Assembly: GCA_023231475.1 (NCBI GenBank)
Contig: JALJEE010001081.1
Coordinates: 62,001-126,000 of the forward strand
Direction: 5' to 3'
DNA length: 64,000 bases
Source of the DNA: Seison nebaliae
Taxonomy: Eukaryota > Rotifera > Pararotatoria > Seisonacea > Seisonidae
Shown here: in pieces, positions 1 to 64,000 of the stretch
Layout of the letters: each line of letters opens with the position of its first letter
Position numbering within the stretch: position 1 is the first letter of the stretch
Notes under the pieces: generated by a model
Seen by the model: only the letters and a program-made list of their open reading frames with translations
The model's database searches: none
Told to the model about the DNA's origin: nothing
Translations under genes and position numbers: made by a program

Positions 1-417
1 TATCATCGGAGTAGTTTCGGAACGAGATCCAGGGAATTGAGAGATCGATATGAACATCTACTACTTCAGAAAACAATACCATCTTTCGTTCAAGATATCG
101 TTCAAAATGCTGATATTAACGATTTGGAACCATACCTCACATCACATCATAAACATACGCAACAACTACAAACACGAGTATTTGAGTTTTCCCGACGAGA
201 ATTGACCACAATTGATCGTTTACATTATATTTTGAAAGAATTGACCAGATGTCTATTAGGCGACATGAGCTATAAGAGTGTCATAGCACAACGTGCTGAT
301 CCCAGTGGTATAAACGCGTTAAGTTCGTTGGATTCGTTTAGTCAATGGTTCTTTCCCACTTCCTTCATTATACTCCAAATCTTCTTCTGGTATCTGTTGG
401 ATAGTGACCATCATTAA
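1..417 (+). CDS. Cys-loop ligand-gated ion channel, C-terminal end (partial)
   Basis: The frame is open from the first base of the window and ends at tandem stops (TAA TAA). The last ~35 residues read as the fourth transmembrane helix of a pentameric ligand-gated channel: SLDSFSQWFFPTSF followed by a hydrophobic run ending in FFWYLL. This fits the family pattern D-x-x-S-[RQ]-x-x-F-P ... [FY]W of anion-type (GABA/glycine/glutamate) receptors. The preceding ~100 residues are a variable, charged stretch, as expected for the intracellular M3-M4 loop. Such channels sit in the plasma membrane and pass ions on transmitter binding. The ligand-binding domain and M1-M3 lie upstream of the window, so subtype cannot be told. 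A match to another one-pass membrane protein remains possible. Confidence 0.6.
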   Translation, partial: YHRSSFGTRSRELRDRYEHLLLQKTIPSFVQDIVQNADINDLEPYLTSHHKHTQQLQTRVFEFSRRELTTIDRLHYILKELTRCLLGDMSYKSVIAQRADPSGINALSSLDSFSQWFFPTSFIILQIFFWYLLDSDHH

Positions 418-491
418 TAACTTTAAATATTTTCTTTCATAAACTTAAATTTTTAATTCTCATTTCTTATTCTTCCACAATATTCAAATAC

Positions 492-497
492 AATAAA
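492..497 (+). terminator. poly(A) signal of the channel gene
   Basis: AATAAA lies 75 bases after the stop codon of the channel gene and before the next gene on the same strand. It is inferred to end that transcript. Confidence 0.5.
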
Positions 498-715
498 GTC
501 GTTCTAACGTATTGGTTTTCGGCAAATTGATGAAAAACGAAAAGTTTGCTAAGTCGTCAATATTCTAGGAAGCTTAGAATTTTGAAATAAAAAAAGTTGT
601 TTAAGTGATTTCTTTCAGAGTTTACAAAAAATTATTTTTTTAAAAAATTTTTTAAATTCTTCCTAAACTTCCAAATTGCTGACGTTGTATAGCACATGAG
701 TATCTCTCGGCACTG

Positions 716-3700
716 ATGATGGATTCTCAATTATTCGAGTGTTCGCCACTCGTACATTACGAATGTCAAGAAGAAAAGAAAATAGTTAAATTTATTTTCG
801 AGTATAAATAAATAAATTAATTTTCATGATAGTTGAAGAATGAAAATAATTCCATATTACGATTCGTCGATAATTTCGTGAAGTTGAAATACATTTAAAA
901 ATTTTTATAATATTTTTTTCAGTTCGAAGAATTTCATTGAAGATTTGATTAGTTATCGAAAGAAAACTTTTTTCAAATTGATCGGAATTAATGAATTGAA
1001 GTTTTCGATTTCTATTTCCCATTATCATCAATACAATTTGTAGCGATATCGTTTATGTGAATGGAGAAGGATTACATATCGTGAGGAATTGTGGTGATAG
1101 GAAAGTAGTGAGTTTATGGGGAGAGAGTTTATTATCATTCGATCAGATCGTTTTAGAATTATTCACATTAAATTGGACGAACGATAATCAGTTTATTGTC
1201 CTCACTGATAATTTCGGAGATGTTCATCTTTTCGATCGATCGTCGAAATATCTCAATAAATTCTCTCATTCGATGAATGAAGGAGAACAAATGAATTTGA
1301 TGAATTCAGTCGCCTCTCTTCATTCACTCGCTCCTCAAACCAATGAGAAATGTCATTTATTTTATTTGACATATTCCGGTCTACTAATCGAAACATCTTT
1401 AAAGTTTTTTTTTAAATTTTGAAAAAAATTTTTTTTTTTAAAATTTCTTAGAAATAATAATGAATGGAATATACATCGATTATTTTGTTTACCAACCGAT
1501 TATGTGATGTTCGGAACGAATCGATTAGATTTGATTTTTCACAAATCACTTCAATTATCGACGTCCATTCAATATGTGATGGTTTATCTACCTTCCACAT
1601 TCGACGATTATCAGAAAGATCCACATCATCGTCCAATTTATTCGACGAACAATTTATTCATGTTATTGGAAACGACAGATGAATCATTTCAATTGATTCA
1701 TTCCCCAAAGAATAAGTTGGAACGATCCTGGTCATGGTTTAGTAATAAGACATCTTATCAATATGTTGTCGATTCAAAATTGAAAGAGAAGTCGAGTGTA
1801 TTCGTAACGAATAAAGGAATTATCGCCATTTATGATTATGAGAAGAATGAAGAATTATTTAATTTGAATTTAAATCGAGTGAAATTATCGGAAAATTTAT
1901 CAATTTCGACTGATGTACAAACGAAAAATCTTCTCGCTCAATTATATGGTAATTCGAATTTTATTTATTCAAATCATCCAATTTCTATCAATTGGTGGAG
2001 AGATGATGAAAATATCATTTTCTTATCAACATGTAATGGAGCATTGATTTTTATCGATATCGATAAATTGAAAAAAATGGAATTGAATGTGGTCGCTTAC
2101 GAAAAGAAAGATGATGATGATGTTATCGTCAATTATGATTTCTATGCGAGAAATCAATTAACAGATGATGATCTTCGATTGATGGATACGTTCCATGATC
2201 GAGAATTGATCGATCTTACAATGCTCCGATCATCGCCAAACGGAATTTTTCTCGTACATCATTTTCTTCCATTCTCTTTCATTCTCACCCAATGGAATGA
2301 AATGAAAATGTTTAATCTTCTCCTCAAATGTAACGTCATTCAAAAATTCAAAAAATTAGTACCTAATTCAAATCGTTTCATTCGATTATTGAGATATTTG
2401 AATATTCCGTTTTTGTCTGATTTCGTTTGTCCACCAAATGAAGCGACTGTTGAAATGAAATGTGAATTGACAATGAAATCCATCGAATGTATTGGATTGC
2501 AACAATTATTTGAGAGGAAACTCACTCATAAAATGTTCGATGAAGCGTTCGATCTTGTTCAACGATATCCACAACAATTGAACAAAGATATTCTTTTCGT
2601 TAATATCTGGCAGAATTTGGAGAAACGGAAATCGAGTGACATCAACAATTATCTTTTCCATATTAAAGATGTTCGTCTATTAATCGAGCAATGTTTGTGC
2701 ACGATCGATAATAATTTGAATATTATTGGAAATTTGATCGATATCGGAATTGAAAAAACGAATTTCCAAATAATTTTAACACAATTACAATTAGAGGAGA
2801 ATTATCGAAGAGAAATCGACATAATTCATTTGGAATTGACAGAGACGATGGAGAAGAGATTTGGAGAGGAGAAATTTCGGACACTACTCAAATTGGAGAA
2901 GAAAAAACAATTGAAATTTGAAAAAGATTTATTCGAATTAAATAAAAATTGGGAGAAATTAAAAATTGTAAAAAAATGGAAAAATATTTCGAAAGATGAT
3001 ATTGATTCGTTGAATTATTTCATTGAGAAACGTTTGAAAATTTTTCGATATTTCGATTATTTCAAAACATTTCTCGAATTACTCGACGATGTCAATATAT
3101 CGATCGGTCATCAATTAAATGAATTAAGAAAGAAAGATTTATTCGAAATCGCTTGTCAATTGGCAGATAAAGGAAATTTGATTCAATTACGTTCAATTTT
3201 CCAAAATCATCTGAAGGAATTATCATCGAATTATTTCTCCATTCTCCTACACATCAACATGGACAGATGTGAATTGAATGAATTACTTCACGTTATTCCA
3301 CTCGTCGAAGAGAACGATCGAATTGTCATTCCAAAATTTTCGCCTCATCGATCCATTCCTGATTGGACGGAAATTTTGATGGAAATGGGAGACGTCGAAC
3401 GGATCGATGAAAAAATGATTTCACAATGGAATCGTCTCGATCCATTCGATTTGAATGAAATTTATTTATTTTATGTAAAATTCATTCGACACATTCTCAT
3501 CACGAACGGAAATATCGATTTTTCTGATCAATTTTTAAAATGTCTCAAATTGTACGAAATAACAAAAAATGATAATTATCGTCGAATGGAAGAAACTATT
3601 CGATTGATGCATCGATTAACATATGTCAATTATTATTTGGATGATGAGGAATTAGAACGACGATGGTATGTCGTTTATGGAATGAATGATGAAGAGGAAT

Positions 3701-6700
3701 TGAAACGAATTCAAATTCACAACATTCTACCCATCGATTTATTCGATCATTTGATGGAATTGGATCGTATTGATCAATTTATATTTTATTTGAATTTTTT
3801 GGAAAAATCGAAAAATATTTCGAGTCAAATATCATCTCTAACTTATTTAACGGATATATTGGAAGAAAATGATTTTTATGAACGGTTTTTTCCCGTTTAT
3901 CTTCGACATCGATTCGAATCGTCAAATTCTCAATTATTCGAAACGATGAATGAAATTTTGAAAATTTTAAATTATTTCGATAAATTTAATTCAAATCGAT
4001 GTGATTTATTGATCTCTTTCATTTTCTCCAAATATCATCAACATCTCACCATCAATTCCATGAATATCGTTCAGATGGAATGGATTCCATTCATCAAACG
4101 TCAATATAATCATCAACATCAAATTCGACCGTTCCATTCACCGTTTTTCTTCGAAAATTCCGTTTTTAACATTTCTTCCATTTTTGAACTGTTGAAATTT
4201 CTGGATAATTTAAATTTTGATGATGATATTCTCCGAGATTGTTCTCCATTCAATATGTGTCGATTGATGATGAATGAGAATGATTTCCAACAATTCATTC
4301 TCACCATTCTTCAAGTGAGTTGTGAGAAGAGAATTATTAATTTCTCTCTCATCAAACAATTGAACGATATAATTGTTAATATGAAAAAATCATCAGGATT
4401 TATTTTTCCGTTTTATGTCGATTGGATTGTGAGGAATGATGAGAACATATCGGAAGTTTCACTTTCAATACCGTTCATGACGGAATTGGATTTGGAGAAA
4501 TTGAAAGAATATTTTGTTGATATTATTCACGAATCGGTCGATGTTAACTCGATTTTGAAAGATTCAAAAACTTTCATCCAAATTCTTTATCTGTTGAATG
4601 TGAAGAAGAAATCGACGACGAATTGGAAATATGTGAAATGTTTAATCGAAATTCTCCAGAGTGTCATTTTGAGGTATACGAGATCGATGAAATCAATGGT
4701 GAAATCGAATAAGAAAGCGTCCGTTCTATTCTCACAATATTTGAAACGATTAACGGAATTTTCAAAAATTGAACTTTTCACATATCGTATCATGCAATGT
4801 CCATTGATGAGAAATGAAAAAGTTCAGTCGTTGGAATCTCTCGATCAATTGACATCACTTCTCCTTCGATTAGTTAATCGAGTAGATAAATTTGAAAATT
4901 TTTTATTATTCAAAAAACTAATAATCGTTTTTCATGATCTCATTTCCTGTAAATCGATCGATTTGAATGATTTGAATTTGATTCAAAAAATTTTCGGAGG
5001 AAATTCAATTGGAAAATCGATAAATTTCTCTGAATTAACAATTTTAATTAATTTGAAAATTTCCGTTTCACTCAAATGGAAATGGTTATTCGTTCAGGAA
5101 TGTCAATCATTTGTGGAATTGGATGAGAGGAATTATCCAGAGATTCTCATTGGAATCATCAAAATGGAAATGGTAAATTGGGAACAATTGACGGATGATG
5201 TTGGATGGATGAATTGGTTGAAATTTATCGTTCTCTCTATCGATATTTCATCGAATGAATCGATGGAAATTATTGATAAGATAAATGAGAAAATTAAATT
5301 TGAATTTGGTCGTGTCGAATCTAATCCGTTAGCGAAGATAACGAACATTCCAATTATCGATAGTTATCGGAAATTCGTTAGAGAAAATTCTTTAAAAATC
5401 CATCCGGAAACCGTCGTGGAACAGATGGTGATGAATGATTCGAAATGTCCAACGGAAAACATTTACGAAGAATTGAGAATGTTTTGTATTAATCGAATTG
5501 TGGAATTGGGAAAAGTGGAAGATGATCTTGGAATTTATGATATTCCATTAAGAAATTTAATCGAATATTATTTGAGAGTTGATGAAGATAATACGAAATT
5601 AGATGAATTTATGAGAAGAATCGATGACGAACAATTTATACAGAAAATTAACGATATTTCCATCGATATCAATAAATGTCGTCAGGATATGAATTATTTC
5701 CAATTCACGTTAAGTGGATTGGCTTATTCAAAAGATGTGGATCAATTAGAAATTGCTTTATTAATTTTAGAACGATTTGTTGGAGAACATTCGAATGAAA
5801 CGGAATATATGAATGATCGTTTAACTGATATTTATGTCGGTTTCTTCGAATTCTTCTTCGTTAATCGATTAGTTGATGATTTCCCATCAAATTCTTATCA
5901 ACATCTTTATTTAGCTCTTCAATCTTACACGGAACAATTCATCAAATTAAATTCTCTCATCGATCAATCAATTTATCCTATTGGAAAAATTTATGAATCT
6001 TCTTTCAATTTTCTCACATTTGTCTCGTTCAAAGGAATTTTAACGAGTCAAATGGACGAGGAAATTGAAAGAGAATTAACTCGAATTAAAAATGTTGATC
6101 ACATTCTCTCGATTGTCATCCTTCTTTATTTCAAATGGACGATTAGTGATAATGATTCGAATGAATCAGGTTTCCTTCATTGTTTGGTGAGGCTGTTTGA
6201 ATTGAACTCTCCAAATCGCATCATCATTCTTCGTCAAATGAAGAAAGCAAATCAGAAAATAGAAAATATAATTTTCGCACTAATCAATCAATTTCCTAAT
6301 CAGTTACAATTCATCGATATTATTCAATTGATTCCATTAATTGGCGATAAAATTCTTCTAAAATTAACTTTCGATTATATGGTGAATCATGAAAAGGTTT
6401 CCTTTATTTTATCTTTAATTATTTTATTATTTCTTCTTTATTTTTTAATTTATTTATCTTTTAATTATCATCTATTTATCATCTATTTATCCTTTATTAT
6501 TATCGGTTATAGTGGGAAGAATATGAGAGAATATTTATTCATAAATATCTCGAAGATAATTCTACAAATTGGTCGTTCTTCATTAATAACCGAAAATTCT
6601 GTTTAGCTGCTGAACATTATTTCTGGTATAGAGAACCGGTATCATTGTTCAGTTGTGAAATGAACGAATTGTTAATGAAAATGAAAATTGACAACGAAAC

Positions 6701-6983
6701 TAGACAACGTGAAGAGAAGGAGAAATTTCTCTATAAATATATCGAGCTATTGCTAGAGGAGGATGGATCAGACGACATGAGACTTTATTGTACTAATCTC
6801 TTACATCGATTTTTCACCTTGGACAATCAGATGAATGAGAATAATAAGGAGATCTCAAATGACGATACGAATTGTGAAGAAATTGGAAAGATCGATATTC
6901 ATCATCAATTGACAGGACAATCAGTTCGTTTTTTCGATCGATGGTTAACGAATAAACGAAAAATGAACAATTCCATTAATTAA
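716..6983 (+). CDS. NBAS: NBAS (neuroblastoma-amplified sequence) homologue
   Basis: Five exons join in frame: 716-801, 923-1000, 1044-1403, 1452-6396 and 6513-6983, giving 1,979 residues (human NBAS is about 2,370). The N-terminal ~500 residues match the NBAS beta-propeller region, including an INWW...CNGALIF block near residue 355 (human: VNWW...CSGALTV). From about residue 515 the Sec39 region begins, where QQLFERKLTHKMFDEAFDL parallels the human EELYQRKIESEEYEEALSL segment. NBAS is part of the NRZ (NAG-RINT1-ZW10) tether that receives Golgi-derived vesicles at the ER with syntaxin-18, and is also linked to nonsense-mediated decay. The start at 716 is the first of two ATGs in that exon; an untranslated or extra coding exon upstream is possible. 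Nearly the whole protein lies on one 4.9-kb exon. The four introns (121, 43, 48, 116 bp) start GTATAA, GTTTTC, GTTTTT and GTTTCC. Confidence 0.9.
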
Positions 6984-6986
6984 CTC

Positions 6987-6992
6987 AATAAA
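6987..6992 (+). terminator. poly(A) signal of NBAS
   Basis: AATAAA starts only four bases after the NBAS stop codon (6981-6983). TTTATT at 6999-7004, and again at 7075-7080, gives the reverse-strand signal for the convergent gene at 7104, so the two transcripts end within about 100 bases of each other. Confidence 0.6.
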
Positions 6993-7103
6993 ATCTTATT
7001 TATTCATAATTATCATCAAACATAAAATCACCATTATTAGATGAATTTTTTCGAAATTTTGAAAATTATTTAATTTTATTCAATTCATTTCCTCTCCTCA
7101 TAT

Positions 7104-7601
7104 TTAACTTTTATCATTCCAAATTGATGAGGCAAAATCACCAGCACTATCCTTCCGATAATTGGCGACAGGATAATCTGATGAATATGTCGTTTGATAT
7201 TTATTCCGCATTAATTCCACACTATCCAATTCATGTCGATTCTTCTTTGGCACTTCAGAAAGTGCTACTGGAGTAGATTGTTGATTTTGATTCTGTAATT
7301 TCGTCAACAATGAAGTGAGTAATTCTTCCGCTTTCACTGACATCCATTGGAGAGCGGTACGTTTAATGGAATGAGAGGAAGTGGTGGGTGTTTGTTGTCG
7401 TCTTATCAAATCCGTCTCAGTTTGACGTGCATTGAACGAGTTCTTCTCTCGACTTGCAGAGTAGTTAGAACGACTTGAAATTGGTTTATTTCCGAATGAG
7501 TTTACTGAAAGATTTTTAGGTTCCGTGTCCGATTGACTCTCATCATCGCTGTCATTAGCGAGACGATGATTGAGTGTGGCAGAGATGTCACAATGAAGCA
7601 T
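7104..7601 (-). CDS. unrecognised small hydrophilic protein, 165 residues
   Basis: An uninterrupted frame of 165 codons whose codon use resembles the neighbouring genes. The product is polar, Ser/Asn/Gln-rich and without signal peptide or membrane segment. One helical stretch (about residues 82-103, with SVKAEELLTSLLTKLQNQ) is followed by a conserved-looking tail, DSVELMRNKYQTTYSSDYP, ending in SSIWNDKS. A Tyr-Thr-Thr-Tyr motif of this kind occurs in some ciliary/sperm microtubule inner proteins, but that comparison is weak and I do not assign a function. The start is the first ATG of the frame; the frame stays open about 30 codons upstream, so a further 5' exon is possible. It ends 24 bases before a reverse AATAAA (TTTATT at 7075-7080) and is convergent with NBAS. 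Confidence 0.6.
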   Translation of the reverse strand: MLHCDISATLNHRLANDSDDESQSDTEPKNLSVNSFGNKPISSRSNYSASREKNSFNARQTETDLIRRQQTPTTSSHSIKRTALQWMSVKAEELLTSLLTKLQNQNQQSTPVALSEVPKKNRHELDSVELMRNKYQTTYSSDYPVANYRKDSAGDFASSIWNDKS

Positions 7602-7893
7602 TGGGAGTATTGGGAATGGTTCAAACGAAAATAGATTAAAAGGAAAAAACTCGAATGAACAGAAAATTTGTTTGAGTTCGAATTCGAGAATTAAATTTCA
7701 TTAAGAAATTGAAATGAAACTAAAGAATAAACAGAGTATTTACTCACAATTACAATAAACTCAAATCCATCAAAACTAATTTTCTATTCTTTTTATTTCA
7801 GTTTTAATGAAATTATAATAAAACTTTTCGAACCAAAAAAAAAATAATGAAATAAAATATATGGAAATTAATGAAAGTCGTTCGATTTGCCGT

Positions 7894-8436
7894 TCAACCG
7901 TCACGACGGTCAGTTACCGTTCTTGGTAAACGAATGACAGATCCGTCCATCGTCTCATCCACATACACTTGACAACCAAGACGAGAACTGAAAGAAATTT
8001 TTTTAAAAATTTGAAAAAAAAAATTTTTAAAATTTTGCAAAAAAAAATTTAAAAAAATTTGAAACGTTTCCGTCAATTCCGTAGCTAGATCGAGCATATC
8101 TAATTCTTCGTCTAATGCTTCGTCGATGCGAGTGAACAATTCCTTGTCCAAAATGAGGTGACATGTACTGCAAGATAAACTTCCTTCACAAGCTCCAAAA
8201 CCATCAAATTCGATATTATTATCAACAATAACATCATACAATGATGCACCTGTTATCGCCGTCAGATTTTTATGATGTCCATCTCTATCGATAAATGTCA
8301 ATTTAACTTTCCTTCACATCAATGGATGAGGAGTGATGAGGAAGAAAAGGAACTTCGTATTCAATTTGTTAGAGACGGTGAGTGAACGAGATAAATGAGG
8401 TAAAAGTGTTCGAACTGTTCGTTGTAAGAGTGACAT
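7894..8436 (-). CDS. FDX1: mitochondrial [2Fe-2S] ferredoxin, adrenodoxin type (FDX1-like)
   Basis: Three exons on the reverse strand, 8354-8436, 8066-8311 and 7894-7987, encode 140 residues. Cluster ligands are Cys69, Cys75, Cys78 and Cys115, the CX5CX2CX36C spacing of adrenodoxin. ACEGSLSCSTCHL, the acidic LDEELDMLDLA helix (partner docking) and RLGCQ all favour FDX1 over FDX2. Residues 1-27 (MSLLQRTVRTLLPHLSRS...) are Arg/Leu-rich without acidic residues, as expected of a mitochondrial presequence. The protein passes electrons from ferredoxin reductase to mitochondrial P450s and related enzymes. An in-frame TGA between presequence and core is removed by a 42-bp intron (8312-8353, GTTCCT...AAG); the second intron is 78 bp (GTTTCA...CAG). 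The gene is divergent from NLE1 with 173 bp between start codons. Confidence 0.9.
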
Positions 8437-8609
8437 GTTTTCTTGTGAAATGATAGAGCAGAAATTTGGGTGAAAATAAATATTTCACCATTTCCATGTT
8501 CGAATGATTAAGGATGAGGATTAAAGAAATGAGAAGAGAATGACGAAATGATATTGAGATGGAAAAAAAAAGAATTTATAATTTTTCGAAATGAAAGCAC
8601 AAGAAGAAG
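8437..8609. promoter_or_regulatory. shared FDX1/NLE1 promoter region
   Basis: Only 173 bp separate the divergent start codons of FDX1 and NLE1, so both promoters and 5' untranslated regions must lie here. I see no TATA box in a convincing position. The interval is purine-rich on the + strand (AGAAGA/GATGAG runs). The assignment rests on geometry. Confidence 0.5.
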
Positions 8610-10136
8610 ATGAGTGAAGAAAACGTGAATGTTTCTTTACTCCAAGAAAATGGAGAAAGATTATCCAATCAACTTTATTCACTTCCTATCACTACTAATG
8701 CGAAAGATTTACGTCAACTTTATCGTCATTTAAGATTGGAAGTTGAAGGAGATGATGAAACTGAACGAATTGATGAAGAATCGAAATTATGTTCATTTCT
8801 CATTGAAAATAATGAAATAAGTGATTCAATCGAATCGGCTTATTATCAATTGGGAAAGAAAAGGAAATCACTTCAAGAAATTCAATTGAATATAATTTGT
8901 GTACCGAAATCTTTATTAAGAGTACGTCCAATTACTCGATGTTCATCTACTCTTAATGGACATTCATCTGCCATTATTTCATGTTCTTTCTCGCCAAATT
9001 CAAAATTACTCGCAACAGGTTCAGGAGATACAACACTCCGATTATGGGACATGAACACTCAATTGATCGATAACGTTTTTCGAGGACATAAAGAATGGTT
9101 ATTAGTAGTGGAATGGGCATCAAATGGAAAATATATTGGGAGTGCGTGTAAAGAAGGAACGATTTGTGTCTGGAATTTGAAGGAGAATCGTCTCCAATCC
9201 AAAAAAATCATGGCTCATAAAAAATGGATTAATTCGTTGTCATGGAAACCATTACATTTAATGAGGAGTGAGGAAGATTATCAATTAGTGAGTGGAAGTA
9301 AAGACGGTGGTCTCATTATTTGGAATGCGGTCGATATGACATGTGGACGACGGTTAAACGGTCATAAACAATCCGTCACCACTGTCAAATGGGGAGGGAG
9401 TAATTTGATTTATTCTTCTTCTCAAGATTGCTCCATAAAAATTTGGAGAAGTACAGACGGAACTTTATGTCGTTCACTCTCAAATCATTCACATTGGGTC
9501 AATTCGATTTCACTCAATACCGATTATTTATTACGTACCAGTTTCTATGATACGATTAAAGAAAAAGAGGAAACGATAATCAAATTGGAAAAGGGTTCGT
9601 TGAATGAACAGATTTTATATTCGAGAAAACGTTACGATTGTGCCATATCAAAATTGAAAGGATCACATTCGATTGATGGAGAATTATTAATTTCGGCATC
9701 CGACGATTTCACTTTATGTCTATGGAATGGAGAACATTCAAATAAATGTATCGAACGTCTGACCGGACATCAACAAGCGATTAACGACGTGAAATTTTCG
9801 CCCAATATGCGATTGATTGCTAGTGCTAGTTTCGACAAATCCATCCGCATTTGGGACGGTTTCACTGGGAAGTTTTATATGACGCTACGCGGTCATATTC
9901 GTCCAGTTTATCAAGTGGCTTGGAGTGTCGATTCACGAACAATTGTTAGCGGAAGTGCAGACTCTACATTGAAAATTTGGAGATGTGGCGACAAAATGAA
10001 CGACGGAGATAAGAAGAGATTGATGATGGATTTACCAGGACATGCGGATCAAGTATATGCCGTCGACTGGTCAACTGACGGTTCGAGTATCGGAAGTGGA
10101 GGTAAAGACCATATGGTGAAATTGTGGAGGAATTAA
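8610..10136 (+). CDS. NLE1: Notchless homologue, 60S ribosome assembly WD40 protein
   Basis: A single intronless frame of 508 residues (human NLE1 about 485). Residues 1 to ~95 form the NLE/ubiquitin-like N-terminal domain, which in yeast Rsa4 docks on the MIDAS domain of the AAA ATPase Rea1/Midasin. From ~110 to the end come WD40 repeats, with GH...D...[IL]W signatures such as GHSSAIISCSFSPNSKLLA, SGDTTLRLWD, GHIRPVYQVAWS and a final GGKDHMVKLWRN. The family-specific insert is present, with NTDYLLRT matching the vertebrate STDYVLRT, followed by SASDDFTLCLWNG. The protein acts in the nucleus on pre-60S particles and was first described as a Notch modifier in Drosophila. Lack of introns is unusual beside its multi-exon neighbours. 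A poly(A) signal (AATAAA) lies at 10429-10434. Confidence 0.95.
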   Translation: MSEENVNVSLLQENGERLSNQLYSLPITTNAKDLRQLYRHLRLEVEGDDETERIDEESKLCSFLIENNEISDSIESAYYQLGKKRKSLQEIQLNIICVPKSLLRVRPITRCSSTLNGHSSAIISCSFSPNSKLLATGSGDTTLRLWDMNTQLIDNVFRGHKEWLLVVEWASNGKYIGSACKEGTICVWNLKENRLQSKKIMAHKKWINSLSWKPLHLMRSEEDYQLVSGSKDGGLIIWNAVDMTCGRRLNGHKQSVTTVKWGGSNLIYSSSQDCSIKIWRSTDGTLCRSLSNHSHWVNSISLNTDYLLRTSFYDTIKEKEETIIKLEKGSLNEQILYSRKRYDCAISKLKGSHSIDGELLISASDDFTLCLWNGEHSNKCIERLTGHQQAINDVKFSPNMRLIASASFDKSIRIWDGFTGKFYMTLRGHIRPVYQVAWSVDSRTIVSGSADSTLKIWRCGDKMNDGDKKRLMMDLPGHADQVYAVDWSTDGSSIGSGGKDHMVKLWRN

Positions 10137-10428
10137 TAATTTTTCTTGTCTATAATTTTTTTTCTGAAAATATTCTCTTTAAAATTAAAGTTTCCATATC
10201 CATGAAAATTTTAATGATGATAATGATAATGATGATGATTAGTAGAAAGATAAATATAGGATTGAGTATTCGAATGAGAGGAATGGAACCAATGTCAGAA
10301 AGGAACGAAAATAACATTTGGTCAAATTGGGAAGAGGTGGAAGAAGGAAAAATGAGAAAGAAGCGGAAGTTGATAAGAGGATTGATCACAATGAAGAAGG
10401 ATGAGAGAAAGGATATTCAATTGAATGA

Positions 10429-10434
10429 AATAAA
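10429..10434 (+). terminator. poly(A) signal of NLE1
   Basis: AATAAA about 290 bases after the NLE1 stop, the first such signal on this strand. The open frame that runs from 10124 to 10444 is read here as 3' untranslated sequence. Confidence 0.4.
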
Positions 10435-11498
10435 TTTATTATAAACGTTCATTTTCCACATCTTTCTTTCTTCTGTTTCATTTTTTCCTTCTCTTCCACC
10501 TCTGTCCCATCACTCTTTTTTCTTCAGTCACTCGTTCATAGATTGATCCATTCACTCAATTTCTGTTTCTTTAGTTTCTCCTTTTTTTCATAAATTCTTT
10601 CTCATCCTCTTATGAGAACTGGATTTATTCTTTCCTGGAATGAACACGACATGGTAATGTGATGAAGCGGAAGAGAGGTCCATCTCGTAACATCCAATTA
10701 ATTCGATTAAACTGAGTCCGTTTTCATATTCCGATCGACGTTATCCTGATAAATTGATCAAAACTATAAATTCATTTTGCTTCTTTCCTTCCCTTCAATT
10801 ACCGACTGTCCTCTTTTACTTTTCGTCTAATCATTCGTACGTATAATATAATCATCTTCTATCTTAATCTTCCACTAATTAATTGAGGAAGAAGATGAGA
10901 TGATTAATTCTGGAGGAAGTGGCACAAACATCGACGACTAGTTACCATTATTTGTAAGTTTAATCGTAACGTTCGTGGGAGAACGAACTAGATGAATCGT
11001 TATTGTGGAATGGATTTAAACTGAAATGAAACTTCAATCTCTCCTCCGTCTTCATTCAATTCAGGAGATAAACATGATTATATTCATTTTCATCATATTT
11101 GACGTAATCAGATGTTATCGGGAATCCCGTTCGTTTGTTTGTTTATTCGACAATTGAGAAAGAAAGAGCTCCGTTAAGTCGTCTCTCTTGCAACGACGTC
11201 ACATTAAAAGAATCAATTGAATTACATATGTAACAACATTGAACTGCGACAAACGTCAATCTCTCCAGAACATACGCTGACACAAACACACACACACACA
11301 TACACACACATCTATATCAATTCGTAGAATTTACCATAATTCTTCTTACTGATCATTTATTGTTCGACTTCTTCTTCTTCCATTATCATCATTGTAATTT
11401 TCGATAAAAGTGAATTAATTCGTTACCATCAATTCATCATCATCATCATCATCATATTAATATCCGTTTATTTGAATGGAAATCGTCTCCAAATATAT

Positions 11499-11531
<33 letters not shown>

Positions 11532-12718
11532 TACGTAAGAAGAAGAAGAAGTTAAAAGTAATTATCACTATTTTGGAACGATATCGTCTAGTAACAATTA
11601 GTTAACGTGAGAGAATGGGTCAGGATTAATATATGAATGGCATTAAGATGATAGAAAAGGAAATCTTTTAAAGAAAGGAGTGAAACTTCAGTTCAGATAC
11701 ATCTCCATCTTTTTCATAAATCGTTTCCATAAAAGACATAATCACTTAAGATCCACATCACTTGCATCATACCGATCCATTCATCACCTTTTAGTTCTAT
11801 CAATTTCGGTGGGAGATTGCGAGTCAGTTCAAATTTACAATCGACCGACATCAGTTGACATACTCTCACATTGCTAATTATGAGTAGACGTAAGAAAGAT
11901 GAAGATGTCATCATGATTGAATGTCAAATCATCAGATTTCTTCTATTATCATCGAAATTCCAAATGTAACTCATCTCCGGAATTTTTAGAACAGTAACAT
12001 GTCGTGAATTTCATCATTCCTTTCCATGGACGTAATAAAGAATGGAAGAAATCTATGATGCTCTAATAGACATAAGAATTGTAAGAATGAAAGGAATATG
12101 TTTTAATAAAATTTATTAATTTCATTACACCAACTTCAAATACAAGTTGCATTGTTTTCCCAACAGATACGTCATGTTCAGCCATGTCGATTTGACTGAC
12201 CTTTCATTAAAAGGAGAAAATCGTTCACATAAGCCACTTTCTTCATCATTTCCCCTGATTTGTCGCCCATACGTCGTTGTTGAATGAACGATGTTACGAA
12301 CGTGTTTAAGGCGGGAAACTCAAATGGTTTTCTCCCCGACAAATCCATTTTTTCCATTTCCAAATTTGTATATATCGAATGTAAAATAAAATAATTCCAT
12401 TTTCCCATCTTGTTCGACCTTCCCAGGAATAAATGGAAATTATTGAATGAAACTGAAAGGATGAGTCCAATTGTCTAGTCTTATACAGAATGATATTGTC
12501 ATGTTTCATTTCTTTGCTAATCTCTAACCTTTTTTCTTCCAATAAACGTACGACACAGTAATAGAGAAAACTTTCGGTAGATAAATCAATTTGTTCCCAA
12601 AATTTTCTTTCGTATTAAAATGAAAAAATTTACAATGTCTTCTTTCAAACGATTAATCTAAATTCTCCATCTCTCTACGAATCGACGAAAAAAAATTTGA
12701 CAATTGACATTTCGTAGA
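10435..12718. other. intergenic region with microsatellites, no gene seen
   Basis: I find no frame with family similarity on either strand. The stretch holds an AC run (about 11283-11311) and two CAT runs (11435-11455 and 11501-11531). The last few hundred bases should contain the promoter and 5' untranslated sequence of the SUEL/CUB gene. Confidence 0.5.
11435..11531. repeat. two (CAT)n microsatellites
   Basis: CAT repeats at 11435-11455 and 11501-11531, separated by 45 bp of unique sequence. An imperfect AC/CA run sits ~130 bp upstream (11283-11311). Confidence 0.9.
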
Positions 12719-15700
12719 ATGAGAACGATCTTCTCCGTTTTGCTCGTGTGTTGGGTGGAAAGGAGTCTCGGAACATTTGACGCTCGGAAAAAACCGCTTA
12801 TACAATTACATTATCATTGTTTGACAAATGAGAATAATGACAAAATATTTATAGATTGTGCTTCGGATGAGAATTCAAAAATTCATATTTTATCCGCATT
12901 CTATGGACGACATTTAAGGAAGCGAAATCAATTCAATTTCAAAAGTAGAAGATGGAAACGTCACACATTAAATACGAATAATGAAATTGATAAGACAGAA
13001 TCGAGAGAAAATCGTAGGACCATTTTACAAAATATGACAACATGGCAAACGCCGTTTAATGGAAATCAGAAGAAATTTCGTCGATTCGCTACTCAATCAT
13101 CGAAATATTTCCATTGGAATTATGAGAAAGAGAAAGAGGATCTGGAGAATAATATGAATGGAAAAAAACGATCAATTTGTCTCGATAATCGATTATATGG
13201 AGAACCGAATGAATTGGATTGTATCGAATATATTAATTTACAGAATGCGTGTAATGGTAAATATAGTTGCACAATTCGTCCACCACCTCGAATTCTTCAA
13301 CGACTCGAGAAATGTGAGAGATTACGTGTCCATTTGAAGAGTCAACGATTCCAATATTATAATTATAAAATGAAAATTAATAAATTTCGTTCGACTCTCG
13401 AACATCTCAAATATTTGCCATTAGTCGATTATCTCGCAATTTATTATCGATGTATACCAAAGAAACAAATACTTTCCATTTGTTCGGTGGCCCCGTCACA
13501 AATAACGTCGTATTGGGGATCGATAATGTCGCCCAATTATCCGTTACCGTTTAATTATCAGAATTTGTTGAATCGTCAAAAGAATGAAATGATGGATAAG
13601 AAGAAATCGTGTTGGTGTCGATTAATATCGAACGAGAATATCAGATTGAAATTGAAAATTATTAATTTTGAATTGGAGCAACCAAATAATCAGAATTGTG
13701 AGAATAGTGGTTTCCAGATTTATACGATCGCCAGAAATTCGATGGATTCAAATACCATCCTCTCCGCTTTCAATCACAATTCGTTAAGAAAACATCTAAA
13801 ACGATCGGGAACTACAACGAAGAATTCGACGAAGAAACTTGATAATTACTTCTCGTTTCCACACGACAATCCGATAAAATATAACAGTGATCGAAATTGG
13901 TATTATAATTGGAATGAACATTATAAGAAATTCGCTGAGCAATTGCAATTCCAATCTTGTACTTTCCTTCAACCCAACAAAGAATGGATCACACCAGATA
14001 ACGGTGATGTCGTTTATCTTCACTTTTATACAAATATCGGTCCATATTCATTACCGAGTGTACGCGGCTCATTCTGGATCTCATACGAAACTGACTCTGT
14101 CACTTATCCGATTAACACGACCTGTAACTGTTCTGTTCCTTTTGACAAGTCATTCTCGTCGTCGAACGACGATTTACACGACTTCGATAACCAATTCCAT
14201 GAATATGAAGAGAACATTTATGGATTGTGGAGAAGACAAGAGAAACAATTGGAAAAGGAACTTCCTCACACGGAGGGACGGGAAAAAGTCAATTATTTCG
14301 AAAAAGCTCATCGACGAGACACGACGACTCCTAATTATGATCCCAAATTAATATTTGCCATCTTGCACGAACAACCCGATCATCAATCGAACGAAGAATT
14401 GTTGAATAAACATGTCCATTACTCGACCATTCCAGCAACTAACCATATTATCGACAAATACGAAACACATCAGTTCTCAGATTCAAATAAATATCTTTCC
14501 ACTTTTCCACCACAATTCTTCACAAAACCACATAAATTCTTCACTAAACCACCACAATTCTTCACTAATCCAACACAACCTTTCACAAATCCACCACAAC
14601 TTTTCACACATCCACCACAATTCTTCACCCAATCACCACAATTTTTCACAAATCCGACACAATTCTTGCCCACTACATCCGAATCTTCTACTGTTGTAAC
14701 AGCGACTTCCACGGATGATGGAAACATTATGATCGACAATTACATGTTCAATGATTCTGTGTTAACTAATGATGATTATTATTTTTTGACTAACCTATTA
14801 GAAATGACGAATGAGGACGATATTGAACTGAATTTGAATGAGATAAATGGAACGTCTTTTCTCACCACAACCCAATCGACAATCGTTAGAGATACAACTG
14901 CCATTTGGAGAATACAAAATTCATCCATCTCATCGACGTTAAAAGAGACTTCCGTTTCCGTCCCAAGTCATCTTCCAACAATTGACTCTACATCAAATGT
15001 TCATAAAATTTATTCAATCGATCAATCTTCTGTCATTCATCTTCCAACGAATTCACCCGAGACATCTTACACGAAACCGTCAACTTACTTTATTAATGAT
15101 ATTCCTCCAATAACCACCTCATACTTCTCCACGACTTCTCCCCTCATTAATTCGACTTCATCCATCGTTCCTTCCATTCCTTCATCCTTCACTACCACCA
15201 CAATTCGTCGTCGAAAAGAAATGGAAAATTCAAAATTCCATTCGAAACGTCTTCCTTCGTCCACACCATCAGCGATGATGAACTTTACGAAACTCACTCG
15301 AATTCAAGTAGATTCAACAACATTCAATCTTCCAATTTATCAGACACAAGCGAACTCGTTAAGAAACCATCATACGCTCCTCAATTCCACCATCATTCCA
15401 ACTAATAGTCAAACACCAAGTTCATTTTAATTTGTTATTTGACTTATTTTTGAAAAAAAATTTGTTTCTAGAAAATAGTTTAATTATTGCTGGATGTCTC
15501 ATCGCGTCTCTATTAGTCATTGGCAATATCATTCTTTTGTTATTGAGACGGTTTTTTTCGATTTTTCAAATTATTTTAATAATTTTCTGATAGACGATCG
15601 AAAAGGAATGGAATGACTTCCTCGTCTCACATAGCGACGACGTCAACTTCAGGAATATTTCCTGAACGTTGGAGCGAATATGCGAAACAGATCAAATCGA

Positions 15701-17769
15701 AACAGAAAACTTTATTTCGATGTCGTCAATCGAATAAGAGTGAACAACGGAAGAATAATGTGCAAATGTATCATCCAGGAAGAAGTTCCTCTACTCTCAA
15801 ATGTCAAAGTGAAATATTCACTTGTGGCAGTCAAATGCAATCGGAATTATCACTATATCAATTATATGGTCAATCGCATGAAATTGAGAATGATATGGAG
15901 AATCAGTTGAATACAACAAAACCTTCAAATTTCATTAATCAATTAATGAATAATGGAAATAAACAATCAACTGATGATATTCATCCAGCTGCTGGTGAAG
16001 TGATTATGTGGTCGAATGAGAATGATGAAGCACTCGTCACCACTGGTGATGGTGAATGGAATCGAATTGAATCACCTTCTTCATTCATCTCTAATAATAT
16101 CCGTTATACGAAATGTGGTTCAAATAATTATGAAATTAATACGACTATACCAGAAGTTATTAATTATAACTCCTCTCAATTATTGCACGCATCAAATATT
16201 AATTCGATGTCTCGATTTCCAACTGATGTCAATTTGAATTATAATAATAACAATAATAAAATCTCTTTCGATTCATCAATTCAACATGAAAGAAAAGAGA
16301 AAGAATGTAATGAAATCATCGTTCAAAATACTGGAACTTATCTCTCATCGTCCATGTCCACGTTGGATTGTCTGGTGAATAAACGGAAGAATTCCATCAG
16401 TAGTTCCAGTCATCCACATCTCAATGATCGTTATCGAATTGAAATCAAATCAAAAAATGGTCTCTACACAAAACATCAGGTGAATTTGTCAGAACCTGAA
16501 AAAAATCGAAATGATTCCTTCACCACCAACACATTCACTAACGTATCGTCAGGCAAATCGACAGGAAGTGATTACTTCCAACGAATTCCAATTAAGTTAA
16601 TTTCAAATTATGAAACTTCATCAACGAACGAATCGAATGATTCAAAATGTTTATTAATTATGGAACTCGATTCTGAGAGAGAAAATAATTCCAATTTCCG
16701 TTCTTGGGAAAATGATGGGAAATGGAAGAAAATATCAGAAAACTCACCCATATTTAACAAAGCCAATTTCCATAAACGACGAAAGAAGAAAAAAAATTCG
16801 AAACATCTTAAACAAAATTATCATTATCCGTTGTCATGGAAACAGAAGTGGAAGAAAAAAAAATCAATTTCTTCCCCAAAAACAATCCCGCGAGTATGGA
16901 ATACTAAATATTCTTCCTCTACAACAACTACTTCAACTGATAGTCATTTATCGATTCATCCGTTAGGAGCGGAATTTGGAACTTTGAAAAGATCTCATCA
17001 AATTCACGAAGAAGATATGATTTTCTACAACTCCATTCCCAAATATGAGCAGAGGAATTGTTCCTATTTTCAAATGACAGGAACAGAATCATCATCGCTG
17101 AGTTTAATATCGAATATTTCAAATTCAACGACGAAAACTGCACCACTCAACGAAATGAATTATCATGAGAATCCAATAAATTTTCATAATTATCGAAAAA
17201 GTTAATTTTCTTCTTTTCTTTCTTTCCATTTTAAAATTTTAATTGTAGATGTAAATCAATCTGATGATTTAGAGAATAATAATTCCATTCCCATCAAACA
17301 TTTTCTCCTCCATCAACATCAGTTGATCTCCTCCACATCCTCTTTCAGTATTTCACTCACTCAAACGAAGACGAAACAATCACCATCTAATTCCACAATA
17401 ACCTTCGACAATTCTCTCTCCGATTCTCCTAAACATAATCAGAAGTTAGTGAAAAGAGGACGTTCTTTTGCGAAACACAACGACAGTCAAACTATGTTCG
17501 TTAAAGAATTAAAGTCGCTAATCGAAGAAAGAAGATGTGACGGCAGAACACATTCCTTAAACACTTCCCGTCCTGAGGTGGAGACAGTTAATGAAATGAA
17601 AGAAATCGAATTTCAACATATTCAACTGAAACCGGTCAATCAACGTCGTTTCGCCTCAATTCCTGCCACAATGGATTCATCAATTATACAATCATCATTT
17701 CAGAAATCAATTGAAAATGAGGAGAAGAGTAACGTACAACGTTTAATTCAAAAATTCTCCAAAGAATAA
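12719..17769 (+). CDS. single-pass receptor-like protein: SUEL lectin + CUB + Pro/Thr stalk + TM + long cytoplasmic tail
   Basis: Five exons (12719-15419, 15472-15550, 15594-17200, 17249-17769; the first three introns 52, 43 and 48 bp separate these four blocks, so four coding exons are certain) encode 1,635 residues. A signal peptide (MRTIFSVLLVCWVERSLG) is followed by a galactose/rhamnose-binding (SUEL) lectin core: FIDCASDENSKIHILSAFYGR, then CNGKYSCTIRP, then LAIYYRC, with long basic inserts between the conserved parts. A CUB domain follows (CSVAPSQITSYWGSIMSPNYP ... CWCRLIS ... NSGFQIYT). Next comes a Ser/Thr/Pro-rich stalk with a 7-residue tandem repeat. The second small exon encodes the membrane helix (LIIAGCLIASLLVIGNIILL) with a basic stop-transfer. 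About 700 polar cytoplasmic residues follow, with no catalytic domain. It probably acts as a cell-surface adhesion or carbohydrate-binding protein. A poly(A) signal lies at 17821-17826. Confidence 0.75.
14505..14670 (+). repeat. 21-bp coding tandem repeat (PQFFTKP-type heptads)
   Basis: About eight degenerate copies of a 21-bp unit encode heptads such as PQFFTKP, PQFFTNP, PQLFTHP and TQPFTNP in the extracellular stalk of the SUEL/CUB protein. All indels keep the 21-bp step, so the frame is preserved. Confidence 0.85.
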
Positions 17770-18593
17770 TTTAAGTAATTATATCATTATCTCTTACAAT
17801 TTTTAAGTATCGTTAGATTTAATAAACAAATATCTAATTCAGATTCAACGATTCTCTCTATTATTCCCATTTTACATTTATAATTACAAATAATTCAACT
17901 TAACTTAAGTTTACTTAATTGTCGAAAATAAATTATACAAAACCATCAGGTGGTTTACAGTTACTGGCAATCTTTTACACGAATTTATTTTACAAGAATT
18001 CATTGATTTGAAATTTCTTTTCGTTCAATTTGTTAATATGTTCATATCAAATTGAATTGTCAATGTTTCTCAATGATCAAATGATATTGAGAATGAAAAA
18101 AATATTGAGACAAAATTTAATTAATTTTACAAAAAAAAATACAGAAATGAACAAAATGGAAAATATAAATTTCTTTAAATTTTTTATTGTTTTTAACGAT
18201 AATATATATGATGGAAAATAATAATAATAATAATAATTTTCATAAATATAATTGAAATGAGAGAGAGAGAGAGAGAGAGTATGAAAAGAAATCGGATAGA
18301 TGAAATAATTATCTTTCGCGATCGAACATGAATTGATTTTGTCGTTCACAACTGACCTCCCCCCTGCACCCCTGGTAACCTTTTGTACAGAAATTTCTAC
18401 CAGATTTTATTGACAAAGTTAATTCCCGAGTTAATTTATTACAATTGTAATCGATCGTCCATTGATTGATTACCATTACACTCCACAATTTGAGTCATTT
18501 TGAAGTGAATTTCCTACAAAGAATTGAATAATTTTCTGTTCACATTCCATTTGACATTTGACTTATTAAGAGTTTTTTGAAAATTTGATCGTT
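17770..18593. other. convergent intergenic region
   Basis: This lies between the stops of the SUEL/CUB gene (+) and the unrecognised 907-residue gene (-). It has AATAAA at 17821-17826 on the + strand and TTTATT at 18406-18411 as the reverse-strand signal. A GA microsatellite (18258-18279) and an AAT run (about 18220-18236) lie between. No gene seen. Confidence 0.6.
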
Positions 18594-21317
18594 TTAACAT
18601 ATAAGTAAATTGTCGATGGTGAAATTGGAGGAGAGAATGGAAGGAGATGAAACAGAAGATTTACACTGGTCGTTCGATACCTCTTTCAATTTGTCGATGG
18701 TCGTCAATAGAAGTTGTTTCTCGTTATCATTCTCACATTTCTTATTCCAAATTGAAGGAATTGTTAGAATGTTATCGATCTTTCTCGTCTCTTCTTCCAA
18801 ATTCAATTCACATCTCGATCTTTTCTTCGAAGATATATCGGAGTTCATTGACGATTCATCAGTTTTCCGACTCAATTGTTTCAATAACGGAAATTTATCA
18901 TCACACACCAGATCATTGACTAATGGTGGTGATGGTGGTTGATTGAAGAAAGTGGAAGCTGAAAGGAATGACGTGAACGCCTTCAAAGGTGGAGATAATG
19001 GAATCGGGAGATTTGTGGATGGTGCTGATGATGATAATGGAATTTTTTGATTTAAATTATTATTATTTTTCAATAATTCTTTATTTACTAATTCACTATT
19101 TTCGGAGGATGTATGTCGTCGTTTTCTTTTGTTTGTACAGGTATTGGGATGGTTGGTGGGAGGTGAAGTTGGTGGTGTCAATTGAATGAAAGATGATAAT
19201 TTCTTATTGTCATTATGAGGAAGGATTGGTGAATTCTTGTCCATATTCTCTCCCAACTTTTTGAACATACGATAATAGAAATCGTATTCTTTCTGATCGA
19301 AATCACCGTTATTGGCAGCAGACGCCACATTCTCATTACATGACATCACATTCTTATTGAGCGAATAATAGACGGTGAAGTAGTAGTAGTAGAATAAAGC
19401 AGAAAGATATTGTTCGACTGATTGACAGAGATTCGTGTCCTCACTCTCTGACATACCCGAGAACTTTTTATAATCATCGAGTTGTTTCGGGGAGATTAAA
19501 GGCGTTTCTGATCCAACTTTCATCAAATTCGAATTCAAACTCAATTCATCTTTGTCCAATAAATCCTGAGTTTTCGATGAAGTAATTGTTGAGTCATTTT
19601 GATTGATATCGAATTTTAATACACGGTACGATTTCCCGCACTCCTTATCGACGATCGATGGTTCTGATGATTTATTATGGTCATTCTCATCATCCGATAT
19701 GACGTGTTGATGTGTTGGAAACGAATTGACTTTCTTCACCGAACAATCATTAGAATTGGTGGATGTTGACGATGTGGTTGGTATAAGCCATTGGTCATTA
19801 AATTTCAAATCGTTTTTAGATAATTCTTCGAATGAGGAAGTGAATTTGGTGGAAGTGTTTCCAGTTGATCGTCGTTTTCTCTTATTCTTTGTCATATTTT
19901 CTTCGGTCGATTCGTTCTCTTTCGATTGAGTTTTAGATGAGTCGTGAAAATATTCATTGAGTATCGACCAACAGAACATAAATTGGAGGGCTTGAACGAA
20001 TTCATAAATCATTTTTTCTGATAATTCTGGTGGTTGATCTTTGGGGCCATTTGGTATGTTGAATGTAGATTGATTTTCATTATTTTTATTATTTTGTTGA
20101 ATGAGTGACAAGAGGAATTCGTGGAAGAAACTTTTAATTTTTCCATTCATATTAGTCGTCTCAGTCATTTCGTCATCATCTGTCGAATTGAGACGATTCA
20201 AATTCAACATCTCCTCCATCGATTCATTTAATATCAATTCTTTATTTTGTTCTTTTTTAGATAACTCCATTAATTCTTGTAGTTTCATGGCAATCAATTC
20301 TGATGATGATTTCGGACATGACGGTATTGTGGATGATGGTACAGAAGACGATCTCATACCACCAAATGTCGACGCCAAATATGAATCGGTGTGATTACTT
20401 CTCGTTCGACATCGTTTGTTATGATGATGGAGAGATGATGATACTGATGAATTGATAATCATATTATGATTTTGAGTTCCAGTTCCGTTGTTGATGACAC
20501 AACGTTTGTTGAGTGAATGATAAAATTTTCCGTTAATTATATTAATTATTTCTCGGAAATGTTTATAGAAAGTAGAAGTTTTTGATGAATGAACATTCTC
20601 TCCTTCTGTCATCTCTACGTCTGACGTCAATTCTTCTTTGTAGTAACATTGAATGAAATCGGCGTCGGAACAAATGGTGGAATTGTGAGGTGAATCGTCG
20701 GAATTGTTCGTCTTTTTTAAATGTCTCTTCAACTTTTGTGAGAAGCGTTTGAGTAAGACACGTTTATGGAGACAGTTTCGGGGAGTTGGTGGCATGTTCA
20801 TGAATTGACAGGTATCCATTTTGGTGGAAGTGACACAAACCGGCTGTAATGAACTGACATGCCCCTCACCGTTCTTCGTTGTCATCTGTTTGAATTTGTC
20901 ACATTCGGATATGAAGACGGTGGAGAGTTTGGTTCGTTGGAGAATGTTGGAAGATTTCTTTTTGGGACCATTTTTCAAATTTTGAGTTCTCCTCATGATC
21001 TGGTTGGAAAGTTTGTTAAGTGTGTAACATTTGCGAGCTGATTGATTAATATTCGTATTCGTTTGTTGTTGAATGGATTGAGAGGGTGTCTGCATATTTT
21101 TCAATATCGAATTATTCCCACTTGAATTATTATTGGGAGTTATTTGAGAATTATTCAATGAATTGGTGGCAGTACATGGATAATATCCTTTATTTCTCAA
21201 TTTGTTTATCGTCAAATCCAACAACAAATTCTCACAATACCGGAACATCGCCACCGTTTTCAAGTTGATGTCCAATGGAATATCCATCGATTTTTCGTCG
21301 TTCATCTTCTTGTTCAT
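18594..21317 (-). CDS. unrecognised 907-residue low-complexity, probably nuclear protein
   Basis: One uninterrupted frame from an ATG at 21317 to a TAA at 18594. I do not recognise the family. The N-terminal ~50 residues (NLKTVAMFRYCENLLLDLT, then INKLRNKGYYPC) look structured and helical. Two more ordered patches are KMIYEFVQALQFMFCWSIL, around residue 430, and SVEQYLSALFYYYYFTVYYS, around residue 640. The rest is Ser/Asn/Thr-rich and disordered. Basic clusters NKRKRR (twice) and SKKRSR could be nuclear localisation signals, and there are several S/T-P runs (TPPTSPP, PLSPPLKAF, PPSPPL). There is no signal peptide or zinc finger. Composition suggests a transcriptional or chromatin regulator. 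It borders a 21.6-kb gene-free stretch on its 5' side, as developmental regulators often do, but function is unassigned. Confidence 0.7.
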   Translation of the reverse strand: MNKKMNDEKSMDIPLDINLKTVAMFRYCENLLLDLTINKLRNKGYYPCTATNSLNNSQITPNNNSSGNNSILKNMQTPSQSIQQQTNTNINQSARKCYTLNKLSNQIMRRTQNLKNGPKKKSSNILQRTKLSTVFISECDKFKQMTTKNGEGHVSSLQPVCVTSTKMDTCQFMNMPPTPRNCLHKRVLLKRFSQKLKRHLKKTNNSDDSPHNSTICSDADFIQCYYKEELTSDVEMTEGENVHSSKTSTFYKHFREIINIINGKFYHSLNKRCVINNGTGTQNHNMIINSSVSSSLHHHNKRCRTRSNHTDSYLASTFGGMRSSSVPSSTIPSCPKSSSELIAMKLQELMELSKKEQNKELILNESMEEMLNLNRLNSTDDDEMTETTNMNGKIKSFFHEFLLSLIQQNNKNNENQSTFNIPNGPKDQPPELSEKMIYEFVQALQFMFCWSILNEYFHDSSKTQSKENESTEENMTKNKRKRRSTGNTSTKFTSSFEELSKNDLKFNDQWLIPTTSSTSTNSNDCSVKKVNSFPTHQHVISDDENDHNKSSEPSIVDKECGKSYRVLKFDINQNDSTITSSKTQDLLDKDELSLNSNLMKVGSETPLISPKQLDDYKKFSGMSESEDTNLCQSVEQYLSALFYYYYFTVYYSLNKNVMSCNENVASAANNGDFDQKEYDFYYRMFKKLGENMDKNSPILPHNDNKKLSSFIQLTPPTSPPTNHPNTCTNKRKRRHTSSENSELVNKELLKNNNNLNQKIPLSSSAPSTNLPIPLSPPLKAFTSFLSASTFFNQPPSPPLVNDLVCDDKFPLLKQLSRKTDESSMNSDISSKKRSRCELNLEEETRKIDNILTIPSIWNKKCENDNEKQLLLTTIDKLKEVSNDQCKSSVSSPSILSSNFTIDNLLIC

Positions 21318-24300
21318 TTCTCTTAATCAATTCGACATCGAATCAGATACTGATGAAGGAATATTGATCACGGATTGAATCTTCTAGATCAGTTTCGAAA
21401 GAAGCAAATCGAAATATCTGACGACTAAAGAGAAAAAAATTTTTTTTAATTAATTTTAATAAATAATTAATTAAAAATTATATCGATATCAATTAATTAT
21501 TAATCATTGTTAATCAATCGATTAATTGAATTGATGGTCTAATTAATGAACGAATTAGATGATGAATGTAATTCGTATAATTTGTGTAAATAGTCTACAT
21601 GGGATTGGAAGACATAAATAACATTTCCAGTTATCAGGAGTGGCTGGGGGAAAATAGAGAAATGAGAATAAATTAAGACATTCATAAAAGTTGTGTTGTG
21701 TCATGTTGATTTCTGGGACAGGAAATGGACGGAAGTAAAAATGAAGAAAGAAGTTATTTAATAGTGAAATGGAAGTAATAGGAATATTTCTCCCCCTCAA
21801 TCTTCGTACCAAATGAACAGAATAACATAAGCGGAAGGTTAGGCGAAAGCGGAAGAAGACCGAATAAGAGGATGAGGAAGAATAAATTGTAATGATATAC
21901 ACATTATATTTCCCTATAAAAAACATTTTGTTTCTATTAAAATACTTCTCTCTTCTGACTCAATTACCTTATTTCAGTCATCATCATCGATGAAATATTC
22001 TTTCTCCGTATTCTTATGTTGATGATTGTCATAATTGTTATGATAACAATGTTGTTAATAAAGCCGACGGTTGTGGTGATGGTAATCATAATTGTCATCG
22101 TTCACATGATCATAAATACGTAGATGATGTTGATGATGGTACATAGTGACAGGAAAGGCTGATTTTACACGTACCCTAAAAAACTACTCATACTTTTCTC
22201 ATTTAACAAATATGTAGAAGTTACTTGATTTCACTTCACCTAATAGGAATAATGAGGGGAAGATAAGAAGTCGTGAGAATTAAATTGCGCCCGCTAACGG
22301 ACGTAAAAGGACTGTTTGGTTCCCTTTGTTGGAATGGAGATGAGATGTACACATGAAATGAGTGGAATAATATAAAATGATTATCGTCATTCTAGCAAGT
22401 AAGTTATTAAGTTTCAATTGAGAATTAATCTGTTTGTATTCGTACATCGGTAACGGTATTAAGGGGGGAAGCCCATCTGTCGAAGAGAAGACGGATTTGA
22501 TATGATAGAGATAGTTAAGTAAATCGCTTTCATCTTCAGGTCGATTGTTTCTCTTCGTCTAATTCACTTCTTAATACATATTCGATATTTATGATATCTA
22601 GAAGGGAAAGATGATGCTACACGAATTAAAGAGTAGTATATGTATGTGTGTAAATAAATAGATATTACGACGAGAGAAGAAAGCATCAACATCGATTCAT
22701 TAATGTTTTTGTGGAGACGAATGTTCCCCCAATTATTTATCTTTCTACCTTTCTCCTTTGTGTTAAGCGATTGCTCTTTCTATTAAAGAAACTTTTCCTA
22801 TCCGAACATGTTGGCGGAGGTCTCTCTCTCCCCCTCACCATCTCCCTCAAATCGATTTGAATATAATAGAAAGATTTTTCGTCGCCTGTCGATTACCAAT
22901 CGGCATCAATGTAAAAACAACACGAAATGAAAAATGCATCATAACAATCATCATCATCATCGTTTAATTCCTCGAGTTTGTATGTACAAACATACCACCA
23001 ATTCGGAATGAGGATGAGACTGAAGGAATCATAATTATGATAATATCAAATGATTGTTGTTTAGGAATAAATGTGAAATTATCATAAAATAATTCTATTA
23101 CTGATCTTTAATCGTCTCGTCAATGATGAATGGCGAAGATAAAGAAAATATTAATAATAATAATTAATTACGTGAACAGTGTCAGGAAGAGAAGAAGATA
23201 GAACCGTTAAGATGGAGAGACGATACATGTCAATCAAACTAGAAGAAATTGATTATTTAGAAATAACTCACTTAGGGAAGAATAGTGTGAAAAACCTATT
23301 GACTTTAACACGGACACTAATTCACCCAACTACTACCATTTACTCCGATTAATATCACAGTGATATCGCAACTATCTTCATCTTACAAATCGGGTGGGGG
23401 GAAGGGTGCAACAAATGTGATAAAGAGAAAATTATTAATTCAACTTCAATTCATACTTGAAATTGTTTCTTTCCTTTTTTGAAGTATCACTCCTCTCTTC
23501 TCTCACCCCAAACACGGATTACTACCACTAATAATAACAACAATAATAATAATAAGAAGAATTTTGTCTCTCGTTGGAAGAGTGTGGCAACCAGATTATT
23601 AGTAAACACCCCGTAACTCCACTAAACCGAATTGTGTGAACTCGATTGAGAGTTTAATCAATTTTTATTATAAAATATTTGGTTTGTGGACTAGAGGGAA
23701 ATTAAGCTTATCTAATTCGAAATGAGACGCGACAATTCTATTGTCTCCAATCCCTGTTGTTGTTTGAGGGGGGACTGTTAATAAAAATGTCACTGATGCC
23801 ACCGAGTGATAATAGAGAAGAATAAATGGTGTGAACAAAGATGAATGGAAGATATTTCCGATTAACAGAACAATTGATTAAAATGAAAGAGGGAAGATGA
23901 TTCGAGAGTAGAAAGTTGAGAAAAGGTTAAATTGTATCTGTATCGCATCGCCGTAACCGTACGACGACAACAGAAGGCGGAATGTAAAACAAATAGAGGA
24001 ATAGGGAAATCAAAATAATGATGAATACTGAAGAATTGTTGGGGGAAGAAGACACAGAATGATGAGTTAGCTTTTAGTACAAAAGGTGGAGCGGTTGTTG
24101 TGTATGATACAGTCTTCGATCTGTACTTAATTATTGTGGAGGAAATGTGCGTGTCGTGTTAAAGAGAATAATATGAAAGAAGATCTCTACTTATTGCGAA
24201 TTATCGTTATTAATAAAAAGAAAGATAAAACATTTCTGAAAGTAAATATACATATCTCTCCTATTGATTAATATAAAATAATTGCCTGCCGAATTGATAT

Positions 24301-25519
24301 GTACATTTGTTGCACTCGCGAGTCGCCACCAGAAAGGAATGTGATGAATCATGAAACTCTTCGAATGGATGTAAGAGAAATGGGTTGAAATGGGAGTGAA
24401 AAGTCGGTAATAAGTCAAATAAGAAACAATTAGGGAGCAAAGCAACATGTGAACGATAACAAGAAAAGAAATGATGTTTCGTATAAATACTTATTTCTTC
24501 ATCTAAATGACTTGTTGAGGAAAAAATCATTTAAGAATTAATAAGAATAGCAATAAATCGAAGAAGGCGAGGAAGAAGAAAGAGAAGAAGACTAAATCAA
24601 ATGCCTCTTATAGATGTGGGATATCATTGATAATCATCTATCAATATAAATATGAATACATGTGTATTTATCATTATAGGCTGATGAATGAAGTCTCAAA
24701 TAAAGTATCTCTATATCTGCATATGTAAACGATATGAGAATCGTTAAGAATTGGTCTGGACATCTCCTCCGAGGGGAGAAGTGGGACGACTCACACATCC
24801 TATTCGTTTCCATTACCGAATCATTGATACGGGTCTCATTGATCGGGGGAGGAGAGGTGATAGATCTACGATGAATTGAAAGTTTGTCCCCGTGCGATCA
24901 TCTGTCCAACTTCAATAAAAGTATGTAGAGAAAGTATGTGAGTATGAGAAAGGAATAAATGAATAAATAGGAAAAATCATTTATTCACATTAAGAACAAC
25001 ACAAACTATTTGCCTGGTTATGGCGATTAAAACAACTATTTACTAATTTGTCATAACGGATGCGGCTGTCTTTCATTCACTTCGATTCACTCCTTTTCTT
25101 TACACTTTCTTCTCTCTGTATCTCCTCCAATCTTAACAACTCATTCCCTTCTTCGTTTTAATTTCATCAACATTTTTCACTCGACTACTTTCGTGATATT
25201 TTTATTATTCCTTTCGAAATTCATATCAATTGTATTTTTACTCTGCCTTATTATCATTAATGTATTAAAGTAATCATTCGAAGACGATGTAGAGAGAATC
25301 AAACAGTTATCGACTAACTAAACAAATAAATTAGTAAGGAGAGTGAAGTGACTGAAACACCGAAAGAAAGAAAGAAAGAAAAAAGATCGAACAGTTGAAA
25401 AGATAATGCGTGATGATATAAATCGAACAGATGGGTTAAGGAAGACGAAACTGAAAGAAATGAAAGAACTGTTTACAAGTCTCATAAAACTATAATTTGA
25501 TTCATCTCTTTATATCGAC

Positions 25520-25554
25520 AATCATCATCATCATCATCATGATTGTTGTTGTTG
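25520..25554. repeat. (ATC)n followed by (GTT)n microsatellite
   Basis: ATC repeats at 25520-25540 run directly into a GTT-rich run to about 25554. Confidence 0.85.
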
Positions 25555-26116
25555 TGGGTATGATGAAAAGTGAATAAAGGGCGAAAACAATACAAATTGA
25601 AATTGTTAATTATAGAGATCGGAGTAACGGTGTGGAAGGAAGAAATCATTTTAGTAAATAGAATAGTTGATGGATTTGTTGTCAATGAGAGAAAGTAATG
25701 AAGAGAATGTTCCTTAGTATGCAGTATGATAAAATAAGTACGCGGAAATAAGAAAGTTGAATGATTAATAGTTTTTCTTCTAACAGAGGTATCCATGTTT
25801 ATTATTCATTTGTATGTATATTGATGCTTCCAAAATAATTTCTAATTTTATTATTCTTCTTATTATTGAGAAATGAATTAATGATTTTGAAATAATACTT
25901 CTATCAACTCAAATCATGTTACACGTGAGAGTGCTGACGTCTCATTCTCCACTGTGGCTGTGTGGCGGTGCGTGTCAGAACCTAAACGAGTTCTTCCATA
26001 AAAATTAATGTTATTGTTCCCATTAATATTACACTATACACAAAAAGAAAAGTAATCGGTGGATATGTAAGTACCAATTCAATTTACATATATATCATTC
26101 GAATTATTTAACTTCC

Positions 26117-26143
26117 ATCATCATCATCATCATCATCATCATC
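26117..26143. repeat. (CAT)n microsatellite
   Basis: Nine consecutive CAT/ATC units without interruption. Confidence 0.9.
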
Positions 26144-27907
26144 GTCAATATAACAAAGAGAAGGGAATTAAGAAGAAAAATAAATGATTTGTATGACATA
26201 TTTTTGGCAATACTTCCATTTTTAATGAATATGTACGTATCATCATCATGAGCATCATGATCAGCAACTAAGAGAACAATGTGGAGAAATAATGGTTAAA
26301 GAATTTTTAATTAAATATTTTTATTTTTCAAAGACATATCATAATCAACAGGAACAATAACATCGGAACACATATTTGGAGAATGTTGTTTTCCTTTCAA
26401 TTCGATGTACAACTTAATTCCCTCTTCTGCCTCAATTACCTTTTAGACAATTGCCTGTAACTATAAATCGACTAACAATTAAATTTATTCACATTAATGT
26501 TAGGGAAGAAGGAGTACTATGTACTTAACTGCTTTCTACATGATAATCATGACTGCGAGCTAAAGAAATACTAATCCGACGGATGGTTGGATGTTGAGGA
26601 AGAAAGAAAAACTTTCTTCGCCTAATTCCCCTAATTAATTACATTCTCATTCTGAAACTTAAGCACATTATCTAATGGTACTTACCTAGAAATGGCTCGC
26701 ACATTATTGAAATTCAAATAATTGGGAATAAATCCCAATGATCTTTGAATGAAATTATACAACTTTTTGATAACTTTCTAATCGAATGACTGGCTTATCA
26801 TATTCTATCACATGCTATCTCTGTTTTGGGATAAACAGAAGAAGATTTGAATCAATATTTGAAATTGAGAATGATTTCAATTGAATCTCCTCTTTGTTTT
26901 ATGAGCGACCTTCCTCATCTCATTCGATTAGGAGTTAAGTTGCGATTAGTGTGTGAAGTGGGAAGTGATTGTATTTATATTAACATGAATCTTTGTTTAC
27001 CGATAGGAATGTTTGATTATTATGAGAAGATTGATGGTGTGTGTATGTGTGTGTGAGTGTGTGTGAGGAAAGAATGAACCTTCAACTAGTCGACGAAGAC
27101 GAATGTACGTTATCCGTTGATGGTATGTACATGTGGAACGGGTCGTATAGAAAGAGAAGTCAAATGGAATAAAAATTCTAATTGGCATTGGAAGAAGACG
27201 TCGGATAAACCGTTCGAACGGAAATATGAAGAATTATTATGAATGGAACATCCGATTATTGACGAGTAGATATGAGGAATTATCGACAATATCATCAAAA
27301 TAAAGATTGGAACGACAGACAAATAAAAATGAATTAAATTACTTGTCGTTGTTGTTGTTGTTGTTAGTTCAATTAGTTTCCACTTAACATCTTTTCCACA
27401 CTTACAATTCTCATTCGATGGAAACAATGCCACATAAGAAGATTGATTACATAATGATGGATGAATTTAGTGAATGAAATCATTTATGTAACTAGTCTGA
27501 TGCCAAATGAGATTCATCACGTGAACATAATTCTTTAGATGATCATTAATGTATCTGGAGGTTTTTTCCCTCTGCCCGCATGGGAGAAATATGTAAATGA
27601 ACTTGTTTTATCATTTCAATTCAAATCGTCTGCTTTCGGAGAACGAGAAAGAGAGAGAGGAGAAGGAAGACAAGACAAGATGAATCAGATTTGCTTCTTC
27701 ATCGATAGCATGCTCCTCCATCATGGTGATAATGGAGAGAATAAGTTGTTGTTTGAAGATGAAATGGAGAAGGAATGAAGGAGAATGATTTGTATAAACA
27801 AAAATTATGTAGAGTTGAACGGAAAGACAAGAGCAAATGAAGTAAATGAAACGAATTGTAGTTGGGGGAAGGTGAATTTTATGGAACGAACGAAAAAACG
27901 AACCAAA

Positions 27908-27935
27908 CAATAATAATAATAATAATAATAATAAT
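27908..27935. repeat. (AAT)n microsatellite
   Basis: About nine uninterrupted AAT units. Confidence 0.9.
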
Positions 27936-29671
27936 GTTAATAATATTATGGAATGTAGTTGTAGTGATGATGGAAATTGAATCAAATCAAATACAGCATA
28001 AAGACGTGAATAATTATATGGAATATGTGAATATGGGGAAAGGTTCCACATTTTAGAAAGTGATGATGATAATGAGGAACTTAATGTAATAAATGAAGAA
28101 ATACTTATTATTTTAATATTATTTAATCAGATCGATCTATTATCAGACCATTCCGTACGTGTACATAATAGGGGAGAATGTCTTATTGAATATCAACAAG
28201 AGCCACCGCGCTAGAGTTTATTACACTCATTTATTTGTATACGAATTACTTATTGACAGATACGTGTGTAAATGTTCGTCGATTGATATTAATTCCGTTC
28301 AACTCTTCTAATTAAGTATGAATTGAATGGCATAGAGAAGATAAATGTTGGGATGAAAGAATGAAAAGTAACGGAGAATAACGACTCTATATTGCTTCTT
28401 AAACTCTTTTATTTCCATTCATCTTGCCGCATTCACAGCAATAATCATCATCTCTCTATGAATGATTTGGTGGGTTGATGGAGTGTAATATTCATCCGAC
28501 CCAACACGCCAGAGAAAGACACTTGTATATAATGTCGACTAAGCGACATCTAAGACGGAGAATAGACTATACATATAATCGACTAATAAATAAAAATACA
28601 ATTAGAAAAGAACATTGGAATTGATAGATAAAATGAGAAAGAAGAACCATTCCGTTCTCAATGAAGTAGAAAGGAAAATACATGGAAACATCACCGACAC
28701 TTTTCCGCAGTCGTCAGGGCACTTGTCTCCTCACTAGCCAACTATCAAATATGGTCATTTCGCCAATGACTTATAAGCTTAATATATTCACACTCAATAA
28801 TACTCATTGGTGGGAGTTGGTTGACACGTCGTCTTTATACGCCCGTCTAACTAATGTCATGAAAAGCTACTTGTCTCCATCATACAGTTTGTTTAGTGGT
28901 GGTTGCTGTGTGAAGATTAATGTCGAAATAATAAAAATAGTTATTGGCTCAATATAATTTATTCAATTTCTTCCTTTCGACAGATTTCTCCTTATGATAA
29001 TCGTTTTGTTTAACTTAACTATATATATCTTTTCTCACGTTCCTCATTCAATTAAGATTCCTTCTCCTTCTCTCCTCCTCCTCTCCAACTCGACACCATC
29101 ATTGTTAACAAGTCCATTATCTGTCAACATCCTCCTTAATATTCCTCGACATGTCTTACTAACTTGCCACGATTTAACGATGAAACCAACGAAGAAATTT
29201 ATTATAAAAATAAAGAACTGTCTTGCAAGACGAATTTGAACAGGTCATAAGTTCGATAAAATAACAACAAATTAAACGAGAAAAATAAGCATGAATGAAG
29301 GTATAAATGAACGAGAAATGAACGAGAAATGATGGCATATAATTATGTCGTTAATTGTTCCGATGTTAATTAATGACATTCCCATCTAACTTCTATTAAC
29401 TAAAACTATAAATTGATGATTGATAAAAAAAGGATAAAATTTGAAAATTATCTTCAAATTATGACGAAAAAGCAATGTCTAGTGAAAGTGGCGGATGGAG
29501 TGTAATTGGAATACGATTCGAAATATGTGGAGTTATGTTTGAAGGAATATCAAGGTGCTTCAATCGACGGAAATAAAGTGAAGAGTACGAGAAGTAAGAA
29601 TATTCTTCAAACGGAAATCTCCTCACTCATTTTCGAACATTTGAATATTCGAGAATAAAAGGCCAACTTCC

Positions 29672-29699
29672 TCACACACACACACAAACACACACACTC
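29672..29699. repeat. (CA)n microsatellite
   Basis: CA dinucleotide run with one AAA interruption. Confidence 0.85.
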
Positions 29700-30598
29700 A
29701 CAAGAGAATCAAAGACATTTTTGAGGTGGTTGATGTAGTCGAAGTTTACTTGCGGTGATAGAAAGCGGAACAAATTAAGAAGAATAATGTGATGATTGTG
29801 GTGGTAATTGATCGATATAAATGAATCAATTATAAGTCTCCGATTGAATTGAAAGAAATATGTTGTAGTAGTTAAGGAATTGGGAATGAGACAACTAAAC
29901 TCCGACAAAGAAAAATTACTTCATAATATGAGAGATAGATAGTTTGGAGAGGAGGGGAGCGAGATCGAATGGAACGGAAAGAAGTAACACGGAATGGAAT
30001 AAGAAGAGTACAAGTAAAGTGGGGGGGAACAGTAAAAGAACAAGCGAATTAGAAAGAATGAATAAATGATTGAATGTCTCTTGCCTCCTTATCGTTCTGT
30101 GAATTATAATTTTCGTATTTATGATGAAAGGAAAACAAAAGTAAACGAAGAGGGAAACGATCAACATATATTGTTTCTCTAGTTAAAATGACGAAGAAAT
30201 AAAGAAAAGGACTTCGGAATGTATATATTGTTGATTATCTCATATCTTTATTGTTAAACGGATGAAACTCTTTGGGAGCATAATGAATTATGTTGGAAAT
30301 GATTTATTTTCCTTCTCTTACCTCTGCTCCTCTCTCCCGACGAACACGAACATCTATTTTGATGAATTCTCTTCCCTTCCCCCAATACCACCATTCCTTT
30401 CTATCAAACTAATCATTAATGATACATATTATGGAAGTATTAATGTACAAAATATCACACAATTCTCATCTTCTACAAATCTAACATTAGTGCCACCAAT
30501 TGGAATAGTGATATTGTCAATTCATGTTCGCATGAAGCGACAAGCTTATTCTTCTTATTCCTCAACATTATGAACAGCATCATTTACACAATAATCTA

Positions 30599-30617
30599 GG
30601 ACCTAGATTCTAGGTCC
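30599..30617. repeat. 19-bp palindrome
   Basis: GGACCTAGATTCTAGGTCC: two perfect 9-base arms around a single central T. Confidence 0.85.
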
Positions 30618-31254
30618 TTCGAGGATAGTCTCTTCAAATCCATTCATCGGAAACACATATACTTATTATCTGTTTCTAAACGCATATTTTATGCAAATTC
30701 TCTTTCTTTCAAATTTTTTCATTTGTCAACATAACTCGAATTCCTGCCAATTCAATTGATCTCACTTTAATAATTATTATTATTACTGTTGTTGTTGTTG
30801 TTATTTGAGAGAATCCTTCACACATATACATATCATCTATGTATTGTCAATAATTTCTGTCGTAAAAATTGAAAGGGCGAGAATGGATGAATAAATTCCA
30901 TTACTTTTGATACTTTCATTCCGAGAGCAATTTCAATCAATAATTCTCCGTCATTATTTTATCAATTCCTCCAAATATCTCGAACGTCTTTCATTCGTTT
31001 CATCGGAGAAAATATTTGTTCTAATTCTTTTCACGTTGTCACTCTTCTAATCGGTGAGATATTATGCTTGTTGAACAGTTTCTCTCGTCCACCATTAATC
31101 CAGGTCAATATAGATGAAATTGTTCTATTTCTTACAAATTCATTACGATAATATTAATTCGCGACTGATTTACTCCAAATCAACAATGACCCGTCTCGAT
31201 ATCTCAATCGTTTGACGTATAGACGCAAGTCGAATGATCGGGATACTTCTCCAC

Positions 31255-31551
31255 CTTTCCAGTTCTTCTATTCGAACCGGACACTTTCCAAATCTAATTT
31301 GAAGTTCGTAAATTTTTAAACAACCGCGAACTTTTTTGACAGTTCTTAACTAAATTTGAATTGAAATTTGAAATTGTTTTTATAGTTCTGAAGTTAAGAA
31401 CGATTTGATACTAAAGGAAACTCTGCTCAAAATAAATTATCTGGTGTACTAAAAATGTGATGTAATCTGATAGAAAATTAAAAAGTTGTTGAGAAAAGGT
31501 CGAATTTTTTGGATTTGGAAGATGTCCGGTTCGAGTCCAAGAATTGGAAAG
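31255..31551. mobile_element. MITE-like element with 40-bp terminal inverted repeats
   Basis: The left end (31255-31294, starting CTTTCCAGTTCTTC) is the inverse of the right end (31512-31551, ending CCAAGAATTGGAAAG). Of 40 positions, 34 match (85%), and similarity stops sharply at CTTTCC/GGAAAG on the outside. The ~217-bp interior is AT-rich and non-coding, and contains a second, inner inverted pair (GTTCTTAACT near 31342, AGTTAAGAAC near 31393). Length and structure fit a non-autonomous DNA transposon. I see no clear target-site duplication, so an old copy or a simple hairpin-forming sequence is possible. Confidence 0.55.
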
Positions 31552-34450
31552 ATTGACTATTGTCCTCCTACGATAGAGTATTGGTAGTTAAATGTCTGTA
31601 CAAATTTCGATTGATCGTCGACCTAAACTTCTCCGATGATTGTTTCTATGAGAATTATGTCGACTCGAACAATTAATTGATATCTAGTAATTGATGGATG
31701 TGTACCTCTTATTTATGTTTCTTTTAAGAGAATTATAGATTATCGAATTGTGACACAGTTGGAGCATTCGACACAAAACTAATATGGAATTAAAAGAACT
31801 AGAAGTATTCCATCCTTGACTTGTAGCGGGGAGGAAAGAATTATAAGATATTACACAATTGGAAAAGACGTTTGGTTGTCGAGGAATTAGTGTGTTTGAG
31901 AGGAAGAGAAAGGTAATAATCAAATCAATAGTAGGGAAGTATGTTGATATGAAGTTAAATGAGGGAACCGAATAATATTAATAAGAACAAGGGTCATAAA
32001 AAAGAATGATTGTCGTAGGTAATTGAATATATTGGGGAGGGGGTTTTCTTCGATGAATTGACTCAAATATTTATGGGGGAAGCAAACTAACTTAAATTCA
32101 TAATAAATAATATTTCTGGGAAAGAAATTTCTCAATTGTGTTGTTGGTGATATATAATGGGAAAATTTTAACTTATGTCGTCGTAACCAAATAAAGCAAA
32201 ACTTAAAATTATTAGATATATTCTCCTTTTCGATTATCATGTTTCCTCTCCATCTACCTCCTCGTCCTCCATCTCTCTTACTTACTTACATAATAGTATG
32301 GGGAAGAGCTGCTTAAACTAACTGGAAATTGCATGTCGATTTGTCAATTGGAATGAATCAATCGTTATGTTTTCTTCTTTCTTTCTTTTTTTCTTTCTTC
32401 GATTACTTCTCTTTTGCACTTGGATGTGAAAAGATTGCATTGCTTCACATTAAATTACGTAATAATCAGTTTTTACACAAGTTAAGTTATTTTCGGAAGA
32501 AAACTTAAACAGAGGGAGGTAATTGCTTGCCTCCCTAATCATAATAATGAGAATAATGGTGGGTAATCTTCCAATTAATCATCGAATTATGATAAAAGAA
32601 AAATGAATATTATTCATTGAATAATAAAACGATAACTTCCATCTTAACACTTTGACATTTATGGTCGCTTTCGTATCGAACTCAATCAACTACTACTATT
32701 ACTACAATCTTACCTCTCTCCCCTACAATTGATTAAATCAATTTTTCTTCATCCATCTTCCACTCTCCCAACGGCTAAGGCGCGAAATTTCTGCTCAAGC
32801 GAAGAGGTGAAAGAAAGTATCATCATTGACATATGTTTACAACCGGGGAAGAATGTTGTAGAGGGGAGGGGATGAATTGAACGAAAACTTCATAGTTGGA
32901 TGGAGCAATTGGAATAAAATGAAAAATGGCTTAAATGAATATGATTTAATGACAACTTAAATTCAATCCTTTCTTTGACGATAGAAATAAAGAGATATAA
33001 TAACAGTCAACACAATCGACTATTCATCGACGAGCTACCGACGAAAAATAAAAGACTAACAAAGCGAGAAAGTAAGAATATTAGATAATATGAGATAGTG
33101 CATGTCTCTCTACTTTTTCGCTTTCTTTCTCTAACATTTGTATGATATATTTGTATAATTATGTTTACTAATATCATACGTCGAAGTAGAAAACAAAAAG
33201 GAAAGAATAATAATAATCATACTCTCCCCAACTGATTAGAAGGGAAGATTAATATCAATTTTTCTACTTGCTTCACTTTCATTATTATCCTCATCATCTA
33301 TCATTATATGATGAGGAAAATCTAACCTAATATACGCGATGATAATATAAATGATATAATTCTCCTACTAATAAATAGTTTCATTTCTATGAATAATTTT
33401 GATTTATTTATAATTGTACATATTATTATCTGATGCTTCGATTTGGCCGATCTCTGCCAATCCATTCACCATATACACCACAACCATATTATGTTACGCC
33501 AATTCATATTATGGCAAGTGTTATAATGATAATTAAATAAAATAATTTAACGTTTCGTAGAAGAAGATCGTATTCCTTCAACTTGTCACTCATTCAATCG
33601 TTCATTTCATGTCAACCAAATTCCTATCATCATCAATTCTCTCATTATTATCTTCTCATATCAATCCCCCTCACATTCATCACGATTGTGTTGATAGTTT
33701 TCCTCATTACACTTATTATATAATCGAGAAGTAATAACTATATCTAATTTCATTTAACAATGAATATCATCAACCATTTGTTTGACAATAAAACTCTTCT
33801 ATTTCTTCACTAAATTATTATGAAATTATCATCAAATTATCATTAAAGAAGTATTAGAGAATTTTAATTATGAAAATCAAGGAAACGATTTCGATTGATC
33901 GACAAAAGCAAAAAAAACTACTTTTTTCAAACATTCTAATTTGTTTACTCTACAATTTTTTTTCTACGTAGTCAACACTCGACTAAGTGGCTCGTAGACG
34001 AGGAATGTTACGTATTTATCAAATTGTTTGTTTCGAATTGAATTATTCGTTACCAAATCATGAAAGAATGACAGAGGAGTATCGAAAGAAATTATAATTG
34101 TTGCCGATCGATAACTTCTATGACAATCCCTAAATTTGTTGACATTACTTAGAGAAGATTCAAATTGACTTCTTCACAATCACAGTGCTCTTAAGACTTA
34201 CGGATATCTTAATAATTACTTATCTTAAGTGGGAACTTCATAGTTTTGTTTATCCTTAAGAAATGATCAATTATTTCTGTCCTGCTCCTAGTTAAGTGGA
34301 AAAGAAATGTACATTCGGTGTTATAAGTTGAAAAATAAGAAATATAAATAATACAACACACAGCATTCCAATTAAGAATAAACAAATACTTAAGCACAAC
34401 AACTGGAAGTTTGGAGAGAAGAAATACCTAATTTCCTGTAACTAATTTCT

Positions 34451-34482
34451 ACCGATTATTTACCGATTATTTACCGATTAAT
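34451..34482. repeat. 11-bp tandem repeat, three copies
   Basis: The unit ACCGATTATTT is repeated about three times head to tail. Confidence 0.8.
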
Positions 34483-35151
34483 TTTCAATTTGTCTTTTAT
34501 AAAAATTTTAATCATATACATAAATGGGAAATGTAATTTGGAATTGTTATGAAAAAATAAAACTGAAAAATATCGTTTGGTAATAACAAACTCGATGAAT
34601 TGAGAATCGCTGTTATGATAATATTCGTTCCAAAATCAGGTGAATTGATGGGAGAAGGAAAAGGAAAGAAATGGCGGAAAGGAAGAAAATTGAATGATTT
34701 AATGATTTTTCCGTTAATGATTTTGGAACTGGTAAATTTTTCATCTTCCCTTGATATGTTGTCAGGTTAAGTGCCTGCGTGTGAGGAAAAGATTGATGGT
34801 TGTTCATCCGTTCAAATTGATTCATCGACAAATGGAAATTAGTGTCAAATGAAATGTAATGGAAAGGGGATGGAATTGAATGGAAATCGAATCGTTTTGT
34901 TTAGGTATGTTGGACTGAAGTTTGAATGTTTATGATTAGATGAAGCAGAAGAAAGTATTAAGTGCATTGGAGGAATATTAGTAGGGAATTACATCGAATC
35001 AGCATCATCACCAACATTCGGACATGTCATTTATAAATAATGTTAATATGGTTTGACTTACAAGAGTTTGTTAGGGGGAATTTGAATGGAAATGAGAATG
35101 GAAATATTTCGGAGATTAACATTACGTCAACAAGTTGTTATGCATAATTTC

Positions 35152-35173
35152 TATTATTATTATTATTATTATT
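35152..35173. repeat. (TTA)n microsatellite
   Basis: About seven uninterrupted TTA/ATT units. A similar run lies at 40436-40453. Confidence 0.85.
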
Positions 35174-36623
35174 GTGGACATTGGGATGCATGAACGATTG
35201 AATGGATGGATGACTGAATGGATGTTCAGTTAATTAATTAAACTAATATTGGAAGTATTAGAGATGTTGAAGAGAATGATAATGTTTTGGGAGGTGATGA
35301 AGTCCGTAATAGAATTGAGTGAAATGAAGAATTGGAAGGAGAATGATTGAGAAAGTTGATATGTCGAGGAGTGTGTATGTAGCAGATGGAACTTAATTGA
35401 AAGTTTATTGTTCGTTGATTTAGTGACATGCTAAATAATCGAAATGTTATTCATCTTCTTCATCTTCTTTTCGTTAAGGAAGTACTCGATTCATTCGATT
35501 CATAATACGAAGGAGAAGAACATATTTATTAATTATGGCACATACCTCAACGCACATACATCGAACAGAAATGGCTGTTGGGTTGGGGTGTCCTCGACCT
35601 CGATACCGAGAAGAAAGGGATCGATCAGTTCGGAAAAGATTTATCATTCAATCATGAGAGAAGTAGGGAGTAATTGAGGAACATAAGTGTATTTTGAAGA
35701 TATTCCTACACATACACACACATCATACTCACCTGTACTACATAAACATTATTCGTATCACTTTGTCTCCTTTTCGACTTTTCCTTCCGATTCACTTAGT
35801 CAATTAATTGTGAAAGAAGTTCTCGATCAAATATCAGAATTTTGTCAATGTTAAACAGATTCTCTGTATCTTTCCTCTCGACGATGTTCGTCGAATTCGA
35901 CTACTTAAATTAGTTACTTAATCTGATGATTCGACTAAATCGACGAGCGATCAATGTAAAGAAAACAATGAAAATTTATGAAGAACCGAGAGAGATATCG
36001 GTAAATGTATTCGTTCGTTTCGCTTCATATTTGATGCTAATCTCAATTCTCTCGGATTATGTTTAGGATTCGAATGAAGATCACATACCCTTGAAATTAT
36101 TAGGGGGAGGAGGATGGGGGAGAAGAAGAAATGATGATTGTTCATCAATTATTTCAACATTGAAATAATCAAAACATTTCTAATTAAATTTCTCATCTCA
36201 AATAAGAGGAAAAGGAGGCATCATCATCTATGAAAATGATTTGAAGTGTCGATGACAATCGAATGAATTCATGTGAATCGTTACCCGATTAGGTGTGTGA
36301 ATCAATAAATGTAATAACGAAATGTGATGTTGATGAGTCAATATGGAGAAGATTTGACGGTGTATTGTAAATGTAAAGAAGAATATTTTTGTGATATTTC
36401 ATAATTGATAACAATTGATGGATGAACGATTTGAGTCTTTGTGGAATTGGGTTTTGTGAGAAGTTTATTGAAAGATGAAATTACTGCAACCTAATCGATC
36501 AATCAATCATTAAGAAAAAAAACGAGATACAATGAAGAAGAATAGTTGTTGAAAATAATATAGAAATGATTAGAAATGATTAGGAAAGTTATAGGTAGAA
36601 AACGGCAGAGGTTGAATAAAGAT

Positions 36624-36675
36624 TCATCATCAACATCATCATCATCATCATCATCATCATCTTCTTCTTCTTCTT
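36624..36675. repeat. (CAT)n-(CTT)n compound microsatellite
   Basis: A CAT array with one CAA interruption passes into five CTT units. Confidence 0.9.
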
Positions 36676-39600
36676 ACATAATAATAAAGACACGCTAATG
36701 TCGATTAACGGTGAGTGGTGGGAGAAAGAGATGAAATTAGTTAACAATATTTTGGAGTTGAAAGAGAATACAAAAAATTACTTCCGTTTCCTGCTTAATA
36801 TTCGATTACTTTGGCGATATATGTACAATTTTTATGAATATTGAAGTTAGCTATTATCAATAATAGTTCGGGTACATTGTGTGTTGGGGATGAATAAGAA
36901 GTGTAAATATAAACTTTGATTGTAATTGAATGAGGAGTGAATGAGAGTGGAGGGATAGTCGACCGACCGATCGGTGTATAAGATAGATGACACTAACCTC
37001 CCTTATAGTTTTGATGACGATCGATTTGAGAGGAATTGCTATGAGGGAAATCGTAAGAAAGAAGTAACAGAAGAAGTTCGGTGGCAACTTAAACAAATAA
37101 AAGGAATACATTCTTTTGAATGTTGTATTGAAATATGGGAATAAATGGAATTATTCGTAATTACATGCGTAAACTTTATATTAAGCACAGTTCAGTGTTG
37201 ATTCGAATGTTATGAATAAAGTGGGTGAAAAAGCAAAAGTTATTTAATTCCTCTACGTGTACTATTGCTGCAGTTATTGTTGTTTTTGTTGCTGCTGCTG
37301 TTGTTGTCGTTGTTCGATCATCAATTACATTTTATAGATAATTGTTTTCATTGCCCCTCCCCATGTCTTCTGTGTTCATGCTTAACATTCAATCGAACAC
37401 CATTTAATAAATTATTTTGAGAAGATTTCCATTTCGGAAGATTATGCTACTAACAAATAAACCGAATTAGACATAAGCATATGGCAAGAGGCAAACGGAA
37501 TTCGATTAATTTCATGACATCTCATTTCTAGCATAAGAATTCTAATAAGTTACACAACAATTCTATAATAATGGAATTCTAACACAGAACAATTTTTAAA
37601 TAATTTCCCATTAATCATATAATCGGAAGTCGGATAAACAGAGTCATAAAAAATTCAAAAAATAATACATGTTGTTAAAACAATCGGATTACCGAATAAA
37701 AATTACCGAGAACTTCTTTCTCTTCTATAACGAATTAAAATCGATCGAATATTTTCTGCGCAATATCATCTTAATATGAGAAATATGTCGGTTATACAAA
37801 ATTATCGGTTTTCTTTTTAGTTTGACCGTGTGAAATTAAAACGAATATAAACAATAATAAACTAACAATCTAAAATACTCTAGTTTCCGGTCGTAACTAT
37901 TTAACAACACACTAACCAAAGTAGTCCATTATACTTATAATTACATAATAGTCTTCTTATAATTCGTTAAGTTTCTTTCTTCACTTTAGTGAATAAATTA
38001 TAATTGTAACAAGTTGATGACTAATCGTCAAGTGATTTTGAAAGTTTTATCTCTTATGCTCATTCGATGATCGATCATCATTATTATAATTATTAATATT
38101 ATTATTATGATTATTATAAATTTATTATGTGAATTGGAGGAGAAGTTTCAGTTTGATCAAAAAATTCAATTGTATTTCAAATAAACTAAATTTAATCTTA
38201 TTCAATCATCTTGTCATAACACAAGACACTATGAAACCTGATTGAAGTTACAGATAAAATTTTAATGTGATCCAAAAGAGAAATAATAAATTGATGATAT
38301 GTTCAACGATATTTTGATTATGATAAATTAAAATTATTTCGATTTTATTATTAACTAAAACATTATTATGATGTCAAGTCGCTTCAAATTTCCTATCATT
38401 ATTTTATCGAACAATCTAAAAAATCTCCCAATATCGACAACTGTATGGGAAGAAATAATTGAGACAATGGAAAGCATCGATGGGAAAGCTCACCATAAAT
38501 TATGATTCAATATAACAATAATGACAAATAAGAGATTATAAAAGGAAACTCAAATTATTAAAACTTAAATGTGTCGTCTTTGATGGTTACGCGCCATTTA
38601 TCTGACACTAAACATTCTTCTTTCAATTATTTAATGTTGAAAGTTTCTTTTCAACGTTTATCGAAAAGTTCGATGGGAAATCATTTTTTTCCAAACAATT
38701 AAGGAACACCTTGAGAGTGTTATTATTGTTGTATAAGTAAATCATATACAAACCTTTAATTTAATTGATCTCAATTGATATGTTATAAGTTTTCTGTCTG
38801 AAATTCACTTCTTAATAGTTGCTACTTCTAATGATACGCTTATTCTTGTTGTTGTTGTTCTTCTTATTGTTGTTTTTTGTCTGTCTTGTTTCGACAATGA
38901 TGTTTAGCTTCTTTGATTTGAATCAGTAATTGATTTTAAGGAATATTAACGTTTTCTCTTCGAACAAGAAAATATTTCTATCAAATAAATGGTGAAGAAA
39001 TTTGATTAAGTAATGAAGAAACGAAGGAAGGAAGTCAACTAAAGCGACATTAGAAGGCGAATGCAATACGTCAATTACTCTAATAAGATAGTCGAGTTAA
39101 CTCTATTTGATTTCAGCTAATCCGTCCTGATGTGTGAGAGAGAGAGAGATTCTTCTCTAATTTAATCAATTAACGGGAAGAGAGGAAGATGTTTTGAAGA
39201 TTTCTTTGATCGAATCATTTAGTGGAAGAAGATGAAAATGGAGTATTAGAATTGGAAATGTCGATGACGCCGATTAATTTTCAAATATAATCAATAGGAA
39301 ATATTAATGCGGAAGATTGTCTAAATTCTTTTTATTATTAATGAAGGAAAATTTAAAAATTTCATCTGATTACATCGTCAAACAACGAGTTTATTCTCTG
39401 TTTGAGCTGAATGGTGAGGCAGTTTAGAGTTGTGAAAATAATGTTTTTAATTTGATGTCAATATGAAATAATTTCATAGAATAATAGTATGTGAAGAATG
39501 TTTTACATATCTATCTGAATGAGAATGAACGGTGAGATTGGAGAGCATATCAACTGCAATATAAGTGAGTTGGATAATAATAAGAGGAACAATAACATGG

Positions 39601-40098
39601 ATGCATAATGATGTGTAACATGATTACAATGATAGATTATTACAATGGGTCGACGGTGGAGGGGAGTAAAGTTGGGTGAAGGAAGAAGAAACTGAACAGA
39701 TTTTATTCCAACATCAATTCCATCTCTAAATGAAAAAGGATAATAATAAATGTACGTAGTCATATCATCGTGCTGGAATGGAGAAGGAAGACCAAACAAT
39801 CAGCAAACAATACAGGAAAATAACATTAGATGGCAGATAGTTGTAAGAGAATTGGTGAGATGTGTCTTCTTATTATAATTTCAAGAGTAATTGGTGTATA
39901 AAGAGCAAATGTATTAATGATGAAAGTGGCAGCATAATAATAGACGATAAACTATCGTACGATTATCGTGAACATACGTATGTCAATTCGGCCACTTGCT
40001 ACTAACAAATGTTACGTATCTCTCCCCTTCTCTCTCATTAGACACCAAATAAACTTCTTTATTCGATTAGATTCCTAATAAAAGAACGAAGAAAGACA

Positions 40099-40131
40099 TC
40101 TTCCTTCCTTCCTTCCTTCCTCTCTTCCTTC
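40099..40131. repeat. (CTTC)n microsatellite
   Basis: Imperfect CTTC/TTCC tetranucleotide repeats, about eight units. Confidence 0.8.
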
Positions 40132-42835
40132 ATTCCATCAATGATCTAATAACATCAGAATAATAGTCGAAATATGTTATTTATCATTAATAAATATTGA
40201 TATGAGAGAGTATTGATTGAATCTGGAGAGGTGAAGTCTCTCTTTCAACTCGAAACTTTCTACGACAATTTCAGAACGAATTCGTCACATCGACTTATCG
40301 AAGGAGATAAAATGATGATTAGGATGGAAAATGGAAATAATTTGAATAGTTTGTTACAGGAAAAGAAAAAATAATATCAATTCGTTGAATTATTGTCTCA
40401 ATTCGAACGATTGTTATGACAATGAAATTATTATCATTATTATTATTATTATTCATACCATCGTGATTAGAAACCGTTTTTTTTTATCTAACTTAATCAT
40501 TTGTATTGATAAGAAATGTTCTTCGTTACTTCCATCCTTCAATAGTTTTGAAAGGTGAGAGAAATGAAGAAAATTGATAATGGAGTGCAAATTGAAAATA
40601 ATCTCAAATTCTTATGTAATATTATGTTGATATATAAATTGTCACAATTATATTTCACTCTCCGTTTCGAACACGTTCTGAATTATACTTGAATATATTC
40701 AGACGATGATACATTAGGAAACGATGGTGGAAAATGTTCCTCGTCTTTCTCGAATACTTTTTTCTTGAAAGATTAACTCTATTCCAAAAAACTGATGGCA
40801 TTTGACAATAAATCGAGTGGGAAAACAACGAATTATTAATTTGTTCTTATGTTTCTCTAACAATTCTTCATCTTCATCATCATCTTCCTGTTTAACATAT
40901 CAATAAAATGTGAATGAGAAGAGTTATAATGTATGAATTACATAGAGCCTACATTAGCACTATGCATACTGATGCAGAAACGCCATTATGGGCAACGAAT
41001 TAAATGTAATCTCGATCTTGTGCCAAAATACAATAAGAAGAATTCCAATTATTTATTCATCCTTTTTCCTCCTATTTGTTTCACCTTTCCTCCTCCATCA
41101 CTTTCTCCTTCAATATTATCCACCGAATTACTTCGCCTAGCCAAAAACACTCACAACCAATTAATGAGAGACGCAACTAGCCAAAGATTGAATAATAAGT
41201 GAAATTATTAATCTTTTAATTTTAATAGTAGTAATTTTAACCGAACATAACTATGAGAGAAATGATAAAATATCAAAAGAAGAAGAAGAAGTAGAAGAAG
41301 CGATTTCCAATTAAAGGCGAATGCACAAACACACACACACATAAGCACGTCAATGAAAGAATGCTAATAATGGCAATATTCATAATGACTAGTTGGTAGT
41401 AACAGTAAATAATTCTCTCCCAAAACACAATGATGTTGAACGCAAGACTATTAAACTGATACTAGTAGTATGTGGCGATAAATGTATTAGAAATGAACTA
41501 TTTGATATTCAATAATAATAAACGAATGGGCCGAAGAATTCTCTGTTTATCTTTGATTGAATACATTAGATCAACTGAGAGAATATGGGTAGATGATTCG
41601 AAGTTCGATCGACAAACTCTAATTGCCAAAATCTGTATTCATCTCAATCCCTTCTCATTCACTACCATTTCTTTCTCCTCCCAAATTGCTTCATTTCATA
41701 TCTAATACTTTACTTTAATTTATTAACATTTCCTTCTTCTTTCCTTTGACTTTCCTCACTCAACTTTCTCATATCAAACAATCTTTTCTTCTTTTCTCCA
41801 ACATTTTAAGGAAATATATACGTGCATGTGTGCATAATTACATACATCCCATCAAACGTAACACTATCCCCCCCACTACCATCATTCATAAGACCATCCC
41901 AACTAATGGATGAGTATTACCTAATAAACTGTTAAGAATGCACATAACTTATGTCATTAATTTCCTTTCAATTCCATAACATTTAAAGTAATAACGATTA
42001 CTATAATCCTTCGACATCAATCGTAATTCTACACTCCATTTATTTACTTTCTTCTACTTAAACGAGCAAGTTGAATACAATCTGTATAACTCTCGTCTAT
42101 TTCACTCCGAACGAACATTGCATTTAATGACAATCTTCAAAATGAAATCGTTGTTTGATGATGAATCATTCTCAGTCTGATATAAAATCATCTTATGTAC
42201 CAAATCAAATAGAAAGATCAAAACAATTATCACGTGAAATTTCTGTGCAGTAAACATTTTTTACTTCCGTTCCACCAATGCGCATAATCAGCTCGTCGGT
42301 CTTATCTCCCCTATAAATTCAGTTTTGTAAGTATACGGGAATTTCCACAATCATAAAAACGGTATTTTCTCCATCCCGTTTTTCATCGTAATCAAAAAAT
42401 TTTTATTCATCATTTTGTGCATTTCACATTTGAATTTAAATTAAATTAAGAACAACTTTCCATTGACTGAATGCAAATCGATTTAGTGAAAAAATTTGAA
42501 TAATGAAAAATTCGATAATGAATGACGAAAAAAACATTCCTTTAAAAAAAATGGTATGGTGAAATTACCGTTTTGATGGCAGAAGAAATTACCATTTAGT
42601 AAGATAAAGAAGGATTGCGTAGAAAGAACGATTTGATTGCATATAATAAACGAAGAAAGGAAAAGATGAACTTTAAAATAATCAGTACATTTCTAATAAT
42701 CAACATCCTTTTTTAATAATCTCTTACCACCACTTTAAACAACTGCCATTATATCATCAATTTGAAATCTCTTTAGATAAATCTTCAGATTAAATTAGAG
42801 TTCATTTCCCAATTTTCATTAGTGAACAAATGTAT

Positions 42836-42841
42836 TTTATT
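42836..42841 (-). terminator. poly(A) signal of RasGRF
   Basis: TTTATT on the + strand reads AATAAA on the reverse strand, about 125 bases past the RasGRF stop codon. Confidence 0.5.
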
Positions 42842-42963
42842 GAGGGAAATATCCAATAAAATTATTAGTCAATAAAAAAAAATAAATAATATCAAACAAA
42901 TGATTTTTAGTTCTGAAACATGAAAACAATTTAGAAAAATCCCATTGAATATTTAGATGATTT

Positions 42964-45900
42964 TCAGTTCGGTGGTCTCGGTTCCAATTTCAACGACATT
43001 TCATACAAGTCGTCTGTCCGAATAAATTTTGTGTCATCCAGAAGATAATTCGCCACCTAAACAACAAATAATTATTAAGTAAACTTTAATTAAATTAACT
43101 GTTTGATTATGTGTTAATTTATATGGTACTTCTTGGAAATTCTTAACATCTCGAATGATGAGTGAAATCTAAAAAGAAATTATTGAGAATATTAAAAGGA
43201 AAAATAACCAATCTCATTTTGGAGAAATTGATGAGATTATCATCAATGGTGTCTGGTGTTCCGTCTTCCAGGAACGTCAGATCATGAAGATATGTTCCCA
43301 AATATGGAACGGTAGGTGGATCATGTCTTTTCAGGAGGATTGACGAAAAAGAAAAATGAGAATGAACTTTTGTAACAACTCTCTCATGTTCTTGAACATT
43401 CCATCACTGGAGACAATATTTTGTAATTTTTGAATAGTTTGACGACACTAACAAATGGTGAGAAGAATTATAAGAGAAATGGTGAAGAATAAAAACGTGT
43501 AGATGAGATTCTAACTAATTTCGGTACTTTTTCCCAAGTTCGTTGAAGACGGAAAACTGCCGAGTTATTAAAAGCAGAAATGATTTGGAGAATTCCATTA
43601 TAATTCTGTAACATTCGACAAGTGTCTGCCACCTGTCATAACAACAACATCAATTTTCCGATCAAAATAATCATCAGAATTGAATTGTCCGATGGAAATA
43701 ATATTAAATAGAATTTAAAAATTATTTTAAAAATAAATTTAACTTGAGTCCATTTTTCTATGATACATATTCTTTCGCGAATATTCTTACTTTGTACGAC
43801 TTCGTTCACTACCAATTGAGACATGTGATTGAATCGTGAGCTAACTAATAAGACATGAGATGGTTTCTTTTCTTTATCATCTTTCTCCCATCTCTTACAA
43901 ATGAGTTCTCTAGAAAAGGAAAAATTTTGAAATTAGATCGCATCAAATTGAATTAACTCACTACGAATAAGAGAGAAGAGAAGATGATCCATCAATGTCA
44001 TTTGCTCGGCAATCTCGATGGGCGAGAAAGAAGGATAATTCTCACACTTCTTATCCAAAGTGAAGATTTCGATGGGCGAGATATCATATTTCGTTCTAGC
44101 GTTCAATAATTTCAAGGATTGAACGAATGTTAAATCTCCGGAACTATTTTTCGATTGTTCGTCTGGTCGTTTGGGTCGAATTCCCACGAGTTGTTCCAGA
44201 AGTAGAACTGACGTTCGATATTCAACTTCAGTAACTGATGGAGAATATAATAAATTTTCAAGGAAACTAAAGACTCGATCTTTCAATTCGATGGATTGTT
44301 CGAAATCCTTTATGAAAAAGTTGAGAGAGAGATGAAAGAAAAGAAATAACAACGGCATGTTTGGTGATCCAATGACGGAAAATGTTGAGAACTCTCATCG
44401 TTTTAGCAGTGGGATGTGTTTTCGTTTCACTCATAATATTTGGAGTTTCTATTTTAAATGATGGTTTCATTTGGTGATTTTGTTGTATTTCATTCTTGGA
44501 GGAATTGTCTGATCGATATTGTAATTGTGTTGAAATTGAAGAACCATAATTTCTCTTCGTTGAACGGAACATTGGAGAATCCATTCCAGTGGAAGAACTG
44601 TCGGCGGCTGAATATCTCATGTAATTCATTCCACTTTTTACTTTAGGTTTTGGTAAATTTAAATTATTTTCTATCGCTGATGATCTCTGTCCGGTATTCT
44701 CTTCTTCTTCTTCCTCCTCTTCAAAATCAAAATTTTCAGAAACCGTCGGTAACATGTTCGTTTTGAGTGGTTGTCTCGTTGGCATGTTGTTGTGGAGAGA
44801 TGATAAACTTGGCGATTTTTGAGATCCAGAAGTGGCAAGAGCAAAAGCTGCTGATGCTATTTGACTTGATGATCTGATAGAAAAAAATTTAAAATTGATA
44901 GAAATTAAAAAAATTTTTTTTTTGAAAAAAAAAAAGAACCTTCGACGTCCTATTCGGCCGGCTGTTACGACAACAGCAGGTGAAATTTTACAAGTGGAAT
45001 TTCGATCGGATTGTTTCGCCCGAAGTATCGACACTCTGGGCGAAATTAAAGTTTCGGTTAATCTTTTCTGGAAATCTTCTTGTATCTGCTCCTTTGGATG
45101 ATATTGACGATAAATGGAAGAAAAAATGAATTTTAACGACTTCCTCTAATGGTTTGTCACATCGATTACATCTCGGTCCGTCGATTGATTCGTCTAAATT
45201 AAATTCGATATTTATCGGACTCTCTTCTCTTTCGTCATTCGATGGATCGTTCGTCACTATACTACTGGAATCGAATGAGGCAACTGGTGCCAACAAAGCG
45301 TTTCTTTCATCGTCCTCATGTAACTTCATAGAATCATCTTCCTCTTCATTCTTCTCGTCATCTTCTTCTAATTTATCATCAGTGAGAATTGTTTCTTTAT
45401 TTTCATTTAATTCATTGAAACATTCTTCTTCTAAACTCTGATAAGTTAATGGACGAATAATATCTGCGAATGGAATTAATGAGAATGAAATTAAGATAAA
45501 GTAAAAGAACTTTCAAGTGTTATATATTCCGAATATTTAGTGGGACGTTTTAGAATATTCTCCAGAAATGATTTTCTCACTTTGACGAGATGTTGTGGAA
45601 AATCTTCAACATCTTTCAATTTATCATCCCGATGTTCTTTGTATCCGTAGGAATGTAAGACATCCACAATAATTTTCCCATGTGATTTCTTCGGATATTC
45701 GTACATATTGAATAGAATATCAACAATCGCATGTACGTAAATGTAGACGCGATATGTCAACAGGAATATGTTGAGATAATCGATCGATAAGAATCTCAAG
45801 TCGATTAGACGATCGAGAATTCTTTCAATTTTCCCATAACGAATCTAAACAATAAATCCATTTCATTCCAATAAATGGAAAACTTGTGGTACTTTACACG

Positions 45901-48900
45901 AGTTCAATGCTTTAGCATATTTTATATTGTTGTCATCTTTAAATAATTTCGAATCATTCCTGTTAATTTCAAATCAAGCAAATTATTTCTTCTTAAGAAT
46001 TAATGAGTGCCTAACCAAATAGCCGTATTATAAACACATCGATTCTTCCTTTTGAAAAAGATCAAGATTTAATTGAAAATTATATGAAGAACCTGGCTTT
46101 GGTTGATGATGTTGATAATAAAGCCGTTTCCGTTATGGCACCAGATAATAAATCAGAGAAATGGATATTTTCGATACACTGATAATTTTTAAAGTTTGGA
46201 ACAGAATTTATTATAGTGAGTAGTTAAAAATTGAACTTGAGCGATATCTGCACACCAAGCCTGTTTATCTTCTTCCGTGGCCGCCATGAAGATCATGGTT
46301 ATGGTACTTCTCTTTTTCGTTGATATGACCGCCTCGTTAGTGAATGAATCGGAATCAGTAGAACTTTCATTCGATCGTTTTCCATACTCTTCATTCTCGA
46401 ACACAATTCGAAATTCTCGAGAAACATTTTTACTATTAATTCAAATAATTTATTGGACAAATTAAATTATTTATTAATTAATTTAAATTATTTATTAATT
46501 AATGAAATTGAAGAGAAATTCACCTCAATGCCTTTATAGGATCGGCTTGATTGGTCTCGATCGCATTCTGTTTCAACACGTTAATTAAATGAACGGAAAG
46601 TCTTTGAAGAGAATTATTCTTCCCATTATGTAACATGTCATTACAATCGTTGAAATCTAAAGAATAAAATGATCGACTAAATGGAAAATCCGAATCAATA
46701 ACATAGACAAGATGATACGTCTTCGATTAAAGTGGCATATTTCAATGGAATGACTGCTCCTTCCTAATGGAAAATTTAATTAATTTTAAAGTTAAAAAAT
46801 CAATTTTGAAAAAACGGTAATTCTACCGTTTATTCAACCTTAGCCAATACGAGAAGTCCTTGCGAATTTCGAGTGGTTATAATCATATGATTCGTAAACA
46901 GATAGCATTGTCGAGTCACATCTTTCTTACACGTGATATCGATATTTCTCTCACCTAAAATATTTGCACCTAAAATGCACAAATTAAATTTGAAAAATAT
47001 TTATTTCGATGAAACATAACTGCTATTTGTCATCCGATTAAATGCTTGTTGGAATTTGTTACTTCGTTGACTTTTCATAAGACTACTCATTTGGTGGAGT
47101 GTACCGTTTCGAATCAACGTTTGTGATGTGTCCAATAAAGCCTCACATCCTCCGACGATCATTCTTTCGATACCTAAATTCGTACGGATATTTTCCGTTT
47201 CGGAAATTTCGTTCGACATCTGATTTGACAACTCTTCTAATTTGGCTTTAGCCGATTCCAAACTTTTCCGTTCGATATGTTGATGTGGAGTACGTGCTAG
47301 TAATTCTCCTAAAATGATGATATAATTAGGTATAATTTCCATCGGGAGAGCGAGATACTCCTCCAAAGAATTCCTCATACAATTCGATTGTATTCCTGAA
47401 AGTTTCATCTGACACTCAATTGGAGAAGATTTGGAGTTAAATGGAGAGAAACTTTATTAAAAAAACGATCGAGAGTTTGACGGAACATCGGATAAGTTTG
47501 TTTACACTCCGTCAATATCTGAAGTGAATAATGATGATTCCTGACATAATCTTGATAGATGTGGAGCATTGGTAGTAGCAAATCAAATAAATCACCTTTA
47601 TAAAAAAATTAAATTTAAATAAGGAAAATTTCATGTTAACCCAAAATTAATTTCGGCCAATTCTCCATTCGAACAAGTAGTCCTTTGAAGAAGATTTGAT
47701 GGAGGAATAACAAATGTTCGATATTGAGAAAGATGGAATTAATTTCTTCATGTGATAACGGAGGATTTCTGGAGGAAGCCGCTATACGTAACGGTCTCAA
47801 AATGTATAAGATCACAACTTCTAACGTTCCAACATATCTTATGATTTGGAGAATTTTTAAATTATTATTTTTAAATTATTATCAATAAACTTTTCTTCAT
47901 TCGATAACATATTGAAAACGATACGATTCCTTTGTCGCATGTTGGTGGCGTGTGGCGATTTAATATATTCTTCGACAATATTCTTCCATCTCTTCCGATA
48001 AAGCCAACCGCGACACAATGATTGTACCTTGAAATTGAGATTAGATCCAATCCCTCCAAAAAAGAACGAGAACTTTCTTAATTTTTCGAATTTCATCAAT
48101 CTCCGAATCAGCTATCGTCTTTTGTTTTAAGAGTTGATGTTGTTTTGAATATTTCTTCAATTCTTGTCTCAATTCCTTCACTTCATGTCCTAATTCTTCC
48201 ACTTGATGCATGTACTCCCAGATGGCACATTGAGCTGAATTATACAATTTTTGACAATGTTCATATTTATGAACCCATTGATGTTTCTGGGAGATGGCAT
48301 GATTATATCTATAAATGAAATGAATTAAATTATAAATTTTAATTATATAATTTGAAAGTTAAAAAATATGAAAATTTGAAAATTAAGAGATGGAAATAAC
48401 CCGCATAATAAGAGAGCTTCGGTCCATTCACTTCTAACCGAATCACTTTCAGCTGCGAAATCCAATTGCGATTGTCCATCTCGCGAATAGAGGAGACTGA
48501 AACAATACTAAAATAAGTGAATAAATTATGATCAGAATTATGATAATTGAAAAAATAACGAGATTCCTTTTATCGTTCAATTGTCCAGGAGCGATATTGG
48601 AAGAGTTGTTTACAGTGGAAGTTATGCTGTTCGTACCACTAGTGTTTGGTAAGTTGCAAAAAGGAACATTGAACTTCTCCGTGTACGTACTCTCCAGAAA
48701 GTAGACGTAAAGTAATTTGTTGAGATTGTCATGTTCGAAAATGAAAATGAGATTTTGAAATAGGACGATATGTTTGAGGGACCATTTGACGGAGGAGGTG
48801 GAAGCTTCGGTTGGTCGTTTAATGCGCAAGACACCTTTCTTCGTCGGTTCAAGAAGAGCTCGGGCCGACAACGATAATATTCTGGATTCATTAATTTTTG

Positions 48901-48910
48901 TTGGTGGCAT
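42964..48910 (-). CDS. RASGRF: RasGRF homologue (Ras/Rho guanine-nucleotide exchange factor)
   Basis: About 24 coding exons on the reverse strand give a protein of roughly 1,200 residues with the full vertebrate RasGRF order. First PH domain (48449-48910, [18 protein letters not shown]); coiled coil (about 48040-48300, [20 protein letters not shown]); IQ motif for calmodulin ([15 protein letters not shown]); DH domain (about 47000-48030, [39 protein letters not shown]); second PH (46200-46980); REM (45500-45850, [19 protein letters not shown]); acidic linker with [15 protein letters not shown]; and CDC25 RasGEF catalytic domain (42964-44400, [47 protein letters not shown]). The stop is TGA at 42964-42966. 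In other animals it couples calcium/calmodulin to Ras and Rac activation, mainly in neurons. No domain is missing. Of 23 introns placed, 22 start with GTT; the exception starts GTGAAT. Confidence 0.92.
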
Positions 48911-51359
48911 AATTGGATAGTCCTGTTAATTAAATGAAACGGGAGAATTGTGTTCGATGGAGGAATAACATAATTCTAATATTTAAGAAAGAATAGACGA
49001 GAGTCGTTACTGGAATATTTTCTCTTTTATTTGTTTTGGTACGATCGAATTAGATGTTTTTCGACGAACATTCATCGACGACATGTTCATATGGACAGTA
49101 TCTTATTCTCGAACACTAAACTTATTAAATGCCCTTCGGAGATGAAGAAATTCATCAATTAGGAAAATGAAGTGTCAATTTCATTTTATTGATGACACCA
49201 ATAACAGAAATTTTCTAATATTATGAAAAAATGTTCCCCTTCTATTCCTGTTGATTGAGAGTGAATTGGTCGAATTATCGAATGGACTGACAAGAGAAGT
49301 TGCATCAACAAACATAATATGGAGACGGGAAAGATATTGTATGTTTGTATCTGCGATTCCTTTCTTTGAGAAAAGTGTTAAATGAAACAGAATAAACGAT
49401 TGAATGGATATCGTGTGATAAATGAAGAAATTATATTTTCTTTTATCAATAATAATAATCATCTTCCATCATTCTGATCCATAATCATATATCTTCCATT
49501 TATCTTTCTATTTTATCTCTCTCATTTTATCTTTTCTTTCTAGATACTTTCTCCAAAAACGATTATCCAACTTCAAATTACTTATTTTCACAATCCCTCA
49601 CAACAGTCGACTCAAGTTCAGAGAAGGAACATCTTTACGAGAAGAAAGGAACATCTCCCAAAGAATGTCAAACCGATAACAATTATTCCATTTTTCTTCT
49701 ACTTTTTTTTAGATGATTCGTCATTTCTACTTAAAAGACATGATATCGTGACATGATATTATCATAAACATTAAAATATTTGATTCAATTCTTCTAATGC
49801 AAGGAGAAGAAAGATATCCAGTTGTTTCTAGCGCATCGAGTATATCATGACATGTAATAGTTTTTCAGTCGACAAAACTGAACTAATCCAACAAATCGAG
49901 TTGAGAAACAAATGGAAAGTCTGTTTTGGATAGGATTTTCCATTATTGTCTATCGATGGAGAGAAGCGATTGAAAAAAAATGACATCATCTTTTCAGGTA
50001 CGTTTTTTTTGTCCAGAATTAGATGTCTAAATTCTCATCCATCTTCTTCTGGAAGATAAGCATTAAAATGAGCTTCAATGGCATAAATATCATTTGAGAT
50101 GGACATTTGAAAGAGAGACCTTTGAAATTCTAATTTTCCTGTAAACAAATTTAGTTGAAATGATCTTGTCCTGCATTTTATTAATGAGAATTCCATTAAT
50201 TAGTTTTATTTGAATGAATCATATCGATTTCTTGCTTCTCAATTATATCTTCCATTATTGCACGAATGATTTATGTCTATGTTTGGGAGAAATGTCAGAA
50301 ATGTGTTCGATGGAAATGTTGACGTGACGAATTCAACTTACATTCCACAACAATATTTGGGTGGCGTATTAGATAAGGAGAATTGGTCAGATGGTCATTC
50401 AATTTCAGAGACTCGTTCGCATAAGAAGGACACGAAGTTCGAAGTTCCACCTCTTTGTCTCTCCACCACTCAACACATTTATATTGTGTAATTTCTCTAA
50501 TCGATAAAATGGATAATGTCATGTTCGATGGAAATGGTCTTTCTTCCAATTGTCTGTATTCTCTGGTGGGCAGTTAAGGAGAAGAAAGAGTGGAATATTT
50601 ATGTATTTTTATTATCAACATTAGAAGTAGAAGAAGATGAAGAAAAAGTTGATTATTCATGAAAATATGTGTAAAAATTTTTTTGAACTGAATGAATTAG
50701 ATGGGAGGAAGGAGCAGTTCCACCATTAGAATGTGAATCGTCATAATAAATTATTATTCCAAATGAAAATAAGTGAATGGAAAGAAAGATGGATTGATGA
50801 TTGGCGAAGAGTGTGCGAACGAGTATCAAAGATGATGATGATGGTGATGAGTTGATGAGGAAGACAAAATAATTTAGGGGAGTTATACAACTATGAATAT
50901 GTCGCTCTGTTGTAGCCCGAGTTGTTTGTTCGATAAATTCCTTCGAAATTTATTTAAATATGACACGAGGAGCAAAAACGGAATTCTCACTCCATGGATG
51001 TGCATACTGAATGAAGATGTAGTTAATTCGATAAACGATGAAGAATTAATCTTTTCATTTGTCCTCTCATCGGCTTGGGAAGAGTTACATGCACATTTTC
51101 GTCGGTTGACATAATTATTTTTAGATGTGCATATTTCGTGCATATTTCATGCATAATTACAACAGCGTCAGATGAGGCTGAGAGGAGTGTGTGGATCAAT
51201 ACAAGGATAATAAACTTCCCCAATCACTGTGGCGTATTGGATCCATTGGAAATGAATGAGGTAGAGTGGTGACTAGTTTTTGAAAGAGAAATGTCATTTA
51301 TTCTTGTTAATGACAGATGATGGGCGATGATGACTATGAAAACGGAAATGATTAACTAA
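48911..51359. other. intergenic region, RasGRF promoter side
   Basis: No gene recognised. The end near 48911 should hold the RasGRF promoter and 5' untranslated sequence. TTTATT at 51297-51302 is the likely reverse-strand poly(A) signal of the Fasciclin-1 gene. Confidence 0.5.
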
Positions 51360-54140
51360 TCAAAAAATTGAATTTGCTGAAATATATACTGTGAAGTAGA
51401 GTATCGGTTGTATGAGTATAAGGAGATAAAGGTTATTCTTCAACATTAGTGACCTGTTGGGATTGAAATAAAATGCTTTCGTTGGTTTCGTCCGATCGAT
51501 GAGCACACCGTCCAAAGTGTAAATGATTCCATTATCTGCTCTCATTTCTTCTTTGACCGGTAGTACAATATTCTGCCATTTCACTCGAGTGAATGAACCC
51601 GATTCAAATTGTAACATAACACTACTCTCGTCATCCATCAGTAACGAGTATTTTTTGCTATTTCCCATTTTCTGCGGAGAAACTTCTCCTTGACTGTAAA
51701 TATGTCGCTTAGTGATCGAATCCCTCAATCGGTGGTGATCCGTATTGTAGATCTGAGAGAAAGCTTCATCATTTGGAACGAATATAGTGTACGATTGTCC
51801 ATTAGCAACATCTCTCAATTTGCGGTCATATCCTAAAGTAACGGAAAATTTTTTAAATTGATGGAAATTAAATAGAAAGGAAACCTAAAGCTTTAAGTCG
51901 TTGGAACATTGTAGAATAGTCGTTAGCCGTCGATAATAATTTCCAGATACTTCCCATCTTCAATTTAATCAACGGGTAATTGATGATGTGGAGAACTCCA
52001 TTCGAGGCTTCATAATTTCCTCGACGACTCACACTCTGTCCTATCAAGTGACTGTTATTGAAAGCTGTGAAAGTAGCTGAAGGTAATTTGAGTAATCTGT
52101 TCTCGAAATCATCTCGATTCTTATCAGTCAACGAATATGAAGCGACGTTGCTCTTTCTTATTTGAATTTTGACGGATGGTTCGAACGTATCATAATTCTC
52201 ATCAATTTGGTCATTATATTCGGTGAAAACGGCACCCCGAATAATATGAGATCGAATAAACTAAATATATTAAAACGATGAAAAAAAAGAGACAAATGAA
52301 AATATCTAACTGAATCAACTCTCGCTTGATTCTTCACCAGATTCGTATCATTTTCAATTTGATCGAACATATCAGCTGATGGTGCTAAAACGGTGATATG
52401 ACAACCTTGTTCACAGCCAATCATTCTGAATCGACTAATCATTTGTTCTTTACATCTGTTGATTAATTGTAAACGATGTTGATGTTCCTCTTGTTTATAC
52501 TACAAAATGATAATTCATAATAATCTTTTAAATTTGAATAAATTTGAAATTTAAACTTTCATTTCTAAAACGTTTTTGAAATCAGATCGTTTCAATTCCT
52601 CCTCACTCAACTCATTTGACGTTTGTAGAATGTTGATAATTGGATTGGGGAAAACTGAGAGAATATTTCGGACATTTGGACTTCCCAATTTATGAATAAA
52701 CGACAAAAAACGACGTGCATGACGGTCCATCGTCACTGTCATTGTTTCCGTGGTGAAATCAAGTAAACAATCGATGAGATGAATAACGGACGTGCGGAAC
52801 ATTATATTACCATTAACGATTTTACATCGACGATTGCCACTAATCACCAGAATCGTATCATCATATCGTTGAAAATAAATTTTCCTTTTCTTCGCTTCAT
52901 ATTTCGGATCACTAAACGTTTCATATTGTGTGTCATTCATCATATTCTCAGTGAAGACAGCACGTTCCGGTATGATACTCGCCGTCAAACTTTGTATGGT
53001 ATCGAACGTGATATTTTTCCATCCTAATCGATATCGATCCGCTAAGGAAACGGTCGAACAATCTTCGGGTATTTTAGCTTGACCTTTATACAAGAAGAAA
53101 TCGAGAACTGTCGTCATTGCGTGATCGATAGGAAGGAAATATGTTCCTTGTTGTTCGAGTGTTCTCGGGAAATGTTGATATAATGTGTTGATACTCGATA
53201 AATTAGTAATTAATAATTGATTCAATTTCGAAAGACTGGGAGTTTTACTGATATAAGTGAAAACATTATCCTCTTTCGGAATTTTCAATCGTTTGGAAAT
53301 TAAATACAAATTACCATTCTTCGTTTTGATGGCTGACGCACAAACGAGTGCATCATTTACTGTAAACAATTTATAGAAAGTGGAATATAATTCATTGAAG
53401 CCTTGATTGATCAGAATTTCTCTTTGCACTTTCACCGTTACGTTTTTCTTCTTTTTCTTATTATCCTTCGGATTTGAACGTCGATGAGAAATAAAACTTG
53501 GACGTTTAGAAATTCGAACTTTCTTTCGAATTCTCTCAACATTCTTCAATCTAATTTGATTCTTTCGTCGAATTTCCAATTGCTGATAAAGTGGCGATGT
53601 CTCGTCATATAAATGCCACAAAGAATCTTTACAAGAGGTCGATTCGAAAATTGAACCGAATGGATTTGTTAGATCGATATACTTCTTCGTTTCACCAATG
53701 GTGAGTGAGAAGGATTTATCTCGATAAAATGTCACTGGCTGGTTATTGTACAGTGCGTCTTTTCTGACAATTTCCGTTTGAATTTTATCGTCATCGAGAA
53801 CATTCTTTACTAAATGATAAAGATATTCATTTTCTTTATTCATCGCATACTGAAATTCGTTGGATTTGGAATCATCGTCATCCTCTGTATTTCCATCATT
53901 CAATTCGAATGCGTCGTTTATGGGAGCGAAGAATGTCAACATCGATGTCGTATCCTGGAGAGCGGCTTTGATGTGATGGAGATTCGATATGGATTCACGT
54001 AACTTCTCCAATTTCGGATGTTTCATCACCACATCATATAGAGTGTCACTTGACAATGAACGGGAGAGATGGATGATTGGAAAGATGAACAATATCAAAT
54101 GGAATATCCTCATGGAATGAACAGCAGTTGCCAAGAACAT
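51360..54140 (-). CDS. Fas1: Fasciclin-1-like GPI-anchored adhesion protein, four FAS1 domains
   Basis: Four exons on the reverse strand (52557-54140, 52311-52499, 51885-52260, 51360-51832) give 873 residues from the first ATG. The second ATG at 54113 places MRIFHLILFIFPIIHLSRS as an N-terminal signal peptide and may be the true start. Four FAS1-type segments follow, each with the [TLV]-F-x-P-x-[DN]-x-A-F-like strand: MLTFFAPINDAF; YFLPIDHAM with TENMM; TVLAPSADMF with IRSHIIRGAVFTE; and YTIFVPNDEAFSQI with TLDGVLID. A basic loop (KDNKKKKKN) interrupts the second. The C terminus (LMLKNNLYLLILIQPILYFT) is hydrophobic without a cytoplasmic tail, as in GPI anchoring. Four FAS1 domains plus GPI match insect Fasciclin-1, a neuronal cell-adhesion molecule, rather than midline fasciclin or periostin. 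Introns are 57, 50 and 52 bp, all GTT...AG. Confidence 0.85.
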
Positions 54141-57100
54141 CTGATGGAATGAAAGAGAAATGAGAAGAAAATATGAGGAAAGTAGAAATATTATTTATTT
54201 CGAATATTTTCCATTCTTTTCTCTGTTTCCGAGGTAACGAGAATGATTCATAGAGAAAGAAATAATGAAAATTAACATGAAACGGCGACGAATGACTAAG
54301 TCGCCAAATTGATGGAATGGAATGAGAAGGTGATGAAATGATGTTTGGAAACGAGGAAGAATAATTCGATCGTAATTATAATTAATTCGACTGATAACAT
54401 AATAGAATCAGAATTTCATGATGGAATTGATGGATGAAATCGAGAATCGATCCAGAAACCATCGAAGAGAAACTAACCATCGAATCAATAATACTTTATT
54501 TAGGAAGAAGAAAATGAGTTGGATGGAATTGTGATCCATTGGAAGTCGAACAGTTCCCCTCATTAATTTACATTGCAAACAAAAAGGTTATGGAATGAAA
54601 TTGAGTGGAAAACGGAGGGATAGTAAATGTCCTCCGATTTTCATGAATTTTGTCTGAGAAAGAAATATTAATTTTTTCCGACGAATATCAATTATGAAGC
54701 GAACACATTTTTCACATTGATTCTTTCATGAATCTGATTGTTCTCATAAATCGTGTTTATTCTGTAGTTGTGTTAGTTGAATAATGATTGTCAAAGAGAA
54801 TTTGCTTAACACATCGCTTCGACAATATCGGGGATGTTAGACGAGAAGGTGGAACTCGCACATACCACAATTTCTTCATTCTCCTAATTTCTCCTTCGAA
54901 CAATCTCTCCCTTTCTTTCTTTCTTCGTATTAATCATATGAGAATAATAATTAGAATAAAAATGGGATGAATCGCTTCAATGATTTCTCTTTGTGTGTCA
55001 CTTATTCCACCTTTTCCGTCCACACTTTTCCAATGAGATTGCACACAATCTCAAATTGACAATAATCATTCTCATAACGACAATCTCATTAAATTGTTTC
55101 TTAATAAACTAAACGAAAATTTTTTGAAACGATCAATTATTTGAATTGTTTTTTTTTTGTTTTTGTGGAGACAGAGAATTGTGGAGGATGATTGGGATTA
55201 GTTGAAATAAATTTTCTATTAAAACCTTCTCAGAACACAAATATACAAGTACTTCGAAATCAGATAGAAGATCGGTTGTGGAGTGTACCAACGGAAATCG
55301 AATGTTTATATTGGATTTGCGCAAATCTGTTCATTCTCCAAGAGAAACATCTCTTCTCATTTGAAGATCGAATGAACATGTGTAAGAGAAGGATTTGGAA
55401 TCCATCATCATATTTTCTTGCGGAAAACGGAAAATCGGCAGAACGGAAATGTGTATGATGGGGAATCGATTCATCATCGATTTTTATTATTTTGAAGGGA
55501 AGTGGATTTGGTAAGGATGTTAAAATGTTCAGAAGAAGAAAAACAATCGAACGGAAAACGTTTCGCTCATTAACAGATTGTGTCAATGAAAAAAAAAAGA
55601 AATTTGATCCCACTAATTTGATCGGCAAATAAGTTTCTAGACTAAAGGTAACAACTGTGGTTTGGGGGAGTCTCTAACGATTTGTTTATTCGAGTACAAT
55701 TCATTACTATCCGATGACCATTTCAAATGTGATTTCTAAGATTTTTTGTGACAGGCATAAAAGAAGAGACATCATAATTTATCCATTAATTCCTTACTAA
55801 GGAATATCGTTTGCACTTGAATAATTCCTTAGTAAATCCTCGAGGAACAATGGGAAGAAAACCATCATCCACAAACCATCATGATCAATGTGTAATGGTA
55901 TGGATGAATGAGATATTGAATATACACACAACAAACAAAAGTGAATTTGTCGCATTGATGGTGGGAGAAAGTGGAGAATGATTCGATGGAAACATATGAG
56001 ACATGTTCGATCAAAGGTCAAATTTTGTGTGTAGTCAAAGTGAACTGTCAATAGACGATTCCATCTGGAAAGATGCTTCGAACAGATAATGATTCGACAG
56101 AACGATTAAGTTGCTGAGTGAGTGAAGGTGGAAAAGATGTTTGATGAAGCGTGGAAGGTAATCAAATAAGTGAAGGTTTATCATCGTCGCCAATAGCGGT
56201 GAATAAAATCGATGATGCGTAATAAGATATTGAACGGAATGAATAAATCCTCAATCGCTCAGTCATTACAGAAATACTTATCTCAATGATATTTCTGCTA
56301 ATACTTCCCTGTCCCCAATATATTATCAGATGATGGAATTCAAAAACAACCACATCATTCCAATTTGCATCTTTTACTTGTCGATGCAGATCTGACTTGT
56401 AAGTGGAATCTCTCCGTCTAGTACATTCCAGCATGGAAGGGACGTATCAATCGAGACTTAATCTACATGAACATGCAACTTCATCATAAATGACATTCAT
56501 GAAGAAAGAAATTTGGCGTCTTTTCAGAAGGGAGGCTTAAAAGATTAAAATTTCTTTTTCACTTCCGCTACCGTCAACAATCTCTAGACGACTAAAACTT
56601 TTTGATAGTAGCGCGAAAGTTTACTTTGTAAGACCACAAACATTTTAAGTTTTATTCTATTTTTCTTCTCTCTAACGTCTAATGAGGATAAGATAGAATG
56701 ATAAGGATAAACAAATTCATTTATAAAACACACAAGAAAGGTCTCCAATTGGTCGTTTGTTTGTTGGAATAATAGAATGAAAATCTTCTTGCACAAACGA
56801 CTAATGCAACAGACAGATGTCGAGAGAGCCTGACGTGAGTTGTAATTAGAAAAGTAAAATTTCTTATATCGTTTCCACATCACTTTTCCGTCATACCCTC
56901 AAGAAATAATCTCATTTATTACATAAATATTGATCATTCAGTAACATAACAAGACGAGACCGCAAAGAAGTCAATCATCCAAATCATCCAAATTATTCTC
57001 CGAATGAATGGACGAATAGATGAATCTAATTTCTATCAATAATTCACTTGGATTTCACACTGAAAATACAAATTTTAGTCGGGACATTTTTGGAAGGTGA

Positions 57101-59074
57101 TTATCGTCAATTTCCATTATTGATGGAGTATTCTCACTTATTTCGCCGACAGATATAATAGTTATCTTAATGATTCTAATTGTTCATCTACGTGAAGAGA
57201 ACGAAACTCCACATAGATAACCACATTCCCATTCAAGTGATAACATGAATAATTTTTAATAGAGAACAAATTATTAACCGCTTGACCAGTAACAACAACA
57301 AGAACAATGATGAAAATTGAAAAGTGAATGGAGTGGATATGAGTGGAACGGAAATATTCCACTTTTCCAACGACAACATACTGTGTCCATCTCATCGTTG
57401 ATGGAGATATTATTTCTTATTTTTCCCCCCATAAAACGATTAAGTCCGTTTAACGACCTGCCACTGATGAATATTTTATAGACATTCTCCAAAAATTCAC
57501 TGGGCGAATTATTCGTTTCACATAGTCATATCCGAAAGATTTATGTTACTCTCATTTCTACTCACTCAAGATCATTATCATCGATGCAAGTCAGTTCCTT
57601 TTCAGATTATACGGATTCGTTTCATCCTAAGACTTTACCTATTTCCATTAGAAATTATACGACAAACAGAAATGTTTTGAATTCCATTATTCGATTAGAA
57701 TAATTATCGATATGTTCCACCCAAAAAAGAAGACAAATATTAATTGAAACATGAATTCTATTTTCCTTATTCTGGAAATCAGAATGATATCTCGGATGGA
57801 TTAGAAGGAATCCGATGCCAACCATCATTCTACTTCCTCTCTTCATTTACATTTCTTCTTCGAGAATGATGATACCGCTCTGCTTAATCGCGATGGCTAA
57901 CGAAGGAAATGATGAGAGAATAAATTCATTTGATGAGCCATAATAATTTTATTAAGGATTGAGAAGAATCGATGCTCTCATCTCGACTTCCATCGTGGAG
58001 GAAAGTCGACACGAGAAAAAAAATGAACAAGAATCCGGAAGAAAAGATAAGAGATAAATTCATTTTTAATATTATAAAGAATCTTCCCAATAATTATTTT
58101 CCGTTTTCCTGACACACACACTTGCTGACACTACGTAATGAAATTACCACCTGTCAAATCATAGGTTGACGAAAGTAGTGGCGGATGTTGTTAATAGTCG
58201 GTTCGTTTTTCGATTGCCTCAAATGCGAAGAGAATGTGCGACCAATATGGATTCGCCTCCCGTGTACTTTCCCAACTTTTCTCCCCCTTGTTCTTTTTGA
58301 AGTAATTGTATAAAACGAATCGAGTCATAACGGAAGTTTATTTCATTCATTTTCTCGTCAATTCCAAAACGAATCGGATCGATAATGGCAAAATAATAAC
58401 TATAATTCTACCATCAAATTTTTCTTTTCCATTCTCCCCCAACAGATAAACGAACACCATTCGAAAAAACCAGATCATCTCTCCAACATTACCCGACACT
58501 GAAGATAGAGAGAATAAGAAGAGATTAGAATGAAAATAGAATAAAATGTCATTACGAACTTTCGTTTCTTTTTAGGGAGTAACTTTTAATTTGAAGAACA
58601 ACTTCATGTCGATCTTCATTCATTTCGTTGATTGACCGAAACAGAACGTCCGAGCCACTTCACTTCAGTAAGTCCGATTCATAATCAGTCAATTGGACGT
58701 CATCCATCATTACCCACTTCGTTAATCAGACTCTCTTTCTTTCCCATTAGGCCATTTTGAAGTAGTTTAAATAATGTCAATGTGAAAAATAGTAAAGTTA
58801 TCGGAAATTTAATTAAAATCGATTTTCCTTCATACTCCAATGAAATATGATAAAATTTAATTAAAATATTCATGAACATTAATAACTTTTCATGCGAACG
58901 ACTAGTCCAATTTCTTGGAATTCGGCTTCATTGCACTCCGTTCGGAGAAAATCAATAAAAATATTATTGCGACAGAAGTCACTTTAGTTCGTTTGGGAGA
59001 AAATGTTAATTTAGTTTCCATATTTCATTCTAAAAATAAAATTTCAAAAAACTCGAATAAAGTTTTGAAGCCAG
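54141..59074. other. 4.9-kb region without a recognisable gene
   Basis: Short overlapping open frames (for instance around 55190-55630) show no family similarity or consistent codon use. The two ends should contain the promoters of the Fasciclin-1 gene and the PAN-like gene, which are transcribed away from each other. Confidence 0.5.
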
Positions 59075-59512
59075 ATGAAGAATTTGTTCTTTCTTTTCAT
59101 CTTTCTCGTCCACGGACAATTTTGCGAGCAACATTTCGTGGTGAAAGATGGTTGGCAAGTCGAAGGTACTTTCGGTCGTTTCATGGATCTCTTACCAGAC
59201 AATGATCCTGTCGGTCATGAATATGATCGACAAGTTGGCGCTTCATTGTCATTCTCTTGGCCGTCGTCAGTCGTTAGTGCGAATATCGGATCATCCGATC
59301 TCATGGATTTACCGTACAATTTCCGCAATTTACCTGACTATAATGCCGCAATCGGTACCATAACCAAAGTGTGCATCGAAGCATGTTCAAAGGATATGAG
59401 TTGTCGTGCATTTAACATTAATTTGGATCGTTTCCGTTGCGCTTTCCTCCAAGACGTGAGACATTTGGAGAGAAAATCTTCTTCGATCAGTTTGGTGCCA
59501 AATCAATTATAA
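59075..59512 (+). CDS. small secreted protein with a PAN/apple-like domain
   Basis: One intronless frame of 145 residues. A signal peptide (MKNLFFLFIFLVHGQFC) precedes a domain in which TKVCIEACSKDMSCRAFNIN, followed by RFRCAFLQD, gives the Cys pattern and aromatic-Asn motif of PAN/apple modules (C...C...C..F......C). PAN domains bind proteins or carbohydrates outside the cell. The upstream half (VEGTFGRFMDLLPDNDP) is unlike a second PAN repeat. There is no membrane segment or GPI signal, so it should be secreted. It shares its 3' end with the Ly6 gene on the other strand. Confidence 0.65.
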   Translation: MKNLFFLFIFLVHGQFCEQHFVVKDGWQVEGTFGRFMDLLPDNDPVGHEYDRQVGASLSFSWPSSVVSANIGSSDLMDLPYNFRNLPDYNAAIGTITKVCIEACSKDMSCRAFNINLDRFRCAFLQDVRHLERKSSSISLVPNQL

Positions 59513-59615
59513 AATTATTTGAAAAAAAAAAATTTAAAAGTTATTTTAAAAAATTCAGTATTGACTCTTTAAAAAGATGTTTGTGGAATGATGATGTTTC
59601 AAAATGTTTTCGGAC

Positions 59616-59628
59616 AATAAAATTTATT
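59616..59628. terminator. overlapping two-way poly(A) signal
   Basis: AATAAA (59616-59621, + strand) and TTTATT (59623-59628, AATAAA on the reverse strand) lie back to back. They follow the PAN-like gene by ~100 bases and the first Ly6 gene by ~40 bases, and so serve the two convergent transcripts. Confidence 0.6.
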
Positions 59629-59668
59629 TTCTTTTAATTACAAAATTATTAATTAAATTATATCCAAT

Positions 59669-60110
59669 TCATTTGAGGAGAAAGAAAGAAATTGCGATTG
59701 TTAAGATGATAAGATAAGATTGTTGACTAAAATTAGTCGCTGAGTTGCACAAATTCGTTTTACAACAATATGTCGCTTTATAGTATCGTTGTTCGTAATT
59801 GACCTCATTCAATTCGGCACAACTCGGTGCGTCACATGTTCTCTCTACCACTTCCTTCCCATTAAATCCGACGACGATCCTTTTCTACGAATAAATAATT
59901 AGTGTAGAAATAAGTGAAGGAATTACTAACGGCACATGCTCCTTTACACGGAAGAATTAATACGGAACTAGACGAGTTTAAATTTTTTTTTGCACTGCAT
60001 TCCTTACTTGCTGGACATCCGTAACAGTACAAACCGTCATTGAGCGAATTAACGAAATAAGGAAGAAGAGTGATGAAAATGAAGAGTAATTGAATGTTAT
60101 TAAGTTTCAT
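59669..60110 (-). CDS. Ly6/uPAR three-finger protein, GPI-anchored (first of pair)
   Basis: Two exons on the reverse strand, 59931-60110 and 59669-59884, joined across a 46-bp intron (GTTAGT...TAG), encode 131 residues. The signal peptide ends near FVNSLNDG. The mature part has ten cysteines in Ly6 order, starting LYCYGC and ending in the diagnostic CCKTNLCN. The C terminus (SYLIILTIAISFFLLK) is a hydrophobic GPI-addition signal. Family members are extracellular three-finger proteins that often modulate nicotinic receptors, ion channels or septate junctions; the partner of this one cannot be read from sequence. It faces a second Ly6 gene 466 bp away. Confidence 0.85.
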
Positions 60111-60576
60111 GGTGGAAAAATGATGATGTTGATGGTGGTGGTGATGATGGTGATGGAATGAAGGAGTTTTATTTAAGGAAAAGGAAAGTGGCTTACAAGA
60201 AGACGTTCATAATTCCACTTTCCCATCGAGTTCAGCTGTGAAGACATGGGTAAACAAAGAGGAAACTGACAACGAATAAAAAAATTATTTGGAATTGGAA
60301 TGAAAGTTTTTGTCTCATTTCCATATAACGGTTCTCCCCCATCCTCCTCTCAATTGTTAATCGAGTAAATTGTGAATAATACTACGCAATGATCTGTTTG
60401 TCTGATATGACACGCAATTATTGACATAGTCTCCTCTTCTACTTGAAGAGAATAAAGATAATATCGAATAATTTCAACAATTTCCATAATTCATTCGGTT
60501 CGGGAGAATCTCTTTGGAAAACATTTTTCATACTTCACTTACATTTCATAAAGAAAACTCATTTCAATATCGATTA
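60111..60576. promoter_or_regulatory. shared region between divergent Ly6 genes
   Basis: These 466 bp separate the start codons of two head-to-head Ly6 genes and should contain both promoters. A GATGGTGGT-rich run lies next to the reverse-strand gene (about 60120-60158). No further elements recognised. Confidence 0.4.
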
Positions 60577-61104
60577 ATGTCAATCCATCATTCCTATTTA
60601 TTTCTGTTGACGATTCTTCATTTGTCAAGTTTCACTTCTCTAAACAACTTCTCTAAACTTTTATCCTCTTTTGATAGTTAAATTTGGAGAAAGTGTAAGA
60701 TGTGTCGCTTGTGACTCCATGACCCAACCGACATGTACTGCCAATTTGACGTATTCGACATCTCAAATAGCGAAGACGAAAGCTGACGGAATTAGTTCGC
60801 TTGAATGTGGAGGAATTTGTCAAGTTACTTTATTTTCTTATTTTAAAATATTTTAAAAAATTAATTTTAGAAAATCATTTATAGAAAAGGATCTCAATAT
60901 GGGCAACCAATAGGAGCCAAACGATCATGTGGTACTGCATGTAATGAAGTGAGGAAACAGGAATCAGGAACATTTATTGAAATTAATTGTTGTAACGATA
61001 AGGATTATTGTAATGGCTCATTTACCATCAATTCATTGAACTTCATTCCATTATTTACACCAATTCTCATCATCATTACTTTTCTGAGAGAGATCATGAA
61101 ATAA
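60577..61104 (+). CDS. Ly6/uPAR three-finger protein, GPI-anchored (second of pair)
   Basis: Three exons (60577-60628, 60678-60823, 60871-61104) give 143 residues. The signal peptide is MSIHHSYLFLLTILHL. Ten cysteines follow in Ly6 order, beginning VRCVAC and ending INCCNDKDYCN, with an N-glycosylation site (NLT) after the third. The C-terminal IPLFTPILIIITFL is a GPI-type hydrophobic tail. Introns are 49 bp (GTTTCA...TAG) and 47 bp (GTTACT...TAG); without them the frame hits stops in both places. It is a diverged paralogue of the Ly6 gene at 59669-60110, transcribed away from it. The stop codon lies inside an AATAAA (61100-61105), which may double as the poly(A) signal. Confidence 0.85.
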
Positions 61105-61202
61105 ACATGAAACATTTTTCAATAATATATACAATGAATTGAAATTTAAAATGAAAGATTTTTTTTTTTTAACGAAAATAAATTGTAGAAACGAAACGAA
61201 AT

Positions 61203-62151
61203 TCATCCATCGTCTCCATAACGCGCTTTTTGTGTATCCGATAAATTCTCTTCTTTTTTCAACGACAATTTCCAATTACGAGAACCGACCGAAAATTGGT
61301 TAGAATCGACTATGAGATTACTTAAATTTTTTAATGATCGATTCTCCACATTATCATGTTGACGGAAACTTCGAATTTCATCATCGATCTCTTTTAAATT
61401 TTCTGATTTAATTTTATCTAAAGAACAATTTGTTAACGGAGAGAATTAGATCGAGGAAACTTTCAGTATTTTTGAAAAAATGTTCTAAAGAAATTTGTTT
61501 GTCGATTTGTTCGTATTCGAACGCCTGAACGATCATGTCCATCACATCCAATTCCTTCACATATTTCGCTTCAGCTGTCGATTGATTCTCATATTCCTTT
61601 AATGAATTTAATTTAAAATTAATTTGGAAATTAGTAAACGAACTTGCCAAATGTCGAAAATATTTATACGAATATCTTCATTCGGTATTAGAGATATGAT
61701 ATCTTGAAATGATTTCTGACAAAATAATTTTATAAAATTATTTTTTAAATAATAAAAATTAGAAACAAATTCTCTTCGATGTTTTTCTTCTTTTTTGATG
61801 TGATCAGCTGGAATGAGATCTCCAGTGAGACATTCGGCCAAATCGTGAACAACGGCCATTTTCATACATCTAAATCAGGAAAACGGTATAAGAACCATCA
61901 AAATCGATTAACTTCGTCATATCGATGCCTTTGGGATTATCGAGTGTCAATGTCATCAACGTCATTCGATACATGTGGGAACTGATTGTTTCCACATTAT
62001 CGTACACATGAGAATGAATCCAACCACTTCTTAAAGTTCTCTGGAAAAGAAATGGAATAAACAGGAAATGGAAGAGAAATGGAAAAAAAACTTTCGTTTG
62101 ACCGATAACTAGAAGGAATTCCAAGATATCACTAATCCTCTTTTTTGACAT
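61203..62151 (-). CDS. HDDC2: HD-domain 5'-deoxynucleotidase HDDC2 homologue
   Basis: Six exons on the reverse strand (62092-62151, 61913-62040, 61767-61869, 61644-61715, 61461-61596, 61203-61417) give 237 residues (human 204). Metal-binding HD-domain residues are visible: His42 (SSHMYRM), His71-Asp72 (MAVVHDLAE), and the following GDLIPADHIKKEEKHRRE and EYENQSTAEAKYVKELD blocks, all closely matching human HDDC2. The family removes the 5' phosphate from deoxynucleoside monophosphates in the cytosol. The last exon adds ~70 polar residues that are longer and more diverged than the human tail; its join at a 43-bp intron (GTTTCC...TAG) rests on reading frame alone. All five introns start GTT. The 3' end lies 98 bp from the convergent Ly6 gene; the 5' end is 103 bp from the next divergent gene. 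Confidence 0.9.
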
Positions 62152-62254
62152 GGGTTTTGGGAGTCGGTGGTGTCAAAACAAATACCTGAGATTGTGAGCT
62201 CTTAATTTGAACGGTTCACAACTTTCTTTAATTTGTCGATTAGAATTATAGACA
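62152..62254. promoter_or_regulatory. shared promoter of HDDC2 and the coiled-coil gene
   Basis: Only 103 bp lie between the two divergent ATGs, so both promoters and leaders must overlap here. No TATA box is evident. Confidence 0.45.
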
Positions 62255-64000
62255 ATGATTCAAAATTACCATGGTGACGATTTTTTTTATGAATCTAAAT
62301 TCTCCAAAAAGAAATCAAATATGGATCCAAATGACAAAGTGGATTTGTCGACAGTGTTGGAGGAGGATGAACCAGACAGTTCCATGGAGAATGAGGAGAA
62401 ATTCTGTGAGGGAATTTTGAAAATTTCACAACGAAGTTTGAAAGAAACTGAAATTCATTTGTCAAGTCATTCGTTCGATTGTGGCGATGGATTTCATGAG
62501 AGGAAAGAAGATGATGAGAATTATCGATTATCAAATGAAGTGAATAATATGGAATTGGAAGAGATGGATGAAGAATTTGATAAAATGAATATGTCCATCG
62601 AATTAGATGAAGAGGAAAAGAAGATTTATGAATTGTTACGAATGGAACATGATGCAACAATTCAAAGAATTAATCGTTTGTGTGAAAATGAAATCGAAGA
62701 GAGTTTTAATGGGAAAAAGAATAAAGAGGAAAATGAGAAAGTTCTCAATAATAATTTGAATGATCTGGAATTCGATAAGGAGAATCGAACGAACAAAATC
62801 ATCGAATCTATCGATATTGAGAAAGATGAGAGAATGAAAGAATTGGAAAATGAAACAAAGAATTTATTAGATTGTTTAAATAAACAAGCAATTGAACAAT
62901 CTGAAAAGGAGAAGAATATTGAAATGATGGAAGAGAATTTGAAAGCGATCAATTCTAATCAGATGAATGCGGAAGTGAAACAGAAGAGCCTCGAGGCCCA
63001 ATTGGATAGTGTGAAGCAAATCCTTAAAATGGAAATGAAAAAGCAAAAGAAAAGTGAAAATGTCAAAGTGAAAAATTTAGAGGAGAATTTAAATCGAGTT
63101 ATTCATAGTCATCGATCTAGTCCCAAAAGTAATCGATCCATCGATCAACTACCACCAATCCGAAAATCCATCGACATATCTCGAGAACTCTCCAAAATCT
63201 CTTCCTCCTCTGATAATAACACCATCGACGATAATATTCGAAAGACAAATCAAAATTTATCCACCCAAAACACTTTCAACACTGTCTACGAACACCAACA
63301 ACAACAACAATCGAGTGTTAATACTTCCAGTGATGGAATCGTAAAATTAATAAAGACAATTGAAATAGCGAAATTGGGAGAAAAGAGATTGATTAAATCA
63401 GCAAATTTCGATCCGGAAAGTTTCGTCACTGTCTCCGATCAACGACCAAATACGGTCGGTGATTTGGTTATAAAAAAAAATTTGAAAAAGAAAACCGAAG
63501 GATTTGATGTCAATCGAGAAATATATTCCAAACAAAAACAAGTCGCCTCTTCCGACACAGCGAACGATATGACTTTATTCTTAGATTATGGTGAGGAGGA
63601 TGATGAAGAAGACGATGATGATGACATAACAAACGATAGAAAATTGACGACTTTATCCATCAGTCGATTTTCGGAAGATCGATTGAGTAGTCGAATTCTC
63701 TCTTCATCGAACCAACAGAAAACCGTCAAATTTTCTTCTTCACCATCACGAACTAATGAGGATGATAAACAGATTTCTTATTATACTCAATTTATTAAAT
63801 CGATTAATAAATGGAAATCCGAACAAGAGATCAATGAAAAGATTCAATTGAATTTAGACAAACAACTCTTCAAATTGAAAGAAGCGAATGAATATCTTTT
63901 TAAAATGGACGAACTAAATGAAATGAACATACCAATCGAACAACATCAAGAAGAAAATTCAAATATATGGAACGAAGAAGATTTTTGGATAGTGAACGAG
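62255..64000 (+). CDS. acidic coiled-coil protein, N-terminal part (runs off the window)
   Basis: The frame stays open from an ATG at 62255 (MIQNYHGDDFFYESKF) to the window end, 582 codons, with no stop and no need for an intron. The product is very rich in Glu, Lys, Asn and Ser. Residues ~85-270 form a long heptad-like coiled coil (for example NEVNNMELEEMDEEFDKMNM, then EKNIEMMEENLKAINSNQ). A Ser-rich linker (with SPKSNRSIDQLPPIRKS and HQQQQQ) follows, then an acidic stretch (EEDDEEDDDDD), then a second helical part near the end. There is no signal peptide or catalytic motif. Layout resembles centrosomal or ciliary scaffold proteins such as CEP162-type proteins, but I cannot name the family. 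An alternative start is Met at 62321. Confidence 0.65.
   Translation, partial: MIQNYHGDDFFYESKFSKKKSNMDPNDKVDLSTVLEEDEPDSSMENEEKFCEGILKISQRSLKETEIHLSSHSFDCGDGFHERKEDDENYRLSNEVNNMELEEMDEEFDKMNMSIELDEEEKKIYELLRMEHDATIQRINRLCENEIEESFNGKKNKEENEKVLNNNLNDLEFDKENRTNKIIESIDIEKDERMKELENETKNLLDCLNKQAIEQSEKEKNIEMMEENLKAINSNQMNAEVKQKSLEAQLDSVKQILKMEMKKQKKSENVKVKNLEENLNRVIHSHRSSPKSNRSIDQLPPIRKSIDISRELSKISSSSDNNTIDDNIRKTNQNLSTQNTFNTVYEHQQQQQSSVNTSSDGIVKLIKTIEIAKLGEKRLIKSANFDPESFVTVSDQRPNTVGDLVIKKNLKKKTEGFDVNREIYSKQKQVASSDTANDMTLFLDYGEEDDEEDDDDDITNDRKLTTLSISRFSEDRLSSRILSSSNQQKTVKFSSSPSRTNEDDKQISYYTQFIKSINKWKSEQEINEKIQLNLDKQLFKLKEANEYLFKMDELNEMNIPIEQHQEENSNIWNEEDFWIVNE

Follow-up and report, generated by a model that had tools for sequence, protein, structure and literature searches.

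Introns starting with GTT and a matching base change in most detected U1 snRNA genes of the rotifer Seison nebaliae

Introns of Seison nebaliae, a small marine rotifer found on crustaceans, begin, in almost every case examined, with GTT and not with the customary GTA or GTG, both inside and outside the window, i.e., the whole stretch of 64,000 nucleotides from contig JALJEE010001081.1 that was analysed, and this shift is confirmed. In the same genome, three of the four detected U1 genes have A in place of U at position 6 of U1 snRNA, the position facing intron position +3. The explanation considered very probable, as read from these sequences, is a compensatory co-shift of U1 snRNA and 5' splice sites in this species. 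Most U1 genes would have undergone the U-to-A change at position 6, and this A (A6) would pair with the U at intron position +3. The donor would then have become A or G followed by GUU instead of AG followed by GUR, with G at +5 losing its weight and +3 turning into the dominant position after GU.

Introns were placed by a gene HMM from coding content and reading frame, any GT...AG being permitted, in the window, in four short loci and in another 200 kb of this genome. This input of about 275 kb represents about 0.8% of the genome, the assembly of which comprises 36.0 Mb in 846 contigs. The published Seison assembly amounts to 43.9 Mb and, thus, the smaller one used here may be a filtered or different assembly; the main text of that publication refers to introns in two places and never to snRNA (PMC8351084). 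COX1 has no match in the assembly used here. A mite origin, which the matches of the NLE protein had suggested, was rejected; in a tree, this protein sits on a very long branch. Without any donor model, the HMM placed 111 introns, with A, C, G and T at +3 in 8, 13, 9 and 81 cases, respectively. A trained donor model from which +3 was left out yielded 127 introns (4, 7, 8 and 108), and the trained model including +3 yielded 126 (1, 2, 6 and 117). Among 5832 other GT sites of the same genes, which served as decoys, T comes next in 37%, a background against which 108 GTT introns out of 127 have a binomial p of about 2e-28. Introns starting in the window are GTT in 35 of 40 cases when +3 is left out of the donor model and in 38 of 40 when it is included, each set of 40 containing one intron that extends beyond the window end, while outside the window the +3-blind run gives GTT in 73 of 87. 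Moreover, loci outside the training set show GTT in 13 of 14 introns and GTC in the remaining one (METTL16-like gene, 2; LUC7, present in three overlapping loci and counted once, 3; the gene of locus L037, 3; U1-70K, 4; U1-70K neighbour, 2). Roughly one intron in two is under 60 bases long, and in the +3-blind run GTT starts 86 of the 96 introns of up to 130 bases and 22 of the 31 longer ones, for which placement is less certain.

After GU, position +3 is the sole strongly informative position of these donors, with 1.18 bits beyond GT, whereas -2, -1, +7 and +8 carry 0.22–0.26 bits each. The weight of G at +5 has been lost (0.01 bits), 53% of introns follow an exon ending in A, and G is scarce at +4 (5%); both the near absence of +5 G and the predominance of a final exonic A had been noted in the original prediction. 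Human donors are, after GU itself, most conserved at the G that ends the exon and at the +5 G (PMC8283771). The possibility that GTT merely reflects T-rich introns or the way introns were placed would find some ground in the 49–61% of T at +7 to +10 and in the share of decoys followed by T. However, T at +3 reaches 85–93%, far exceeding the 36–37% at the neighbouring +4, and introns whose positions follow from published protein models owe nothing to the gene HMM, so that an artefact is given a negligible probability.

Two public Seison protein models, P0121 (SNEBB_008601, G6PD) and P0241 (SNEBB_007626, RasGRF), which are themselves predictions for hypothetical proteins, match the DNA over their full length. 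At each junction, the shortest intron restoring the protein was taken and all slides of that length were listed; GT-AG ends leave exactly one placement at 28 of 28 junctions, and the resulting introns comprise 27 GTT and 1 GTG. Instead of the purine at +3 and the G at +5 of U2-type donors, these junctions have T at +3 in 27 of 28 and G at +5 in 2 of 28. The RasGRF model matches the minus strand of the window letter for letter (Table 1) and has 24 introns, 23 GTT and 1 GTG, one more than the 23 counted at first; its GTGAAT exception, already pointed out then, stands. Three +3-blind calls in the genes of these two models were not GTT, and two of them became GTT when corrected by the published models, namely 15563–15620 to 15563–15602 in G6PD on contig C208 and 45092–45140 to 45086–45137 in RasGRF; the third is the GTGAAT intron itself. 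The initial observation that introns here start with GTT, put at 41 of 43, is confirmed; the 43 introns listed were distributed over seven named genes and not the eight announced. The other exception proposed, GTATAA at position 802 in NBAS, is unsupported, since in the gene-finder model it falls inside a predicted 575-base GTT intron (348–922). As a separate observation on G6PD, the second-best match of P0121, P0122, bears the name of a pitcher plant, Sarracenia purpurea; this entry is probably animal contamination and, as a guess, perhaps derives from a pitcher-dwelling rotifer.

Table 1. Introns of the window, with donor (the slash marks the exon–intron boundary), position in the window, strand and basis of placement.
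Intron	Donor	Position	Strand	Basis
RasGRF	AACA/GTTAAT	43057..43099	-	exact map of published model P0241
RasGRF	ATTG/GTTATT	43169..43208	-	P0241 map
RasGRF	AAAA/GTTCAT	43327..43367	-	P0241 map
RasGRF	ATTA/GTTAGA	43448..43515	-	P0241 map
RasGRF	TCAA/GTTAAA	43633..43743	-	P0241 map
RasGRF	GTGA/GTTAAT	43910..43957	-	P0241 map
RasGRF	CGTT/GTTATT	44308..44350	-	P0241 map
RasGRF	GAAG/GTTCTT	44874..44939	-	P0241 map
RasGRF	AGTC/GTTAAA	45086..45137	-	P0241 map
RasGRF	GAAA/GTTCTT	45464..45510	-	P0241 map
RasGRF	ACAA/GTTTTC	45845..45883	-	P0241 map
RasGRF	TTTG/GTTAGG	45960..46015	-	P0241 map
RasGRF	CCAG/GTTCTT	46049..46092	-	P0241 map
RasGRF	TCAA/GTTCAA	46179..46236	-	P0241 map
RasGRF, exception	TGAG/GTGAAT	46433..46523	-	P0241 map
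RasGRF	CTAT/GTTATT	46657..46702	-	P0241 map
RasGRF	TAAG/GTTGAA	46764..46838	-	P0241 map
RasGRF	AGCA/GTTATG	46970..47020	-	P0241 map
RasGRF	TAAA/GTTTCT	47409..47452	-	P0241 map
RasGRF	TTGG/GTTAAC	47596..47640	-	P0241 map
RasGRF	AAAA/GTTTAT	47838..47890	-	P0241 map
RasGRF	GAAA/GTTCTC	48028..48073	-	P0241 map
RasGRF	GCGG/GTTATT	48309..48400	-	P0241 map
RasGRF	TCTC/GTTATT	48508..48559	-	P0241 map
FDX1, joins LTE-T-SRLGCQ	GAAAC/GTTTCA	7988..8065	-	adrenodoxin homology
HDDC2	GAAA/GTTTTT	62041..62091	-	locally ungapped alignment to human HDDC2
HDDC2	CGAA/GTTAAT	61870..61912	-	locally ungapped alignment to human HDDC2
HDDC2	GCAA/GTTCGT	61597..61643	-	locally ungapped alignment to human HDDC2
HDDC2	GAAA/GTTTCC	61418..61460	-	gene finder; weakly aligned stretch
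Fas1	TTAG/GTTTCC	51833..51884	-	gene finder only
Fas1	TTCA/GTTAGA	52261..52310	-	gene finder only
Fas1	GAAA/GTTTAA	52500..52556	-	gene finder only
SUEL/CUB	CCAA/GTTCAT	15420..15471	+	gene finder only
SUEL/CUB	GACG/GTTTTT	15551..15593	+	gene finder only
SUEL/CUB	AAAA/GTTAAT	17201..17248	+	gene finder only
NBAS	TGAA/GTTTTC	1001..1043	+	gene finder only
NBAS	TAAA/GTTTTT	1404..1451	+	gene finder only
NBAS	AAAG/GTTTCC	6397..6512	+	gene finder only

Homology fixes further junctions. Human DDX39B (UAP56) aligns with its Seison counterpart ungapped over all three GTT junctions, and more junctions come from a PKA-like kinase, G6PD, HDDC2 and FDX1; the first kinase junction and one G6PD junction lie in gapped stretches and were left out of the evidence. 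In FDX1, for which GTT introns had been claimed, one is fixed by adrenodoxin homology. Of the five introns credited to HDDC2, four start with GTT; locally ungapped blocks of the alignment to human HDDC2 hold three of these, and the fifth candidate, of 3366 bases, is doubtful. The first intron of U1C has the donor CAAA/GTTATA; the junction MPK/YYCDYC fixes it, with just one GT-AG placement available within the range examined. U1-70K apparently contains an intron with a GTC donor, AGAA/GTCGAA (L038:1980-1985), a rare exception whose flanking homology was judged by comparison with human U1-70K; by the same comparison, another U1-70K junction looks misplaced, and it is GTT in either placement.

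Few RNA stretches in eukaryotes are as conserved as the base-pairing end of U1, whose position 6 is a pseudouridine in other animals. In Seison, at least four U1 snRNA genes score above the gathering score of Rfam RF00003 (97.4–112.9 bits vs 69.5), a count that is a lower bound because 41 of 293 candidates were scored. Three of them start with AUACUAAC and one with the usual AUACUUAC. The 5' end reads AUACUAACCUGG in L001 and L003, AUACUAACUUGG in L004 and AUACUUACCUGG, which is also the RF00003 consensus, in L002, the canonical AUACUUACCUG being present in L002 only and absent from the three A6 genes. L001 and L002 are located tail to tail on C208, 1.5 kb apart, L003 on C647 and L004 on C762; since an A6 gene and the ordinary gene share contig C208, their coexistence does not come from mixing the two described strains of the species. 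An exact scan of the genome for ATACTNACYTGGC returned the four U1 genes and one further site that lacks a U1 fold. This last one, C629:103997, was discarded as a fifth U1 gene and attributed to chance, as it combines a 13-base match to the 5' end with no U1 match, and a reversed control pattern has 6 genome matches.

Apart from position 6, the A6 genes resemble canonical U1 in fold and stem-loops, and the Sm site AAUUU precedes the last hairpin in all four genes. The loop AUUGCAC of stem-loop 2, which is bound by U1A, is retained in L001, L003 and L004, whereas AGAGCAC replaces it in L002 (gene at L002:1501-1664). A 3' box, AATTAAACT, lies 9 bases past the Rfam end in all three A6 genes and is also found in U5 (at 12) and in the U2 gene L028 (at 19); it is one mismatch off in L002 and in the U2 gene L029, and absent from the U2 gene L030. 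This motif was chosen by eye from the same snRNA genes; in about 1700 genomic pieces of 40 bases, it never occurs exactly and occurs within one mismatch in 2.2%. Upstream of the snRNA genes, the sites returned by a motif search lie at varying distances, and no convincing shared promoter element emerged, with a score of 70.3 vs at most 66.3 in 12 shuffles that had fewer restarts. We take L002 to be a copy that is minor or of ancestral type and possibly still works.

In the helix formed by U1 and the donor, +4 faces U1 position 5 (PMC10581693) and, consequently, +3 faces position 6. The U6A change thus turns the mismatch of a GUU donor at +3 into a Watson–Crick pair, in register. When all 27 single-base variants of U1 positions 3–11 were ranked by mean pairs per donor, U6A came first, gaining 0.82 pairs per donor vs 0.21 on decoy GT sites; it kept this rank in 1000 of 1000 bootstraps and also in the set of 28 published introns, 27 of which gain from it. 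With A6, 108 of the 127 +3-blind donors pair better, 4 worse and 15 the same, and the corresponding numbers for decoys are 2184, 973 and 2675; decoys also pair somewhat better with A6 in this T-rich genome. The A6 copy L004 additionally carries C9U, a change that allows pairing to the A now frequent at -1 in these donors. This variant ranks second of 27 in the gene-finder set (+0.27, in 817 of 1000 bootstraps) and fourth in the 28-intron set, so that its fit to the donors is suggestive only. Mean pairing with A6 amounts to 5.0 of 9 positions and, therefore, other signals must help in donor recognition. We infer that A6 U1 RNAs are made, constitute the majority and select the GTT introns; L002, with its usual 5' end, would be minor or serve the few GTR introns.

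The opposite assignment, in which the A6 genes would be minor variants or pseudogenes, L002 would be the working U1 and GTT would derive from a U1 snRNP protein, Prp8 or a U6 modification, is judged quite unlikely. It could draw on the score of L002, comparable to that of the best A6 copy (112.4 vs 112.9 bits), and on the +4 shifts of Saccharomycotina, which have been associated with METTL16 and SNRNP27K rather than with any change in U1 (PMC10581693). Nevertheless, it is L002 that is devoid of the U1A loop kept by all three A6 copies and has the imperfect 3' box, theirs being perfect, and for a single change at random, the chance of being the best fit among the 27 is 1 in 27, although the three copies may share one event. 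Also speaking against this assignment, METTL16 (PF05971) and SNRNP27K have family matches in the Seison genome; LUC7, U1C and U1-70K have them too. A change of U6, U5 or U2 as the cause was rejected, since their recognition sites are all unchanged: the ACAGAG box of the one U6 gene found is identical to the Rfam consensus, the recognition sequence CGCCUUUUACU of the one U5 gene found is canonical, and so is GUAGUA in the three U2 genes found. The original prediction had anticipated a changed U1/U6 contact or a changed recognition factor; it is supported with respect to U1, and the U6 box is unaltered. As far as tested, the change appears confined to U1.

The co-shift may also extend to a division of work among U1 classes, with A6 RNAs taking the GTT introns, ordinary U1 the few GTG or GTA introns, and the A6/U9 form preferring A before GTT, a refinement whose odds overlap with those of the co-shift and which we hold to be possible but rather doubtful. 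Three kinds of U1 5' end do coexist, and GTG and GTC exceptions do exist; however, these exceptions are few, and among 117 GTT donors no association at p <0.05 was found between the base at -1 and those at +4 to +7. Somewhat more credible, albeit still tentative and short of even odds, is a lineage-wide recoding in which a suppressor-type U1 would have become the main one, donors would have moved from GUR to GUU, +5 would have been released, and the other U1 copies (A6 plus U9; ordinary U6) would share the other intron classes.

In laboratory suppressor U1 snRNAs, a base change at the 5' end rescues a mutated donor through pairing. The Seison A6 form differs from them in being natural, in occupying most gene copies and in matching donors sampled across the genome. 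In the literature searched, with subscription journals mostly outside its scope, no report of an animal with such a matched change of U1 and donors was found, and this U1 change is absent from the available text of PMC7738191, PMC8907322, PMC10125929, PMC2518118, PMC3464624 and PMC2483917. Entamoeba histolytica shares U at +3, its donor consensus being GUUUGUU, and earlier work cited in the same source described splicing without U1 snRNA in this organism, pairing with U6 being suggested (PMC6085484); in contrast, Seison has a changed U1, an unchanged U6 box and no +5 G. In Saccharomycotina, +4 A/U donor switches likewise constitute a lineage-wide shift at a single donor position, but U1 is untouched: its ACUUACC and the ACAGA box of U6 are invariant, U1 candidates of 236 of 240 genomes (230 Saccharomycotina and 10 outgroups) all carry ACUUACC, and an A at U1 position 5, named as a possible compensation for +4, was not found there (PMC10581693). 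The diplonemid S. specki has, like Seison, a U1 with an altered 5' end beside the ordinary one; the altered end consists of consecutive C residues and is about as complementary as that of ordinary U1 (PMC12621601), and, unlike in Seison, no consensus shift by one matching base accompanies it. In the literature searched, a matched pair of U1 and donor such as that of Seison is absent from Entamoeba, fungi and the diplonemid.

A natural change in the 5' end of U1 that is matched by donors wherever sampled indicates that a conserved rule can move. It becomes testable which changed first, U1 or the donors, how an intron-rich animal passes through the mismatched stage, which the remaining ordinary U1 may have helped to bridge, and what share of donor recognition lies on U1 rather than on U6. 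A practical consequence is that Seison introns may be misplaced by gene finders built around GTRAG.

Some observations concern other parts of the splicing machinery. A query with the spliced leader of bdelloid rotifers gave 0 genome matches at up to 3 mismatches. In a search for a branch site, enriched words such as TTTCAA (22 of 90 short introns vs 5.4 in shuffles) came out as no more than candidates. The three U2 genes (L028–L030) have small insertions relative to Rfam near the 5' end, outside the branch-site pairing motif, namely UUUUAUGGC in two copies, UUUUAUCGU in L030 and CAAUGUG in all three. L030 (L030:1501-1702) has many broken stem pairs in addition to its missing 3' box and looks like a decaying copy.
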